Source of the DNA: an uncultured Saprospiraceae bacterium
GTDB lineage: Bacteria > Bacteroidota > Bacteroidia > Chitinophagales > Saprospiraceae
Reading direction: 5' to 3'
NCBI GenBank assembly: GCA_937961455.1
Contig: CALGNN010000033.1
Coordinates: forward strand, 1-64,000
DNA: 64,000 bases
Within the stretch, counting starts at the first letter, position 1. Every line of letters begins with the position of its first letter. The translations under genes and the position numbers were made by a program. Below the pieces are notes generated by a model. It worked only from the letters and a program-made list of their open reading frames with translations. It was not told the origin of the DNA and ran no database searches. Shown here piece by piece: positions 1-64,000 of the stretch.

Positions 1-107
1 TGTTTTCTATTTATAAAGACAAGAAAGACCAAATTTGGCTTGGCACTCATGAAACGGGAATATTAAAATTCAACGGTGAAACATTTGAAAGATTTACGCC
101 AAGATGA
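1..107 (+). CDS. 3' end of a two-component-regulator-type propeller protein (partial)
   Basis: An open frame enters from the left edge (first full codon at base 3) and stops with TGA at 105-107. The 34 visible residues contain a beta-propeller blade signature: a 'D-x-I-W-L-G-T' strand followed by 'G-I-L-K-F-N-G-E-x-F'. This is the Reg_prop repeat found in the periplasmic sensor half of Bacteroidota hybrid regulators and in stand-alone secreted propellers. The same blade type occurs in the broken gene just downstream, so the two are probably tandem relatives. The chain ends right after a blade, so this protein has no kinase or DNA-binding domain at its C-terminus. Confidence 0.7.
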   Translation, partial: FSIYKDKKDQIWLGTHETGILKFNGETFERFTPR

Positions 108-220
108 ACAAAAGAAGAGCAATCGACAACAATGCATAAAAATGTTCATTGCATGCAAAAGCTCGCAACGCCATTTATACACGAGCGGCTACTGTAACCC
201 AAGAATCGAAAACTGAATAG

Positions 221-1282
221 ATGAACAGACTGATTAAATTCCTTTTGTTAATAACTTTGTCCTCCTCATTCGCAGCCTGTAAGGGACAAGTAAAGGAACA
301 TAAAGACTCCGCTGAGCTTGAAAAAATATCTGAAGCAAACAAAATTGCTGTACCTAAGAATGGTTTTTCAAATGGTTATTTAGACAAAGATGGTTCACTA
401 TGGTTTTGTAGTAATGGAGGTGGCGTTTATCATTATGACGGAAAAAAAATTAAAAATTTTACCGAAAAAAATGGCTTGAGTAGTATGCAAGTTTTTACAA
501 TCGCTTCTGACAAAAAAAACAATCTTTGGTTCGGAACTCAAAACGGTTTAAGCAAATACGACAGAAAACAATTTGAACATATTGCTTTGCCATACCAAGA
601 CACTTTAAGTGGATGGATTGGTAAAGTTTATCCGGTTCTTAACCCAAATGCTGTACATTCATTAGCAACCGACAATAACGATAATTTATGGATTGGAACT
701 GGTGGTGGTGGTGCATATGTGTATGACGGAACCCGTTTCAAAGCTCACCTAAATTAGATAGGATGGAAATATGAAGGTTCATTTCAAAATTGGATTCCAT
801 TTATCAGAAAAGATGATAAAGGGAATATGTGGTTTGCTTCCATGTCGAATGGAGGCGTCAATCAATTCAATGGGGAAAAATTTACTCAATATTTATTAGA
901 GGATGGACTGAGTGATAATCAAGTACGAACGATTTACTGCGACAAATCGGGTAAAATATGAATAGGATTTAATGGAAATAGAGCTAGTGGATTGACGATA
1001 TATGATGGTAAATCATTCAAAACCTATTCTCTGGCAGACGGTCTATGTAATCAACGAATCCGTTCCATTTTCGAAGATAAAAACGGTACGCTCTGGCTAG
1101 GTGCAGACTTAGCAAACTTATGCCTCTTTGATGGGGAAAATTTCTCTGAATTCAAATACAAGGGTCAGGGTTTCGCAGATATATTTTTCATTTTTAGCGA
1201 TTTGGAAGAAAATATTTGGTTTGGTGGAAGAAACGGAATTTGGAAATATGATGGCGAATCGGTAATCCAGATGACTAAATGA
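221..1282 (+). pseudogene. Propeller lipoprotein gene interrupted by two in-frame stops
   Basis: One reading frame runs from ATG 221 to TGA 1282 but is cut by TAG at 755-757 and TGA at 959-961. The N-terminus (M1 to C20, 'SSSFAAC') is a lipoprotein signal. The whole frame, including the stretch between the stops, keeps propeller blades of the form 'D-x-x-G-x-x-W-F/I-G', each followed by 'YDG-x-x-F'. The TGA falls inside a blade between 'K-I' and 'I-G-F', exactly where the family has tryptophan (I-W-I-G), so it looks like a TGG to TGA change. No frameshift is needed. I infer recent inactivation, or a reduced product ending at 757 (178 aa, about three blades). Sequencing error at both stops is possible but less likely. 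TGA is a normal stop elsewhere here, for example at 5444-5446. Confidence 0.75.
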
Positions 1283-1441
1283 CAATAAAAATAGGCAAGA
1301 GCTAATTATGTATATAAAATCATAGCCGCCTATAGGCTGGATAGGCATTATCAACTAAACGACCATCCACAGCAAGCAATCAAAAAAGTACATTCCTTAG
1401 GATGAACTGGATATAAAAAAGTGAACTAAAAATCATACGAC

Positions 1442-1954
1442 ATGAACCGTAAATACTATTTAGCCTATGTGATATTTTATTTAATTTTTATGATTTCTTG
1501 TCAAGAGGACAAAACAAGGGTCATACAGGATAATACAATAGAAAATGACACAAGAAGCAACATTGTAGGAACATGGAAACTAATTGAGTACGCAAATTTG
1601 AATGAGAATGAAAATAAATGGGAATATCCGTACGGCAAAGTGAAAGGATATTTTACCTATACTAAAAACAACATTGTCAATCTAAATTTGTCAAATGAAA
1701 TACCCATGGGTTTAAGCAGAGATTCCATTGACACTCAACTAATGACATATAATGCTGTGTTTAAAAACGCTGTAGGTTATTTTGGAAAGTATTCCATTGA
1801 TTATGAAAAATCGATAATAACCCATCATGTTGAAGGAGGTTCTTTGCCTTGGTATATAGGAACAGACCAAAAGCGTCCGTTCTATTTTGAAGGAGATACT
1901 TTAGTAATAGGATATAAAAATGATTGGATTAGAAAGCTGATAAAAGTTGATTAG
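1442..1954 (+). CDS. Lipocalin-like domain lipoprotein
   Basis: A 170-residue protein. The N-terminus is a lipoprotein signal with a hydrophobic stretch ending 'F-M-I-S-C' (Cys20), so it is predicted to be lipid-anchored. Residues about 42-75 read 'V-G-T-W-K-L-I-E-Y...YPYGK-x-x-GYFTYT', which matches the opening strand and GYxxYT turn of the Lipocalin_5 type domain (a small barrel of unknown ligand). The rest is beta-rich and ends 'Y-x-N-D-W-I-R-K-L-I-K-V', a typical closing strand. The gene stands alone with about 160 bp before it and more than 300 bp after it. Substrate and role are unknown. The domain assignment is by motif only. Confidence 0.6.
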   Translation: MNRKYYLAYVIFYLIFMISCQEDKTRVIQDNTIENDTRSNIVGTWKLIEYANLNENENKWEYPYGKVKGYFTYTKNNIVNLNLSNEIPMGLSRDSIDTQLMTYNAVFKNAVGYFGKYSIDYEKSIITHHVEGGSLPWYIGTDQKRPFYFEGDTLVIGYKNDWIRKLIKVD

Positions 1955-2268
1955 AAAATTATAAAAAGCTAATATAACTTGACAACTTAAAAGGGAATAT
2001 ATTAGCTAAAGAACATTCTGAAATTAGATTCTTTAAAAAGAATTACAACTATTGAAAAACTTAGTAAATAATTTGTTCCGAAGGAATTTGAAATGTAAAA
2101 CCAATATTTGTTTGATACTATTATTGGATTTAAAATTAAAAAAGACTACTGAACATTTGATATAAAATTAGATCTCTTCTTTCTTCTTGGAGAAGATCGA
2201 TATCATTTTCTGTGGGTAACAACTCAAATAACTGCTCGAAATAGATTAGACATATAAATCAATGGAGA
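1955..2268. other. Gene-free stretch, AT-rich, nothing recognised
   Basis: About 310 bp between two unrelated accessory genes. I see no convincing open frame, RNA gene, terminator hairpin or repeat. A short near-palindrome occurs around 2170-2200 (GATCTCTTC...GAGAAGATC), but it is imperfect and lacks a T-tract. Such spacers are common between accessory genes that arrived separately. Confidence 0.4.
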
Positions 2269-2928
2269 ATGAATATATTCGAACAAGGAGTTAAAAAAAT
2301 TATTGAAAAAAATGACCTTTCTGGCTTAAAACAATTATTGTCAAAAAATCCAAATTTGGCAAACGAAGGAATTACAATTCCTTTTGACATAATATGTAGA
2401 ACAAAAGCTCATCCATTACACAGAGTATGTGACGCTGTATTCGCTAAAAAAATTACTGATTCTGATGCGGTTAAAATAGCAAAGATATTTTTAGACTTTG
2501 GAGCTAGAATTGATGGCGACAAAAATAAAAATGAAGGAACTCCGCTCTTAGCTGCATCAAGTCTTCACGCAGAACAAGTCGGAATTTTCTACATTGACAA
2601 TGGAGCTGATATTCATTACACACATAACAATGATGGTGTTACAGCATTGCATTGGGCAGCTTATTGCGGACTGGACAAATTAGTTGATCGTTTAATCAAA
2701 GCAAATGCGGAAATTGATATTCGAGAAATTGCACATAATAGCACTCCACTTGGTTGGGCCATTCATTGTTTGAAATCAATGGACAAAATGAATGAGCACA
2801 ATCAAATAAATTGCATTAAATTACTTTTACAAAATGGTGCGGACATAACAATATTGGATAAAGAAAAAAGAGCATATTTGATTGGCTTGTCCAAAGAAAA
2901 TATTCAAATTAAAAATCTTATATCCTAA
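2269..2928 (+). CDS. Ankyrin-repeat protein
   Basis: A 219-residue protein with no signal peptide, probably cytoplasmic. Ankyrin repeats are visible from about residue 90: 'GTPLLAASSLHAEQVGIFYI-DNGADI', then 'GVTALHWAAYCGLDKLVDRLI-KANAEIDI', then 'NSTPLGWAI...CIKLLLQNGADI'. The TPLxxA and GAD(I) turns are the family hallmarks. The first 85 residues hold one or two degenerate repeats ('LKQLLSKNPNLANEG', 'AKIFLDFGARIDGD'). Ankyrin repeats bind other proteins, and no catalytic domain is present. ATG 2269 has a GGAG sequence only a few bases upstream. An alternative ATG at 2262 is out of frame. Partner and role are unknown. Confidence 0.8.
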   Translation: MNIFEQGVKKIIEKNDLSGLKQLLSKNPNLANEGITIPFDIICRTKAHPLHRVCDAVFAKKITDSDAVKIAKIFLDFGARIDGDKNKNEGTPLLAASSLHAEQVGIFYIDNGADIHYTHNNDGVTALHWAAYCGLDKLVDRLIKANAEIDIREIAHNSTPLGWAIHCLKSMDKMNEHNQINCIKLLLQNGADITILDKEKRAYLIGLSKENIQIKNLIS

Positions 2929-3048
2929 AATTAAAAGTATACTGCCTATATTTTATAAAAAAATCATGCCCCACAAAACTGGTCACAAGGCATATACTTT
3001 ATTGACCTTTACAGCTCATTTTAGAACCAAAAAAATGAGAAAACTAAG

Positions 3049-3921
3049 ATGACGGGTAAATTTATAGATAGCCTTAGGTTTAGATGGAAATCTCCTCCTC
3101 AATTTGGAGAGGGTTTTTATTATTTGGAAACAGATTTTGGAAAAATCAGAGTTTTCGACACAAAAGGAAACTTACCTGTCATAATCAATGTCCCCGACGG
3201 ACCTAATGTAATTGAGCATCAGATATCTTTAATTAGAGAATTGTCAAAAGACTTTCGTGTGATATGTTTTGAGTATCCAGGATTAGGCTTTTCTTTTCCT
3301 AATAGTAAATATGACTACTCTTTTGAAAATGGTTCAAACTTACTCATACAAATAATGGACATTCTTAAATTGGATAAAGTATCTCTTCTTTTTTCATGTT
3401 CAAATGGGTACTATGCCATTCAGGCCGCCTCTGAAAACGAAGAAAGATTTAAACACATTTTTCTATCGCAAACCCCCTCAATAGAATCTATTTTTAAATG
3501 GACACAAAAGTCTATTCCAAGTATGCTCAAAATGCCAATAGTCGGCCAAGTCACTAATACCATCTATGCTAAGAAACTTGCAGCTATTTGGTATAAATAC
3601 GCACTACCTAAAGACCATAAATCAAAAGGGGAATATGTCAAAAAAGCAAACAAGGCGATTTCAAAAGGCGGCTGTTTCTGCCTTTCATCTTTATTTCATG
3701 GTTTAAAGAAGGACAAAAATTCAGCATTAAACCTGATGGACGTTCCTACTACTTTAGTTTGGGGCTCAATAGATTTCACACATAGAATGACAGATAAAGG
3801 GTCTATACAAAAACATGTCAAGAATTGTGAGATTATTGAATTTAAGAAGTGTGGGCATTTTCCAGAACTAGAAAACATACCGAACTTCGTGAAGCTAATT
3901 AATGAAAGAGTAAAAAAATAA
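3049..3921 (+). CDS. Alpha/beta-hydrolase fold protein
   Basis: A 290-residue cytoplasmic protein with the order of an alpha/beta hydrolase: an oxyanion-side strand 'V-I-I-N-V-P-D-G-P' (residues 44-52), 'R-V-I-C-F-E-Y-P-G-L-G-F-S' (70-82), the nucleophile elbow at 114-121, a late acid in 'W-G-S-I-D' (Asp242) and a late histidine in 'C-G-H-F-P-E-L-E' (His270). The elbow reads S-C-S-N-G, so the usual first glycine of GxSxG is serine while the nucleophile Ser118 is kept. That is unusual but tolerated in some members. The substrate cannot be told; haloalkane dehalogenase, epoxide hydrolase and esterase relatives share these motifs. It stands alone and converges with the reductase gene at 4026. 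Confidence 0.8.
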   Translation: MTGKFIDSLRFRWKSPPQFGEGFYYLETDFGKIRVFDTKGNLPVIINVPDGPNVIEHQISLIRELSKDFRVICFEYPGLGFSFPNSKYDYSFENGSNLLIQIMDILKLDKVSLLFSCSNGYYAIQAASENEERFKHIFLSQTPSIESIFKWTQKSIPSMLKMPIVGQVTNTIYAKKLAAIWYKYALPKDHKSKGEYVKKANKAISKGGCFCLSSLFHGLKKDKNSALNLMDVPTTLVWGSIDFTHRMTDKGSIQKHVKNCEIIEFKKCGHFPELENIPNFVKLINERVKK

Positions 3922-4025
3922 CTTGTTATAGTAATAGTTATCAGATCACATCTTAGTAGAATCAGAATACTTATCCAAAACAATTGACAAACAGCGAATG
4001 AATATTACAGTCTGCTTTGGACAGT

Positions 4026-5012
4026 CTAAATTTCTACAACAACTTTACCCATACCTTCTCCACTAGAAAGTCTTGCATGAGCATCGCCGCACTCTTCTAA
4101 TGAATATCTATTTTCATCTAATACAGGAATAAGATTTCCTGCGTCTACGATTTTTGCTATTTCAGTCAAAATTCTGTTATGTTCTGCCTTATTGTAGTTA
4201 TGTAACATTGGAATCAGCATAAAAACTACGTGAATGGATAGACCCTTGAAATGAGCTAAAGTTAAATCTAACTCAAGCAATGAAACCGTTGTGACTACAT
4301 CGCCATTCAGTTTAGTTGCATTGAATGAGTTGATCATATTAGCGCCTCCTACAGAATCATATACAATATCAAAACCATTCCCATCAGTATACTTCTGCAC
4401 GTAATCCTCTACCTTTTCAGTTTTGTAATTTATTGGCGTTGCACCAAGGCTTTTTATCAAATCAATTTGTTTCTGTCCTCCACCTGTAGAATAAACATCT
4501 GCACCCATAACTTTTGCCAATTGTATTGCTACATGACCTACCCCACCAGAACCGCCATGGACAAGAACCTTTTGACCAGAACTTATTGAAGCTCTTTCTA
4601 AGCCCTCCAAAGCAGTTATAGCCACCAAAGGAAGAGCGGCTGCTTCTCGCATTGACAACTTTTTGGGCTTATGAGCGATTAAGTTGACATCCGCAGAAAT
4701 ATACTCAGCTAAGGTTCCAGGAAGCGTGGCTAAACCACCAGCACAACCATAAACTTCATCACCAACTTTAAATTCAATAACATTACTTCCAATAGACACT
4801 ACTGTCCCTGCGAAGTCCATTCCAATCAATGCAGGAAGCTCCGGTGACAGGGGCAAATCTGTTCCCATGTTTCGGATCATGGTATCAACTGTATTTACAC
4901 TTGTAGCTTCAATTTTTATGAGAACCTCCTTTTCACCTGGTTGAGGTTTGGCAATATCAGTCAACTCAAATTCACTCTCACTCCCATAATTATTTAATAT
5001 CATTGCTTTCAT
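4026..5012 (-). CDS. Zinc-independent MDR-family NAD(P)H:quinone oxidoreductase
   Basis: A 328-residue medium-chain dehydrogenase/reductase. An N-terminal GroES-like domain (about 1-115) contains 'D-F-A-G-T-V' and 'G-D-E-V-Y-G'. The Rossmann domain has the nucleotide motif 'V-H-G-G-S-G-G-V-G' (151-159), typical of the quinone-reductase/zeta-crystallin branch. The cysteine and histidine ligands of catalytic zinc are not apparent, which fits that branch. It probably reduces quinones or other enones with NAD(P)H in the cytoplasm. It is divergent from an HxlR-family regulator across an 89-bp gap holding a strong inverted repeat, which suggests that regulator controls it in response to electrophile or quinone stress, as known for YodB/HypR systems. 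Confidence 0.88.
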   Translation of the reverse strand: MKAMILNNYGSESEFELTDIAKPQPGEKEVLIKIEATSVNTVDTMIRNMGTDLPLSPELPALIGMDFAGTVVSIGSNVIEFKVGDEVYGCAGGLATLPGTLAEYISADVNLIAHKPKKLSMREAAALPLVAITALEGLERASISSGQKVLVHGGSGGVGHVAIQLAKVMGADVYSTGGGQKQIDLIKSLGATPINYKTEKVEDYVQKYTDGNGFDIVYDSVGGANMINSFNATKLNGDVVTTVSLLELDLTLAHFKGLSIHVVFMLIPMLHNYNKAEHNRILTEIAKIVDAGNLIPVLDENRYSLEECGDAHARLSSGEGMGKVVVEI

Positions 5013-5043
5013 GTCGTATGTGTTTTAAACTATCAAAAATATA

Positions 5044-5082
5044 GTTGCAATAATAGTTATTGTAACTTAGCTTTACAATAAC
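5044..5082. promoter_or_regulatory. Inverted-repeat operator between reductase and HxlR gene
   Basis: A perfect 10-bp inverted repeat GTTATTGTAA (5056-5065), spacer CTTAGCT, TTACAATAAC (5073-5082) lies in the 89-bp divergent gap. A third, one-mismatch half site GTTGCAATAA (5044-5053) pairs with TTATTGTAAC (5057-5066). HxlR-family dimers bind AT-rich inverted repeats of this size, so this is the likely operator for both divergent genes. Confidence 0.75.
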
Positions 5083-5101
5083 GGTCAAAAATGATAGTAT
5101 A

Positions 5102-5446
5102 ATGAATGAAGAAAAATCTATCACATTTAATGGAAAAGTATATCCTTGTTGCACAAGCCTTACAATGGATATCATTGGAGGGAAATGGAAAACTGTAATT
5201 ATTTATCATCTAAGGAATGAGAAATTAAGGTACAGCGAACTGAGAAGACTCATGCCAACTGTAACTGAGCGAACGTTAAGTATGCAGCTTAGGAAATTAG
5301 AAGAAGATAATATCCTAATTCGAGAAGTAAAGCACGACAAACCTCCTTTAAAAGTCTCATACAGTCTCACAGAAATGGGAAAGACTTTAACCGCAATTGT
5401 AGAATCAATAGCTGAATGGGGAGAAAAAGTTGGAGTAAAAAAATGA
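5102..5446 (+). CDS. HxlR-family winged-helix transcriptional regulator
   Basis: A 114-residue protein covering one complete HxlR domain. The visible signature is 'C-x-x-x-L-T-M-D-I-I-G-G-K-W-K' (residues 17-30), followed by 'L-R-Y-S-E-L-R-R-L-M-P-T-V-T-E-R-T-L-S-M-Q-L' (recognition helix region) and the wing 'P-P-L-K-V-S-Y-S-L-T-E-M-G'. Cys16-Cys17 sit just before the domain, where redox-sensing family members such as YodB and HypR carry their reactive cysteine. It is transcribed divergently from a quinone oxidoreductase and the gap contains a perfect inverted repeat, so autoregulation plus control of the reductase is the natural reading. Sensing of quinones or aldehydes through the cysteines is inferred. 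Confidence 0.9.
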   Translation: MNEEKSITFNGKVYPCCTSLTMDIIGGKWKTVIIYHLRNEKLRYSELRRLMPTVTERTLSMQLRKLEEDNILIREVKHDKPPLKVSYSLTEMGKTLTAIVESIAEWGEKVGVKK

Positions 5447-5605
5447 TTAAATTAGAAAGAATGCTAGCAACTAACAATAAATAAGATTGCATATCCAATT
5501 CTGAGGGAGTAGGAGACTTATCATTGTCCTGCTATCTATTTTGAGTAAGAAAGATCCAACCAGATATCAATCGTAGTTATCAGTCTAAACAATTCTTAAA
5601 TCTGC

Positions 5606-6208
5606 ATGATAAAACCATTGAAATTCCCATTATTAATAAAAACAAATGTCACCTCAATTGCCAACGATTTTAGTGTTTACGACTCGAACAATAATGAAAT
5701 GTGCTACGTGAAACAAAAATTGATTCCCATCATGGATGATGTTCTAATATTTTCAAACAAAGAAACCCAACAAGAAATTTATAGAATAGAACTAGAAGGT
5801 CCTACCTTAAGTTTTTCTGGTCTTTGGGCATTTTATAACGTGAATGGTAAACTCATTGGTAAATTGCATCATCCAGATATAAAAACGAATTGGACTGGAT
5901 ATTATGAAGTACTGAATGATAAAGACGAAGTAGATTTTGAAATTTTTGAAGATAATCCTTTTACTAAAGTGTGGAATTCAAGATTCAGAAAAATTCCAAT
6001 AGTTGGTTTTTTAAGTGGATATTTTTTTAACCCAAGCTATACATTAATGGACATTAATGAAAATCCTTTGTTTCGGCTAAAAAAGGAACCTTCATTTCTT
6101 GGGAATAAATTTAGATTAAGCCAACTCCATGATGTAATTCAGCATAAAGTTGAACTTTGTGTACTGGCCATGTTCATGTTGTTATTACAGGAGAATTATG
6201 ATGGATAA
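5606..6208 (+). CDS. LURP-one-related / tubby-like C-terminal fold protein
   Basis: A 200-residue protein without a signal peptide. The pattern of short strands, with 'V-Y-D-S-N-N-N-E-M-C-Y-V-K-Q-K', 'F-Y-N-V-N-G-K-L-I-G-K-L' and 'Y-T-L-M-D-I-N-E-N-P-L-F-R-L-K-K', resembles the LURP-one/scramblase-like barrel, in which each sheet pair reads as 'x-V-x-D-x-x-G-x-x-x-G'. A hydrophobic helix near the C-terminus (about 180-194, 'V-E-L-C-V-L-A-M-F-M-L-L-L') would fill the barrel as in that fold. It lies 16 bp before the S41 peptidase gene and may be co-transcribed with it. No catalytic motif is seen and the function is unknown. The fold call rests on pattern, not on a profile search. Confidence 0.5.
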   Translation: MIKPLKFPLLIKTNVTSIANDFSVYDSNNNEMCYVKQKLIPIMDDVLIFSNKETQQEIYRIELEGPTLSFSGLWAFYNVNGKLIGKLHHPDIKTNWTGYYEVLNDKDEVDFEIFEDNPFTKVWNSRFRKIPIVGFLSGYFFNPSYTLMDINENPLFRLKKEPSFLGNKFRLSQLHDVIQHKVELCVLAMFMLLLQENYDG

Positions 6209-6224
6209 ATAGTTAAGCATAAAA

Positions 6225-8027
6225 TTGAAAATGAAAAAAATAGTATTTACCATTATTATATGGGTCATCAGTTTAAATAGCAATGGGCAGACTTCTGTGC
6301 AATTTATCGTAAATGACATACCTGAAACCAACAATGAATATGTAGGAATACGAGGTAACATAGCTCCTCTGGACTGGTCAAAGTCTCTAGTACTAAAAAG
6401 AGAAGGAGAAGCTTTTGTTATTGATATAAATTTCGATTCTGATGTTAAAAAAGAATTGGAGTTTAAGTTTGTCCTGTTTACAGATGACAATCAAGCCACT
6501 TGGGAAAATACAACAAATAGAACATTACTATTACAAGGAAATCAAACCAAACAAATATCTGATAACAGGTGGAACATAGAACAACTTATTGATATTAGCA
6601 CCTTGGGTAAAATTGATAAACAAGGATTAAAAGAAGATTTTGAGTTGATAAAAAAAATGGTGCTTGACGTTCATCCTGGTACCTATCGATACAACAACAA
6701 AGAAGATATACAATACGCATTGGATGAATTGGAAAATAAGTTTAGTGAACCACTTACGCATCAAGAAGCCTATCTTGGCATTTCAAAATTGACAGCCCAA
6801 TTAAAATGTGACCACACTAAAGCAGGCTTCAACAATCAAGGAAAAGTTATCAATTCAATAATTCATCACCAAGCTGATAAAATTCCATTTACTTTTGTTT
6901 GGCTTGATAATGACATGCTAGTCCTTCAGAATGCTTCAAAAAACGAACTGCTACAGCGCGGCACAAAAGTACTTGCAATCAATCAAATTCCTGTAATCGA
7001 CATTCGGAATGAAATAATAAAACACGTAGGTGCTGACGGAGCAACAGACAACAACCGTGTTTACAAAACGCAGGTTAATGGATACGATTTTAGATATAAT
7101 GCATTTGACATATTTTATCCGCTATTATATCCCGTCAATAATCAAAGTATCACTTTGGAAATTCAACAAGCCAATCAGCAAGAGACCAGTTTTGTGGAAG
7201 TGTCAACCTTAACCAGAGAAGACCGATTCGAAATTTTAGCTGAACGCTATGAATCATTTCCTAAAACAAGAGATGATATGTGGAAATATGAAGTGCTATC
7301 AGAAAATACTGCGATGCTTACATTAAATTCTTTTGGACTGTATGGATGGAAAGCCATGACCATTGATTACAAAGCATTTTTGGCAGAGGCATTCGAGAAC
7401 ATTAGGGCGCGAAAAATCGAACATTTGATTATTGATATTCGAGAAAATAATGGCGGAAATGATGAGATAGCGAAGGAACTATTTAGCTACCTTAGTCAAA
7501 GTGATTTCCAATTTGAAAGAGAAGGCAGAACGCGATACATTCATTTTCCAGAATCTTTGAAACCTCATATACGAACTTGGGGCGATAGTCCATGGTATTA
7601 TCATCTCAATCCTAAAAATCCTGAAACACAAGATGGTTATTATATTTTCAAAGAGCATTTTTCTTCTCGACCTTCAAAAAATACTAAGAAAATCTTCAAA
7701 GGAAAATCCTATCTCATAACAAGTTCGGCTAATACTTCCTTGGCGTTTTATACCGCTTATAGGTTCAAATATCAAAATATTGGAAAAGTCATAGGACAAG
7801 AAACTGGAGGAAATTTGAACGATATAAACGGAGGTCAGATTATCTTCTTAACACTACCTAATTCTGGGATAGAGATAGACTTTCCTGTAATGGGCGGCTT
7901 TAGTATTAGCAAACAAGCCAATACAGGAGTGCAACCAGACATAATGATTGAGTATAACATTGATGATATTATTAACCACACTGATGTAGCACTCGAAAAG
8001 ACACTTGAGATAATAAAAAATCAGTAA
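6225..8027 (+). CDS. Secreted S41-family peptidase with N-terminal starch-binding-like domain
   Basis: A 600-residue protein. A signal peptide covers about residues 1-21 ('...S-L-N-S-N-G-Q'). Residues 24-110 resemble a CBM20/early-set beta domain ('Y-V-G-I-R-G-N-I-A-P-L-D-W', 'L-E-F-K-F-V-L', 'T-W-E'). The C-terminal half is a tail-specific-protease-like S41 domain: 'H-L-I-I-D-I-R-E-N-N-G-G-N' near residue 405, then 'Y-L-I-T-S-S-A-N-T-S-L-A-F' near 498-508, the usual position of the nucleophilic serine, then 'G-K-V-I-G-Q-E-T-G-G'. It is likely periplasmic or secreted, but without a T9SS sorting domain. Substrate is unknown. It may be co-transcribed with the gene ending 16 bp upstream. Confidence 0.82.
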   Translation: MKMKKIVFTIIIWVISLNSNGQTSVQFIVNDIPETNNEYVGIRGNIAPLDWSKSLVLKREGEAFVIDINFDSDVKKELEFKFVLFTDDNQATWENTTNRTLLLQGNQTKQISDNRWNIEQLIDISTLGKIDKQGLKEDFELIKKMVLDVHPGTYRYNNKEDIQYALDELENKFSEPLTHQEAYLGISKLTAQLKCDHTKAGFNNQGKVINSIIHHQADKIPFTFVWLDNDMLVLQNASKNELLQRGTKVLAINQIPVIDIRNEIIKHVGADGATDNNRVYKTQVNGYDFRYNAFDIFYPLLYPVNNQSITLEIQQANQQETSFVEVSTLTREDRFEILAERYESFPKTRDDMWKYEVLSENTAMLTLNSFGLYGWKAMTIDYKAFLAEAFENIRARKIEHLIIDIRENNGGNDEIAKELFSYLSQSDFQFEREGRTRYIHFPESLKPHIRTWGDSPWYYHLNPKNPETQDGYYIFKEHFSSRPSKNTKKIFKGKSYLITSSANTSLAFYTAYRFKYQNIGKVIGQETGGNLNDINGGQIIFLTLPNSGIEIDFPVMGGFSISKQANTGVQPDIMIEYNIDDIINHTDVALEKTLEIIKNQ

Positions 8028-8114
8028 ACAAGACTTAATAGGACTACGATATCACCTTTCTTCATAGGTCGACAAATGAGCACAGCACAAGTGGCAATCA
8101 ACTAAATTTATCAA

Positions 8115-8242
8115 AAGCTAAAAAGCTAAATACCTAAAAAGTCAAATACCCAAATAGCCAAACAGCTAAACACCTAAATAGCTAAAAAGCTTAATACCCA
8201 AACAGCTAAACACCTAAATACCCAAACAGCTAAAACCCCAAG
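8115..8242 (+). repeat. Phased 8-bp tandem repeat, 16 units
   Basis: Sixteen consecutive octamers run without a phase slip from 8115 to 8242. The first fifteen fit the pattern [A/T/C]A[G/C][C/T][T/C][T/C]AA with the dominant forms CAGCTAAA, CACCTAAA, TACCCAAA and AAGCTAAA. The last unit (ACCCCAAG) is degenerate. The plus strand is almost free of G outside the AGC units. No open frame uses it. It occupies the gap between the S41 peptidase and the S74-tail gene. Confidence 0.9.
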
Positions 8243-8336
8243 ACCCTACCCAAATCATCTAATCAATTAGAGTATAATTTAACTGTCTTTTCCAACAAAT
8301 ACCCTTTTGTGTGATTTCCCTGAAGGTCAATTAGAA

Positions 8337-8344
8337 TATGTTTG
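8337..8344 (+). promoter_or_regulatory. Candidate Bacteroidota -7 box for the S74-tail gene
   Basis: TATGTTTG matches the Bacteroidota -7 consensus TAnnTTTG and lies about 50 bp before the ATG at 8393. No well-spaced -33 TTG is obvious, so confidence is modest. Confidence 0.4.
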
Positions 8345-8392
8345 AATGGAATTTAAATACGTCCAATCAATTAACCTTTAAAATCTAAAAAC

Positions 8393-9349
8393 ATGACTAA
8401 TAAAATAACAATACTATTTGGAATGCTCTTGTTGTGGAGTCTGAACGTCGATGCACAAAGGCAACAAACAATTACAGGAACTGTGAGTTCTACAGAGTTG
8501 GTAGAATTTGAAGCGACTTCATTATCAGGAGCGAGAGATGTATTACAACTTACTGTCCCTGCTGGATCGATAGGAGCGAACGGAGATTTTTTAGAATGCA
8601 ATAATGGAATTTCTCGAGTAGCTGCCATCGATGCGGATGGCGATGTAGTTTTCAGAGATGGTGTATTCAGAGATATCGTAATGACAGGATCTGAAAATAC
8701 TGGAACGAATGCTGCCTTGGAAATAAATAATGGAGCATCAACAATGTACTTAGACGGCAATGAAATTGATTGCGTGGGAGGAATGTTTCTTAATACCAAT
8801 AACCTAAGCGAAGACAAAGCCATCTACCTAAGATCTCGTACAAGAAGAACCGATGTCAATGTGATGCACACTTCTGGAGGTGGCAACGGTGGCAACGATG
8901 GTTTTTCCATAGAAAATGCAGCTGCAAATAACAATTACTGGACTATGTATACAGCAAATGGAACTGGTAATTTTGAGTTGTATTTCAATGGAACAATTAG
9001 AGGAAGATTTGATGATGCGACAGGTGCTTATACTACTGCTTCGGATGCAAGATTAAAGGAGGATATAAAGCAGATGGATGATGTATTGTCGAAAGTCATG
9101 AAAATGCAAGCAAAAAAATATCACTTTAAGAATGATGAAACTAAATCTGAGGCATTGGGATTCCTAGCTCAGGATGTTGAGAATTATTTTCCACAGATAA
9201 TTGATAAGAATGTTGTTGGTGATACAGAAGAAGTGGTTTATACCATGGACTATTCAAGTCTAGGCGTCATTGCCTTGAAAGCGATTCAAGAGCAGCAAGT
9301 AATTATTGAAGAATTGAAAACTGAGATCGCACTATTAAAAAACCAATAA
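8393..9349 (+). CDS. Secreted protein with C-terminal endosialidase-type (S74) intramolecular chaperone domain
   Basis: A 318-residue protein with a clear signal peptide (about 1-21, ending 'N-V-D-A-Q'). Residues 25-210 are beta-rich and low in recognisable motifs, rich in Asn, Gly and Asp. From about residue 216 comes the S74 signature 'S-D-x-R-L-K-E-D-I-K', then 'A-L-G-F-L-A-Q-D-V-E-x-x-F-P', then 'V-I-A-L-K-A-I-Q-E-Q-Q' leading into a short coiled coil (about 293-318). In phage tail spikes this domain drives trimer folding and may then be cut off. In Bacteroidota it is found on exported proteins, so a trimeric surface fibre is the likely product. It converges with tatD, sharing one terminator. 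Nothing else here suggests a prophage. Confidence 0.85.
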   Translation: MTNKITILFGMLLLWSLNVDAQRQQTITGTVSSTELVEFEATSLSGARDVLQLTVPAGSIGANGDFLECNNGISRVAAIDADGDVVFRDGVFRDIVMTGSENTGTNAALEINNGASTMYLDGNEIDCVGGMFLNTNNLSEDKAIYLRSRTRRTDVNVMHTSGGGNGGNDGFSIENAAANNNYWTMYTANGTGNFELYFNGTIRGRFDDATGAYTTASDARLKEDIKQMDDVLSKVMKMQAKKYHFKNDETKSEALGFLAQDVENYFPQIIDKNVVGDTEEVVYTMDYSSLGVIALKAIQEQQVIIEELKTEIALLKNQ

Positions 9350-9379
9350 AAAACAAAGGTTTATTTCATAGTTGTTTAC

Positions 9380-9408
9380 AAAAGCCTCATTGAAAAATGG
9401 GGCTTTTA
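9380..9408 (+). terminator. Bidirectional intrinsic terminator
   Basis: A hairpin AAAGCCTCAT - loop - ATGGGGCTTT with one mismatched pair is flanked by A and T runs. It sits in the 59-bp gap between the convergent S74-tail gene and tatD and can serve both strands. Confidence 0.8.
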
Positions 9409-10176
9409 TTATTGCTCTTTGAAGAAAACTAAGGTCGCTGTTTTGCTACTATCTTCAATGACTTTTTCAAGAGTCTCGTTTCTACATTCTGCTATTTTAT
9501 TCGCTATTAATGGAAGATAGCTAGACTCATTTCTTTTTCCTTTGTGTGGTTGTGGGCCTAGATAGGGAGCATCTGTCTCTAGGACATAGGCACCAGATTC
9601 GATAAATGACATCACTACTTCCATCCCAGAAATGCCATAGGTGATGACACCTCCAATCCCCATTTTCATTCCGAGATTCATGATTCTTTTTGCTTGTTTT
9701 TTAGATCCGTTAAAACAATGAAAAACGCCTGTCAAATTTCCATCTTGCAATTCTTCAGCGATGGCGATGGTATGCTTTAATGCATTTCTTGAATGGATAC
9801 TCACTGGTAGTTGCATTTCTTTGGCCCATTCTAATTGAGTTCGAAAAGCTTCTTTTTGTTCGTCTTCAAAGGTTTTATCCCAATATAGGTCAATACCAAT
9901 TTCACCTACACCATAGTATTTTTGATTTTCCAATAGCTTTCTTGCCGCAGCAAGTTCTTCCAGGTAATCTTCTTTTATATAACACGGGTGGACGCCCATC
10001 ATAGGAAAATAAAAACTGGTATTATAGTCACATAGATTATGTAAAGCCTCTACCGTTGAGCGATTGATATTGGGAAGCAGCACTTTCTTTACTCCAACTT
10101 CTAAAGCTTTTTCGATCAATTGATCTTGGTCATCCTCAAAATCCTTAAGATAAAGATGTGCGTGTGTGTCGATCAT
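9409..10176 (-). CDS. tatD: TatD-family metal-dependent hydrolase (3'-5' DNase)
   Basis: A 255-residue TIM-barrel amidohydrolase covering the family's full length. Metal-site residues are all present: 'D-T-H-A-H' with His5 and His7, Glu92 in 'V-G-E-I-G-I-D', His128 in 'V-S-I-H-S-R', His153 in 'V-F-H-C-F-N-G-S' and Asp202 in 'E-T-D-A-P-Y-L'. Family members degrade DNA from the 3' end and take part in DNA repair or turnover. It is the last gene of the ruvX-def-rnhA-tatD run, 20 bp after rnhA. Whether it is TatD or the close relative YcfH/YabD cannot be settled from motifs. Confidence 0.93.
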   Translation of the reverse strand: MIDTHAHLYLKDFEDDQDQLIEKALEVGVKKVLLPNINRSTVEALHNLCDYNTSFYFPMMGVHPCYIKEDYLEELAAARKLLENQKYYGVGEIGIDLYWDKTFEDEQKEAFRTQLEWAKEMQLPVSIHSRNALKHTIAIAEELQDGNLTGVFHCFNGSKKQAKRIMNLGMKMGIGGVITYGISGMEVVMSFIESGAYVLETDAPYLGPQPHKGKRNESSYLPLIANKIAECRNETLEKVIEDSSKTATLVFFKEQ

Positions 10177-10196
10177 TCCAATAAATTATTAATCAA

Positions 10197-10832
10197 TTAT
10201 TTCCTTCCGAAATCTGCAGGTATTTCACCCCAGCGTTTGGTTTCCCATTTCAGAATTTCGTTGGGATAAGAATTTTGCTTAAGCCAATTTTCAGCTCGCC
10301 CGATCATTTCCCAAATGATTCTTGTTGTGCGATCTTTTTTAAGTTTAGTATTGGCTCTTTTATCTCTCACCCATTTCATAGCAGTCCTAGAATCAGAATA
10401 TAAACTGGTTTTATCACCTGATTTTTTCAAAAGAGCCAGGGCATGAACAATGGCTAAAAATTCTCCTACGTTATTCGTTCCACCTGCAAAGGGACCCATT
10501 CGAAATATTTCTGCTGCATCTTCCGTGTGGACTCCTCTATACTCCATTTTACCAGGATTTCCACTGCATGCTGCATCAACTGAAATGGTTTTCCAATTGA
10601 TTTCAGATCTTAAGTCTTCCGTGAGTACCGCCTTCTTTTTTGTTTCCTTTCCTCCTATGTGATCGTCAAAGCTTGAACCAAAGGCTTGCTCTGCTTCTTC
10701 TTTCGATTTGAAACTTTTATATTTCGCGCCCGGATAGCCTTTGATTTGCAGATTGCATTCATTCCAATTATCATAGATTCCAGGATTTACACCCTGCCAG
10801 ACTACATAGTATTTAGACTTTGATTTTGCCAA
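10197..10832 (-). CDS. rnhA: Ribonuclease HI with N-terminal viroplasmin-type hybrid-binding domain
   Basis: A 211-residue protein. Residues about 7-52 ('K-Y-Y-V-V-W-Q-G-V-N-P-G-I-Y' through 'F-K-S-K-E-E-A-E-Q-A-F') form the caulimovirus viroplasmin/RNase H1 N-terminal domain, which binds RNA/DNA hybrids. The catalytic RNase H domain follows from about 80, with acidic residues Asp86 ('S-V-D-A-A-C-S-G-N-P-G'), Glu124 ('V-G-E-F-L-A'), Asp147 ('Y-S-D-S-R-T-A') and a C-terminal Asp207. It removes RNA from hybrids such as R-loops and primers. It starts 9 bp after def and runs toward tatD, so it is part of the same operon. Confidence 0.93.
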   Translation of the reverse strand: MAKSKSKYYVVWQGVNPGIYDNWNECNLQIKGYPGAKYKSFKSKEEAEQAFGSSFDDHIGGKETKKKAVLTEDLRSEINWKTISVDAACSGNPGKMEYRGVHTEDAAEIFRMGPFAGGTNNVGEFLAIVHALALLKKSGDKTSLYSDSRTAMKWVRDKRANTKLKKDRTTRIIWEMIGRAENWLKQNSYPNEILKWETKRWGEIPADFGRK

Positions 10833-10841
10833 GGAGATGAT

Positions 10842-11402
10842 TTATCTTTTTATTGGAAATTTCATTCTATAATCGATATCTACTTTCCCTTTTTTAATAT
10901 TCTCTAATTTCTTTTTGATAAGCTTTTTTCTTAGCGGCTTGATCTTATCTGTAAATAATATCCCTTCTATGTGATCGTACTCATGCTGAATGACTCTGGC
11001 ATTTATACCATCAAATTCTTCAATATGTTTTTCGAAATTTTCATCAAGGTATTCCATTTTTACAATGGCCTGTCTCTCTACTTCCGCTCTAATTTTTGGA
11101 ATACTTAGGCATCCTTCTTCATAGGCCCATTCAGGACCTTTCTCTTCTAGTTTTCGTGCATTTATAAATACCTTTTTACAACCAGAGAATGAGGATTCTT
11201 CATTGACAAGTTGTAAGGTGTCCACCATAAATACACGGATGCCTAGACCAATCTGTGGAGCAGCTAATCCTACCCCACTTGCTCCATACATGGTCTCCCA
11301 CATATTATCAAGCAACTGACTCAGCCCCTTGTAATCTTTGTCAATATCTATTGCTTCTTTAGTTAAAACTCCGTGGCCATATGCGTATACAGGCAATATC
11401 AT
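10842..11402 (-). CDS. def: Peptide deformylase
   Basis: A 186-residue protein with all three deformylase motifs: 'G-V-G-L-A-A-P-Q' (43-50), 'E-E-G-C-L-S-I-P' (95-102, metal ligand Cys98) and 'Q-H-E-Y-D-H' (139-144, metal ligands His140 and His144, catalytic Glu141). It removes the N-formyl group from nascent proteins. Its ATG overlaps the ruvX stop by one base (TAATG), which implies translational coupling. Length is normal for the family. Confidence 0.97.
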   Translation of the reverse strand: MILPVYAYGHGVLTKEAIDIDKDYKGLSQLLDNMWETMYGASGVGLAAPQIGLGIRVFMVDTLQLVNEESSFSGCKKVFINARKLEEKGPEWAYEEGCLSIPKIRAEVERQAIVKMEYLDENFEKHIEEFDGINARVIQHEYDHIEGILFTDKIKPLRKKLIKKKLENIKKGKVDIDYRMKFPIKR

Positions 11403-11815
11403 TAAATATGATTTAAATAATCTTGTAATATTAAGACTGCACTGACTTTATCTATCAGTGACTTGTCTCTTCTTTTCATTTTCTTTGTGCCAGATTGAAG
11501 AATTATATTGAAAGCGTCTTCGCTTGTAAATGATTCATCATGCGTTGTAATGATAATTTTGGGATCGATTCTTTCATTCAATGTTTCCATAAACTTTTGA
11601 ATTTTAGCAATCAACTTCGAATTATCATGTATTTCTGAGACAGGAACTCCTACAACAACTTTCTCCACTTTTTCATCCTTCGTGTATTGTTCTAGAAAAT
11701 CTAGAGCCTCTGAAGGATTCAACACGGTAAGTGGATGCACTGCAATTTGTAATTCATCAGTTGCAGATATCCCTACCCTTTTTGTTCCATAATCTATGCC
11801 TATTACTCTGGCCAT
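11402..11815 (-). CDS. ruvX: Putative pre-16S rRNA nuclease / Holliday junction resolvase
   Basis: A 137-residue YqgF-family protein with an RNase H-like fold. It opens 'A-R-V-I-G-I-D-Y-G-T-K-R-V-G' (catalytic Asp8) and keeps 'V-V-V-G-V-P', 'T-H-D-E-S-F-T-S' and the late 'L-I-D-K-V-S-A-V-L-I-L' acidic motif. The family matures the 5' end of 16S rRNA and was earlier described as a Holliday junction resolvase. It is the first gene of a four-gene operon with def, rnhA and tatD. The ruvX-def pairing is common in Bacteroidota. Confidence 0.93.
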   Translation of the reverse strand: MARVIGIDYGTKRVGISATDELQIAVHPLTVLNPSEALDFLEQYTKDEKVEKVVVGVPVSEIHDNSKLIAKIQKFMETLNERIDPKIIITTHDESFTSEDAFNIILQSGTKKMKRRDKSLIDKVSAVLILQDYLNHI

Positions 11816-11885
11816 ATTTATCTAAATGCAAATTATAGAAAATGGTTCAGCTAAGTAAAGAAATTACCATTATTTGAAAACTTGC

Positions 11886-11928
11886 AAAAAAAAAAGAACC
11901 CTCCCCGAGTATCCTCGGAGAAGGGTCC
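11886..11928 (-). terminator. Intrinsic terminator of the 1341-aa giant gene
   Basis: On the minus strand, the stem GGACCCTTCTCCGAG pairs with CTCGGGGAGGGTTC across a TATC-type loop and is followed by ten Ts (A-run 11886-11895 on the plus strand). Directly before the stem lies the element GTTTTTGGGATG (plus strand CATCCCAAAAAC, 11929-11940), which recurs before the terminator of the 2045-aa gene. Confidence 0.9.
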
Positions 11929-11971
11929 CATCCCAAAAACAGTAAACTCTTTAGAACAAAACGAAACGAAA

Positions 11972-14900
11972 CTATTTTAGCATTAACATTTTCCTCGTTG
12001 CTGTATAATCTTCAGACTGTAGGGTATAATATAATAACCCACCAGCTGATATTTCTTCTAGTTTAACAGTGATCGTATTAAAGCCTTTCTCAAATTCACC
12101 ACGCTGTGTATGAATTAGCTTACCATTTACATCATAAATGCTAAGTGTCGTCATACTCGTTTTAGGTAAATTAAATCCAATATTCGTCTGAGTATTGAAA
12201 GGATTTGGCTCATTCTGATAAAGTGCAAATTCAGTATCTGCATCTTTAACACCAGTTTCAGACCAAAGCGTTGCTATCGCATATCGATTAAGATCGTTGT
12301 CATAAACTTCTGCTTGGATCAACTCTGAGTTGAATTCAACTGCATCACTCAAATTTCCATTTGCTCGCGCATTGAAAACCATAGTGAATAATTCGTCCTC
12401 ATTTTCTAAGAATGGGTTTATCACATCATTCCAAGAAAGACTTACCAATCCTGCTTCAGAAACTTTTCCTAAGAAATCTTTGCTGATCTCAATACTGTTA
12501 GACTTAATATCTACAAATTCTAATACTTCTGTATCCAATTGCATAGTCATTTGCATTCCGACAAGCTTTTCGATATCCTTGGCACTTACTTGCATACTTA
12601 CAAGATCACCATTCTTAAATGCTTTATCAGTCATAACAAACTGCACCTCATTATCTAAACCTCTATCTTCCAATGCAACAAGGCTTGTAGGATCAACAGA
12701 GTTATTCACATCTCCAATTTTAATTCCAATAAAGTCAATATTCATATCACCTTCTAAACCAGAGATCTGGTATGTCTCAGGGAATGGAATACTGAATGGA
12801 TCATTCGGATTTGAGAATATGTAGTCAGCATCAACGAATCTCCATGAATCATTGTGCGGCAATTCTGTTTGGATTTGAAGAATCAATTTTCTCAGTTCAA
12901 TGATATCAATAGCTGAAACAGACTCTGAGCTGTTTGCATCTGCTGCAATCATCTTATAAGGAGAATCAAGGAACTCAATTCCAAGCAAGTGCTTCTGAAT
13001 TCTTACTAAGTCAAGTGTTGTTACACCATTCAAATAGTTGATGTCTTTTTCAGGACTCAATTCATAATTACCACCTATCGGCATGCCTGGGAAATAATAC
13101 ATTCCCGCTGCATTGGTGTTATATGGATTTGAGCTACTTCCCATCAAATGCATAGAAACTTCTTCTACATTTTCTGACATTTCAGTCCTTACATTACCAC
13201 TGATCTCAAGACCAATTGGTGCAGGAGGACAAAGACTATTGTTGTCTGTTATTACTATGTATGTTGTACAATACTCTTGATTTCCACTTGGATCAGTGAC
13301 CCAAACTTCAACGGTAGTTGGAGGATTAACCCCTACATCAGCACAAGTGAACTCCATATTCGTATCAGCCGTATCTGCTGAGAATGAGAAGATCAAAGGC
13401 ATGTTTGGATCACAAACATGATAACTTCCTGCATCGAAATCTGAAGCCCAGATTACAAGTGTTCCTGCAGAGTCAATCACATTATCTCCATCTGTATCAA
13501 ATCCTGGTAGATTTGAAGATAAACCATTATAGCAATAAGGCGTTGGAGCTGTACCACTTGTTACTTGGAATATCCTAGAACAAGTTGTTTTGTTTCCACA
13601 GCCATCCTCTACCGTAAATGTCATTCTGTGTGTACCAATCGGATAGGTAGCTGAAGCGTTGATAGAATTTCCTATGTTTGCTCCACCTCCATCAATTGAT
13701 CCATCATTGAATGCATCAAGCGTATAAGTCCAGTAAAGTTCGTTGTCATCTGTACATAAATCTGTACCCTCAGCTATCAAAGTCACTGGCGCTCCTCCAC
13801 AATCAACATCAAAGGATTGAACAATGAGACTATCACAATCTGAAGTGATTTCAGGTCCTTCACCATCAATTACTTTTATTATTTGAACATCAGAGAAGTA
13901 TCCATTTGTGGAGTCCATTGGTCCTGCTGGATCAAATTTACACCAATCGATAATCTGCCAAGTTCTTAAAATCTTGAAGCATGCTCCATCTACGAAATTG
14001 AATACAAGATCTTCATTACTCATAGCAATTAAAGAACACTCATCATCATTAAATACTATTGGAATTCCTGTACTCAATGGGTCTGTTCCTGATCCACAAC
14101 CTGTGAGATCTACATCATCTGGCCATTGAATCGTCGTTGTAGAAAGTGGCGTGTAATCAATTATTGTAATAATTTGAGAACAAGTCACTGCATTACCACT
14201 GAAATCAACTGAACCATCTGTTGCAGTAAATATTCTTTCTATGTAACCAATTCCGCAACTGTTTACATTAACATTGGAAGATTCTTCCCAAGCTACTGAA
14301 CAATTACCCTGTGCTAATCCATCTATACCCACACTTACAGAACCTGTAGTGTTAGGATTTCCTGGATCGTCGATATAAATTTGCTCTCTCAACGATTGAT
14401 CATTCACCAGTGTTCCGAACACTGAAAGATCATTTGAATCAAAATCAAACTCACAACTAACTGTGATATCTGTTGGGCAAGTAAATTGCGATGGAAGTTT
14501 GTCTTGTACTTCAACCTGAACCATACATTCATTGTAATTGCCCGATAAGTCAGTAACTCTTAATACTACTAATACAGTATTTCCAACATCTGCACAGCAG
14601 AAGTCTACATAATCTCTATAGGTAGGAATGGTGTCAGTAGGATCACATACCAATGGATCCATTCTCCTTACTTCAATTTTATCTAAGCCACATTCGTCAT
14701 AACTACCATCATCAAAAGTACTGGCATAAACTCTTGCTTGACCTCCAAAAGTTAGAGAAACAATACTATGTGTTTCGCATACTGGGATTGGAGGATTATT
14801 ATCGTTTACCGTAATAAATACAGAACAAGATGTTGCATTTAAACAAGCATCATAAGCTGTATATATAATCTCATTGACTCCAACTGGTAGGTTCACTGGA

Positions 14901-15997
14901 ATACCACCATTACCGGAGTGAAATCCTCCTGGGTATTCTGTTGTAACCGTAACTGGGTCAGAACAATTATCTAAGTAAGATATTGAAGGAAGGTTTACCA
15001 TAGAATTACATGCCAATCCATCTGTAGATACGGTAAAATCAAGTGGGCATGCTAGCGCAGGTCCAGTTTGATCTAATATCTCAATCAATTGGGTGTGTAA
15101 AAATTGTACCTCACCTTGGCAATGCCATTCTGATACCGTCCAAACTCTCAATACTTTAGATACACAACCAAGTGTTGCTAAAGTTTGATCTTGAAATGTA
15201 ACTGTAATATTACATGCATCATATGGTGCAGGGTAAATTGGAATGCCATTTAAAGTAGGAACACCTGTAATATCGGTATCAGGCACGCCATCATTATTTA
15301 GATCCCAATCTCCATCACAAAGCAAGTTATTACCAAGTGCTAGTGTAAGAGAATCTGGAAAATCTAATGTCGTAAAATCAATTCTTTGTAGTAATAATGT
15401 ATCTCTACAAGTATCAGAAACATTACCACTAGCATCAACTGCAACGTATTTTCTGATCAATTGCTTTAAATACAACGGATCACAAAGTGGTGTTTCTTCT
15501 TCACCAACAAAGATTACTGATGGATTTGGATCACAGTTATCTATGGCTGTAGGTCCAGTTATTACAATTGGATCTGTGCACATTACTGTATCATTGATAC
15601 AAACAATCAGTGGTGGTAATTTATCTTCTACTGTTAGGTTACTCCAACAAGAGTTACCTGAAACAATATCAGTTACCATTACTACGAGAGTCGTACCTGC
15701 GTATGACCCATCTACAAAAGGAGAAGTTGGAATTGGAACATCGTTTTCCAATACCATTACTTCAAATACACCTCCAGGACATTGTGAAACGTCTGCAACC
15801 ATTGCTACGGTCACTTCTGCATTACAATTCATGTCCAGGGAAAGCTGCACATCCTGACACCCTAAGGCGCATTGTGCGTTTAGTTGTTGTGGCTGAAATA
15901 TTGCTATTAAAGCTACAAACATTACTGCTTGGGAAAGTTTAAAAAATGTTTTTGCTAACCCACGCTCTAACGAAAATTTAGTATTCGTCTTCTTCAT
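11972..15997 (-). CDS. Giant T9SS surface protein: HYR/Ig modules, dockerin-like, cohesin-like, type A sorting domain
   Basis: A 1341-residue exported protein. A signal peptide covers about 1-42 (ends 'L-N-A-Q'). Residues about 43-920 are Cys-rich HYR and related Ig-like modules (recurring 'D-x-x-P-P', 'C-P-x-D-F-T-V' and 'D-x-C-G/L-N-x-T-x-C'). A CNA-B-like domain follows (about 925-984), then a dockerin-like pair: 'N-G-V-T-T-L-D-L-V-R-I-Q-K-H-L-L-G' (near 986) and 'D-A-N-S-S-E-S-V-S-A-I-D-I-I-E-L-R-K-L' (near 1020-1040). Next is a cohesin-like beta domain (about 1110-1240) and a type A sorting domain starting 'L-Y-Q-N-E-P-N-P-F' (about 1256-1341). It should cross the outer membrane by T9SS and be attached to the cell surface. 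It has its own promoter (16241-16286) and terminator. No enzyme domain is seen, so a structural or adhesive role is inferred. Confidence 0.85.
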   Translation of the reverse strand: MKKTNTKFSLERGLAKTFFKLSQAVMFVALIAIFQPQQLNAQCALGCQDVQLSLDMNCNAEVTVAMVADVSQCPGGVFEVMVLENDVPIPTSPFVDGSYAGTTLVVMVTDIVSGNSCWSNLTVEDKLPPLIVCINDTVMCTDPIVITGPTAIDNCDPNPSVIFVGEEETPLCDPLYLKQLIRKYVAVDASGNVSDTCRDTLLLQRIDFTTLDFPDSLTLALGNNLLCDGDWDLNNDGVPDTDITGVPTLNGIPIYPAPYDACNITVTFQDQTLATLGCVSKVLRVWTVSEWHCQGEVQFLHTQLIEILDQTGPALACPLDFTVSTDGLACNSMVNLPSISYLDNCSDPVTVTTEYPGGFHSGNGGIPVNLPVGVNEIIYTAYDACLNATSCSVFITVNDNNPPIPVCETHSIVSLTFGGQARVYASTFDDGSYDECGLDKIEVRRMDPLVCDPTDTIPTYRDYVDFCCADVGNTVLVVLRVTDLSGNYNECMVQVEVQDKLPSQFTCPTDITVSCEFDFDSNDLSVFGTLVNDQSLREQIYIDDPGNPNTTGSVSVGIDGLAQGNCSVAWEESSNVNVNSCGIGYIERIFTATDGSVDFSGNAVTCSQIITIIDYTPLSTTTIQWPDDVDLTGCGSGTDPLSTGIPIVFNDDECSLIAMSNEDLVFNFVDGACFKILRTWQIIDWCKFDPAGPMDSTNGYFSDVQIIKVIDGEGPEITSDCDSLIVQSFDVDCGGAPVTLIAEGTDLCTDDNELYWTYTLDAFNDGSIDGGGANIGNSINASATYPIGTHRMTFTVEDGCGNKTTCSRIFQVTSGTAPTPYCYNGLSSNLPGFDTDGDNVIDSAGTLVIWASDFDAGSYHVCDPNMPLIFSFSADTADTNMEFTCADVGVNPPTTVEVWVTDPSGNQEYCTTYIVITDNNSLCPPAPIGLEISGNVRTEMSENVEEVSMHLMGSSSNPYNTNAAGMYYFPGMPIGGNYELSPEKDINYLNGVTTLDLVRIQKHLLGIEFLDSPYKMIAADANSSESVSAIDIIELRKLILQIQTELPHNDSWRFVDADYIFSNPNDPFSIPFPETYQISGLEGDMNIDFIGIKIGDVNNSVDPTSLVALEDRGLDNEVQFVMTDKAFKNGDLVSMQVSAKDIEKLVGMQMTMQLDTEVLEFVDIKSNSIEISKDFLGKVSEAGLVSLSWNDVINPFLENEDELFTMVFNARANGNLSDAVEFNSELIQAEVYDNDLNRYAIATLWSETGVKDADTEFALYQNEPNPFNTQTNIGFNLPKTSMTTLSIYDVNGKLIHTQRGEFEKGFNTITVKLEEISAGGLLYYTLQSEDYTATRKMLMLK

Positions 15998-16240
15998 GAG
16001 ACCCTATTTTTAGTGATTTAAAATTTAGTTTTCTTCGACACAGGATGAATAAAATCCATTTCTGCATCTGCTAAATCAATCATATCATTATAGATATGAT
16101 ATCATCATTAAGGTCTATTATCGAACTAGGATACTCTGCCCAGGTTTATTGGCAGAATAGATAGGTTTTTCTCATTTTGAGAGTTAAAATACATATGACC
16201 AAATTGTTCTATTTGTTGATCATTCATTATAACTCATTTA

Positions 16241-16286
16241 CAAATATAGAATTTTTATAATATGTTTTTCTACCCAATAAGAGGTA
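16241..16286 (-). promoter_or_regulatory. Promoter with TACC-N8-GGTA palindrome (1341-aa gene)
   Basis: On the minus strand the 16-mer TACCTCTTATTGGGTA (16271-16286) is followed after 22 bp by TATATTTG (16241-16248), a Bacteroidota -7 box. Site centre to box centre is 34 bp, so the site would lie near -41, the usual position of an activator that touches RNA polymerase. The 7-2-7 heptamer form (TACCTCT-TA-TTGGGTA) is that of NarL-type regulator sites. The same layout occurs at 33504-33549 and 42097-42141. Confidence 0.7.
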
Positions 16287-16335
16287 TTTTTTATATTACA
16301 GATATATGTAATGTATAATTCCTTGATTATCAATT

Positions 16336-16371
16336 AAAAATCCCTTACCGAATTTGATTCGATAAGGGATT
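16336..16371 (-). terminator. Intrinsic terminator of the 2365-aa gene
   Basis: On the minus strand AATCCCTTATCGAA, loop TCAAA, TTCGGTAAGGGATT with one mismatch is followed by a short T-run (A-run 16336-16340 on the plus strand). It lies 28 bp beyond the stop codon. Confidence 0.8.
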
Positions 16372-16398
16372 AACCACATTATATTAATTTGCTAATAT

Positions 16399-19300
16399 TT
16401 AATTTGATTGGATCATTTTCCTCGTAGCAAAGAATTCATCAGTGCTTATGCTGTAAATAAACAGTTTAGAATCAGATATTTTATTGAGATCGATCTTGAT
16501 CTCGTTGATACCTTTAATGTAGGAACCATTTTCAGTGTATACCAATTTTCCAGTTGCATCAAAAATATTTAACTCCGCTTCGGTATCTTTTGCAAGGCTG
16601 AATCTAATGATCGTCTGTCCTTTAAAAGGATTAGGTTCATTTTGGAATAATTCATATGAGAAGTGTTCAATGTTTACACTTTGCTCCACGATATCCAAAT
16701 TCAGATCTGCAAGCATTCCATTTGGTCCGTATACTTCAGCATTCAAGTGACTATCAGTATTGAAATCAGCTTTGTTAAGATCAGATGATTCAAGCGCTAA
16801 TGCTTCAATTGTAAATAATACATCATCTGCATCTAGTTCTAAGGCATTTGCTGCACTCCAAACAAATCTCAAGTTTTGACCATCTATAATATGGTAATTA
16901 GATTCGTCTAAGATTAAACTACCTGATTTCAATTTAGTGAGCTCAAGTGTTTGAGGTAGCACTAACTCAAATTGCATACCCTCAATTAATTGATCTTTCG
17001 CCAATCTTACTTGAATATTTGAAAGCTCATCCTTTTTCAATTCTGGATAACTCAATTGCATCGTAACATCTGCTCCTCTATCTTCAAGTACATCTTGATT
17101 TGCTTGAGCAACAAATGAGGCATTTACATCTCCGATTTTAACACCCATGAAATCAGTTGACATTTCTGCATTCGTTACCGGAGAATATGTAATTGATTCC
17201 GGGAAACTCATGTAAAATGGATCAAATGGATTAATGAAAATATAGGATGCATCAACAAATCTCCAAGAGTCATTGTCTGGAAATTCAGTATATATTCCCA
17301 ATAACAATTTCCTTAGCTCAATAATGTCAATAGCAGATATACTATTTGATTTATTAATATCAGCTGCAATCATTCTGTATGGTGATGGCAGTACTTCTAT
17401 ATTTAGAAGATGTTTTTGTATGCCAATAATATCTAAAGTTGATACACCTTCTAGATGGTTTATATCTTTTTTAGGTGTAAAAGTATAGGCACTATTTACC
17501 GATACATACTCCCACATAAAGGAACCATCACTATTCGTTTCTCGAGGCAACATTTGAGGTGTTGAAATAAAAACTGTAGCAGCTTCTACTGGTTCATATT
17601 TTTCACTTTCAATGGTACCTGCAACTTGTACTAGAGGCTGAGGTGATGGACAGAAACCATTGAGGTCTATGACACCAATCGCGGCATTAGTACAAGAATC
17701 AATATTACCTGCTTGATCCATTACATAAAGTGTAATAGCATATTCTACTCCTGCATCATCACAATCAAATGTTTGTGAGAATTCTGTAAAGTTAACATCG
17801 AATGCTATTACTAAATCAATAGAATCTGTGCAATCATCTGTTGCCATCAATACCATCCCTGGATCATTGGCGTTAACTGTCACCTCTCCATTATCTTGAA
17901 TAATATATCTTCCTTTTGTACATACAAGCATTGGAGGTTCCTGATCAACACAAAGATCTTCCTCTACTGTGATTACTGTAGAACATGTAACAGTATTACC
18001 GCACAAGTCTGTCGCTGTAAAAGTTACTGTTGTCTGACCCACTGGATAATTATCACTTGCATCTGCGCCATTGTTGTTGTAATCATTTGATATGGTAACA
18101 TTTGTACAAGAGAATGTTACAACAGCTGGCAACAAGGTTACAAATTCAGTACCTGAGTCATCAGAGTCGGTCACTGTAACATCTGGAGGACAGAAACTGA
18201 AAGTCAAAGCTGGAGGATCAATTGTAAATACTTGTGTACAACTGGCTGATCTTCCACAGTCATCCGTTACAGTATATGTTACACTATAGCTATCTCCATC
18301 AGACTCTCCACATGCACTGTTATTCGGATCTGGAATAGGAGTCGCAGATGCTGTCACTGTTGTTCCAAGACCACAGCTTGAAGTAATTATTGCATCTGCA
18401 ATACTATAGCTAATCGCACTTGTACATGATACGGTTTGATCGGCAGGACATGTAATAGTAGGAGCAGCGTTTGACAAAGTCCATGTTTGTGTACAACTCA
18501 CACTATTTCCATTATCTAAATCTGTAACAGTATAAACGTAATTATATACTGCTCCATCACAATTTGCAGTTCCACTAATTAGCGTTGGCCCTACTGCAGT
18601 AACATTGGTATTTGCACCACAAGAGGTTGATACTGTTGGTATTCCTTCTACGATATCAGCTTCACAAGCTACAGTCATATCTGCTGGGCATGTGATTTGT
18701 AAACCTGGATCATCTAGCGTCCAAGTCTGAATACATGAAGCCATTCGGTTACAATCATCTGTTACGGTATATTCTATTTCATATACTGCACCATCCTGAC
18801 CAGCAGTTCCACTAACGAGTGTTGGACCTACAGTTGTCACTGTTGGTGTTAAACCACAATCTGTAGTAACCGTTGGTGTTCCAACTACGATGTCTGTATC
18901 ACAACCCACAGTCATATCTGGAGGACAAACAATAGTTGGTCCGTTATTATCAAGTGTAAATGTTTGTGTACAAGATGCCGTATTACCGTCACTATCTGTT
19001 GCTGTATAGACGATCTCATATACTGCCCCATCACAATTATCTGTTCCAGAAACTAGATTAGGTCCATTAGTCGTAATCGTTGGTGTAGTTCCACAAGTCG
19101 AACTTGCACTTGCTGTACCTTCTACAACATCTGATGCACAACTAACTGTTAAATCGGCAGGGCATGTTATCATTAATCCTACATTGTCAAGTGTCCACGT
19201 TTGTGTATCACTTGCAGTGTTTCCACAATCATCTGTAATCGTGTATACAATTTCATAAACAGCACCATCTTCTCCTGCTGTTCCACTTACAAGAGTTGGC

Positions 19301-22300
19301 CCAACAGTACTTACAGTAAATCCAAATCCACAATCTGTAGATGTCGTAGGTGTTCCTTCAATTATATCCGTGTCACAATTGACAGTCATGTCTGCAGGAG
19401 CAACGATTGTTGGTCCGTTATTATCTAATGTAAATGTTTGTGTACAACTCACACTGTTTCCTTCTGAATCAGTTGCTGTATAAACAATTTCATACATGGC
19501 ACCGTCACATTCTGCCATACCATTTCCGCTACCCGTTATATACGTTGGTCCTACACTTGTAACTTGCACATTGGTACCACAAGCTGAAGATGCTGTTGCT
19601 GTACCTTCAGCAATATCTGACTCACAACTCACGGTTAAATCTGCAGGACAAGTAATAGTAAATCCAGTATTATCTAAAGTCCAAGTTTGAGTACAACTAG
19701 AGGCTCTTCCGCAATCGTCTGTTACTGTGTATGCTATTTCATAAACTGCTCCATCTTCTCCTGCTGTTCCACTTACTAAAGTTGGGCCAGCAGTCGTCAC
19801 GGTTGAACCTAAACCACAATCTGTTGCCGTTGTTGGTATACCCTCAGCAATATCTGACTCGCATGAAACGGTCATATCAATTGGGCATACTATTGTAGGT
19901 CCATCATTATCTATGGTAAAGGTCTGTGTACAATTGGCTGTTCTTCCACAATCATCCGTTACAGTAAACACTACAGTGTATACATCACCATCACAACTTC
20001 CATTATTGCTATTACCACCATCAGATATTAATCCACCATTCGTCACGGTACCTCCGAGACCACATTCAGTTGAGTAAGTTACAGAAGCATTAGAAATATT
20101 GATATCTGAAAAACAACTAACGGTCACATCAGCAGCACATGCTGTGATTGTAGGTCCGTTATTTTCTATGGTAAATGTTTGAGTACATGTAGCAGTTTCT
20201 CCACATGCATCCGTCCCAGTATACGTAATGGTATAAATATCTCCATCACAAGTTCCAGAAGCACTATTTCCATTCACCCCAACAGGAATTCCTGCTACAA
20301 CATTTCCTGTCATGCTACATCCTGTCATAATAACTACATTTGCTACATCATCTTCAATGTCTGTAAAACATGAAACTGTCACATCTGCTGGACATACTAT
20401 TGAAGGAGGATCACTATCAATGGTAAATGTTTGAGTACATGTACCTACATTTCCACAAACATCTGTAACGGTATATTCTATGGTATAAATATCTCCATCT
20501 GATTCACCACAGGCGCTATTATTAGGGTCTGGTTGAGGAGTCCCAGCGACTGCCGGATTTCCACCAATTGAACATCCTGTAACAAATGTTACTGCCGTTG
20601 GATCCCCAATCACATCATCAAAACATGAAACGGTTAAGTCTGCTGGACAATTCAACATAGGCGGATCACTATCTATTGTAAATATTTGATTACAAGTAGT
20701 AACTCGACCACAATCATCAGAAACCTGATATACAACTGTATAAGTATCTCCATCAGATTCACCACACGCACTGTTGTTTGCACCTGCAATTGTATCAACT
20801 GCAGCTACATATCCATTCAAACTACAACTTGTAGTATAACTTACACCTGTCAAATCTATCACTAGGTCAGTCAAACAGTTTATGGTAAGATCTGCAGGGC
20901 AAGCAGTTATTTCTGGACCATCATTTTGTAAAGTAAATACTTGAGTACACATAGCTGAATTACCACAAGCATCAATGTAAGTGTATTCAATTCTATATCT
21001 ATCTCCATTACAATCTCCAGGAATACTATTTGTTGACATACCCATCGGAGCCGAAGAAGTTAAAGTACCAGTCAAGTTACATCCAGCTGTGGTTGTAACA
21101 CTAGCTTCGTCTGCAATGACCTCGTCTAAGCATTCTACCGTTACATCAGGAGGACAAACTATAGTTGGAGGTTCGCTATCCAAGGTAAACTGTTGTACAC
21201 ATGTTGCAGTATTTCCACAATCATCTGTTACGGTATATGTAATGGTGTATATATCTCCATCTGATTCACCACAGGCACTATTATTAGCACCTGATACTGG
21301 CGCTCCTGCTGTAACTTCTGCACCTAAGCCACAGCCCGTAATATAATTTACTGCTGGGATATCAGCCACAGCATCTGAAGAGCAAGCTACAATTATACTA
21401 GCTGGGCAATTAGTGATTGAAAGCATGGTATTGGTAATGGTGAACATTTGAGTACATGGCCAGTCATTTCCACACTCATCGGTAACTACGTATGTAATAA
21501 AGTAGGTATCACCATTTGCTTGTCCACAAGAACTATTATTACTTCCTGCTACAGGTGCTCCTGCGACGACTGTTGCTCCGACAGAGCAATTTGAATCTAA
21601 TACAATTGCTCCTGTATTAGCTACGACATCTGCAGAACATGAAACAGACATATTAGGAGCACAAGAGAGTATTGGTGATATTGAACCATCTCTCCATGTA
21701 TAAGTAACTTCACAGGAAGTGGTATTTCCACTTGCATCCGACGCGGTTATCACAAAAGTTTGAGATTTCATACAATCTCCAGTTATTGTACCTCCTACAG
21801 CTCCCATAGAAGTAACTTCACAATTGTCGGTTGCTCCACCAATTTCTGTAATCGCCATATTTTCTGTTGGCGGGAATTGCTGGCATCCCAAGTCAATCAC
21901 TCCAGCATTACCAGTGCTACAAGAAGCATTGGTAAACACAGGTGCAATATTATCAACTATGGTTACAGGAAACATACAAGTATTATAATTCCCATTAGAA
22001 TCAAACACTCTATATTCGACCATAACATTTGAGCCTATATCTGCACAACAGAATTTTAATTCTGATCCAAATACTAAATTGTCTGGTGTTCCACAGGCAT
22101 CTGTCATTCTTCTAAACTCTCTGCTCACGATAGCACAATTATCTGTATCATTGAATCCAAGTGCATTGACATCAACAAAAACACATCCTGTATTATCAAC
22201 AGCAAAAGTTCTTGCTTGGCAAAAAGGCACTGGTGGAATATTATCTTCTACAGTGACTGTATATACACAGCTCGCTGTATTATTACATCCATCTGATACT

Positions 22301-23496
22301 TCATAAGTTACCGTTGTTACGCCTAGTGGCAAATTAACTACATCTCCTGATGTATATAATCCTGGAGGTACGTTAGCACTAAATGTAACGGTTGCAGCTG
22401 ATATTCCATTAGGACAACAAACATCTGTTGCTGGCAAAGTGGGAATTGTGTAATTGAAAGTACAGTTTTGTCCATCAGCATTATGGACAACGTTACCTGG
22501 GCATGTTACCACTGGTGGTACAGTATCCCTTACGTAGATAACTTGAATTGCATTCGTCGGAGGTGCAGGATTTTGACACCAATCCATCACACTCCAATTT
22601 CTATAAATTTTGTAACTCCCACAGCACATTTGAACTGGAGGATTATCAACATATGATACAAATAAACCACAAGAGTGATCCACAGGTGTTCCATTAAATG
22701 AAGGAGCACCAGTGAACTCAGGATCGATATTGCTATCTGGGCAATATAATGTAGTATCATTTGGAAAAACTACACTTGGAATAGGAATTCTATTCACATT
22801 GATCGTGCATTGTGTTGTACTTTGATTACCAGAAGCATCAGTTCCAAAGTAATCGACTACAACAAAACCTATGACTGTAGGGTCACAAGAATTTGTCAAA
22901 ACTGAATCATAGTTTGGAACGAAATAAACATCTGGATTAGGATCACAATTATCCGAAAGCACAGAAAGATACTGCAGAAAATCAATAGAAAATGGATCTT
23001 CATTGCAGTAAATAAAATCTGAGCTGCAGGTCATCAAAGGCCCTAATTTATCTTCGACTGTAATCTCAGACATACAGATATTTCCTGTAGGATCGGTGAC
23101 GGCCACCATGAGTGTTTGACCTAATTCTGCACAGGTCACCATATCTGTAAGTGGCCCCATTATGTCAACAGAATAACCCACCCAACTTGGTGGTGGAGGT
23201 CCAGAAAGGAGCATGCTAGGTACAATAGTAGCTGTACCAGCTTGATCCAAAGAAATATTTACATGAGTAATACAACTGATTGTTGGTTCTTCATCGTAGG
23301 ATAAAGTTTTATGATCTTCTAGTGCTAATAACCCTTGAGGAGCTAGCATTACTATGAAGATTAAACTTAAAATATATCCCAATTCATTAAAACAACTTGT
23401 CTTTGGGATGAGACAGTTCATCGGATTTCTCATTACCTTAAATTTAGTGGCCATTATTAATATGTGGTTAATCATAATTTTCTTTTTAAAAACCAA
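16399..23496 (-). CDS. Giant T9SS surface protein with 14 tandem Ig-like repeats, dockerin-like, cohesin-like and type A sorting domain
   Basis: A 2365-residue exported protein, the largest in the window. The likely start is an internal Met such as residue 15 or 22, since the hydrophobic signal core is at about 42-58. Residues about 60-600 are HYR-type modules. Residues about 606-1764 are fourteen consecutive repeats of 79-85 residues, each opening like 'C-P-A-D-L-T-V-S-C' and closing like 'C-T-Q-T-F-T-I-D'. After another HYR module come a CNA-B-like domain (about 1950-2008), a dockerin-like pair ('G-V-S-T-L-D-I-I-G-I-Q-K-H-L-L' and 'D-I-N-K-S-N-S-I-S-A-I-D-I-I-E-L-R', about 2010-2064), a cohesin-like domain (about 2120-2265) and the sorting domain ('L-F-Q-N-E-P-N-P-F', from about 2279). 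It is probably a long surface fibre. It follows a small secreted-protein gene by 38 bp and may share its transcript. Confidence 0.85.
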   Translation of the reverse strand: MVFKKKIMINHILIMATKFKVMRNPMNCLIPKTSCFNELGYILSLIFIVMLAPQGLLALEDHKTLSYDEEPTISCITHVNISLDQAGTATIVPSMLLSGPPPPSWVGYSVDIMGPLTDMVTCAELGQTLMVAVTDPTGNICMSEITVEDKLGPLMTCSSDFIYCNEDPFSIDFLQYLSVLSDNCDPNPDVYFVPNYDSVLTNSCDPTVIGFVVVDYFGTDASGNQSTTQCTINVNRIPIPSVVFPNDTTLYCPDSNIDPEFTGAPSFNGTPVDHSCGLFVSYVDNPPVQMCCGSYKIYRNWSVMDWCQNPAPPTNAIQVIYVRDTVPPVVTCPGNVVHNADGQNCTFNYTIPTLPATDVCCPNGISAATVTFSANVPPGLYTSGDVVNLPLGVTTVTYEVSDGCNNTASCVYTVTVEDNIPPVPFCQARTFAVDNTGCVFVDVNALGFNDTDNCAIVSREFRRMTDACGTPDNLVFGSELKFCCADIGSNVMVEYRVFDSNGNYNTCMFPVTIVDNIAPVFTNASCSTGNAGVIDLGCQQFPPTENMAITEIGGATDNCEVTSMGAVGGTITGDCMKSQTFVITASDASGNTTSCEVTYTWRDGSISPILSCAPNMSVSCSADVVANTGAIVLDSNCSVGATVVAGAPVAGSNNSSCGQANGDTYFITYVVTDECGNDWPCTQMFTITNTMLSITNCPASIIVACSSDAVADIPAVNYITGCGLGAEVTAGAPVSGANNSACGESDGDIYTITYTVTDDCGNTATCVQQFTLDSEPPTIVCPPDVTVECLDEVIADEASVTTTAGCNLTGTLTSSAPMGMSTNSIPGDCNGDRYRIEYTYIDACGNSAMCTQVFTLQNDGPEITACPADLTINCLTDLVIDLTGVSYTTSCSLNGYVAAVDTIAGANNSACGESDGDTYTVVYQVSDDCGRVTTCNQIFTIDSDPPMLNCPADLTVSCFDDVIGDPTAVTFVTGCSIGGNPAVAGTPQPDPNNSACGESDGDIYTIEYTVTDVCGNVGTCTQTFTIDSDPPSIVCPADVTVSCFTDIEDDVANVVIMTGCSMTGNVVAGIPVGVNGNSASGTCDGDIYTITYTGTDACGETATCTQTFTIENNGPTITACAADVTVSCFSDINISNASVTYSTECGLGGTVTNGGLISDGGNSNNGSCDGDVYTVVFTVTDDCGRTANCTQTFTIDNDGPTIVCPIDMTVSCESDIAEGIPTTATDCGLGSTVTTAGPTLVSGTAGEDGAVYEIAYTVTDDCGRASSCTQTWTLDNTGFTITCPADLTVSCESDIAEGTATASSACGTNVQVTSVGPTYITGSGNGMAECDGAMYEIVYTATDSEGNSVSCTQTFTLDNNGPTIVAPADMTVNCDTDIIEGTPTTSTDCGFGFTVSTVGPTLVSGTAGEDGAVYEIVYTITDDCGNTASDTQTWTLDNVGLMITCPADLTVSCASDVVEGTASASSTCGTTPTITTNGPNLVSGTDNCDGAVYEIVYTATDSDGNTASCTQTFTLDNNGPTIVCPPDMTVGCDTDIVVGTPTVTTDCGLTPTVTTVGPTLVSGTAGQDGAVYEIEYTVTDDCNRMASCIQTWTLDDPGLQITCPADMTVACEADIVEGIPTVSTSCGANTNVTAVGPTLISGTANCDGAVYNYVYTVTDLDNGNSVSCTQTWTLSNAAPTITCPADQTVSCTSAISYSIADAIITSSCGLGTTVTASATPIPDPNNSACGESDGDSYSVTYTVTDDCGRSASCTQVFTIDPPALTFSFCPPDVTVTDSDDSGTEFVTLLPAVVTFSCTNVTISNDYNNNGADASDNYPVGQTTVTFTATDLCGNTVTCSTVITVEEDLCVDQEPPMLVCTKGRYIIQDNGEVTVNANDPGMVLMATDDCTDSIDLVIAFDVNFTEFSQTFDCDDAGVEYAITLYVMDQAGNIDSCTNAAIGVIDLNGFCPSPQPLVQVAGTIESEKYEPVEAATVFISTPQMLPRETNSDGSFMWEYVSVNSAYTFTPKKDINHLEGVSTLDIIGIQKHLLNIEVLPSPYRMIAADINKSNSISAIDIIELRKLLLGIYTEFPDNDSWRFVDASYIFINPFDPFYMSFPESITYSPVTNAEMSTDFMGVKIGDVNASFVAQANQDVLEDRGADVTMQLSYPELKKDELSNIQVRLAKDQLIEGMQFELVLPQTLELTKLKSGSLILDESNYHIIDGQNLRFVWSAANALELDADDVLFTIEALALESSDLNKADFNTDSHLNAEVYGPNGMLADLNLDIVEQSVNIEHFSYELFQNEPNPFKGQTIIRFSLAKDTEAELNIFDATGKLVYTENGSYIKGINEIKIDLNKISDSKLFIYSISTDEFFATRKMIQSN
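18205..21680 (-). repeat. Fourteen tandem Ig-like protein repeats (about 1160 residues)
   Basis: The 2365-aa gene contains fourteen back-to-back units of 79-85 codons. Units 1-7 (about 85 codons) often carry the insert 'N-N-S-A-C-G-E-S-D-G-D'. Units 8-13 (18462-19896, about 79 codons) alternate between two types: 'D-G-A-V-Y-E-I-x-Y-T-V-T-D-D-C' and 'C-D-G-A-x-Y-E-I-V-Y-T-A-T-D-S'. These six units are therefore three copies of a two-module unit of about 160 codons. Unit 14 returns to the first type. Confidence 0.85.
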
Positions 23497-23534
23497 AGGA
23501 CAAACTAATGTCCTTTGGCATTAGCATTCACTAA

Positions 23535-24002
23535 TCAACTATTATCATTCGTTCGGTTTGTGGAATGCCACCAATAATTGCTTATTGGCATTATACTTTT
23601 CTCGTTTAAATTCTTATTTAATTTATATTGAAATGGGTATTTGATACCAATGACCTTGGCATCACCCAAAAAGGCGTTACGGATCCCCTTGGAGTCAGGA
23701 CTCCACATGGAATTATTTCTATTACTCAAGTTGTCTCTCTTAGTACCAGTCGTCAATGAGAACTGGATATTATCAAATAAATTTGTATAACTAAGATAGC
23801 TGGTAGGGTAAAATGTTGGAGTTGGTAACTCCGGATGTTGGATTGTATCCGAAAGTACTAAATATGTAACGAATTTAGTGCTTATGTTGCTCCCTTTAAC
23901 TTTTAAATTGTTGTCACTAATATTTGCCTTTGTGACATGCACAAAGCCTAATAAAAGGAAAACAAGGGTGATACAAATTTCTAGCATTTTACGCAAATTC
24001 AT
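23535..24002 (-). CDS. Small secreted protein of unknown function
   Basis: A 155-residue protein that I do not recognise. It has a signal peptide (about 1-26, a hydrophobic core 'I-C-I-T-L-V-F-L-L-L-G-F-V'). The mature part is polar, rich in Asn, Ser and Tyr, with no cysteine, and ends 'N-R-T-N-D-N-S'. No sorting domain is present, so it may stay periplasmic or be exported by another route. It lies 45 bp after the 784-aa giant gene and 38 bp before the 2365-aa giant gene, on the same strand, so co-transcription is likely. A role as an accessory subunit or folding aid for its giant neighbours is only a guess. It could also be a decayed gene. Confidence 0.55.
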   Translation of the reverse strand: MNLRKMLEICITLVFLLLGFVHVTKANISDNNLKVKGSNISTKFVTYLVLSDTIQHPELPTPTFYPTSYLSYTNLFDNIQFSLTTGTKRDNLSNRNNSMWSPDSKGIRNAFLGDAKVIGIKYPFQYKLNKNLNEKSIMPISNYWWHSTNRTNDNS

Positions 24003-24047
24003 GTTATTAATAAATTACTGTTGTGATTAGGATGGGTCCCTTTCCAA

Positions 24048-26402
24048 TTAAGGATTAACTATTGTTAACTTTTTTGTCTGTTTGTCTGTAGGCGATTTTA
24101 TACTATACAAGAACATTCCGTGTCCAAATATTTCTGCTCTATTCAAGCTAATTTGTTGGATTCCTGCATCATAATAATCTGATGTTGAAATTATTTTCTT
24201 ACCACTTAGATCTATTAATTCAAATACAATTTCTTGCGCTACTGGATTATAAAAACTAATCATTGTTTGGTCAGAAACTGGATTTGGTGAATTTTGATAA
24301 AGTGTGAGTTTTTGATCTTTTATACGTTCGAGTAATTGAACATTAAATTCTTCAGAATCATTTAAAGCATTATTTACTTGTTCTGAATCCAAGCTCAAAT
24401 TCAATACACTGCTTTTATTATTTTTTCTTTTGAATAAGAGTTGCAGTACTTCATCTTGAACTTCATTCTCAGAATACCACATTAAGCTATTTTGATTAAA
24501 GTCATCTTGGAATAATTGACCTTTAATAGCCGTCATACTTACCAAGCTGAAGTCCTCTTGCTGATATGATAATGCCAATTGCATGGCAGTAATTTCATCA
24601 CTATTCGAAAGACTCACAAATACAAGCTCTCCTTGATATTCCGCAGAATATTCAATTGTAGTCAAGGATCTATCTTCTAATAAAATTTCTAGAGGATTGG
24701 GATTAAAGGAATGATTAATATCTCCAATTTTAATCGCGGTAAAATCTATCTCTTCTCCACCAGCATCAAGGGCTACTATTTCAAAAGACCCATCAACATT
24801 GCTTGCAATGTCAAACTCTGGATCTTGCAGAATTGAATTTTCAATTATTCTCCATGATGTATTTGAAGCTAATTGGAAGTCATTACTTAATAACATTTGT
24901 CTTAGCAACTGTAGATCAACTTCATCAATAAGCCCATTTTTGTCTATATCTGCTGCAACTAAATTGGCTGGATCAGTAATGGCTTCAATATTATATAAAT
25001 GCTTTACTAACTGAACAAAATCTCTTGTACTTACTCCTTCAAGCCAAGGTCCAGTTTTCTCAGACATAATCATGTACTTCTCTCCCGCTTCTAAATCTGC
25101 AAAGTAATATGCTCCGTTTTCATCAGTCATATCAGATGTTGACTGATCAACAAGGCTTACTGATGCACCTTCCACCATTATTCCATCAGGATTAGAAATG
25201 GTTCCAGATAATGGGGAAGGCATCGGAGGACACATATCCATATTATCTTGAACATTTACGTAAGTAACACAAAAATTACTATTACCACTTTCATCTGTGA
25301 CTGTCACAGTTACATCTACTGTCCCTAAATTTTCACATGTTACAACTGGAGGATTTACTGTTATTATTAATTTATCTTGAGGTGTGCAGTTGTCATAACT
25401 CCCTGCATCAAACATATTTCCAGTCAAGTTAAGGTAGTAACCATCGCTCATAAGAGATAAGGGCACAGCTATTCCATGATAGCAATAAGGTGTTGGTTTT
25501 ACACTGTCCACAACAGTCACTGAACTCGTGCATGTTGCAAAATTTCCACAACCATCTTCTACTCTGAAGGTAATTATCGTTGTACCTGTTGGATAATATC
25601 CACTTGCATCAGCACCATTCCCTAAAGCATACGGAGAATCATTTGTTATTGTTAAATCAGAAGAACAAACACCTTCTGCAATTGGCACTGGCACTTGTGT
25701 TAAAGAGCTAGAACAATCTGCCGCTGAAGAAACGGTAATATCCGAGCCGCAAGTTATTACTGGTGGATCATTAGATAAAACTTTGATTACTTGGACATTC
25801 GTATAAGATCCACCTGAATAAGGATTATTTGGATCATATTCACACCAGTCTAAAACGGTCCATGTTCTTAATATTTTTTGACATGCACCTGGGACTATTG
25901 TAAATACTTGATCAGTGTAACCTACAGCAATTTGCGTACAATCACCACTTGAGGTCACAACTGGTTTATTATATGGATATGATAGGTCTGAAGGCTCTAG
26001 TGCATCTGTACATGAAGCATCGAGAAGGTCATCAGGCCAATCAATATTTGTTGCGTTTACGCTTCCTACAACTGTGATAACTTGCGAGCAGGTATATATA
26101 TTTCCGCCATAATCTGCGGCACTCCAAGTTCTTATAATATGTCCAACATTACAACTATTCAAATTGTAGTGCACATAGGGTGGATCTGCAGGAACTGGGT
26201 TGCCATATCCAAAGACATAGGCATTGCCATAAATGGAAAGATCCCATAATTCTTCCTCACATCCTACGGTAACATCTGGAGGACACTCTATATGGAATAA
26301 GGACTCACTTGCATTAAGTTCTAAAATAGAACATAGCAATATAAGGGATAGTACTGACTTACACATTTTTAAAATACTCATAATAATAGCTGTTATATGC
26401 AT
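24048..26402 (-). CDS. T9SS surface protein: HYR modules, canonical dockerin-like pair, cohesin-like, type A sorting domain
   Basis: A 784-residue exported protein, the shortest of the five with this plan. A signal peptide occupies about 1-33; starts at Met1, Met8 or Met13 are all possible. Residues about 38-390 hold HYR-type modules ('C-P-P-D-V-T-V-G-C', 'D-G-C-G-N-F-A-T-C'). A CNA-B-like domain (about 400-450) precedes the dockerin-like pair: 'G-V-S-T-R-D-F-V-Q-L-V-K-H-L-Y' (near 452) and 'D-I-D-K-N-G-L-I-D-E-V-D-L-Q-L-L' (near 482). The second loop has the full D-x-D-x-N-G calcium pattern, unlike its paralogues. A cohesin-like domain (about 555-690) and the sorting domain ('L-Y-Q-N-S-P-N-P', from about 700) follow. 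It is more divergent than the others. A TATATTTG box lies about 100 bp upstream. Confidence 0.85.
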   Translation of the reverse strand: MHITAIIMSILKMCKSVLSLILLCSILELNASESLFHIECPPDVTVGCEEELWDLSIYGNAYVFGYGNPVPADPPYVHYNLNSCNVGHIIRTWSAADYGGNIYTCSQVITVVGSVNATNIDWPDDLLDASCTDALEPSDLSYPYNKPVVTSSGDCTQIAVGYTDQVFTIVPGACQKILRTWTVLDWCEYDPNNPYSGGSYTNVQVIKVLSNDPPVITCGSDITVSSAADCSSSLTQVPVPIAEGVCSSDLTITNDSPYALGNGADASGYYPTGTTIITFRVEDGCGNFATCTSSVTVVDSVKPTPYCYHGIAVPLSLMSDGYYLNLTGNMFDAGSYDNCTPQDKLIITVNPPVVTCENLGTVDVTVTVTDESGNSNFCVTYVNVQDNMDMCPPMPSPLSGTISNPDGIMVEGASVSLVDQSTSDMTDENGAYYFADLEAGEKYMIMSEKTGPWLEGVSTRDFVQLVKHLYNIEAITDPANLVAADIDKNGLIDEVDLQLLRQMLLSNDFQLASNTSWRIIENSILQDPEFDIASNVDGSFEIVALDAGGEEIDFTAIKIGDINHSFNPNPLEILLEDRSLTTIEYSAEYQGELVFVSLSNSDEITAMQLALSYQQEDFSLVSMTAIKGQLFQDDFNQNSLMWYSENEVQDEVLQLLFKRKNNKSSVLNLSLDSEQVNNALNDSEEFNVQLLERIKDQKLTLYQNSPNPVSDQTMISFYNPVAQEIVFELIDLSGKKIISTSDYYDAGIQQISLNRAEIFGHGMFLYSIKSPTDKQTKKLTIVNP

Positions 26403-26500
26403 TTCTGCATAGATGAAATCAACTATTACTGCATTCGGGAAATGTGTATATGTATGGTTATAGTTTTACTGTCTTGTTTGGGTATGTCTTTACGACGCGT

Positions 26501-26544
26501 CAAATATAAATGCAAAAAAACATATTACAAAATTATTTAATATG
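26501..26544 (-). promoter_or_regulatory. Candidate promoter of the 784-aa gene
   Basis: On the minus strand TATATTTG (26501-26508) fits TAnnTTTG and lies about 100 bp before the start codon. Upstream is a different inverted repeat, CATATTA-N10-TAATATG (26521-26544), centred 28 bp from the box. The TACC-N8-GGTA palindrome found at the other giant genes is absent here. Confidence 0.5.
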
Positions 26545-26566
26545 TTTTTTTGAAAAACTTTGAAAT

Positions 26567-26601
26567 TAAAAAAGCCCCCCTCCACAATTGTGGAGAGAGG
26601 C
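26567..26601 (-). terminator. Intrinsic terminator of the 2045-aa gene
   Basis: On the minus strand GCCTCTCTCCACAA pairs with TTGTGGAGGGGGGC and is followed by TTTTTT (A-run 26567-26573). The stem is preceded by GTTTTTGGGATG (plus strand CATCCCAAAAAC, 26602-26613), the same element that precedes the terminator of the 1341-aa gene. Confidence 0.88.
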
Positions 26602-26663
26602 CATCCCAAAAACCGATTTTAACTTACCTTAATATTCGGTTTGAGTATTCATGTACTACTAAT

Positions 26664-29600
26664 TTATTTGACCGTAATCATTTTCTTAGTAGCCGTGAAC
26701 TCTTCTGCACTTAACTGATAGTAAAGTACACCAGAAGCTGGAACATCGTTACGGCTTAACTCAATCTCATTGTAGCCTTTAACGTAGTCACCATCAATAG
26801 TGGTTATTACTTTACCTGTAACATCATATACAGTTAATGTAGCTGAACCTTCATTAGCCATGTTGAATCCGATTTTAGTCATTGACTCAAATGGGTTAGG
26901 TTGGTTCTGGTATAATGCGTACTCAGTAGTAGTTGAAACTGCAGTCTCACTAGTTACTTTAAGTGTCACATCATTAATTACATCACTGGACGTATATGCT
27001 TCTGCTGGTGTTATGTCAGAGTTAACTGCTAACATATCACTTAACATTCCACTTTGTGTTGCTCTTACAGTAATTCTATAAAGAACGCTGTTATCCTGAA
27101 CTTTAGTTGTTGCGCCATCAAGGCTACTCCAACTTGTTGTAAGGATACCGTTTCCTAAGTTACCGAAGTTAGCATCAGATACTTGTACACCAACACCTTC
27201 TACACCTTCATAAACAAGGCTTCCAAGATTCATAGTGAACTGGTAACCAACGATATTATCAAATCCTTCAGAAGTCACATCGATGCTAATAACATCACCT
27301 GCTTTTACTGCTTGATCTTTAATAACGATGCTTACTGCATCAGATCCTCTATCTTCTAGAGCAATTAAACTACTTGCTGAAGCTGTTCCGTTAACATCAC
27401 CAATCTTGATTCCAACGAAATCTTCAGTGATTTCATTAGTCATTAATGGTGCGAAAGATACACTTTCTGGGAACGGCCAAGGATTGTTAGGATTTGCGAA
27501 AGTGTGAGCTTTCTCAACAAATCTCCAAGAATCGTTATTTGGCAAGTCGTTAGTTATTCCTAATATCAGTTTTCTCAATTCAATGATATCAATTGCAGAA
27601 ATACTTTCAGAATTGTTGGCATCAGCCGCAATTCTCTTATAAGGAGAAGCTAATGGCTCTATTCCTAATAAGTGTTTCTGAATTTTAACAAGGTCAAGAG
27701 TAGTAACTCCATTTAAGTAGTCATCATCTCTTTCAGGAGAAACTGTGTATTGTGAATTCATATTCAAGTTAGGGAATATGTATAATCCGTTATTTGAAGT
27801 AACGTAAGTAGACATTCCAGAACCAGAATTAGTTAATTCCATTGTTACATCTGTTACATTTTCAACTTCTTCAGTTTGAACCATACCACCTATCGTTGCG
27901 AAAGAGATACCGTTACAAGTTGAATCGTTGTCAGTAAGGATGATGTAAGTTGTACAGAAATCTTGGTTACCGAATTCATCAGTTACCCAGATATTCACCT
28001 CAGTACTTCCTAGATTATCACAAGTAAGTGTTAATCCAGTATCATTCACGTCTTCTGAGAATGAGAACTGAAGATCTTCATATGCAGTACAGTTATCAAA
28101 ACTTGAACCTGACTCAAAGTCATTAGCCCAAATCTGAACCTCACCAGTACTTGGCATAACAACAGTTGAAAGACCGTTGATACATACAGGAGTTGGTTTC
28201 TTGCAATCAGCAATGATAAATGTATAAGTACAAGTAGTGATATTACCACAACCATCTTCAACAGACCAAGTGATCTCGTGAGTACCGATTGGGTATGCAC
28301 CTGAAGCATCGTTAGTGTTTCCAGAGATATCACAACCTCCATCACTAAATGCATCGATGCAATAGCTATACTGTAATTCAGTATCACAATCATCAGTTGC
28401 TTCAATAGTAAGTACTACATCTGCAGCTTGACAATCTTCATCGTATGAACATACTTCAATAGGACCGTCAGGACATCCACCTGTGATTTCAGGAGCAACA
28501 CCGTTAGTTACCTTGATAACTTGAGTGTGTGACCATATACCACCTGAGAATGGATTGTCTGGATCAAATACACACCAGTCAATGATAGTCCATGTTCTAA
28601 GAATCTTAGCACATACTCCATCAACATACTGGAATAATTGATCATCATAAGCAACAGCAATTAAGCTACAGTTATCTTCATTGAAATCAGGCTCACCAGT
28701 TGATGATGGGTCTGTATCTGAAGCACATCCAACGTCAATGTCATTCGGGTAATCGATGTCATTTCCATCAAATGGATCAGTATCAATGATATAAATTAAC
28801 TGAGTACAAGTTGAAGATCCGTTAGCATCACTTGCAACGAAAGTTCTCTTATAAGCATATGCATATGTTCCGTTAGTTAATAAGATAGACTTACCACACT
28901 GTGAGTTGTCTTCTACATTAACAGTAACTTCATAAGTACAGTTATCAGAAACTGTAGGTGAACCTAAGTAAGGATTATCAACATCAGCTAAATCACCTAA
29001 CTCATCACCACAATCTAATGTTACGTCAGCAGGACAAACAATGTAAGGAGCCAATTTATCTTGAACTTCAACTTCTACCATAGCATCGTTGAAATGTCCG
29101 AATAAATCTCCACCTGGCTGGTGTCTTGAATCAGCAACTGGTCCGTCACCTGGGTCAACATCATAAACTCTGAAAATCGTCATTACAACATCATCTTCAC
29201 AGCAGTAGAATGCCCAATCATCGAACATCTCTTGGTAACCAGGAACTGATGGGAAATCATCACCATTTGCTCCATCACAAGCACCAATGTCCATTCTTCT
29301 AACTTTATACCAGATAGCACCACAATTGTCGTAAGAACCGTCGTCTAAGTTTGTAGCAAAGACTTTAGCAGTTCCAACAGGGTTTGCAGGATCTGTATTG
29401 TCAACAGTTAAAGATACAATTGTATGCTCATCTGCAATTGCAGTTGGAGGTACAAGGTCTTCAACAGTTACATCGAAATCATCTGAAGCAGTGTTTCCAC
29501 AGCCATCATCAATTGTAATTGTAACAGTACATACTCCACCAGGAATATCAGTTACATACCATACACCGTTACTTCCTAAAGTAGGAGTACCGCATGTTGA

Positions 29601-32600
29601 AGTAACAGTTACTATTTCATTAGTACTATTATCTCCACAAGAGTAGCTTGTTGTGTAAACTGGTACTTGGATAGTTCCAGTACAACCCCAAACGTCAGTA
29701 CTTGTAAATAAGTCAGGACCAGCATCAACTGTGAAAGTTTGACCAGCAACCTTGATTAATTGGTTGTGCTCAAGTACTTCACCAGTACACCAGTCTAAAA
29801 TAGTCCACTTACGTACGATCTTGTAGCTATCTCCACAAATTGGGATAACAACATCTTCTGGTGGTGCGAATTGGATATTATCACAATAAGCTCCTCCTGG
29901 CTCACCCGTTTCATTTGGATCTGGGTAACCATTGAAGTTTAAGTCCCAACCGATACCATCACAAGCCAATACTGGCTGATCAATACCATCATAGTTAGGA
30001 GGTACAACAACATCGTCTAAACCTCTTCTTAATACGAAGATAGTAGATACGCAGCTTGTGCTATTTCCATAGCCATCAACTACAGTCCACGTTCTTGTTA
30101 CGATGTTAGCGTAATCAGGATTCGTACAATCTTGTGGATCTTCACTATCCACATAAGTTACAGTATAATCGTCTCCACATGACATTGGATCTAAGATCGC
30201 AGGCTCATCTGGAATAGAATAAGTATCAGTAGAAAGGTTCAATGATATTGCAGTAGGCATACCATCATCACCACCAACTAAATCACCAATCTCAAGAATC
30301 CAAACACCATTTGAAGGCTCACCGTCAAATGCGCTTAAAGGACTCATTGGTTGGAAGTCACCCTCGATTGCATAGCAACCAGGAGCAGCACAAGTTTCAC
30401 AAGTTCCGTCAAATGCAGCATAAGCATTCGCAGACTCATCATCCATTACAACATTAATGTTGTTTTGATCACAACCAAATCCAGGACCACCTGGGTTTGA
30501 AAGGATATCAACTGAAGTTCCAGAAGGAGAAGTCAAAGTAATATCAAGATCACCAACCCATGTGTGGTCAATATCTAGATTTACATCAACGTCAGTTACA
30601 TTTCCTAATCCACTTACTGGTATCTCAACTAATAATGGAGCACCAGTAGTAATTGTTCCAAAAGTAGATGCGTCAGCAGCAGTTGGGTATGTACCCGCTG
30701 GGCTAACTAATGCACCTGGACTTAAATCAGTTGCTTCACAACCAACTGTAATGTCTTCACAAGCGATTACCGGAGCAATCTTATCTTCTATAAGTACTTC
30801 ACCCCAACAGCAATTTCCTGTTAAAGGATCACAAACTTCAATACAAATTGTTTGTCCTAAATAAGTTTCATCAACAGTAACAGAGTTTCCTCCAGTTCCT
30901 GAATCACAAATTTGAACAGTATAGTTATCATAACAGTAGTAAGGTCCGCCCTCAAGCATCATGTCTGCTGTAATAATAGCTTCACAAGTTTCGTCTAAGC
31001 TGATGTTAACTAAGTCATTACAAGCTAAAACAGAAGTAGTATCCGGGAAAGGATTAACTATTACGTTAAAGCAGCATTCTACTACATTACCACCACAATC
31101 TTCTAACTCATAGCAAACTTCAGTTGCTCCAATTGGGAACACCTCTCCGCTAGCAAAACCAGAAGTTAATGTTGGTACTAATGGTACAGCGTCAAAGTTA
31201 ACCTGTAACATAACATCATCATCAATTCCAACTAAATTATCAACTGCAGAAGGCTCATCAAAACCAGCTAAACCAATGCAAGTTGCATAAGTTGTAACAC
31301 CTGGTGAACCACCATCATAACCAGCTAAGAAGTTAGGTCCCGCTGGGTTAATTACACTAACTACATAGTTAGTATTAGCAGGAACTGTAGTTGTTAAAGG
31401 AATATTCAATAAACCTAATGCACCAGGAGCAGTTGCAGAACCTGTACCTAATAAAGTAAGGTCAGCATACAAAAAGTCGTCTCCAGCTGGATCAAATCCA
31501 ATTGAATAAATATTAACTGTCACAGGTCCTCCAGCAGTAAACTGAGAAACTACGATGTCTACACTATTAACAGGCATATCTTGCGCTAATGGAGGATATA
31601 CTTGGAAATGCTCACTTGGAGTCGCACCACAAGCAACAGAGTTAACTGAAGAAGCAGTACCGAAAGCAGCATTCAAAGATAAAGATGTAGCAGGTGATGC
31701 CTCTAAAGGACAGTTATCACCATTTGCAGCAGGTGGTACATAATCAACCACTGCACCACATTCTCCAGCAGAGATGTTTGCTGTAATATCAGCAGGGCAA
31801 GTTATTGCACCTGGAGGTTCTTGATCCTCAACTGTAATTGTGAAATCACAATTAACAGCAGCACCAGTAACATCATAAGCAATAAAAGAAACAGTATGGT
31901 CTCCTTTAGCATATGTTCCAGCAGCATCAGGTGTAAGTGATTGTCCTACTAAAACACCATCAATAATAATATCAGCTAATGCTTGACCAGCTGCTAATTG
32001 TCCAAATTGAACGTTATCTATAGCTGCACCCCATCCATTAGTTCCTTCATCGTCAAAACAGAATCTAACTTGGAAATCAGGATTTGAGTAGCATAAAAGA
32101 TCAAAAGTGTCAGGATCTCCTGCAGGGAAATTACCACCACAGTCTGTTGCAGTTTGGTTATCATCTTCACCAGAATCAGTATCTTCTGTTGTTGTAACGA
32201 TGTTATTCCAAGCAGCACCATCCCATACATCAATGGTAAAGCTACCTAAACCAGCAAATGCTTCTGATTGCCAGCTCAATGATAAACTTGCACCATTAGG
32301 TACAACTGGAGCATAAACACAACCAAATCCCCACAAGTTGTTACAACCTGGAGCATCATTGGCAGAGTCATCTTCCATAGAAAGGACGTTACCAGAAAAT
32401 CCAGCTGGAGGAGTACCACCAGTCTGACCACCACCATTATTGGCAGCACATGAATAAAGTCCACAACCTAAAGTCGCACCATCAGTTGTGATGCCAGTAC
32501 CAGTTGTAGAACCTCCTGGAGCTGTACCGTCATCTAAAAACCATCCCGCAGGAAGATCATTAGTAACACCATCACCACAAAGACTTTCAAAGTCTTCAAC

Positions 32601-32801
32601 AGGTAACAATGCAACACCAGCACAGGACCCAGTAAAAGAGCCAGTCAATACACCAGGGGCGATTGTGGCTTCACATGAACCAGGATCAGTACCAACAGTA
32701 ATATCAGAAGGACAGGTTAAAACCATACACTGTCCACTTACATTACTTATCGCACTAAAACCCAAGACCATGATCAATAGGGTTCTAAAAATATTTCTCA
32801 T
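26664..32801 (-). CDS. Giant T9SS surface protein: HYR modules with inserted domains, P-domain, dockerin-like, cohesin-like, type A sorting domain
   Basis: A 2045-residue exported protein with a signal peptide (about 1-23, ends 'V-S-G-Q'). The first three Ig-like modules each appear to carry an inserted beta domain: a MAM/jelly-roll-like stretch (about 70-267), a second beta domain (about 367-540) and a proprotein-convertase P-domain (about 707-857, with 'D-I-D-H-T-W-V-G-D-L-D-I-T-L-T-S-P-S-G-T' and 'G-V-W-I-L-E-I-G-D'). Further HYR-type modules run to about 1625. Then come a CNA-B-like domain, the dockerin-like pair (about 1695-1748: 'G-V-T-T-L-D-L-V-K-I-Q-K-H-L-L-G' and 'D-A-N-N-S-E-S-I-S-A-I-D'), a cohesin-like domain (about 1800-1935) and the sorting domain ('L-Y-Q-N-Q-P-N-P-F', from about 1959). 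Codon choice is unusually uniform (many TTC, TAC, GGT, GTT), hinting at high expression. It lies 40 bp after a small secreted-protein gene. Confidence 0.85.
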   Translation of the reverse strand: MRNIFRTLLIMVLGFSAISNVSGQCMVLTCPSDITVGTDPGSCEATIAPGVLTGSFTGSCAGVALLPVEDFESLCGDGVTNDLPAGWFLDDGTAPGGSTTGTGITTDGATLGCGLYSCAANNGGGQTGGTPPAGFSGNVLSMEDDSANDAPGCNNLWGFGCVYAPVVPNGASLSLSWQSEAFAGLGSFTIDVWDGAAWNNIVTTTEDTDSGEDDNQTATDCGGNFPAGDPDTFDLLCYSNPDFQVRFCFDDEGTNGWGAAIDNVQFGQLAAGQALADIIIDGVLVGQSLTPDAAGTYAKGDHTVSFIAYDVTGAAVNCDFTITVEDQEPPGAITCPADITANISAGECGAVVDYVPPAANGDNCPLEASPATSLSLNAAFGTASSVNSVACGATPSEHFQVYPPLAQDMPVNSVDIVVSQFTAGGPVTVNIYSIGFDPAGDDFLYADLTLLGTGSATAPGALGLLNIPLTTTVPANTNYVVSVINPAGPNFLAGYDGGSPGVTTYATCIGLAGFDEPSAVDNLVGIDDDVMLQVNFDAVPLVPTLTSGFASGEVFPIGATEVCYELEDCGGNVVECCFNVIVNPFPDTTSVLACNDLVNISLDETCEAIITADMMLEGGPYYCYDNYTVQICDSGTGGNSVTVDETYLGQTICIEVCDPLTGNCCWGEVLIEDKIAPVIACEDITVGCEATDLSPGALVSPAGTYPTAADASTFGTITTGAPLLVEIPVSGLGNVTDVDVNLDIDHTWVGDLDITLTSPSGTSVDILSNPGGPGFGCDQNNINVVMDDESANAYAAFDGTCETCAAPGCYAIEGDFQPMSPLSAFDGEPSNGVWILEIGDLVGGDDGMPTAISLNLSTDTYSIPDEPAILDPMSCGDDYTVTYVDSEDPQDCTNPDYANIVTRTWTVVDGYGNSTSCVSTIFVLRRGLDDVVVPPNYDGIDQPVLACDGIGWDLNFNGYPDPNETGEPGGAYCDNIQFAPPEDVVIPICGDSYKIVRKWTILDWCTGEVLEHNQLIKVAGQTFTVDAGPDLFTSTDVWGCTGTIQVPVYTTSYSCGDNSTNEIVTVTSTCGTPTLGSNGVWYVTDIPGGVCTVTITIDDGCGNTASDDFDVTVEDLVPPTAIADEHTIVSLTVDNTDPANPVGTAKVFATNLDDGSYDNCGAIWYKVRRMDIGACDGANGDDFPSVPGYQEMFDDWAFYCCEDDVVMTIFRVYDVDPGDGPVADSRHQPGGDLFGHFNDAMVEVEVQDKLAPYIVCPADVTLDCGDELGDLADVDNPYLGSPTVSDNCTYEVTVNVEDNSQCGKSILLTNGTYAYAYKRTFVASDANGSSTCTQLIYIIDTDPFDGNDIDYPNDIDVGCASDTDPSSTGEPDFNEDNCSLIAVAYDDQLFQYVDGVCAKILRTWTIIDWCVFDPDNPFSGGIWSHTQVIKVTNGVAPEITGGCPDGPIEVCSYDEDCQAADVVLTIEATDDCDTELQYSYCIDAFSDGGCDISGNTNDASGAYPIGTHEITWSVEDGCGNITTCTYTFIIADCKKPTPVCINGLSTVVMPSTGEVQIWANDFESGSSFDNCTAYEDLQFSFSEDVNDTGLTLTCDNLGSTEVNIWVTDEFGNQDFCTTYIILTDNDSTCNGISFATIGGMVQTEEVENVTDVTMELTNSGSGMSTYVTSNNGLYIFPNLNMNSQYTVSPERDDDYLNGVTTLDLVKIQKHLLGIEPLASPYKRIAADANNSESISAIDIIELRKLILGITNDLPNNDSWRFVEKAHTFANPNNPWPFPESVSFAPLMTNEITEDFVGIKIGDVNGTASASSLIALEDRGSDAVSIVIKDQAVKAGDVISIDVTSEGFDNIVGYQFTMNLGSLVYEGVEGVGVQVSDANFGNLGNGILTTSWSSLDGATTKVQDNSVLYRITVRATQSGMLSDMLAVNSDITPAEAYTSSDVINDVTLKVTSETAVSTTTEYALYQNQPNPFESMTKIGFNMANEGSATLTVYDVTGKVITTIDGDYVKGYNEIELSRNDVPASGVLYYQLSAEEFTATKKMITVK

Positions 32802-32841
32802 TCTAAAGTATTTTTTTGTTATCGAAATGTTCGTGAGATAA

Positions 32842-33294
32842 TTAAATAGTTAACAAAGCTGTAGCGTCTCGCACTAATTGCTTGACCTCCACTGCTTCTG
32901 GATCAGGAATACCTGAAACAGTAGTAGCTGCTGTCTGCCATCCATTTGGATTTGGAGAAGCAAGTGAAAAGATATTTGGTGCTAAGCCCATGGCTGTAGC
33001 AACATCACCTGATTCACTAATTAACTCTGCAAGATTTTTAAAGAAATGAAGTCGTCTATTGACAGACTCATAAGTAGGTGTACCCTGACTTAAGTTAGGA
33101 AGATTAGCTGCTATGGCATTTATTTCGTTTACACAAATGCTTATAGCCTCATCTTTCTGAACATAATTCTGGGCAGATGCGCTTTGAAAGCTCAAAGCAA
33201 CAAAAGAAAAGACCAAGGTCAAAGAAAAAAGACTTCCCTTGACGATCCTTCCTAAATCTTTCATATGAAAGAATGTAGAATTCGTCATTTTCAT
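32842..33294 (-). CDS. Small secreted helical protein upstream of the 2045-aa giant
   Basis: A 150-residue protein that I do not recognise. It has a signal peptide (about 1-41, core 'G-S-L-F-S-L-T-L-V-F-S-F-V-A-L-S-F', end 'A-S-A-Q'); Met11 is an alternative start. The mature part of about 108 residues looks helical, with one cysteine in 'A-I-S-I-C-V-N-E-I' and no sorting domain. It is the first gene after the promoter at 33504-33549 and lies 40 bp before the 2045-aa gene, so the pair is very likely one transcript. A periplasmic partner or subunit of the giant protein is plausible, but no known family was identified. Confidence 0.65.
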   Translation of the reverse strand: MKMTNSTFFHMKDLGRIVKGSLFSLTLVFSFVALSFQSASAQNYVQKDEAISICVNEINAIAANLPNLSQGTPTYESVNRRLHFFKNLAELISESGDVATAMGLAPNIFSLASPNPNGWQTAATTVSGIPDPEAVEVKQLVRDATALLTI

Positions 33295-33757
33295 GAGATT
33301 GAGTTTTGATTATTAATATCTAGTTAAAAAAATTCGTCTTTATAAAGCTTTGCCTTTGCAAACAGCCTCTTGAAATTTCAGGACAACCTGGGGGAGGTAA
33401 ATCAGTCGATAAAGTTTTTAAGCTACTTCAACTTCTTCAAAATCCTAAAATTGCTATTTCAAAAATTATAAAACATTGCGTACTTCTTCCATACACAACT
33501 TCACAAAGATACACTAAGGTGTAAATGTTTATATACCCACTTAGAGGTAATTTTCATATTATGATTAATCCTTATATCTAATAGAATATGAATCTTGTCT
33601 TTGCACAATTAATTATATCAAAGTATTCTTATTCAAAAAATGCACCAAGTTTTAAAAATAATATTTAATTCGCTGAAAATCAGTCTATTAAAATTTAAAA
33701 ATAAATTTCAATCTGACTTTTAAGTAAATATTTGAGATTATTCTTTTGAAGATTTAC
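33295..33757 (-). other. Promoter and long leader region of the small-protein/2045-aa operon
   Basis: A 463-bp gap between the PorP/SprF gene and the operon below it. It contains the palindrome promoter (33504-33549) and a leader of about 205 nt. The leader carries two short motifs also seen in the leader of the 1308-aa gene: CTGGGGGAG (33388-33396) and AATTCGTCT (33331-33339), plus-strand sequence. The part from about 33560 to 33757 is very AT-rich with no gene seen. Confidence 0.6.
33504..33549 (-). promoter_or_regulatory. Promoter with TACC-N8-GGTA palindrome (small-protein/2045-aa operon)
   Basis: Minus strand: TACCTCTAAGTGGGTA (33534-33549), 22 bp, then TATCTTTG (33504-33511). Site centre to -7 box centre is 34 bp, identical to the promoter of the 1341-aa gene and within 1 bp of that at 42097-42141. 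A NarL-type 7-2-7 reading is TACCTCT-AA-GTGGGTA. Confidence 0.7.
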
Positions 33758-34681
33758 TTACATATCTTCATTCATTACAGCAGATTTATCTTTTGATAAA
33801 TTTACTCCAATACTAATTTCGTGTGATCCGTTATTATATTGTTGGAAATCTTGGAAAGAAACATCATAAGAATAATAAATTCTTACATGATTTACCCTTG
33901 TACCTAGAAGGAATCCGAATCTACTTCCAGCACCTAATGAATAGCTTACACCTCCAATCAATTGATCGTCCAAAAATCTTAAAAGTACATTTAAGTCTGT
34001 TCTAAAATCTACTCGGCGAATATTCTGGAGTAGAATAGAAGGCTCAACTATAAAATTATAATTTGATACTAAGTGTCTATATCCAACATTAAGCCCGAAT
34101 CCAATATTATTATTTTCTTCTTCTGCTGTAGGAATGTCTTTCAATCTATTCCGTACGGCGTTAGGCACCATTAATCCTGCATAGATTGTTCCATTATCTG
34201 CATATACTGCAGCCCCAGCATCAAATAAAAATACACCATCAACTGCTGCGATGATTAATGGATCTCCTTCATTATAGAACGAAGATGAAGTGACGTCACT
34301 ATCCAAACTTAACTGTTGAATCCCTGTAGAAATTCCCAATCCTACGTCAAAATCATTTACTTGAAATTGATAAGCATAATTAAGTTGGCCTTGAAATCTT
34401 CTGATACTCGCAACATTATCTGATGTTAGTTGTAATCCTAAACCTACCCTATCTCGTACTCGTCCATCAATACTAAGGTGGAAAGATTTCGGAGCTCCAG
34501 GGAATGCTGCCCATTTATTTCTATGGCTAAATATCACTTTACCATCTTGATCAAAACCAGACGCAGCTGGATTAATAAGAATAGGCTGTAAGTGATAGTG
34601 TGTAAATACTGCAGGCTCTTGAGCCTTGATATCTATTGTAAGGAGTAAAAAGAAAACGCTGAATATTAATATATTTTTCAT
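33758..34681 (-). CDS. PorP/SprF-family type IX secretion system membrane protein
   Basis: A 307-residue outer-membrane barrel protein. A signal peptide covers about 1-20 ('I-D-I-K-A-Q'). It begins with the family opening 'P-A-V-F-T-H-Y-H-L-Q-P-I-L-I-N-P-A-A-S-G' and continues 'F-S-H-R-N-K-W-A-A-F-P-G-A-P-K-S', both hallmarks of PorP/SprF proteins. In Flavobacterium, SprF is needed to export the adhesin SprB encoded beside it. Here the gene follows, 36 bp downstream, a 1019-aa protein with SprB repeats and a type B sorting domain. I infer that it exports or anchors that neighbour. Confidence 0.92.
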   Translation of the reverse strand: MKNILIFSVFFLLLTIDIKAQEPAVFTHYHLQPILINPAASGFDQDGKVIFSHRNKWAAFPGAPKSFHLSIDGRVRDRVGLGLQLTSDNVASIRRFQGQLNYAYQFQVNDFDVGLGISTGIQQLSLDSDVTSSSFYNEGDPLIIAAVDGVFLFDAGAAVYADNGTIYAGLMVPNAVRNRLKDIPTAEEENNNIGFGLNVGYRHLVSNYNFIVEPSILLQNIRRVDFRTDLNVLLRFLDDQLIGGVSYSLGAGSRFGFLLGTRVNHVRIYYSYDVSFQDFQQYNNGSHEISIGVNLSKDKSAVMNEDM

Positions 34682-34717
34682 TTGTCTAATTGTCTTTGAT
34701 TGTAAATAGGTCTTAGC

Positions 34718-37700
34718 TTATTTTAAACTTCTTATGATTGCAACAGAACCTCGATGAATGTCTGTTGTTCCATTAGGAAGTCTAACCCTCAATACCCAGT
34801 GATAACCTCCTTCTAATAAATTATTTCCTCCAGTATCCACTCCATTCCAACTATTATCATAGTTATCTTCTTCATAAACCAATTGTCCCCAACGATTGTA
34901 GATTTCAATGGTATTATCAAAATCTCTAGCACATTGGATTTGCAAGAACTCATTTAAATTATCACCATTAGGTGTAATGGCAGTTCTTGAATCAAAGCAC
35001 TCTCTTGGGTTTAACTGATCGCATACATATACTTGTGTCACAAAAACACACCCATTTGCATCGGTAACAGTTAAAGCATAATCTCCAGGAGCAACTCCTG
35101 AAATACTATTAGTTGCTGATCCTGTAGACCAATTATATGAATATGGATCTGATCCTCCAGTAACTGACACTGAAACTGATCCATTTGTATCAGTTGGTCC
35201 AGTTGCACAGTTCTCCTGATCTGGGCTCACTCTAATTTGATCCGGTTCGAATATGGAGAAAGCAGGATCTTCATAAGTAAGTCCTGTTGCCTCAGTGACT
35301 GTTAAACCATAAGTTCCTGCACATAAATTTGATATGGTTTGAGTGGTTTCTCCAGTAGACCAGGTGAAAGTATAAGGTGCAATTCCATTCAATGGCATGG
35401 CAGTAGCAGAACCGTCACATTCTCCCCTACAAGTAACATCAAAATTTCCAAAATCCATTTTTATAATTTCAACTTGAAATGTTAAAGGAGTCACCATAGC
35501 TGTATGGGTAAATACACATTGAGGCATTGAATTATCAGTAACAGAAACGGTATAGTTTCCTCCTGGGATGTTTATTAAATCCTCTGTCGTAGCTCCATTC
35601 GACCATAGATAACTATAGTTTCCTGATCCTCCAGTGACAGTTATATCGATAGCACCATCATTTCCGGCCGTTGTTTCATCCGTAACTACTGAAGTAATGG
35701 TTAAGCCCGTAGCTGGCTCACTAACAACATACGTTGCTGTAAAAACTTCGCCGTTATTATCAGTAAGTGTCACAGAGTAAGAACCTGCAAATAAACCTGT
35801 AAGATCTTCAGTTGTAGCCCCATTACTCCATGAAAATGAAATTGGATCTGCGCAACCATTGACGGTAAGATTTATGGCTCCAGTAGCCTGACCAAAACAT
35901 TCAACATTGGTTATAATCTCTGATGCATTACACGATCCACCGATAGAATAAGGTCCAAATTCTTGAATACAGCCTGTATTAGAATCAGTAATAGTAACTG
36001 AATAAGATCCTGCACATTGATTAATAATGTTTTGCGTAGATTGACCATTTGACCATAGATAAGTAAAACTACCTGAGCCTCCAGTCACTGTTAAATTAAT
36101 TCCACCATCACATCCATTTACGTCATTAATAATTTGAGGCGTTACGGTCAAGCCAGTAGCACCTGGAAGTGTGTAAGTTTGTTGTGTCGTAGCGTTTGTT
36201 GCATCTGTCAAAGTAACAGTGTATGTTCCAGCAGGAACATTTAATAAATCTTCATTTGTTGTTCCATTACTCCAAGACCAAGTATAAGGCTCTGAGCCAC
36301 CACAAGGTTCTACAAATATATTTCCATTGCCTCCAACACAATCAGGCGCATCTAAATCTTCTAGTTCAATGGATAAAGAACCTCCAGCTCCACCGCAACA
36401 ATCAATAGTGATGGATCCATTATCTAAAACTGGACTAACTAATCCAACAAGATCAGAAAATTCCATAGCTAAAGGTGTACTTGAAAAGTTGATATCTTGA
36501 ACAGAGCCGCAACCCTCAATTACTTCAAAACATAGTTTATATATTATTTGATTATCTGCAGCGTTGGTCCCTGTCAGATTTGGGTCTGTCCATACTACAG
36601 TTAATTGGCCTGGGTTTACTCCGGGCGCCGAAGGATCACCAAAATTACTAGAAGTAAGACCAGGCAAATTCAATCCATCTACTTGACTAAACATGAGTTT
36701 GGATGGATCCCAATTTACACTATGCTGCATACTAATCATATTGGAGAAACCTAAAACTGAAACATCTGCACAAACTACTTCGCCTGGCATTCCAGTTGCA
36801 TCACCAATTATAATTGAAAGATCGCCACCACTCGATTCTTGGTTGATATTGATTCTTCCTGAAGAACCAGTGAATGGTACAACTTCACCAGCACCATCAT
36901 TTACTTCAATAACAAGTGGGCTGTTTGTGAAATCAAAGGCAGAAGATTGGCCTCCTGCACCGACTAGATCAAAACAAGCTTCAAAAATCACCGTTCCATC
37001 GGGGACTGTAACTCCTGTAGTAGCTGGATCCGTCCATACAAAGGTTATATTTCCATTTGAAACATTGGTTGTGCCAAAGTTTCCTGCGTTCAATCCTGTT
37101 AGATTAAAATTTTGCACTTGGTTAAATTGTACGATAAGGGGACTAAAATTCATGGATAATTGAACAGAAGCAATTTCCTCAAATCCCTGAACACTTACTG
37201 CTACACACTGCGTTGTACCTTGATCTCCACTAACTGTACTTCCTAAAAATGTTAAATTTCCTCCAGTACCTCCACAGTCAACTCCTGGTACCATAAACAT
37301 TCCAGGATTCACGTTGAGACCCACATTAACTTCATTAGCGTCCGCGACTTCAATTGGAGAAGGCGAACCACTTATTGTTATTTCTGATTCTGAACATGGT
37401 GCACCTATGATATCAAATACTATTGAATACATAAGAGAACCATTGGAGAGTGTTGCAGGGTTTAGATTGCTCTCTACCCAAGAAAAGGTAATGTTTCCAT
37501 TATCTACATTACTAGGGTTTGTACCAAAACTACCTGCACTTAAACCAGCAAGGTCAGTCGTTATGTTAGTTATGGAGTTAAAATCGAGTACAGTCTCATC
37601 AAAATTAATCGTGTATTGCGCACTTATTAGATTGGCGAAATTATCAACATTAAAATTGATAGTAATAGTACTACCTGCGTTTCCGGTTCCACCAGATATA

Positions 37701-37777
37701 TTAAATGTTGGTTGGGAAAAAGCATAAGTACAAAATAATAGGGCGACTAAACAGAGTTTGAACTTTTTAAACATCAT
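34718..37777 (-). CDS. Scaffold-like surface protein: three cohesin-like domains, six SprB repeats, type B (CHU_C) sorting domain
   Basis: A 1019-residue exported protein with a signal peptide (about 1-21, ends 'A-F-S-Q'). Three successive cohesin-like domains occupy about 22-160, 165-310 and 315-460. Each has 'L/I-I-S-x-Q-x-S/T-x-N-F/W' early and 'N-G-x-I/L-T-F/V-x-W' later. From about 467 to 920 there are six SprB repeats (pattern 'V-T-G-G-S-G-x-Y-x-Y-x-W-S-N-G-x-x-T'). The C-terminus (about 925-1019) is a gliding-motility-associated CHU_C domain ('I-T-P-N-G-D-N-L-N-E-F' and 'I-Y-N-R-W-G-Q-L-V-Y'), a T9SS type B signal. The next gene encodes PorP/SprF, its usual partner. Because the neighbouring giants carry dockerin-like modules, this looks like a docking scaffold. 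Binding is inferred, not shown. Confidence 0.85.
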   Translation of the reverse strand: MMFKKFKLCLVALLFCTYAFSQPTFNISGGTGNAGSTITINFNVDNFANLISAQYTINFDETVLDFNSITNITTDLAGLSAGSFGTNPSNVDNGNITFSWVESNLNPATLSNGSLMYSIVFDIIGAPCSESEITISGSPSPIEVADANEVNVGLNVNPGMFMVPGVDCGGTGGNLTFLGSTVSGDQGTTQCVAVSVQGFEEIASVQLSMNFSPLIVQFNQVQNFNLTGLNAGNFGTTNVSNGNITFVWTDPATTGVTVPDGTVIFEACFDLVGAGGQSSAFDFTNSPLVIEVNDGAGEVVPFTGSSGRININQESSGGDLSIIIGDATGMPGEVVCADVSVLGFSNMISMQHSVNWDPSKLMFSQVDGLNLPGLTSSNFGDPSAPGVNPGQLTVVWTDPNLTGTNAADNQIIYKLCFEVIEGCGSVQDINFSSTPLAMEFSDLVGLVSPVLDNGSITIDCCGGAGGSLSIELEDLDAPDCVGGNGNIFVEPCGGSEPYTWSWSNGTTNEDLLNVPAGTYTVTLTDATNATTQQTYTLPGATGLTVTPQIINDVNGCDGGINLTVTGGSGSFTYLWSNGQSTQNIINQCAGSYSVTITDSNTGCIQEFGPYSIGGSCNASEIITNVECFGQATGAINLTVNGCADPISFSWSNGATTEDLTGLFAGSYSVTLTDNNGEVFTATYVVSEPATGLTITSVVTDETTAGNDGAIDITVTGGSGNYSYLWSNGATTEDLINIPGGNYTVSVTDNSMPQCVFTHTAMVTPLTFQVEIIKMDFGNFDVTCRGECDGSATAMPLNGIAPYTFTWSTGETTQTISNLCAGTYGLTVTEATGLTYEDPAFSIFEPDQIRVSPDQENCATGPTDTNGSVSVSVTGGSDPYSYNWSTGSATNSISGVAPGDYALTVTDANGCVFVTQVYVCDQLNPRECFDSRTAITPNGDNLNEFLQIQCARDFDNTIEIYNRWGQLVYEEDNYDNSWNGVDTGGNNLLEGGYHWVLRVRLPNGTTDIHRGSVAIIRSLK

Positions 37778-37826
37778 CTGATTTTAAAATTTGGAGAGCA
37801 TTAATAATTTAACTACCGTATAACGA

Positions 37827-37870
37827 CAAAGGTAATATTAGCGTTGCTATTACTTAACATATAAGGGAAT
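37827..37870 (-). promoter_or_regulatory. Candidate promoter of the 1019-aa gene
   Basis: Minus strand TACCTTTG (37827-37834) fits TAnnTTTG and lies about 50 bp before the start codon. About 32 bp upstream is ATTCCCTTATATGTTA (37855-37870), which matches the 1341-aa gene's palindrome at only 9 of 16 positions. It is either a weak version of that site or chance. Confidence 0.45.
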
Positions 37871-37955
37871 TATTTAATATACTCTTTGGAAGGTTTGTAA
37901 GCAGAAACTATTCCAAAAAATCTCAGGTAGGGAATTCGAATACAAATTTAATAAA

Positions 37956-37992
37956 AAAAGCTAATGCTGACGTGCTGTCAACATTAGCTTTT
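37956..37992 (-). terminator. Intrinsic terminator of the 1308-aa gene
   Basis: AAAAGCTAATGCTGA and TCAACATTAGCTTTT form a long stem with one mismatch around a CGTGCTG loop, with A/T runs on both sides. It begins about 25 bp beyond the stop of the 1308-aa gene. Confidence 0.88.
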
Positions 37993-38017
37993 ATTTATTT
38001 AACAATAAGATTAAATC

Positions 38018-41000
38018 TTATTTTAAAATTGTCATTTTTCTAGATGCAGTAAACTCACCAGTTGAAATTTGGTAAACGATAATTCCGCTAAGATTTTCAC
38101 CTAAGTCAGAAACTTTAACGTCTACTTCATTCATTCCTTTTGCAAAATATTGCTCAAGTTCATAAACTTTCATTCCTGCAGTGTTATAGAATTCGATGTT
38201 AACATCGGACTCATTAGGCAAGAAGAAAGAAATGGTAGTTGTTTCTACAAATGGATTAGGACTGTTACCATATAATGCAAAGTCACCATCTACAACTGAA
38301 GTTGTTTCAAGGTTTACTGCATTTATTGTAATGTCATTATTCTCAACTGTATACAATTCTGCTTCCAATGCTGCATCAACTAAGTTTAAGCTAGAAGCTT
38401 TACCAGTTGCATTCATTGTAAATATTACATCTCCTTCACTCAATTGAGTAGCTATTGCATCATTCCATGAGAAGGTCATTAAACCATTATCAATATGGAA
38501 GTTGCTGCTATTCAAGTCAATTAAGTTAGAAGAAAGATCATTGATATTAATTCCAGTTACATCTAAAGCGAACTGTAATCCAATCATATTGTCAAAATCA
38601 TTCGTTGCTACAAAATCAATAGCTCCGTCTCTTTCAACAGTTTTGATTGTCAATGAACTTCTGTCTTCAAGTTCAGTTGAAGTGAACAATTGAGCTGAAC
38701 CATTAAGGTCTCCAACTTTAACACCGTTAAAGTCTAGTGCCATTTGATTCACTACAGTGTATGTATTTAAGTTAATCTCTTCTTGACAAAGACCAGGATA
38801 AGTTTGATTCGCAGGTACACATTCTGGATCAATAAATCTCCATGATTCGTTGTTAGGGAATTCAACATAGATTCCTAAGATCAACTTTCTTAATTCAACA
38901 ATATCAATCGCACTAACTGTTTCAGATAAGTTTATATCAGCAGCTACAAATTTGTCAAACTCTGTAAATGGTGTAATACCAAGTAAGTGTTTTTGAATTG
39001 CAACTAAATCCAGTGTAGAAACTCCGTTCATTGGATCGTGGTTTCTAATAGGATTGATTACGTAATCTGAACTATGGTGTACACCTGCAAAAGAATAGAA
39101 TCCATTTGCATCGGTAGTAGCTTCATAAGCAACACCAGTTAAGTTATCAGTTAAGTATACATCAACTTCAGATATTCCTTGATTAGGACTCATTAATTCA
39201 ATAGTACCACCTACAGTGATGCTATTTGAAATACCATTACATACTGAGTCATTGTCATCAATGATGATGAAAGTCTCACAGTAATCTTGATTTCCGAATT
39301 CATCAGTAACCCAAATCTGAACTAAGTTAGTTCCTATATCATCACATGTAAAAGTCATTCCAGTTTCACTAGTGTTACTAGAGAATGAGAAAAGAAGATC
39401 TTCATGTGCAGTACAGTTATCAAAACTACTTCCTGTTTCAAAGTCATTTGCCCAGATTGTAACTTCTCCTGTTGAAGGCATTACTACTGAAGACAATCCA
39501 CTAATACAAACTGGAGTCGGTTTCTTACAATCAGCAATGGTAAAGTTAGCAGAACAAGTAGTTTCATTACCACATTGATCAGCAACAGTCCATGTTATGA
39601 TGTGATTACCAATTGGGTATGAACCATTTGCATCATTTCCATTACCGAAAATATCGAACACACCATCACTGAATGCATCAATTGCATATGAATATGTAAT
39701 GTTTTCACCATCACAATCATCAACAGCTACGATGTTAAGTCCTTCTGTAACAGCTGCAGAACAATCGTCGTCGTAGCTACAGATAGAAATATCTGTGCAT
39801 CCTTCTGTGATTGTAGGAGCCGTATTATTTTCAACTTTTATTACTTGTACATAAGTCCAAATTCCGCTTGCACCTGGGTTTGATTGATCAAATTGGCACC
39901 AGTCAATTACTGACCATGTTCTTAAGATCTTTGCACAAACACCATCTACATATTGGAAGAAGTCATCTTCATAAGTAACACCAATCAAACTACATGATAC
40001 TTGGTTGAATGAAGGAGCATCGAAACCAGAAGGTAAATCTTCAGGATCTGTTCCGTCCATACACCCTACATCATAGTTACCTGGCCATACGATAGAGTTT
40101 CCGTTAAATGGATTATTATTTGTTACTGTAATTGTTTGAGTGGCTGTCGTTGAACCGTTTCCATCAGCAGCAGTGAATGTTCTGAAGTAAACACCTGTTC
40201 CACAATCATCTGCTGAACCACCTGCAGTAACTGTAATTGTTGGATCACAATTATCAGAAACAGTAGGAGAACCATATACAGAAGAATTAACTACTTCTAG
40301 ATCTGAAAGATCAACATCAACAGTACAGTCGATAGTAATGTTTGGAGGTGCGACAAGTACTGGAGCAATTTTATCTTGAACATCAACTAAAACCATACAG
40401 TCATTATAATGTCCATATAAATCTCCACCTGGCTCCATTCTACTATTGAATACAAAACCAGGACCTGGATCAACGTCAAATACTCTTAAAATAACTTGAA
40501 TATCCCCTAGATCAACATCATCACAACAGAATGTTGCAACGTCATCGTAAGTACCGTAGTTAAAATCACAACTTGTAAAATTCATTCTTCTCACTTTGAA
40601 GAATACATCATTACAATTGTCATAAGAACCATCATCAAATACTGTAGCAGGTACATCAGTTGTACCTGTAGTAGTCAATGAAACAACTGTATGCTCATCA
40701 CAAACTGGAATTGGAGGTGTGTTATCTTCAACTGTAATATCTACTTCGCAAGAAGTTGTATTACCACATCCGTCATCAGCTGTGTAAACAATAGTGTGCG
40801 TTCCAATAGGTAAATTAGATAATAGATATAATCCTGAACCAGGATTAAAAGCTATTGCTGCTCCTGCAACAGAACCAGAAAAGTCTACTGAGTAGGAAGT
40901 TCCTGAAGTTGCACAAACATCATAATATTGTAAAGCAGGTAATAAAAGGTCCGCATTACACTCACTATCAGCTGCATCAACTGTAAAATCAGCTGGACAA

Positions 41001-41944
41001 GTAACAATAGGTCCTGCATCATCTTCAACCTTAATAACCTGAATAAATACTAAAGGATTGGTACCTGAATTTGATGGAATACACCAGTCAAAAACAGTCC
41101 ATGTTCTTAATACCTTATAAGCGCCTCCGCATAAAGGAAGGATTTGATCTTCATAAACGATATTAAGTGAACAAAAACCTGCACCAGTGAAAATAGGCTC
41201 ACCATCAATAGTAGGATATCCAGTTTCTTCAGGATCGGGATAACCATTCCCGTTTGTATCCCAGCTAGTATCGCTACAAGATAGAAATGCTGATTGAAAA
41301 CCATCAGCGTTCAATGGCGGTTCTACGTTTGCAAGATCTGTGCGCTCATAGTATACAACTTGAACACATGGATCAGAAACATTGCCACTTGCATCTTCTG
41401 AAACAAACTGTAAAGTTCTGATAGCTGCCCAAGGGGAGCCACAGTCCTGAACTTCCGTTTCATCACTAAGGATGTAAAGGATTGGATTTGGATCACAATT
41501 ATCCACTAATCCTGGATCAGGAATACCGTTATAATCAGAATTACAAGCAACAGTAATATCACCGTCACAAGTAAAAGTAGGAGCTAGTTTATCTTCAACT
41601 AGCAAATTTCCCCAGCAAGAGTTGTTACCAACATATACGGAAACTGTTAAAAGCATTCCGACATGCGAGCCATCAACTCTATCTCCAATGACATTGCCAT
41701 CAGCATCAGTTATTTCAACCACATAAGGACAAGCTGGATCGTAGTCCTCAATAACCATGTCTGGTGTGATAATCGCTTCGCAGTTTTCATCTAATGACAC
41801 ATTAACCTGTCCATTACAGGCTAGCGGACATTGAGCACTTACGGAACTCATCCCAACAAACATGAACATAACCAAACAAACTAAACTAAAGCTCAGATTT
41901 CCCAGAGCTAGGTAGGATCTTTTCATGAGATATTTATTTAACAA
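38018..41944 (-). CDS. Giant T9SS surface protein: HYR modules, dockerin-like, cohesin-like, type A sorting domain
   Basis: A 1308-residue exported protein. Met7 (41926) is the more likely start, giving a signal peptide that ends 'S-S-V-S-A-Q'. Residues about 40-900 are HYR and related Cys-rich modules; several segments match the 2045-aa paralogue closely ('C-A-K-I-L-R-T-W', 'S-S-V-V-M-P-S-T-G-E-V'). A CNA-B-like domain (about 910-970) leads to the dockerin-like pair ('G-V-S-T-L-D-L-V-A-I-Q-K-H-L-L-G' and 'D-I-N-L-S-E-T-V-S-A-I-D-I-V-E-L-R', about 971-1025). A cohesin-like domain (about 1085-1205) and the sorting domain ('L-Y-G-N-S-P-N-P-F', from about 1220) follow. Its promoter lies beside a response-regulator gene. 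It is closest to the 2045-aa and 1341-aa proteins. Confidence 0.85.
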   Translation of the reverse strand: MLNKYLMKRSYLALGNLSFSLVCLVMFMFVGMSSVSAQCPLACNGQVNVSLDENCEAIITPDMVIEDYDPACPYVVEITDADGNVIGDRVDGSHVGMLLTVSVYVGNNSCWGNLLVEDKLAPTFTCDGDITVACNSDYNGIPDPGLVDNCDPNPILYILSDETEVQDCGSPWAAIRTLQFVSEDASGNVSDPCVQVVYYERTDLANVEPPLNADGFQSAFLSCSDTSWDTNGNGYPDPEETGYPTIDGEPIFTGAGFCSLNIVYEDQILPLCGGAYKVLRTWTVFDWCIPSNSGTNPLVFIQVIKVEDDAGPIVTCPADFTVDAADSECNADLLLPALQYYDVCATSGTSYSVDFSGSVAGAAIAFNPGSGLYLLSNLPIGTHTIVYTADDGCGNTTSCEVDITVEDNTPPIPVCDEHTVVSLTTTGTTDVPATVFDDGSYDNCNDVFFKVRRMNFTSCDFNYGTYDDVATFCCDDVDLGDIQVILRVFDVDPGPGFVFNSRMEPGGDLYGHYNDCMVLVDVQDKIAPVLVAPPNITIDCTVDVDLSDLEVVNSSVYGSPTVSDNCDPTITVTAGGSADDCGTGVYFRTFTAADGNGSTTATQTITVTNNNPFNGNSIVWPGNYDVGCMDGTDPEDLPSGFDAPSFNQVSCSLIGVTYEDDFFQYVDGVCAKILRTWSVIDWCQFDQSNPGASGIWTYVQVIKVENNTAPTITEGCTDISICSYDDDCSAAVTEGLNIVAVDDCDGENITYSYAIDAFSDGVFDIFGNGNDANGSYPIGNHIITWTVADQCGNETTCSANFTIADCKKPTPVCISGLSSVVMPSTGEVTIWANDFETGSSFDNCTAHEDLLFSFSSNTSETGMTFTCDDIGTNLVQIWVTDEFGNQDYCETFIIIDDNDSVCNGISNSITVGGTIELMSPNQGISEVDVYLTDNLTGVAYEATTDANGFYSFAGVHHSSDYVINPIRNHDPMNGVSTLDLVAIQKHLLGITPFTEFDKFVAADINLSETVSAIDIVELRKLILGIYVEFPNNESWRFIDPECVPANQTYPGLCQEEINLNTYTVVNQMALDFNGVKVGDLNGSAQLFTSTELEDRSSLTIKTVERDGAIDFVATNDFDNMIGLQFALDVTGININDLSSNLIDLNSSNFHIDNGLMTFSWNDAIATQLSEGDVIFTMNATGKASSLNLVDAALEAELYTVENNDITINAVNLETTSVVDGDFALYGNSPNPFVETTTISFFLPNESDVNIEFYNTAGMKVYELEQYFAKGMNEVDVKVSDLGENLSGIIVYQISTGEFTASRKMTILK

Positions 41945-42096
41945 TACATTTTATTATAATGAGGAATCCAAAATAAATAAATACCAAAAAAACCAATTTT
42001 GCCACACTCTGGGGGAGAGTAAATTCTGCAAGTTGGAATTATTGAAATTTTATCAATTTTAGACGACCCAATAAATTCGTCTATTTATAATCCTAG

Positions 42097-42141
42097 CAAA
42101 GATAATTGAAATTATAGAATCTATATACCACGAAATGGGTA
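42097..42141 (-). promoter_or_regulatory. Promoter with TACC-N8-GGTA palindrome (1308-aa gene)
   Basis: Minus strand: TACCCATTTCGTGGTA (42126-42141), 21 bp, then TATCTTTG (42097-42104). Centre-to-centre distance is 33 bp. It lies between the stop of the response-regulator gene and the 1308-aa gene, leaving a leader of about 150-165 nt. This is the third promoter in the cluster with this layout. Confidence 0.7.
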
Positions 42142-42186
42142 AATTTAATATATAAGAAATATGTAATATGTAAGTGTCGGAATTAC

Positions 42187-42846
42187 TTAAATGATAGAGT
42201 TATCTAGCGCGAATTTTATCAATCCTGCTGTATTGCTTGCCCCTATTTTTCTCATGATATTTTTACGATGTACACTAACCGTTTGATCGCTGATATAGAG
42301 CTCGTTAGCGATCTGTTTGTTATTCATAGCGCGTGAAATCATGACTAGGATTTCAACCTCTCTTCGAGTCAAATTTTTCTTCTTTAAATAGGGGTCTTCA
42401 AACATGCCATTCATCTGCATGCTCCCATTTTTGTGCTCTTTCTTAGGAAAGATTTTTAATCCTTCATTTAAGTAGCTATTTCCTTTTGAGACTTCTGTAA
42501 TAGCTTTACTCAATTCTGTCCATCCTGACGATTTCAAAACATATCCATATGCTCCCTGCACAAAAGCGGATTTAATAAAATTCGGCAATTGATACATGCT
42601 TACAATAATAACTTTCAAATCAGGAGCCACTTTTATTAGTTCGGGCAGCAGAGATAGTCCGTCTTGTCCTGGAAGATTTAAATCTAATAACAGAATATCA
42701 GGAATGGACTTTTCAATAGCTTTCATTGCATTGAAAGCATCATGAGCCACCCACAACAGTTTTAGTTTGTGATCCTCATTAGATTTAAATAATTGAGATA
42801 ATGCTTCGGTATAAAGTTTATGATCGTCTACTAAAGCGATTTTCAT
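42187..42846 (-). CDS. NarL/FixJ (LuxR-type) response regulator
   Basis: A 219-residue two-domain regulator. The receiver (about 1-120) has Asp7-Asp8, phospho-acceptor Asp55 ('L-L-L-D-L-N-L-P-G'), a Ser in 'V-I-I-V-S-M-Y' and Lys in 'Y-V-L-K-S-S'. The C-terminal LuxR-type helix-turn-helix (about 154-215) reads 'L-T-R-R-E-V-E-I-L' and 'N-K-Q-I-A-N-E-L-Y-I-S-D-Q-T-V-S-V-H-R-K-N-I'. No histidine kinase is encoded nearby, so its partner is elsewhere. It starts 31 bp after the asparaginase-type gene ends and may share its transcript. The family binds inverted TAC-type heptamers, and three promoters in the adjacent cluster carry such a site, one of them 46 bp past this gene's stop. It is therefore the prime candidate regulator of the giant surface proteins. 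Confidence 0.93.
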   Translation of the reverse strand: MKIALVDDHKLYTEALSQLFKSNEDHKLKLLWVAHDAFNAMKAIEKSIPDILLLDLNLPGQDGLSLLPELIKVAPDLKVIIVSMYQLPNFIKSAFVQGAYGYVLKSSGWTELSKAITEVSKGNSYLNEGLKIFPKKEHKNGSMQMNGMFEDPYLKKKNLTRREVEILVMISRAMNNKQIANELYISDQTVSVHRKNIMRKIGASNTAGLIKFALDNSII

Positions 42847-42877
42847 TCGACGGAATTTCTAAAATTTTTAAAATCGG

Positions 42878-43882
42878 TTATTGTATAAAGGAGGCTGCAA
42901 ATTTAGTTTTTGTTTCGGGCTTAAACAAAGTATATTCAAATCCTTTTTGAATACTGTGTGCACCAAACCTTCCATTCTTGTCTAAAGCTACATATCCGAC
43001 TTGAATATTTTCCTCAGATTTAAGCTTCCTATGTATTCGTGAGACTGCTTCTTCACAAGCTTCTTGGGGGCTTTTTCCTTGTCTCATTAGTTCAACTACT
43101 AAAAAAGAGCCAAGTGTTGTTAAGACTTTTTCGCCCACACCAGTTGCAGCAGCAGCTCCTACTTCATTATCCACAAACATTCCAGCACCTATAATAGGGC
43201 TGTCTCCTACTCTACCTTGCATTTTATAAGCCATCCCACTCGTTGTGCATGCACCAGCCAAATTACCTTTTTGATCAATGGCTAAGATTCCAATAGTGTC
43301 ATGTTGATCTCTATTGCCTTCTGGACGATAGTTTTTTTCTTTCAACCAATCCAACCATTTCTCTTTAGCTTGATCACTTAATAGGTTTTCTTTTTCAAAT
43401 CCTTGTTCTAAAGCAAAGGCCAAAGCTCCATCACCAGCCAATATTACATGAGGTGTTTCTTCCATTACTTTCCTAGCAACTGAAATAGGATGTTTTATAT
43501 TTTTTAGATAACAAACTGATCCTGCATTACCCAAATGATCCATGATGCAAGCATCAAGACTTACATTACCTTCCCTATCAGGAAGTCCGCCGTAGCCTAC
43601 TGATTGATCATTGGGATCAGCTTCTGGTATTCTTGCACCTGCCTCAACGGCATCAAGAGCAGAGCCTCCATTTTGAAGCACTTCCCAAGCAGCTTCATTT
43701 GCTTTGTAATTATTCCAAGTTGCTATTACTAAAGGTTTGTTTAATGCATCCTTATTGTAATTTGGTGTGCATGCCAATTGAACTGGACTCAGTCCAACTA
43801 AGGCAGTACCGCCAAAAAGTTTAAGAAATTTTCTTCGCGAATCCAATAAATTTAATTTTACGACCTTTGTAAGAAGCAGCAT
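42878..43882 (-). CDS. Glycosylasparaginase / isoaspartyl peptidase-family Ntn hydrolase
   Basis: A 334-residue protein. The N-terminus has a twin-arginine-like signal ('D-S-R-R-K-F-L-K-L-F-G-G', Arg16-Arg17) ending in a lipobox-like 'V-Q-L-A-C' (Cys38), so it is probably exported folded and lipid-anchored. The Ntn-hydrolase core shows 'N-G-G-S-A-L-D-A-V' (71-79), the autocleavage and nucleophile motif 'H-D-T-I-G' (Thr196) and 'G-D-S-P-I-I-G-A-G' after it. The family cleaves the N-acetylglucosamine-asparagine bond or isoaspartyl dipeptides after self-processing into two chains. A role in glycoprotein turnover is plausible. It is divergent from the acyltransferase gene across about 40 bp and upstream of the response regulator. 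Confidence 0.88.
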   Translation of the reverse strand: MLLLTKVVKLNLLDSRRKFLKLFGGTALVGLSPVQLACTPNYNKDALNKPLVIATWNNYKANEAAWEVLQNGGSALDAVEAGARIPEADPNDQSVGYGGLPDREGNVSLDACIMDHLGNAGSVCYLKNIKHPISVARKVMEETPHVILAGDGALAFALEQGFEKENLLSDQAKEKWLDWLKEKNYRPEGNRDQHDTIGILAIDQKGNLAGACTTSGMAYKMQGRVGDSPIIGAGMFVDNEVGAAAATGVGEKVLTTLGSFLVVELMRQGKSPQEACEEAVSRIHRKLKSEENIQVGYVALDKNGRFGAHSIQKGFEYTLFKPETKTKFAASFIQ

Positions 43883-43924
43883 ATTGACTACTGCTCAAAA
43901 GTAATATATCTAAGCAATTTAGCA

Positions 43925-44794
43925 ATGAAGTACCTACAGTTTTTATTTTTTCGAATGCTTTGTGGGATTCTGACTTTCTTGCCTTTAAGCAGATTAAGCT
44001 ATTTAAAACACTTCACTTACTTCCTCCTTTCTAAAGTATTAAAATATAGATCAAAGGTAATAGATATCAACTTAAACATGGCTTTTCCAAATAAATCTGA
44101 TAGTCAGAAAAGCTCTATTAAAAGCAAGTTCTACCAATACTTATCTTCTAATATCGTGGAAAGTGTTAAAGGTCTAGCCGATCCCAGTGCCATCAATAAA
44201 GAACAATTTGTCATACGGAATCCAGAAATATTTGATCCATATTTGAATAGCGGAAAAAGTGTATTGGTAGTATCTGCACATTTCCAGAATTGGGAATGGG
44301 GTTTCTTGGCATCTGCTCCACAATTTAATCACGAAGTAGTAATTATCTACAAAAAGTCAAAAAACCCGCATTTTGAAAATTTCATCAAACAACGCAGATC
44401 TTCAAAAGGTGTAAGACCATTGGAGATGAATTTATTTACTTCATTTTTATCTGAACATAAAGATCAAGCCAAGATTTATATTTTAATGTCTGACCAAAAC
44501 CCATCAAATAAAAAATCTAGCATCCAAGTTGATTTCTTTGGTCAAGAAACTATTTGCTTAAAGGGACCAGAACTCATTAGTAAAAGATATAAAATGCCAC
44601 TATTCCTTTTTGAAACAGAAAAAATGAAGGAATTGTCGTACGCAGTAAGTATTAAGTTAATTGAAGAAAGATTTGAAGGCGCTCGAGGGTTGCTAACTCA
44701 AAAATACATGTCTGCTATTGAAGAAATGATACGAAAAACACCGAATGCTTGGCTTTGGTCTCATAAACGATGGAAAAACATAAGTTCTTATTGA
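43925..44794 (+). CDS. Lipid A biosynthesis acyltransferase family protein (LpxL/HtrB-like)
   Basis: A 289-residue inner-membrane protein with an N-terminal hydrophobic segment (about 5-36). The acyltransferase motif H-x4-E is present as 'A-H-F-Q-N-W-E-W-G' (His119, Glu124), followed by 'S-D-Q-N-P-S-N-K-K-S' and 'F-F-G-Q-E-T'. The family transfers a secondary acyl chain to lipid A; some Bacteroidota members act on other lipids. The downstream large outer-membrane protein gene is 81 bp away on the same strand. Confidence 0.88.
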   Translation: MKYLQFLFFRMLCGILTFLPLSRLSYLKHFTYFLLSKVLKYRSKVIDINLNMAFPNKSDSQKSSIKSKFYQYLSSNIVESVKGLADPSAINKEQFVIRNPEIFDPYLNSGKSVLVVSAHFQNWEWGFLASAPQFNHEVVIIYKKSKNPHFENFIKQRRSSKGVRPLEMNLFTSFLSEHKDQAKIYILMSDQNPSNKKSSIQVDFFGQETICLKGPELISKRYKMPLFLFETEKMKELSYAVSIKLIEERFEGARGLLTQKYMSAIEEMIRKTPNAWLWSHKRWKNISSY

Positions 44795-44875
44795 TTGGCT
44801 AAACCATCGACCAAAGAATAGACTTAATAATTTAAGCTAAATAAATTCGTTTCTAAGAACTAGCACAAAATAATA

Positions 44876-47800
44876 TTGAGGCTCCATTATCTTATATCAG
44901 TTATCATCATTTGTTCTTGCTCAAATCTTATTGGGCAGACTGACGATTTAAGCCTTCAAAGGTCCCAAATGGTAGTTATCACAGAACAATTTCAACTCAT
45001 TGACAGCCTTTCAATTTTAACTAATTCATTAAAGGTTACACATAAAGGAGAAAGTAAAAATAATCAATGTTTAGATATATCTAATAATTATGTTAGACTA
45101 AGCAAAATAAATGATTGCAGTATATCTAAACAAGATACCTTATTCATTGAATATCAAGTAATTCCAATAAATTTTAAAAAAGAAATACGTCATTTAGACA
45201 GCAGTTATTTGGTCCAAAAACCTGATGAAATTATTAGTGGAGCTTACTTAAATCCGTACCAATTAAATGACGACATATTAGACTTTGGCAAAATAGATTA
45301 TGATGGGAGTTTTGCTCGGGGTATCTCTGTTGGAAATGCGCAAAGTTTGATCCTTAATTCTGATTTAAACTTACAATTATCTGGGTTTTTAGGAGACGGA
45401 ATCGAATTGTCAGCAGCGATTTCTGATAGAAATATTCCTATCCAACCAGAGGGTAATACTCAACAGATTCAAGAATTTGACAAAATTTATATCAAACTAA
45501 AGCAAGGTTCAAATGCCTTAATAGCTGGAGATTTCGATTTACTCAGACCCAATAGTTACTTTGTAAATTACTTTAAAAAATTGCAGGGAATCCGAGCTGA
45601 GAGCTCGATTCAAAAGGAAAATGGGAGGACTTTTGGCACAAATGTAAGTGCAGCAATAACTCGTGGTAAATTTTCAAGAAATGAAATTAATGCCACAGAA
45701 GGAAACCAAGGTCCTTATAGATTAACTGGAGCACAGGGAGAAAAATTCATTATAGTACTCGCAGGAAGTGAAAAGCTATATGTAGATGGAATATTGCTAA
45801 AAAGAGGTGAATTAAACGATTACATCATCGACTATAATAGGGCAGAAATACGGTTTACTAATAAACGCATTATTACGAAAGACCTCAGAATTATTATTGA
45901 GTTTGAATATTCAGACCAAAACTATCTCCGCTCCCTTATTGCAGGAAACGCCAATTATCAATATAATTCATGGATTTTTGGCTTTCACTTTTATAATGAA
46001 CAAGACAGCAGAAACACTACCGGAACTATAGAATTATCAGCAGAAGACAGAAGCATACTTTCTCAAAGTGGAGATAATTTTGACAATACTTTCAAAAGTA
46101 GTATTGTGATTCCTGAAGATGGCTTTAACATCAATTTAATCATGTATCAAATGATTGATACATTAGGTTATTCTGATGTTTTACAATATAGTACAGATCC
46201 CGAAAAAGCTATGTATACTGCCAGTTTTAATGATGTAGGACCCAATAAAGGCAACTATATTCTATCTTCTCAGAATTCAGCAAATGGAAGGATTTTCGAG
46301 TGGATTGCTCCTGATCCTAACACGCAACAAGCCCAAGGAAACTATGAACCTATATTTAAATTAGTACCTCCAGAGCAAAGAAGCATTATGGCTGGCTCGG
46401 CTGTTTATAATTTCAAAAATAAGGGTCAAATTGGCGCAGAGCTTTCTGTGAGTAGTACTGACCTAAATAGACTTTCTGAAATCGATGACGGCGATAACTC
46501 AGGCACAGCTGTGAGACTCTTTTTTGAAAAACAATTCTCCCTCGGCAAAAAAGAAGATAGTTGGGATTTAAACACTTCTGCGGATTATGAAATAAAAGGC
46601 GCTCAGTTTAGTGCATTAAATCCTTATAGAAATCCGGAGTTCAAAAGAGATTGGAATGTGGAAACTTCAAATCTTTTCATGGAACAACTTTCTTCAGCCA
46701 AGCTTCGATTTACGAAAAGCCAAATAGGCCATATTCAATACGACCTGAACGGTTTTAATCAACGAACAAATTACAATGGATTTATAAACAGATTTAACAC
46801 TCAACTCAAATGGAAAGGATTTAAATTTTCTAGCAATTCTAGTTGGTTGTCGAGCACAAGCACATTTGAAAATTCTAGTTTTTCCCGTCCTAATTTTGAG
46901 TTATCTCGAGGCTTTGAAAAACTGGCTGACCTATCAATAGGTGTTAGAGGGTCTCGGGAAAAAAATAGCAGGATGGATCTTCAAACTGACACTTTAAATC
47001 TATCGAGCTTCTACTTCGATACTTGGGGGAGTTTCCTAAAATTACCTGTAAATGAAAACTACGGCTTCCAATTAAGTTATGATCAAAGAATAGATTACAA
47101 GGCTCAACAGCAGCGTTTCGAAGCTTTTTCTTTTGCTGAAGACTTTTTAATTGGCACCAATTTTAGCATTAAAAAACACTCAAAACTCAATGCTAACGTA
47201 GGTATTAGGAACTTAGAAATTGATGAACAGCTGGAGGAGACTTTACAGGATCAGCGCACCTATATCGCAAAAATAGACTATAGTCTAAAAGCTTTAGATA
47301 ATGCTATTATTGCCAATAGTTTTTATGAAATTGGGTCAGGGCAAGAACCCTTAATTGAGTACAAATATTTAAACGTTCCAGCTGGTGAAGGATTTTATAT
47401 TTGGAATGATAATGGAGATAGCATACAGCAAATTCAAGAGTTTCAAATTGCTCCGTTTCCTGATCAAGCAAATTATGTTAGAATATCAGTTTTTAATGAT
47501 CAATTCATTAGAGTTAATTATAATGCATTTAATCAAAGCGTTCGGACCGATTGGAAAAAAAAGTTTTACGATAATGATAACTGGACAAAATTCTTCGCAA
47601 AATTCTCAAGTCTAAGCACTTTAAAAATTAATCGGAGGGTAAAGATTTCTGAACAGTTAAATATTTGGAACCCATTTGAATTGAATATTGACAATGAGTC
47701 CTTAGTTTCGATTCAATCCATTATGAATCACATCTTGTATTTTAATAGAGGCGATTCAAAATATGACATTCAGTTTGCGCATAATAATACCATTAATAAG

Positions 47801-48358
47801 ATTCAATTGAGTTCTGGCTTTGAGTCTAAAAGTTCTCAAGAAACTTATGCTAGGATGAGAATTACTTTGGCAAAAAAGTTGAGTTCGATTAGTCGGTATG
47901 CTATTGGAAATCAAAACAATGATTCCCAATTTTTTGACGATAATGATTATCAAATTAGGTTTAATACCATTCAAACTGAGCTTAACTGGATTCCTTCTCC
48001 AAGCATAAGATTGAAGTGTGCTTACAGCTATAAACAAAGTAACAATAAGGAATCTTTGGGAGGAGAAATGGCAAGATTTCACGATATAAAATTGGAATCT
48101 AACTTTAGAGAAATAGCCAAAACTTCGCTTAGACTGAGTGGTTCTCTTGTTCAATTAAAATATGATGGCGTGGCCAATTCACCTATTTCATTTGCCATGC
48201 TCCAGGGCCTACAAAATGGTCAAAACTTTCTTTGGTCTGCTATTGCAGAAAGACAGATTGCAAAAAACATACAGTTAGATATAAGTTATGAAGGCAGAAA
48301 AACTGGTGATGCTCGAATAGTCCATGTAGGAAGGGCACAAATTCGCGCCTTATTTTAG
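44876..48358 (+). CDS. Large predicted outer-membrane/cell-surface protein, Bacteroidota-type, function unknown
   Basis: A 1160-residue protein. The apparent start is TTG at 44876, since no ATG gives the signal peptide 'L-I-S-V-I-I-I-C-S-C-S-N-L-I-G-Q'. Residues about 145-260 contain 'D-G-S-F-A-R-G-I-S-V-G-N', 'L-N-L-Q-L-S-G-F-L-G-D-G-I-E-L-S-A-A-I-S-D' and 'I-P-I-Q-P-E-G-N-T-Q-Q', a block I recall from conserved, uncharacterised Bacteroidota proteins of this size. The rest is made of alternating polar/hydrophobic strands and ends with a strand finishing in Phe ('R-A-Q-I-R-A-L-F'), as outer-membrane barrels do. No TonB-dependent plug or enzyme domain is seen. It may belong with the preceding acyltransferase or the following protease. 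Confidence 0.6.
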   Translation: MRLHYLISVIIICSCSNLIGQTDDLSLQRSQMVVITEQFQLIDSLSILTNSLKVTHKGESKNNQCLDISNNYVRLSKINDCSISKQDTLFIEYQVIPINFKKEIRHLDSSYLVQKPDEIISGAYLNPYQLNDDILDFGKIDYDGSFARGISVGNAQSLILNSDLNLQLSGFLGDGIELSAAISDRNIPIQPEGNTQQIQEFDKIYIKLKQGSNALIAGDFDLLRPNSYFVNYFKKLQGIRAESSIQKENGRTFGTNVSAAITRGKFSRNEINATEGNQGPYRLTGAQGEKFIIVLAGSEKLYVDGILLKRGELNDYIIDYNRAEIRFTNKRIITKDLRIIIEFEYSDQNYLRSLIAGNANYQYNSWIFGFHFYNEQDSRNTTGTIELSAEDRSILSQSGDNFDNTFKSSIVIPEDGFNINLIMYQMIDTLGYSDVLQYSTDPEKAMYTASFNDVGPNKGNYILSSQNSANGRIFEWIAPDPNTQQAQGNYEPIFKLVPPEQRSIMAGSAVYNFKNKGQIGAELSVSSTDLNRLSEIDDGDNSGTAVRLFFEKQFSLGKKEDSWDLNTSADYEIKGAQFSALNPYRNPEFKRDWNVETSNLFMEQLSSAKLRFTKSQIGHIQYDLNGFNQRTNYNGFINRFNTQLKWKGFKFSSNSSWLSSTSTFENSSFSRPNFELSRGFEKLADLSIGVRGSREKNSRMDLQTDTLNLSSFYFDTWGSFLKLPVNENYGFQLSYDQRIDYKAQQQRFEAFSFAEDFLIGTNFSIKKHSKLNANVGIRNLEIDEQLEETLQDQRTYIAKIDYSLKALDNAIIANSFYEIGSGQEPLIEYKYLNVPAGEGFYIWNDNGDSIQQIQEFQIAPFPDQANYVRISVFNDQFIRVNYNAFNQSVRTDWKKKFYDNDNWTKFFAKFSSLSTLKINRRVKISEQLNIWNPFELNIDNESLVSIQSIMNHILYFNRGDSKYDIQFAHNNTINKIQLSSGFESKSSQETYARMRITLAKKLSSISRYAIGNQNNDSQFFDDNDYQIRFNTIQTELNWIPSPSIRLKCAYSYKQSNNKESLGGEMARFHDIKLESNFREIAKTSLRLSGSLVQLKYDGVANSPISFAMLQGLQNGQNFLWSAIAERQIAKNIQLDISYEGRKTGDARIVHVGRAQIRALF

Positions 48359-48461
48359 TCTCATGCCTTACATTGTTAGAAATGAGTCCAATAATTGGAT
48401 ATAGAATACAACATTAGCTTAGTTAAGATTGTATATTTATAGTTCTTAAAAAATACGATTA

Positions 48462-51400
48462 ATGTATAAATTTTTAGCTTTTTTAATTTTTGTTTGCTCA
48501 ACAAATATTGTTAATGCTCAGAGCAAAAATTTTTGGAAACCTGTTGATAAATCATCTGTAGAACTAAGAAATTTTCAAGATTTACAGACTGAAAGGTATC
48601 AGAGTTATGAATTAGATATTGTGCTTTTAAAGGCGCACATACTTTCCAATCCGAAGTCAACAATAATTCTTCCAGACCCCAATGGAGATTTCATTGAATT
48701 CACTTATGAAACTTCTTCAAATATGGAAGAGGGTTTGCAGAAAAAGTATCCGGAAATCACTTCATATAAAGGAAGATCAAAGGATGGAAAATATGTAAGA
48801 TTTACCTTATCGAAAAAGGGGTTGAATGCCATTTTTCAAACTAAAAATGGTACATCTAAAATTGCTGTAGCTGATCAAATTGAGCAAAATTATATAAGCT
48901 ACTTTTTTGCAGATCACTATCATCCTGATCAATTTTATTGTGGAGTGACGGAGTTCGCAAAAGAACTTGAATACGAACAACTAGCTTCTGCCAACAAGGG
49001 ATTGGTTTTAGAAGAACTTATAAACTACAGAATGGCTATTGCCTCAACGGCAGAGTTTAGTAATAAATATGGAGGAACTGTATCAACAGTTTTGACTAAA
49101 ATAAATGATGTATTGAATGATCTCAATTTCTATTACGAACTAGAAGTTGCCATTCACTTCAATCTGGTTGAGCAAAATGATGTTATCATCTTTTTTGATT
49201 CTGCAACTGACGGTTACAATAACAATAATCTCGGTGTAATGCTAGGTCAAAACCAGGTACAACTCACAGAATTAATTGGAACTGATAATTATGATGTAGG
49301 CCATGTCTTTGGAACATCTGGTAGTGGAGGTGCCATTGGTATCGCAGCCTTATCTAGTGCATGTAATCCGCAGAATAAAGCAAGAGGTGCTTCCAGTGAT
49401 GTAGGGAATATGGTTAGAACTTTCTTACATGAAGTTGGACATCAATTTAGTGCGAATCACACGTTTAATTACTGCAATGAAGATGATGCAACTGGCGGAG
49501 GAAATGCAAATTCAGCCACTTCTTATGAACCAGGTGGAGGATCAACTATTATGGCATATGCCACTGCTTGTGGAAGCAATGCTTATTCACAAGCTGAAGA
49601 TTATTTTCATGTTAATTCACTCTTATCTATCTACGCTCATTCAAGAAACCAAAGCTGTGGAGCAATAAGTGTTACTGACAATAATAAACCAGAAATCACA
49701 TTTAGTTATCCAAGCAATTTTTCTATACCAAAGAATACCCCATTTAAATTAACTGGAGATGCTGAAGATGAAGATTCAGAAGATTTTCTGTTGTATACCT
49801 GGGAGCAATATAATATTGGACCAGCTACACCTTTAGGAACCGTATTTGGAAATGCGGCTGCGTTTAGATCCTACAGCCCAAGCGTGCAGAAAACCAGAGT
49901 ATTTCCAAGAATGGCTGATTTAGCGAATGGTACAGACTACATCGCAGAGATCCTGCCTAATTATGCAAGGGACTTCAATTTTATTTTTACAGCTAGAGAT
50001 GGTTCTGAAGGTCATGGATCCATTGCAACTTATGAAGTAAAATTTAAATCCATCAATGAATCAGGACCATTTGTTGTTGAATATCCAAACGGTTTTGAAA
50101 GCTTTGAGTATGGGGACTATGTGAAGGTAGAATGGGATGTTGCAAATACCTTTAGTTCTGCTGTCAATTGCAAAAAAGTAAATATTAAGCTTTCTACCAA
50201 TTCTGGAAATGACTACCCTTATGACCTTGTTATTGGTACACCGAATGACGGCGAAGCTTGGGTATTTATGCCAGAGATTGCTACAAACAATGCTAGGATA
50301 ATGGTTGAAGCAGCCGACAATATCTTTTTTGATATTGGGGATCAAAACTTTACAATAAAAGCCCCAACTGATCCTAAGTATACACTTGATTTAGTCGTAT
50401 CAGATCCGCTTACTTGTTTACCTAGTGATTTGGTACTTGATGTTTCGACAAAAAGCTACTTAGATTATTCAGGAGACGTTAGCTTGGAATTTATTTCAGG
50501 CTTACCAGCAGGCACTGAAATCAATTATTCAGCAAATCCCATTCCATCTGGCGAAGATGGAAACATATCATTATCATTTCCTGATGATGTGGCTAATGGT
50601 GACTACAGTGTGTTATTTAGGGCGATAGGGGCAAATAATGATACAACTTTGAGGTACTTTGACTTTTCTGTTCTCTCAAGTGATTTTAGTCAATTAGAAA
50701 CGCTTAGCCCAGTAGATGGTTTGGCAACATCTTCAACCATTCCTGTTTTCGAATGGGTAGGTGCTGATGATGCAGCTTATTATCTGTTAGAAATTGCTAA
50801 CTCACCAAGTTTCGATAGTGAATCCATTATTTATATTTCGGAGGAACTTACTGAGACCAGCCACTCAGCTACAGTATTTCTAGAACAAACCAAAGTTTAT
50901 TATTATAGAGTGACTGCATATAACGATTGTACCGATGGAATATCGACTATACCCAAAGGCTTTCAAACTGCTGCATTTAGTTGCAATACTTTCGAAGCAA
51001 ATGACTTACCAAAAAATATCAGTGCTACGGGCGCTCCTACAATAAACTCTGTAATTTCAATAAATCAGGACAGTAAAGTAGGAGACGTTAACATCCCTAA
51101 ACTTAGAGGATTTCATAGTTACATTTCAAATCTTGAGGTTCATCTCATTGCACCTTCTGGCAAGGAAGTTTTGCTATTTAATAATCGATGCTTAAATGGG
51201 AGTAACTTTAATCTTGGCTTCGATGATGAATCTCCTTTAGATTTAAGTTGTCCTTTAACATCACAGCAAATACAAAAACCTCAGGGTAATTTAGCTGACT
51301 TTATGAATGAAGAAGCAAAAGGTGATTGGACATTAAGGGTAAAGGATAATCTTGGTGGTGATGGAGGAAGTTTGGAAGAGTTTTTTGTAGAATTATGCAC

Positions 51401-52031
51401 GAGTGTTGAAGTCAGTCATCCAACAAAAATCAGCAATGACACCATCTTTTTAAATAGAGGTGCTTTTGCCGGAATCCGAAATTCGAGTTTAAAATATGTG
51501 GATGAAGACAACACAAGTGATGAATTAATATACACCATTGTCGAAAATGTGAGTAATGGACAACTCTTATTTAATACAACAACTGAATTAAAAATAGGTG
51601 ATCAGTTTACGCAAAGAGATATCAATCAAAGTCGAATTAAATTTAAACACGATAGCACAGCCACTGAGTCTGATTATTTTACTTTCACCATTACGGATCA
51701 GGAAGGTGGATTTGTTGGCACTCCAAGAGTAAATTTTGTGATTGGAGAAAGTCTTTTAGTTGACATCGACCATCTTGAAGAAGATCAGCGCATTTTTGCT
51801 TTTCCTAACCCTGCAAGTGAATCCATCTTTCTAGAATCAGATGCTTTGCAAAATCAAACTGCTAAAGTTTCTATTTTACAGCTTGATGGCAAACAGGTTT
51901 ATGGAGGCATTCACGATTTTAATAATCGTATTCAAATAGATGTTAATGATTTAGCTCCGGCAATGTATTTATTGAAGGTTGAAAATGCTTCGACCTCTCA
52001 TGCTCAAAAGATTTTAATAATTCCTAATTAA
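48462..52031 (+). CDS. T9SS-exported M12-type zinc metalloprotease with P-domain
   Basis: A 1189-residue secreted protein with a signal peptide (about 1-19, ends 'I-V-N-A-Q'). The catalytic domain (about 190-400) contains the metzincin zinc motif 'H-E-V-G-H-Q-F-S-A-N-H' (His323, Glu324, His327, His333) with a Met-turn-like 'T-I-M-A-Y' soon after, as in reprolysin-like M12B enzymes. Further domains are Ig/fibronectin-like (about 400-850), a proprotein-convertase P-domain (about 863-984, 'L-E-V-H-L-I-A-P-S-G-K' and 'G-D-W-T-L-R-V-K-D'), a cadherin/CSPG-like repeat (about 985-1095) and a type A sorting domain ('F-P-N-P-A-S-E', about 1105-1189). Its last 8 bases overlap the convergent MATE gene. 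Confidence 0.92.
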   Translation: MYKFLAFLIFVCSTNIVNAQSKNFWKPVDKSSVELRNFQDLQTERYQSYELDIVLLKAHILSNPKSTIILPDPNGDFIEFTYETSSNMEEGLQKKYPEITSYKGRSKDGKYVRFTLSKKGLNAIFQTKNGTSKIAVADQIEQNYISYFFADHYHPDQFYCGVTEFAKELEYEQLASANKGLVLEELINYRMAIASTAEFSNKYGGTVSTVLTKINDVLNDLNFYYELEVAIHFNLVEQNDVIIFFDSATDGYNNNNLGVMLGQNQVQLTELIGTDNYDVGHVFGTSGSGGAIGIAALSSACNPQNKARGASSDVGNMVRTFLHEVGHQFSANHTFNYCNEDDATGGGNANSATSYEPGGGSTIMAYATACGSNAYSQAEDYFHVNSLLSIYAHSRNQSCGAISVTDNNKPEITFSYPSNFSIPKNTPFKLTGDAEDEDSEDFLLYTWEQYNIGPATPLGTVFGNAAAFRSYSPSVQKTRVFPRMADLANGTDYIAEILPNYARDFNFIFTARDGSEGHGSIATYEVKFKSINESGPFVVEYPNGFESFEYGDYVKVEWDVANTFSSAVNCKKVNIKLSTNSGNDYPYDLVIGTPNDGEAWVFMPEIATNNARIMVEAADNIFFDIGDQNFTIKAPTDPKYTLDLVVSDPLTCLPSDLVLDVSTKSYLDYSGDVSLEFISGLPAGTEINYSANPIPSGEDGNISLSFPDDVANGDYSVLFRAIGANNDTTLRYFDFSVLSSDFSQLETLSPVDGLATSSTIPVFEWVGADDAAYYLLEIANSPSFDSESIIYISEELTETSHSATVFLEQTKVYYYRVTAYNDCTDGISTIPKGFQTAAFSCNTFEANDLPKNISATGAPTINSVISINQDSKVGDVNIPKLRGFHSYISNLEVHLIAPSGKEVLLFNNRCLNGSNFNLGFDDESPLDLSCPLTSQQIQKPQGNLADFMNEEAKGDWTLRVKDNLGGDGGSLEEFFVELCTSVEVSHPTKISNDTIFLNRGAFAGIRNSSLKYVDEDNTSDELIYTIVENVSNGQLLFNTTTELKIGDQFTQRDINQSRIKFKHDSTATESDYFTFTITDQEGGFVGTPRVNFVIGESLLVDIDHLEEDQRIFAFPNPASESIFLESDALQNQTAKVSILQLDGKQVYGGIHDFNNRIQIDVNDLAPAMYLLKVENASTSHAQKILIIPN

Positions 52032-53319
52032 TTTTCAGTCGATACTTCCAAAAATAAGCCCCTTGGAATATTCCTCTGAGTAATAAAAATAAAGTGAAGG
52101 CCAGCCATATACCATGGTTGGCCATTTTATTTTCTAGTATGAATAATATGACCAAGAAAATAGCGAAGGCAAACAGCATAGCATTTCTCATGGTTATAGT
52201 GGCAGTCAAACCAATGTAAATGCCATCCCAAATATAAGCTGCAAAAGCGCAGATAGGTGTGATCACTACCCAGAATAAATATTCATTGCCCAGTGATAAG
52301 ACAGCTGTATCCTCTGTAAATATTCCAAATATTTGCTTCCCTGCAAAGGCAAAAAGGCCGGTGTAAAATAGCGCCAACACCAAGCCCCAAATGAAAAGGA
52401 GTTTTATAGCTTTCATCACTTTACGCTCGTCTTTAGCCCCTTTGTATTTACCCACAATGCTTTCGGCCGCATAAGCAAACCCATCTATTCCATATGACAT
52501 CCAATTTATGAATTGTAACAATACGACATTAACTGCAAGCAATTGGGCTCCTAAGAGGGTCGATCGGCTATAGAAAATGCCAAATGCAAGTGTTAAAGCG
52601 ACTGTTCGAATGAATAGATTACCATTTACTTGAAGAAATTCATTGTAAGATTTCAATCCTTCCCACTTTGATTTCAAAAAGGCACCCAAGAAGTAAGCTC
52701 GATATTTGAAAAGCATAAAAATAATGGCGAGGAAAAGAGCAAAATATTGGGCTAATACAGTACCCCAAGCCACTCCAGCAACATCCCAGTTTAGATGAAC
52801 CACAAAGTAATAGCTAAAAACAATATTTACGAGATTAGTTAAAATAGTAATGACGAGTGGTATCACAGCATTTTGCATTCCAAAAAACCAACCAAGCAAA
52901 ACGAACAATAATAAACTTGCAGGAGCAGCTAAAATCCTAATTTTGAAATAAGTACTTCCGTAATCCAAGAGAAGACCTTCAGCATTCATTAAGTTAAGGC
53001 TTATGCGAGCTATAGGCTTTTGTAAAAGCAATAATAGGATTGCCAGTCCAAGGGCAAGAAAAATGGCTTTAAATAGAATATCAGTTAGCTTTTTATCGTT
53101 TTTAGCTCCAATGGCCTGCGCGGTCATTCCTGTAGTACCCATTCTTAAGAATCCAAAGTTCCAGTAAATAAAATTAAAAATCATGGAACCGATTCCTACA
53201 GCTCCTAGATGAATAGCTGAGAGATTTCCCATTAGCATTGTATCCACCGTACTTAAAAGTGGGATGCTAATATTGCTAATGATATTAGGTATGGCCAGTC
53301 TAATTATTTCTCTATTCAA
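52024..53319 (-). CDS. MATE-family multidrug/toxin efflux transporter (DinF-like)
   Basis: A 431-residue membrane protein with about twelve hydrophobic segments. The start 'L-A-I-P-N-I-I-S-N-I-S-I-P-L-L-S-T-V-D-T-M-L-M-G' is the classic MATE first helix, and the matching 'G-T-T-G-M-T-A-Q-A-I-G-A' follows. Members export drugs or metabolites in exchange for Na+ or H+. The compact length and short termini suit the DinF branch. Its 3' end overlaps the protease gene tail-to-tail by 8 bp. Substrate unknown. Confidence 0.9.
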   Translation of the reverse strand: MNREIIRLAIPNIISNISIPLLSTVDTMLMGNLSAIHLGAVGIGSMIFNFIYWNFGFLRMGTTGMTAQAIGAKNDKKLTDILFKAIFLALGLAILLLLLQKPIARISLNLMNAEGLLLDYGSTYFKIRILAAPASLLLFVLLGWFFGMQNAVIPLVITILTNLVNIVFSYYFVVHLNWDVAGVAWGTVLAQYFALFLAIIFMLFKYRAYFLGAFLKSKWEGLKSYNEFLQVNGNLFIRTVALTLAFGIFYSRSTLLGAQLLAVNVVLLQFINWMSYGIDGFAYAAESIVGKYKGAKDERKVMKAIKLLFIWGLVLALFYTGLFAFAGKQIFGIFTEDTAVLSLGNEYLFWVVITPICAFAAYIWDGIYIGLTATITMRNAMLFAFAIFLVILFILENKMANHGIWLAFTLFLLLRGIFQGAYFWKYRLKIN

Positions 53320-53400
53320 TTTACATAGAATTGAAGATCAATATATAACGAATTAATTTAATATATTTGGTGGGTAATCCTGCCTTTTAATAACTATTCA

Positions 53401-54264
53401 ATGAGCAAGGCAAAAGCGGAAAGCGAAAAAAACATATTATCAAAAATATATTCCTGGACTTTCGGGAATGTCATTTTCAGGAATATCGTCTTGATAGGTC
53501 TATTCCTATTGCTTTTATTGTTTCTAACATTTAAATGGTTAGACTTCTATACCGATCATGGCAAAGAACTTGTCATGCCTGAATATGTGGGGATGGATGT
53601 TAAAACCGCTAGTTCTCAAGCAAAAGAGAAATCATTTAAAATTGTGGTTTCAGATTCCATTCATATCGTTGGAAAGGATGGTGGAATCATCTTAAAACAA
53701 AATCCAGAAAAAGGTGATCTCGTTAAAGAGAATCGGAAAGTCTATACAACGATTACAAAACACCTTGCAGATTTGATTCCCTTGGGACGACTTCCAGATT
53801 TATACGGAAAAAATTATTCTCGCAAAAAGTACGAGTTAGAAAATAGTTTTGAGATTAATTGTAAAATCGTTGGAAGACGATTTGATCCAGGTGCAGAGGA
53901 TCATATTCTTGCCGTTATATATAAAGGAGATACTATTGTATCTGCAGCTTCAAGAAAAGAAGACATTAAAATTGAAAAAGGCTCGGAACTAGGTTTTATC
54001 ATTTCTGAAAAAGGAGGTGGTATTGTTCCAGTCCCTGACTTAATCTGTATGACCACAGATGCAGCACTATTTATCCTTGAGTCCTATGGTTTAGTTTTAG
54101 GCTCTGAACTTTCAGATGGGTCTGTGGGCTCAGGAGAACTAGCGTATATATATAGACAATTTCCCTCTCCAGGAAGTCAAAATCTCGTTCAAGGCTCTAC
54201 GGTCGATATCTTTATTACTAAACTGCAACCTCCAAATTGCATAGAAGAAGACGAGGAAGAGTAA
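53401..54264 (+). CDS. PASTA-domain membrane protein
   Basis: A 287-residue protein with a short cytoplasmic N-terminus, one transmembrane segment (about 21-45) and a periplasmic part made of three PASTA repeats (about 55-118, 125-195 and 203-272), each with 'P-x-x-x-G-x-x' at the start and an 'I-x-x-Q-x-P-x-x-G' type turn. PASTA domains bind peptidoglycan fragments or beta-lactams. There is no kinase or transpeptidase domain. In many Bacteroidota such a gene sits beside cell-wall genes, but here it is flanked by MATE and MscS-like genes. It ends in an acidic run of Glu and Asp. Confidence 0.88.
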   Translation: MSKAKAESEKNILSKIYSWTFGNVIFRNIVLIGLFLLLLLFLTFKWLDFYTDHGKELVMPEYVGMDVKTASSQAKEKSFKIVVSDSIHIVGKDGGIILKQNPEKGDLVKENRKVYTTITKHLADLIPLGRLPDLYGKNYSRKKYELENSFEINCKIVGRRFDPGAEDHILAVIYKGDTIVSAASRKEDIKIEKGSELGFIISEKGGGIVPVPDLICMTTDAALFILESYGLVLGSELSDGSVGSGELAYIYRQFPSPGSQNLVQGSTVDIFITKLQPPNCIEEDEEE

Positions 54265-54426
54265 AAATTTTAAGCTTCTTTCAAACTTTCAATTTATAGG
54301 TGTTGAAATTTTAATACTTTCTTCAAAAAATGTTAAGAAATTATTAAAAAATCTGTGACCTACCTCTCTTTTTGCAGTCCAAACAGCATATTTAATAATC
54401 TCAACTTAAAATAAATAACAAATAAC

Positions 54427-55095
54427 ATGGAAGAAGCAACTAACGTGGTATCATCGATACAGCTAGCCTTACAAAACACATGGAGTACAATCGCAGGATT
54501 TGTTCCTACATTAATTAGTGCATTAATTATTTGGATCATAGGTTGGTTCATCGCAAGATCTCTTAAATGGGCTGCAACCAAAGTATTAAAAGCTGTTCAA
54601 TTTGATGACTTAGCTGATAGATTAGGAATCAATGAGTTTTTAGGTAAAGGAGGAATGAAGCACAAAGCTTCAAGCTTAATTGCTACATTAATTTATTGGA
54701 TCGTGATGTTTACTGTTTTAGTAATGGTATTCAATACACTTGGATTAGAAGTTGTATCTGACTTACTAAACAAGGTGATTCTATTTATTCCTAATATTAT
54801 CGTTGCTTGCATCCTTCTAGTTGTAGGTATGTACCTAGCAGAGTTTGTTAGCGGTCTTGTTGCAGGAGCATTGAAAGGTGGAAACTTTTCAAACCCTGAC
54901 ATGGTTGCAAAAATAGCTTACTACGCAGTTATGTTTTTAACGGTAACACTAGCACTTAATCAATTAAATATTGGAGACGGTATCATTGATAACATCGTAC
55001 AAATCGTACTTGGTGCATTAGGAATTGCTTTAGCATTAGCGTTTGGACTTGGAGGTAGAGATTGGGCTAAGAAGCAGATAGATAATTACTTATAG
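54427..55095 (+). CDS. MscS-like small conserved-helix membrane protein
   Basis: A 222-residue membrane protein with about five transmembrane helices. It matches the 'conserved TM helix' type related to mechanosensitive channels: 'I-I-W-I-I-G-W-F-I-A-R', 'F-I-P-N-I-I-V-A-C-I-L-L-V-V-G' and the Ala/Gly-rich final helix 'G-A-L-G-I-A-L-A-L-A-F-G-L-G-G-R'. That last helix resembles the pore-lining TM3 of MscS, but the large cytoplasmic vestibule of true MscS is absent. It may be a channel-like pore or its regulator. It has its own terminator. Confidence 0.78.
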   Translation: MEEATNVVSSIQLALQNTWSTIAGFVPTLISALIIWIIGWFIARSLKWAATKVLKAVQFDDLADRLGINEFLGKGGMKHKASSLIATLIYWIVMFTVLVMVFNTLGLEVVSDLLNKVILFIPNIIVACILLVVGMYLAEFVSGLVAGALKGGNFSNPDMVAKIAYYAVMFLTVTLALNQLNIGDGIIDNIVQIVLGALGIALALAFGLGGRDWAKKQIDNYL

Positions 55096-55122
55096 GTAAA
55101 GAAAATATCCTAATATATATTG

Positions 55123-55152
55123 AAGGTCAGATGTTCCACATCTGGCCTTTCT
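55123..55152 (+). terminator. Intrinsic terminator after the MscS-like gene
   Basis: AAGGTCAGATG, loop TTCCA, CATCTGGCCTT, followed by a pyrimidine-rich TTCTTATTTT tract. It lies in the convergent gap before dcd and may work for both strands. Confidence 0.8.
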
Positions 55153-55194
55153 TATTTTCCGCTATAGCTAATATTGGGTTTTAGTCTAATTGAA

Positions 55195-55731
55195 TTAAAA
55201 CTTATTTTTCCACATCATAGATTCAACAGGGTAAATGGTACGCTGATTGTACTTTGCATTAGACTTGGTGTTATACATTCTTTCAATATCACCTTGTACT
55301 TGAAAATAGATAAGTTGGCCAATAGGCATGCTTGCATAAACCCGCACAGGTTTAACACATGAAATTTCTAGTGTCCATGTATTACAAAAGCCTACATCTC
55401 CTTTTCCCGCTGTTGCGTGGATGTCTATTCCCAGTCTTCCAATAGAAGATTTACCTTCTAAAAAGGGTACAGCGTTGTGTGTCTCCGTATATTCCTCTGT
55501 TACACCTAAATAAAGCTCACCTGGAAGCAAAACAAATCCTTCAGGAGGTATTTCAAAATGATCTACTTGATTGTGTTTCTTAGCGTCTAATTCAGTTTCT
55601 TTATAGACGGCTAAGTGTTTACCTAGATGTACATCATAAGAATTGGTACCTAATTTTTCTCGATCAAAGGGTTCAATAATGATCTCTCCATTTTCTATCC
55701 CTTCAAGGATTTTAACATCCGACAATATCAT
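55195..55731 (-). CDS. dcd: dCTP deaminase
   Basis: A 178-residue trimeric dUTPase-fold enzyme. Motifs seen are 'L-G-T-N-S-Y-D-V-H-L-G' (28-38), the nucleotide-binding 'K-S-S-I-G-R-L-G-I-D-I-H-A-T-A-G' (94-109) and the catalytic glutamate in 'T-W-T-L-E-I' (Glu123). It converts dCTP to dUTP for thymidylate synthesis. Length is slightly below the E. coli enzyme but normal for Bacteroidota. It is divergent from the phosphopantetheinyl transferase gene across about 80 bp. Confidence 0.95.
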   Translation of the reverse strand: MILSDVKILEGIENGEIIIEPFDREKLGTNSYDVHLGKHLAVYKETELDAKKHNQVDHFEIPPEGFVLLPGELYLGVTEEYTETHNAVPFLEGKSSIGRLGIDIHATAGKGDVGFCNTWTLEISCVKPVRVYASMPIGQLIYFQVQGDIERMYNTKSNAKYNQRTIYPVESMMWKNKF

Positions 55732-55813
55732 ATCTTATCTTTATTTAGTTTTTTTTCATATATATGGATTGCGAATATAAACAATTAGCTAATTTGATAG
55801 AGCACGATTACTT

Positions 55814-56449
55814 ATGCCATTGTTAAAAAGAGTAAAAACGACATCCGGTGAATGGGGCGTTTGGGAAATTAAAGAGGAAGAATCATGGTTCTTAGAGAAC
55901 TTGGAGCTCTATCCCAGCGAAAAAAAAGAACTTGAAGGTATCAAGGGCAATCGTCGTATCGAATGGCTTGCAGCGCGTTATTTGGTGCATCAGCTTTCAG
56001 ATCAAAGTATTAGAGAAGAATGTCTAAAAGATGAATTTGGCAAACCCTATTTGCAAAGGGAATCTGCTTATATTTCTATGAGTCATTCGCATGATAGAGT
56101 TGCAGTTATCCTTGACCAAGAGAAAAATGTTGGTATTGATATTCAAAAACGCGTTAATAAGATTACACGCATTAAAGACAAGTTTATCGCAGCAGAAGAG
56201 TGGGATTTCATGAACAACACATGGGAAGAATTAGATTTTCTTCATGTAATATGGGGCATCAAAGAATCTTTATATAAAGCCTTTGGCAGAAGAGAAATTG
56301 ACTTCAGAAAGCATTTAAAAATCAAAGAATTAAGTGCGAATGATGCCCTAGCCTCTGTAGAAAAAGATTCATTCAACGCAAATTATCAAGCCTACCATGA
56401 AATAAATGAGGATTATGTACTCGTTTATTTAATAGAACTCAATTCATGA
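55814..56449 (+). CDS. 4'-phosphopantetheinyl transferase superfamily protein
   Basis: A 211-residue Sfp-like enzyme. It has 'M-S-H-S-H-D-R-V-A-V' (89-98), the Mg-binding 'V-G-I-D-I-Q' (Asp109) and 'W-G-I-K-E-S-L-Y-K-A-F-G' (147-158, Glu151 and Lys155), which are the three family motifs. It transfers phosphopantetheine from CoA onto carrier proteins. No polyketide or peptide synthetase is nearby, so fatty-acid ACP is the default target. Its stop overlaps the next start (ATGA, 56446-56449), so the two are translationally coupled. Confidence 0.9.
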   Translation: MPLLKRVKTTSGEWGVWEIKEEESWFLENLELYPSEKKELEGIKGNRRIEWLAARYLVHQLSDQSIREECLKDEFGKPYLQRESAYISMSHSHDRVAVILDQEKNVGIDIQKRVNKITRIKDKFIAAEEWDFMNNTWEELDFLHVIWGIKESLYKAFGRREIDFRKHLKIKELSANDALASVEKDSFNANYQAYHEINEDYVLVYLIELNS

Positions 56450-56877
56450 ATCGATTATATTTATTCATATGCATATGCTCCCTTTTTATCTTGTCCTGCG
56501 TTCAACAAAAAGAAGAACTTACTAAACAAGAAGAAATTCCAGATGCTTCTGTAGAATTGAGCGATGAATTCCTGGAATTTTATGCGAAATTTCACGCAGA
56601 TAGTATCTTCCAATTTTCTCACATACAGTTTCCACTTCAAACCAAAGGAGCAGATCCTTCTGGCAATCTGACCATCGCAAAAGAAGATTGGATCATAAAT
56701 AAACCGATAGATCTTTCTGAGGGCTTCTTTGAACAACAATTTGTTCCAATAGGTGATAATCTATTAATAGAATATATCAATCATACAAGCGCACCATTAT
56801 ATATGGAAAGAAGGTTTGCAAAACTTAAAACAGAGTGGATGCTTATTTACTACACAGACCTACGTCAATACAACTAA
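56446..56877 (+). CDS. Small lipoprotein, DUF4348-like
   Basis: A 143-residue protein with a lipoprotein signal ('C-S-L-F-I-L-S-C', Cys18). The mature part contains 'F-L-E-F-Y-A-K-F-H-A-D-S-I-F-Q-F-S-H-I-Q-F-P-L', which resembles the opening of the uncharacterised DUF4348 lipoproteins of Bacteroidota, and a paired 'W-M-L-I-Y-Y-T-D-L' near the end. Function is unknown. It overlaps the phosphopantetheinyl transferase gene by four bases and converges with hldD, overlapping it by four bases. Confidence 0.65.
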   Translation: MNRLYLFICICSLFILSCVQQKEELTKQEEIPDASVELSDEFLEFYAKFHADSIFQFSHIQFPLQTKGADPSGNLTIAKEDWIINKPIDLSEGFFEQQFVPIGDNLLIEYINHTSAPLYMERRFAKLKTEWMLIYYTDLRQYN

Positions 56878-57836
56878 ACGATTTCCCCCGTTTGTAAATA
56901 ATTAACCGCATAGTCTAAGACACCTTCTTCAATGGTTTTAAATTTACAAGGATGACCAGCTAAAGATAATTTGTCCATTTTAGCTTCAGTAAAATATTGA
57001 TATTGATTTCTAAGATGTTCTGGAGTATCTATGTATTCGATTTTAGCTTCCAGATCCAAAGCACTAAAAAGTGCCATAACCAAACTTTTAAAACTTCGCG
57101 CTTTACCCGTTCCTAAATTGTAAATATTATTTGCGAAGTCCTTTTGGTAAAAATCTATTAAAACCTGACAGACGTCCTTCACATAAATAAAATCTCTACT
57201 TTGGGCTCCATCTGCATAATCGGGATGATGCGACTTAAATAGTTTTACTACACCTGTCTCTTGGATTTGACGATGTGCGTGTAGCACCACAGATGCCATT
57301 CTAGCTTTATGATACTCATTGGGACCATATACATTGAAAAATTTAAATCCTGCCCAATGTTCTGGTTTATCCTGTTTTTGCAACCAAAGATCAAAAGCTT
57401 GTTTTGACCTTGCATATGAATTGAGCGGCTTAAGTAATGAAGCATCTTTCATATTGTCATCGAAACCCAATGAACCATCTCCATAAGTTGCCGCTGAGGA
57501 AGCATAATAAAATTGCACTTTATGCTTTGTACTTATTTCCCACAGTCGTTTACTATAATTCAGATTAAGTCGCTCAAACAATTGCTCTTCTTTGCTAATC
57601 GTATCTGTGCGTGCGCCTAAATGAAACACTACATCTACTTGTGCGGCATTTCTTTCAAACCAAAAAATAAACTCATCTCTATGAATCAGCGAATGAACCT
57701 TCTTGCCACCTAAATTGTAATTTTTGTCTATTCGATTGAAATCATCGACTGCTATGATTTGATCATATCCTGCCTCGTTTAAAAGACCTATTTGTACACT
57801 GCCAATAAAACCAGCCGCTCCAGTAACAACTATCAT
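56874..57836 (-). CDS. hldD: ADP-L-glycero-D-manno-heptose-6-epimerase
   Basis: A 320-residue extended short-chain dehydrogenase. It has the NADP-binding 'G-A-A-G-F-I-G-S' (6-13), the HldD-type 'D-D-F-N-R-I-D-K-N-Y-N-L' after the second strand, active-site 'Y-A-R-S-K' (Tyr141, Lys145) and 'F-K-F-F-N-V-Y-G-P-N-E-Y-H-K'. It makes the L,D-heptose precursor for the inner core of lipopolysaccharide. It begins 3 bp after the gcvP stop, so it belongs to the metK-gcvP-hldD run despite the unrelated pathway. Confidence 0.93.
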   Translation of the reverse strand: MIVVTGAAGFIGSVQIGLLNEAGYDQIIAVDDFNRIDKNYNLGGKKVHSLIHRDEFIFWFERNAAQVDVVFHLGARTDTISKEEQLFERLNLNYSKRLWEISTKHKVQFYYASSAATYGDGSLGFDDNMKDASLLKPLNSYARSKQAFDLWLQKQDKPEHWAGFKFFNVYGPNEYHKARMASVVLHAHRQIQETGVVKLFKSHHPDYADGAQSRDFIYVKDVCQVLIDFYQKDFANNIYNLGTGKARSFKSLVMALFSALDLEAKIEYIDTPEHLRNQYQYFTEAKMDKLSLAGHPCKFKTIEEGVLDYAVNYLQTGEIV

Positions 57837-57839
57837 GAA

Positions 57840-60722
57840 TTAGGAAGTTTGAACTTCCTCTTCATAGCTGCTTATATCTGGGCAAGTGCATATAAGATTC
57901 CTATCTCCAACAGCGTTATTTACTCTTGAAACAGAAGGCCAAAATTTGAAAACTTCTTTTTGATAGTTAGAAGGGAATACCGCTTTTTCCAGTGAATAAG
58001 CGTGCTCCCAATCTCCGAGTAAATCTTGTTGTGTATGAGGGGCGTTTACTAAGACATTATCATCTTTCGGATAATTACCTTGCTCGATTTCCCTTATCTC
58101 TTCACGAATAATTTTCATAGTTTCAATGAATCGATCAATCTCATCTTTATCCTCACTTTCTGTTGGCTCGATCATGATAGTACCGGGCACAGGAAACGAA
58201 AGTGTCGGTGGGTGAAATCCGAAATCAATAATTCTCTTAGCCACATCTTCTGCGGATACAAATTCTTTGAAGGGTCTCACATCAATAATCAACTCATGTG
58301 CAACTCTAGATTTCTCATTGGTGTATAGGATCTCATAATCAGACCTTAGACATTCAGCAATATAATTGGCATTTAATATGGCATAGCGACTTGCGTCTTT
58401 CACACCTTTTGAACCTAGTAATCTTATATAGGCATAAGAAATAAGTAAAATAGAAGCAGATCCCCAAGGTGCTGCTGAGATCGCATTGATCCCATGCACT
58501 CCTCCAACTTTGACCGATGGATGGCTTGGAAGAAAATCTTTTAATTTATCATTGACACAGATAGGTCCCATTCCTGGTCCGCCTCCTCCATGTGGTATGC
58601 TAAAGGTCTTATGTAAATTCAAGTGGCAAACATCAGCTCCAATAATACCCGGATTGGTCAAACCTACTTGTGCATTCATGTTTGCTCCATCCATATATAC
58701 CAGTCCTCCATTATCATGCACAATCTTACATATTTCGATGATCTCTTCTTCAAACACCCCATGTGTAGATGGGTAAGTAATCATAAGTGAAGCCAGTTGA
58801 GCGGTATGCAAAGCTGCTTTCTCTCTTAGGTCAGCTACATCGATATTTCCTTGCTCATCGCATTTTACTACAACAACCTTCATACCTGCCATCACTGCAC
58901 TGGCAGGATTAGTCCCATGTGCCGAAGCCGGAATTAATGCAACGACTCTATCGTCATTACCATTAGCCTCATGATAGGCTTTAATGCACATAAGCCCAGC
59001 ATATTCTCCTTGTGCTCCGCTATTAGGTTGTAGAGAGCAAGCTGTAAATCCTGTAATCTCAGCTAGATAGTTTTCTAACTCCTCTATTATTTGAGCATAG
59101 GCTCCAGTTTGTTCCGCTGGAGCAAAGGGGTGCATGGTAGAAAATTCACTCCAGCTAACTGGAATCAACTGCGTTGCCGCATTTAATTTCATAGTACACG
59201 ATCCAAGTGGAATCATGGCATGGGTTAAGGAAAGGTCTTTATTTTCTAGACGTTTCAAATACCTCATCATTCTGGTTTCTGTATGATAGGTATTAAATAC
59301 TGGATGTGTCAAAATCTCATCTGATCTAAATAAATCAGGTGTCAGTGACAGTGATTCTGTTCTTACACCATTCAAAGATGCGATTACTCCAGCTTCAAGT
59401 AATATTCTTATAATTTCTGCAACATCACTTGCATTATGTGTTTCATCAAAACTCATCTGCACCGTATCCTTTCCATAGTAGAAATTATAACCCGCTGCTT
59501 CTGAAAGTTCTTTTAAGCTTCCAAATGAAGAGGCATCCACATTGATACAAATGGTATCAAAAACCTCTTGGTGTTTCACCTCACATTTATGGTTTTTTAA
59601 TTCTCTTATCAGCTTGTAAGCTAGCTGGTTAATCTGACTTGCAATATTTTTCAATCTTTCTGGACCATGATACACAGCGTACATTCCAGCCATCGTAGCA
59701 AGTAATGCCTGAGCTGTACAAATATTACTCGTGGCCCTTTCTCTTTTGATATGCTGCTCTCTAGTCTGAAGCGCCATCCTTAATGCTGGGTTTTCTTTTT
59801 TATCAACAGAAACCCCAATAATCCTTCCCGGTATTTTTCTTTTAAATTCTTCTTTGGTTGCAAAGTAGGCAGCATGTGGTCCTCCGTATCCCATGGGTAC
59901 ACCAAAGCGTTGCGTATTCCCAACAACCGCATCTGCACCCCACTCAGCTGGTGACTTTAATAATATTAAACTCATTAAGTCTGCAGCTGCAGTGACATAA
60001 ATGTTTTTAGACTTTGCTTCAGCGGCTAATCCACTATAATCCCTAACACAACCTTCAGCATCTGGATATTGCAATAAGACACCGAACACCTTCTCATCGA
60101 GTGTAATATCTTCAACTGCTTCTATTCTCACACTTATTCCAAATCCCTTAGCACGCGTCTTTATGACATCTATGGTTTGATCAAATACTTCAGAAGCCAC
60201 AATAAATTCTTTGCGTTCTTCTGCCTTAGATGACTTATTAGCCAAACCATAAAACATGATCATGGCCTCTGCTGCCGCAGTACCTTCATCCAATAACGAA
60301 GCATTAGCCAAAGGCATCCCAGTAAGGTCACAAAGCATGGTTTGAAAATTCAACAATGCCTCTAATCTTCCTTGGGAAATTTCCGCTTGGTAAGGTGTAT
60401 ACTGCGTATACCAGCCTGGATTTTGAAATATATTTCTTAGAAGGACACTTGGTGTTATCGTTCCATAATATCCTTGACCAATCATGGATTTCATTACCCT
60501 GTTTTTTGATGCTACTTCAGCCAGGGTATTTAAATATTCAAATTCAGATTGGGCGACTGGAATATTTAATTCTTCAGTCATGCGGATGGAAGCTGGAATG
60601 GTTTCATCCAATAGTTGATCCAAAGTATTTAGACCTATCTTTTGAAGCATAGATTGCTCTTGTGCCTCATCGATACCGATATGTCTTGAAACAAAACCTT
60701 GGGAGGAAGGCTGTTTTGCCAT
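57840..60722 (-). CDS. gcvP: Glycine dehydrogenase (aminomethyl-transferring), glycine cleavage P protein
   Basis: A 960-residue full-length P protein of the fused type. The N-terminal half opens 'F-V-S-R-H-I-G-I-D' and contains 'Y-T-P-Y-Q-A-E-I-S-Q-G-R-L-E'. The C-terminal half has 'S-C-T-M-K-L-N-A' and the PLP-binding lysine in 'L-H-K-T-F-S-I-P-H-G-G-G-G-P-G' (near residue 704). It decarboxylates glycine and loads the H protein. The H and T proteins are not in the window. It lies 12 bp after metK, linking one-carbon and SAM metabolism in one transcript. Confidence 0.97.
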   Translation of the reverse strand: MAKQPSSQGFVSRHIGIDEAQEQSMLQKIGLNTLDQLLDETIPASIRMTEELNIPVAQSEFEYLNTLAEVASKNRVMKSMIGQGYYGTITPSVLLRNIFQNPGWYTQYTPYQAEISQGRLEALLNFQTMLCDLTGMPLANASLLDEGTAAAEAMIMFYGLANKSSKAEERKEFIVASEVFDQTIDVIKTRAKGFGISVRIEAVEDITLDEKVFGVLLQYPDAEGCVRDYSGLAAEAKSKNIYVTAAADLMSLILLKSPAEWGADAVVGNTQRFGVPMGYGGPHAAYFATKEEFKRKIPGRIIGVSVDKKENPALRMALQTREQHIKRERATSNICTAQALLATMAGMYAVYHGPERLKNIASQINQLAYKLIRELKNHKCEVKHQEVFDTICINVDASSFGSLKELSEAAGYNFYYGKDTVQMSFDETHNASDVAEIIRILLEAGVIASLNGVRTESLSLTPDLFRSDEILTHPVFNTYHTETRMMRYLKRLENKDLSLTHAMIPLGSCTMKLNAATQLIPVSWSEFSTMHPFAPAEQTGAYAQIIEELENYLAEITGFTACSLQPNSGAQGEYAGLMCIKAYHEANGNDDRVVALIPASAHGTNPASAVMAGMKVVVVKCDEQGNIDVADLREKAALHTAQLASLMITYPSTHGVFEEEIIEICKIVHDNGGLVYMDGANMNAQVGLTNPGIIGADVCHLNLHKTFSIPHGGGGPGMGPICVNDKLKDFLPSHPSVKVGGVHGINAISAAPWGSASILLISYAYIRLLGSKGVKDASRYAILNANYIAECLRSDYEILYTNEKSRVAHELIIDVRPFKEFVSAEDVAKRIIDFGFHPPTLSFPVPGTIMIEPTESEDKDEIDRFIETMKIIREEIREIEQGNYPKDDNVLVNAPHTQQDLLGDWEHAYSLEKAVFPSNYQKEVFKFWPSVSRVNNAVGDRNLICTCPDISSYEEEVQTS

Positions 60723-60734
60723 ATTTATAAAGTA

Positions 60735-61991
60735 TTACTTAATCTTAAATGCTTTTTTAACCTTGTCTACGTAATCTAATTTTTCCCAGGTAAAAGTTTC
60801 AACTTTCATCTTCTTCACCTTACCTGATCCATCCTTAAAGCTTAAATTCTTTATCTGAGGTTTTCTACCCATATGCCCGTATGCAGCTGTTTCGCTATAG
60901 ATTGGATTTCTCAATTTCAATCTTTGCTCAATTGCATAAGGAGTCATGTCAAATACCTTAGTGATCTTGTCAGCAATTTGACTATCTGTCATATCTACTT
61001 TTGCACTTCCATATGTTTGGATGTAGATGTTCGTTGGTTTAGCAACTCCGATTGCATAGGACACTTGAACTAAGACTTCTCCACATACACCAGCAGCAAC
61101 AAGATTTTTTGCGATATGTCTAGTTGCATATGCAGCAGATCTATCTACTTTACTTGGATCTTTACCTGAAAATGCTCCACCACCGTGAGCTCCTTTACCA
61201 CCGTAAGTATCCACGATGATTTTTCTACCCGTAAGACCTGTATCGCCATGAGGACCGCCAATTACAAACTTTCCCGTTGGGTTTACATGGTACGTGATAT
61301 TCTTGTTGAATAGATTCTTGATCTTAGCTGGCAATTTTTTCATTACTCGAGGAATCACATAATTGATGACATCCTTCTTTATGGTAGCAAGCATCTTTTT
61401 CTCTGCAGCAAAATCATCATGTTGTGTCGAAACCACAATAGAGTCAATTCTGATAGGTTTATTATCATCAGAATATTCAATAGTAACTTGCGACTTAGAA
61501 TCAGGTCTAAGATAGGTCATCTTCTTACCGTCTTTTCTGATAGCAGCTAGTTCTTCTAAAATTTTATGTGACAGGTCTAATGCCAAAGGCATGTAATTTG
61601 ATGTTTCATTTGTTGCATATCCAAACATCATCCCTTGATCACCTGCTCCTTGATCTTTTTTTGATTTTCTATCTACTCCTCGGTTAATATCAGGTGATTG
61701 CTCATGTATAGACGACAATACTCCACAAGAATTTGCTTCAAACATATATTCGGACTTTGTATATCCAATCTTTCTAATAACATTTCTTGAAATTTCTTGA
61801 ACGTCAAGGTAGGCAGTCGATTTTACTTCTCCAGCCAATACGACTTGACCCGTCGTCACTAAGGTTTCACAAGCAACTTTAGAATTAGGATCGAAGGCCA
61901 AAAAATGGTCTACTAATGCATCTGATATCTGATCTGATACTTTATCTGGATGTCCTTCAGACACTGACTCAGAAGTAAATAAATAAGGCAT
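60735..61991 (-). CDS. metK: S-adenosylmethionine synthetase
   Basis: A 418-residue MetK with 'S-V-S-E-G-H-P-D-K' (9-17), '[11 protein letters not shown]' and '[16 protein letters not shown]', which are the adenine, phosphate and metal sites. It makes SAM from methionine and ATP. The 78-bp leader is AT-rich and too short for a SAM riboswitch. It starts the metK-gcvP-hldD run and is slightly longer than the E. coli enzyme. Confidence 0.97.
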
Positions 61992-62069
61992 ATATATAAA
62001 ATTTTATTAATGTATGATTTTAATACGCAAAATTAGAAATACTTATGGTTTAACAACTATAAAATATTA

Positions 62070-62678
62070 CTATTTTATTTCGCACATGAAGACTTTTTGA
62101 TCTGCTAAATACCCTACTAATTCGTCACCAATTTGCAAAGGGCCGACTCCTTCAGGTGTACCTGTGAAAATCAAGTCACCGATATTCAGTTTAAAAAATT
62201 GAGATACATAAGAAATGATATAGTCAAAATTGAAAATCATATCTTTAGAATTACCTGCTTGCACAATCACACCGTTTTTTTCCAAACGAAATGGAATGTC
62301 ATCTTTCTTAAAATCCTCAATGGCATAAAATTGATTTATCACAGCAGAATGATCGAATGATTTAGCCTTTTCCCAAGGCAGGCCTTTTTCTTTACATGCT
62401 CTTTGCACATCCCTCGCTGTAAGATCTATACCGAGGCCTATTTCGTTGTAGTAATTAGATGCAAATTCTTTTTCAATCGATCTACCATGCTTACAAATTT
62501 TGATGACCAATTCTACTTCATGATGCAAGTCTTTGGTAAATGAAGGGTAATAGAAAGGATCATTGTTATGTAATATGGCGGTAGAAGGTTTCATGAAAAC
62601 AACAGGCTCTGTTGGCACAGGACTGTTCATTTCCTTTGCATGATTTACGTAATTCCTACCAATGCAGATAATCTTCAA
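62070..62678 (-). CDS. Fumarylacetoacetate hydrolase family protein
   Basis: A 202-residue protein formed by one FAH fold: 'I-C-I-G-R-N-Y-x-x-H-A-K-E-M' at the start, 'H-H-E-V-E-L-V-I' (metal-binding glutamates), 'G-L-G-I-D-L-T-A-R-D' and 'L-I-F-T-G-T-P-E-G-V-G-P'. Small proteins of this kind act as acylpyruvate hydrolases or oxaloacetate decarboxylases (YcgM/FAHD1 type). It begins 2 bp after trpS. Confidence 0.92.
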   Translation of the reverse strand: MKIICIGRNYVNHAKEMNSPVPTEPVVFMKPSTAILHNNDPFYYPSFTKDLHHEVELVIKICKHGRSIEKEFASNYYNEIGLGIDLTARDVQRACKEKGLPWEKAKSFDHSAVINQFYAIEDFKKDDIPFRLEKNGVIVQAGNSKDMIFNFDYIISYVSQFFKLNIGDLIFTGTPEGVGPLQIGDELVGYLADQKVFMCEIK

Positions 62679-62680
62679 TC

Positions 62681-63688
62681 TTAAATGTTTTTTGCTGTTT
62701 GCATAATTCCAGTCAACTCCTTTACTTCTGAAAGGGTTTTCATGGCCTTCTTTCTAATTTCTGCTGTGCTTTGTTTTATCGCGTACTTAATATCTTTCTT
62801 ATTTGCTTTAATATCTTCCAAACGCTCTCTCATAGGCTTCACCAAATCAACAACTGCTTGAGCCACTTCCATTTTAAAATCTCCATAACGGAGTTCACCT
62901 TTATTATAACTTTCTAACAATGAATCATAATTCGCCCCACCGCAAGCCTTAAGCAAGCTAAATAGATTTTCAATTCCTGGGCTCATAGTACCTGGAGCTT
63001 GATCACCTGCATCTGTTACGGCAGATTTTATTTGCTTGATTATTCTCGCATCATCACCGAAGAGATCGATGAAGTGTTTCTCACCTTTGCTAGCGCTCAT
63101 CTTTATCGTGGGATCAGCTGTTGACATCACTTTAGGTACTTCTGTAAATAGTGTTTCTGGAGACACAAAATATTCTTTACCAACAACATGATTGAATCGC
63201 TGAGCAATATTCCTAGTCAATTCTAAATGTTGTTCCTGATCCTTCCCCACTGGCACATAATCCGCATTATAGATTAGGATATCAGCAGCTTGTAATACAG
63301 GATAAGTAAATAAACCTGCAGACACAAAAGCATCTTTATCTGTATCTTTTACCTGTTGCGTTTTATCCTTAAATTGGGTCATCCTAGACAACTCTCCATA
63401 GCTACAAACTGTACCTAATATCCATGCCAATTCTCCATGCTCTGGAATCATAGATTGGACAAAAATATTTTCTTTTTCAATCCCGGATGCAATAAGATTG
63501 TAAATCAATTCCCAGCTAGCTTCACGCAATTTTTTGGGGGAGTATGGCATCGTCATTGCATGTAGGTCGACGATTCCATATATACAATCATAAGAAGATT
63601 GAAGGTCTACCCAGTTTTTGACAGCACCAAAATATCTACCAAGATGTAATTTGCCAGTAGGCTGTATGCAAGAGAGTACTTGTTTCAT
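62681..63688 (-). CDS. trpS: Tryptophanyl-tRNA synthetase
   Basis: A 335-residue class I synthetase. The HIGH-type motif is 'P-T-G-K-L-H-L-G-R-Y-F-G-A' (10-22) and the KMSKS motif is 'K-M-S-A-S-K-G-E'. 'A-A-D-I-L-I-Y' and 'V-G-K-D-Q-E-Q-H-L-E-L-T-R' lie between, as in bacterial TrpRS. Length is typical. It starts 1 bp after the ridA stop and is followed by the FAH-family gene, so the three are probably one operon. Confidence 0.96.
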   Translation of the reverse strand: MKQVLSCIQPTGKLHLGRYFGAVKNWVDLQSSYDCIYGIVDLHAMTMPYSPKKLREASWELIYNLIASGIEKENIFVQSMIPEHGELAWILGTVCSYGELSRMTQFKDKTQQVKDTDKDAFVSAGLFTYPVLQAADILIYNADYVPVGKDQEQHLELTRNIAQRFNHVVGKEYFVSPETLFTEVPKVMSTADPTIKMSASKGEKHFIDLFGDDARIIKQIKSAVTDAGDQAPGTMSPGIENLFSLLKACGGANYDSLLESYNKGELRYGDFKMEVAQAVVDLVKPMRERLEDIKANKKDIKYAIKQSTAEIRKKAMKTLSEVKELTGIMQTAKNI

Positions 63689-63689
63689 A

Positions 63690-64000
63690 TTATTTGCTTG
63701 CGATTACGGAAATTTCAATATTGACAAATTTTGGCAGATTGGCTACTTCTACAAGCTCTCTCGCTGGAGCAGTATCCTCATCAAAATATTCTGCGTAAAC
63801 TGCATTGATTCTGCTGTATAAATTCATATCACTTACAAAAACTGAAGCCTTTAAAACATTTTCAAAATTCATTTCAGCCTGAGCTAATACTGCTTTGAGA
63901 TTTTTCATGACCTGATGTGTTTCTGTCTCAATATCATTTGTTAAGAGATTGCCTGTAGCAGGATCCAATGCGATTTGACCAGACACAAAAAGAAGATCTC
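63690..64000 (-). CDS. ridA: RidA-family reactive intermediate/imine deaminase (partial, N-terminus off window)
   Basis: The frame is open to the right edge. The apparent GTG start at 63986 is inside the conserved 'L-L-F-V-S-G-Q-I-A-L-D' strand, so about 25-30 N-terminal residues lie outside the window. Visible hallmarks are 'S-G-Q-I-A-L-D-P-x-T-G', 'M-K-N-L-K-A-V-L', 'V-F-V-S-D-M' and the C-terminal 'P-A-R-E-L-V-E-V-A-N-L-P-K-F-V-N-I-E-I'. The arginine in 'A-R' binds the substrate carboxylate. RidA hydrolyses reactive enamines and imines made by PLP enzymes. It heads the trpS/FAH run. Confidence 0.93.
   Translation of the reverse strand, partial: DLLFVSGQIALDPATGNLLTNDIETETHQVMKNLKAVLAQAEMNFENVLKASVFVSDMNLYSRINAVYAEYFDEDTAPARELVEVANLPKFVNIEISVIASK

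Follow-up and report, generated by a model that had tools for sequence, protein, structure and literature searches.

The window analysed here (the whole stretch of DNA under study, 64 kb of a 4.6-Mb genome) encodes five giant secreted proteins and a three-cohesin scaffold, and their dockerins and cohesins are genuine members of those domain families. We consider it quite possible, if somewhat short of probable, that these proteins form a non-cellulosomal cohesin-dockerin assembly, built by the type IX secretion system (T9SS), in which dockerins paired with a cohesin on their own chain are also able to engage cohesins of the scaffold or of a neighbour. In such an assembly, the scaffold (P0005) would be exported via its type B sorting signal, retained in the outer membrane by the PorP/SprF protein encoded next to it, and would expose three free cohesins at the end facing outwards, and the giants would be exported by type A signals, each with a dockerin nested in a transthyretin (TTR)/CNA-B-like domain and then a cohesin of its own. 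In the resting state, the dockerin would most likely sit on that cohesin (self-paired). On the surface, it could exchange onto a scaffold cohesin, thereby tethering the giant to the cell surface, or onto the cohesin of a neighbour, thereby lengthening the array. The surface anchoring of the scaffold is proposed by analogy with characterised type B/PorP pairs; we further infer dockerin-scaffold binding, exchange, calcium dependence and an adhesive or coat function.

The nearest relatives found for the window were almost all from Saprospiraceae. The genes are located on the minus strand in the order P0006, P0005, the PorP/SprF gene, P0004, P0003, P0002 and P0001, down to position 11972. All six proteins that an earlier note on this DNA had described, the five giants and the three-cohesin P0005, were present, and they lie inside the range that it gave as one assembly (11972-42846); a LuxR-type response regulator (42187-42846) within the same range is a separate gene. 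P0006 (38018-41944, 1308 amino acids [aa]) has HYR modules and a type A sorting domain. Between it and P0005 lies a strong intrinsic-terminator-like hairpin on the minus strand with 16 pairs and a T-rich tail (37956-37992), which suggests that P0006 and the scaffold are in separate transcription units. P0005 (34718-37777, 1019 aa) and the gene for the PorP/SprF-like outer-membrane carrier (33758-34681) likely form one unit, since the latter begins 37 nt after the former. Further along are P0004 (26664-32801, 2045 aa), with HYR modules and a P-proprotein domain, P0003 (24048-26402, 784 aa), P0002 (16399-23496, 2365 aa), with many HYR/HYR_4C modules and a C-terminal dyad of dockerin and cohesin like that of P0001, and P0001 itself (11972-15997, 1341 aa), with HYR modules, the nested TTR/CNA-B-like domain and dockerin, a cohesin and a type A T9SS sorting domain. 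The type A sorting domains reported earlier for all five giants were recovered, with TIGR04183 above cut-off in P0001, P0003, P0004 and P0006 and at 22.8 versus 23 bits in P0002. Two small, secreted-looking open reading frames (ORFs) between the giants (23535-24002 and 32842-33294) had no relatives among the loci compared.

Pfam and NCBIfam searches bore out the description of P0005 as a protein with three cohesins (about 37364-37708, 36890-37267 and 36404-36814), SprB repeats and a type B sorting domain (about 34739-34984; TIGR04131, 37.4 versus 35 bits; CHU_C, 2.8e-20), with PorP/SprF next to it (PorP_SprF, 5.9e-50). A phmmer search of the scaffold against PDB sequences returned nothing useful. 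When the best scaffold per genus was taken, PorP/SprF was encoded directly downstream in 41/48 cases, and some of the others end at contig ends. According to earlier work, type B proteins are anchored by binding to PorP-like proteins (PMC9143113) and have cognate PorP/SprF shuttles (PMC12618676), and SprF depends on a Cys-Xaa-Cys tail for attachment to the moving gliding track (PMC12635249). This tail was absent from the C terminus of the window carrier and from the last 60 residues of 40/40 scaffold-linked carriers. Because it is absent, static anchoring is a better guess than gliding and is probably what the scaffold carriers provide. A role of the scaffold as a gliding-track adhesin was rejected on this ground (0/40 carriers with the tail). 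Elsewhere, the genome of the window encodes a second cohesin-bearing scaffold-like protein (L001, C27:25043-25918; 706-aa frame; Cohesin, 4.5e-15).

The dockerin of each giant lies in a module that we call X-Doc, a TTR/CNA-B-like domain with an inserted dockerin (P0001, 12674-13207; P0002, 17089-17628; P0003, 24681-25217; P0004, 27360-27899; P0006, 38672-39220; all on the minus strand). In a whole-protein scan with Dockerin_1 (PF00404), P0002 scored above cut-off (23.9 versus 22.9 bits) and the four other giants just below; in a search of frames across the whole genome, 4/5 window dockerins were above cut-off, as was the fifth with neighbours counted. Dockerin_1 matched 104/104 aligned family members at E < 0.01. 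A profile of the dockerin part also matched dockerins of solved structure (8.8e-8 for the best match; 1e-7 to 1e-3 for those from cellulosomes). By fold, Foldseek comparison of X-Doc with dockerin chains gave TMt values of 0.63 to 0.67 at weak E values (0.1 to 0.3); no PDB match below 1e-3 was obtained in the X-Doc fold search, and no dockerin was among the 50 VIA-align matches listed. The second dockerin loop has the canonical calcium pattern (D90, N92, S/D94, S/T98 and D101), the first, which lacks the usual position-5 ligand, does not follow the classical pattern, and a further conserved motif, GDVNxS, stands at the C-terminal end.

The order of modules given in the earlier note (HYR, CNA-B-like, dockerin, cohesin, type A sorting domain) held except in one respect, as the dockerin does not follow the CNA-B/TTR-like domain and is instead an insertion within it. 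A TTR-like fold (e.g., 5aq0) aligned over 77/81 residues onto model residues 1 to 164 (Z 7.3; a Z below 8 is weak if taken alone), and in the model the TTR-like strands flank the dockerin helices (64-74 and 99-109) on both sides. The couplings R7-I160, V14-G161, L21-D154 and N47-S149 tie the two TTR halves to each other, and Pfam matches to CarboxypepD_reg/SdrD_B agree with the TTR-like assignment. Since fold match, cross-half couplings and Pfam are concordant, the dockerin is modelled as inserted, with the conserved SWRF...GDVN stretch closing the domain; in P0001 the dockerin core is at about 12854-13045 and the returning strands with the GDVN motif are at about 12692-12853. X-Doc alone was also predicted by AlphaFold to fold (pTM 0.90).

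Each X-Doc is followed by a cohesin or cohesin-like region on the same strand (P0001, 12266-12661; P0002, 16681-17076; P0004, 26943-27347; P0006, 38306-38659); that of P0003 (about 24273-24668) is divergent and overlaps the sorting domain at its lower end. Cohesin (PF00963) matches were above cut-off for the three stretches of P0005 (8e-21) and for P0001 (4.2e-7), and the other window clients were not recognised on their own in the Pfam Cohesin scan. At E < 0.01, the profile matched 57/104 client modules among the aligned family members. The modelled cohesin (residues 183-314) matched solved cohesins in Foldseek (2e-7) and in VIA-align (Z 12.8; root mean square deviation, 2.4 Å over 120 residues), and client cohesins recognised those of P0005 at an E value of about 4e-4. 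Profile searches and matches to solved structures thus established that the dockerin-like and cohesin-like modules, noticed earlier in the sequence, are real. The dockerin parts of paralogues were mostly 46 to 66% identical to that of P0001, far above the client cohesins, which are variable (about 19 to 33% identity to the P0001 cohesin).

In this otherwise variable domain, a few positions were strongly conserved (Q219, 99%; Y302, 95%; E300, 92%; S258, 91%; G217, 90%) and are predicted to lie on one shared sheet face; couplings between G217 and S258, G217 and E300, and S258 and E300 join several of them on neighbouring strands. Q219 and G217 probably correspond to Asp39 and Asn37 in Clostridium thermocellum CipA cohesin 2, which are known contact residues. 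This layout is as expected of a dockerin-binding sheet and marks a putative binding face, and because these positions are conserved, the client cohesins probably still bind. That both folds are only structural modules, without any cohesin-dockerin contact, would fit the divergent cohesin bodies and the first calcium loop; against this spacer role, which we regard as very unlikely, stand the canonical second loop, the rank of Q219, S258, E300 and Y302 among the most conserved positions and the confident AlphaFold packing described below.

We assessed the distribution of scaffold and dyad in 60 Saprospiraceae genera, 58 of them at a completeness of at least 90% and a contamination of at most 5%. 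The dyad was found in 53/60 genera, commonly in 8 to 38 copies, versus one to a few scaffold proteins, and the cohesin-only scaffold in 51/60. Both were present in 51 genera, the dyad only in 2 (one weak copy each), the scaffold only in none and neither in 7 (Fisher P = 9.3e-8, a value that ignores phylogeny and overstates independence); multicopy dyads without a scaffold were not seen among these genera. In the neighbourhood of the best scaffold per genus (48 genera), a dyad giant was encoded within 10 kb in 28/48, on the same strand every time, where about 2.6/48 were expected from dyad density (rough binomial chance, 3e-23). No dyad gene lay within the stretch examined for the other 20/48. 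Cultured relatives with the gene cluster include Portibacter lacus and P. marinus (loci L034 and L047). In 149 Bacteroidia and 392 phylum genomes, scaffold and dyad were rare outside the family, and all scaffold-positive genomes were also dyad positive, including two of other families: G104 has 2 dyads and a 2977-aa scaffold, and G400 has a single 1432-aa frame with a scaffold-type cohesin upstream of a dyad. The tie between scaffold and giants that the earlier note had suggested is thus upheld by co-inheritance and gene neighbourhood, the genomic support on which the reading of the giants as clients of the scaffold would rest. Domain identity, the excess of clients over scaffolds, the conserved cohesin face and a dockerin without a cohesin of its own (L159, below) likewise favour it; against it, co-inheritance may stem from shared ancestry, and there are the 20/48 scaffolds without a dyad gene nearby.

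Exactly one dockerin followed by one cohesin was found in 187/190 complete dockerin proteins, and the module was 302 to 334 aa long in 104/105 kept segments (one outlier, 374 aa). For the 314-residue dyad, AlphaFold returned a pLDDT of 95.6 and a pTM of 0.91, with a less certain linker (about residues 171-190). As a freely placed 130-residue cohesin would by definition hold pTM near 0.6, we infer that the model asserts a definite packing of dockerin and cohesin within the chain. The fixed order, near-constant length, 1:1 count and confident model of the whole dyad fit a permanently self-satisfied unit, that is, an intrachain domain that would act as a stiff stalk ahead of the sorting signal, in which case the scaffold cohesins would bind something else or serve as spacers. 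We hold this to be a possible but doubtful explanation, as no scaffold was seen in a genome lacking dyad proteins and the genes for the two tend to lie close together. Moreover, in direct-coupling analysis the top coupling between TTR-like domain and dockerin was clear (1.98 versus 0.84 to 1.11 in shuffles), whereas that between dockerin and cohesin was 1.14 versus 0.99 to 1.35 after the cohesin halves were shuffled; dockerin-cohesin couplings of ranks 5 to 15 were slightly over most shuffles and overall not clearly above controls, and thus speak neither for nor against a conserved interface. Of the 3/190 exceptions, two have a tail whose length could accommodate a degenerate cohesin and one, a scaffold-locus protein (L159:10400-12787), has X-Doc and no cohesin, so that its dockerin needs another partner.

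In-chain packing of the two parts had been named in the earlier note as evidence that would count against its interpretation; such packing was found at model level, and it is not decisive versus domain exchange, as a closed chain and a single site within a domain-swapped fibre would give the same monomer model. The head-to-tail fibres that it proposed, with the dockerin of one giant on the cohesin of the next, were not supported as stated, because each dockerin belongs to a fixed dyad with its own cohesin that is modelled as a rigid in-chain unit. Polymerisation of this kind into fibres or a layer might also proceed by runaway domain exchange. Both partners are present on every chain, the cohesin face is conserved, the intrachain and swapped pairs are indistinguishable in the monomer model, and the G400 chain has an extra cohesin upstream of its dyad; yet two partners on one chain meet at high effective local concentration, which together with the confidence of the intrachain model points to the closed form, and fibres of this kind seem unlikely. 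Overall, the observation in the earlier note was confirmed and its interpretation partly supported. A broader form of the self-paired, exchanging assembly that we prefer, a surface-assembly system of most Saprospiraceae in which self-capped dockerins would uncap outside the cell and swap onto an anchored multicohesin scaffold and onto neighbours to give a non-covalent coat or fibre, is put forward more hesitantly and may well not hold.

Among sampled clients, 256/269 had N termini matching the HYR-type regions of the window, and six further clients that were scanned contained haem peroxidase, DUF11, GEVED and MopE domains. Animal-type haem peroxidase N termini were found on dyad clients of other genera (L163:11899-14877, 4e-140, which sits in a scaffold locus, and L165:16275-19154, 2e-140), so that the surface system can, judging from these sequences, carry an enzyme. 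Glycoside hydrolases were detected neither in the six window proteins nor among the other clients examined. On this basis a cellulosome was rejected, and the view of the earlier note that the proteins make a structural or adhesive surface layer stood, in that a non-enzymatic assembly was supported.

The proposed system resembles the cellulosomes of Clostridia and Ruminococcus in its surface-anchored multicohesin scaffold, its many dockerin clients and the coupling of an Ig/TTR-like domain to the dockerin. In contrast to these, the clients examined lack glycoside hydrolases, secretion is by the T9SS with PorP/SprF anchoring, and the dockerin sits inside the TTR-like domain and is immediately followed by a cohesin on the same client. 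Among published proposals, the closest is the putative cellulosome-like complex of “Candidatus Stygibacter” (Cloacimonadota), for which a scaffoldin of tandem cohesins ending in a sorting domain and dockerin-bearing secreted proteins were predicted from sequence (PMC8542988); its clients are enzymes and its scaffold has carbohydrate-binding domains, whereas most clients in Saprospiraceae are giants of HYR/Ig modules whose dyad is predicted to pair with itself, and their scaffold combines SprB repeats with a type B signal and a PorP/SprF partner. With SprB-SprF of Flavobacterium johnsoniae and PG1035-PorP of Porphyromonas (PMC9143113, PMC12635249), the scaffold shares SprB repeats, a type B domain and an adjoining dedicated carrier gene; it differs from SprB-SprF in that the carriers lack the Cys-Xaa-Cys tail of SprF and in that cohesins make up its outer end. 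A 2009 survey dealt with non-cellulosomal cohesins and dockerins (FEMS Microbiol Lett 291:1-16, as cited in PMC8542988). In the part of the literature covered, Saprospiraceae dockerins or cohesins received no more than passing mentions in one metagenome paper, and an earlier description elsewhere is possible. If the proposed assembly is true, a cohesin-dockerin system organises the surface of a large, ecologically common family independently of cellulose digestion, which would join the cellulosome and type IX secretion fields and give a testable role to many non-gliding type B sorting proteins with PorP/SprF partners. The nested dockerin delivered prepaired with its own cohesin would be a new connector, and prepairing could solve the export of sticky parts without premature assembly.

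Two further dockerin-like arrangements were noticed in the genome of the window. An 833-aa frame (L264, C39:17613-17828) has a different dockerin/EF-hand-like pair (DTDGDGRVSVKD ... DTDGDGIVTASD) followed by a cohesin-like domain (by eye) and a sorting domain, the dyad order in an apparently separate subfamily. In the other (L272, C14:18686-18817), a dockerin-like pair is C terminal (GDVDQNGVINNLD ... GDLNADGLVDDLD) and the adjoining frame opens with a cohesin-like stretch (by eye). Elsewhere in the window, a 1160-aa ORF with zero Pfam matches (44876-48358) lies beside a reprolysin-like metalloprotease (48462-52031) with a cadherin-like domain, a P-domain and a type A sorting domain. The protein at 8393-9349 contains Peptidase_S74, an endosialidase chaperone domain of a kind often seen in tail fibres, here in a chromosomal setting.
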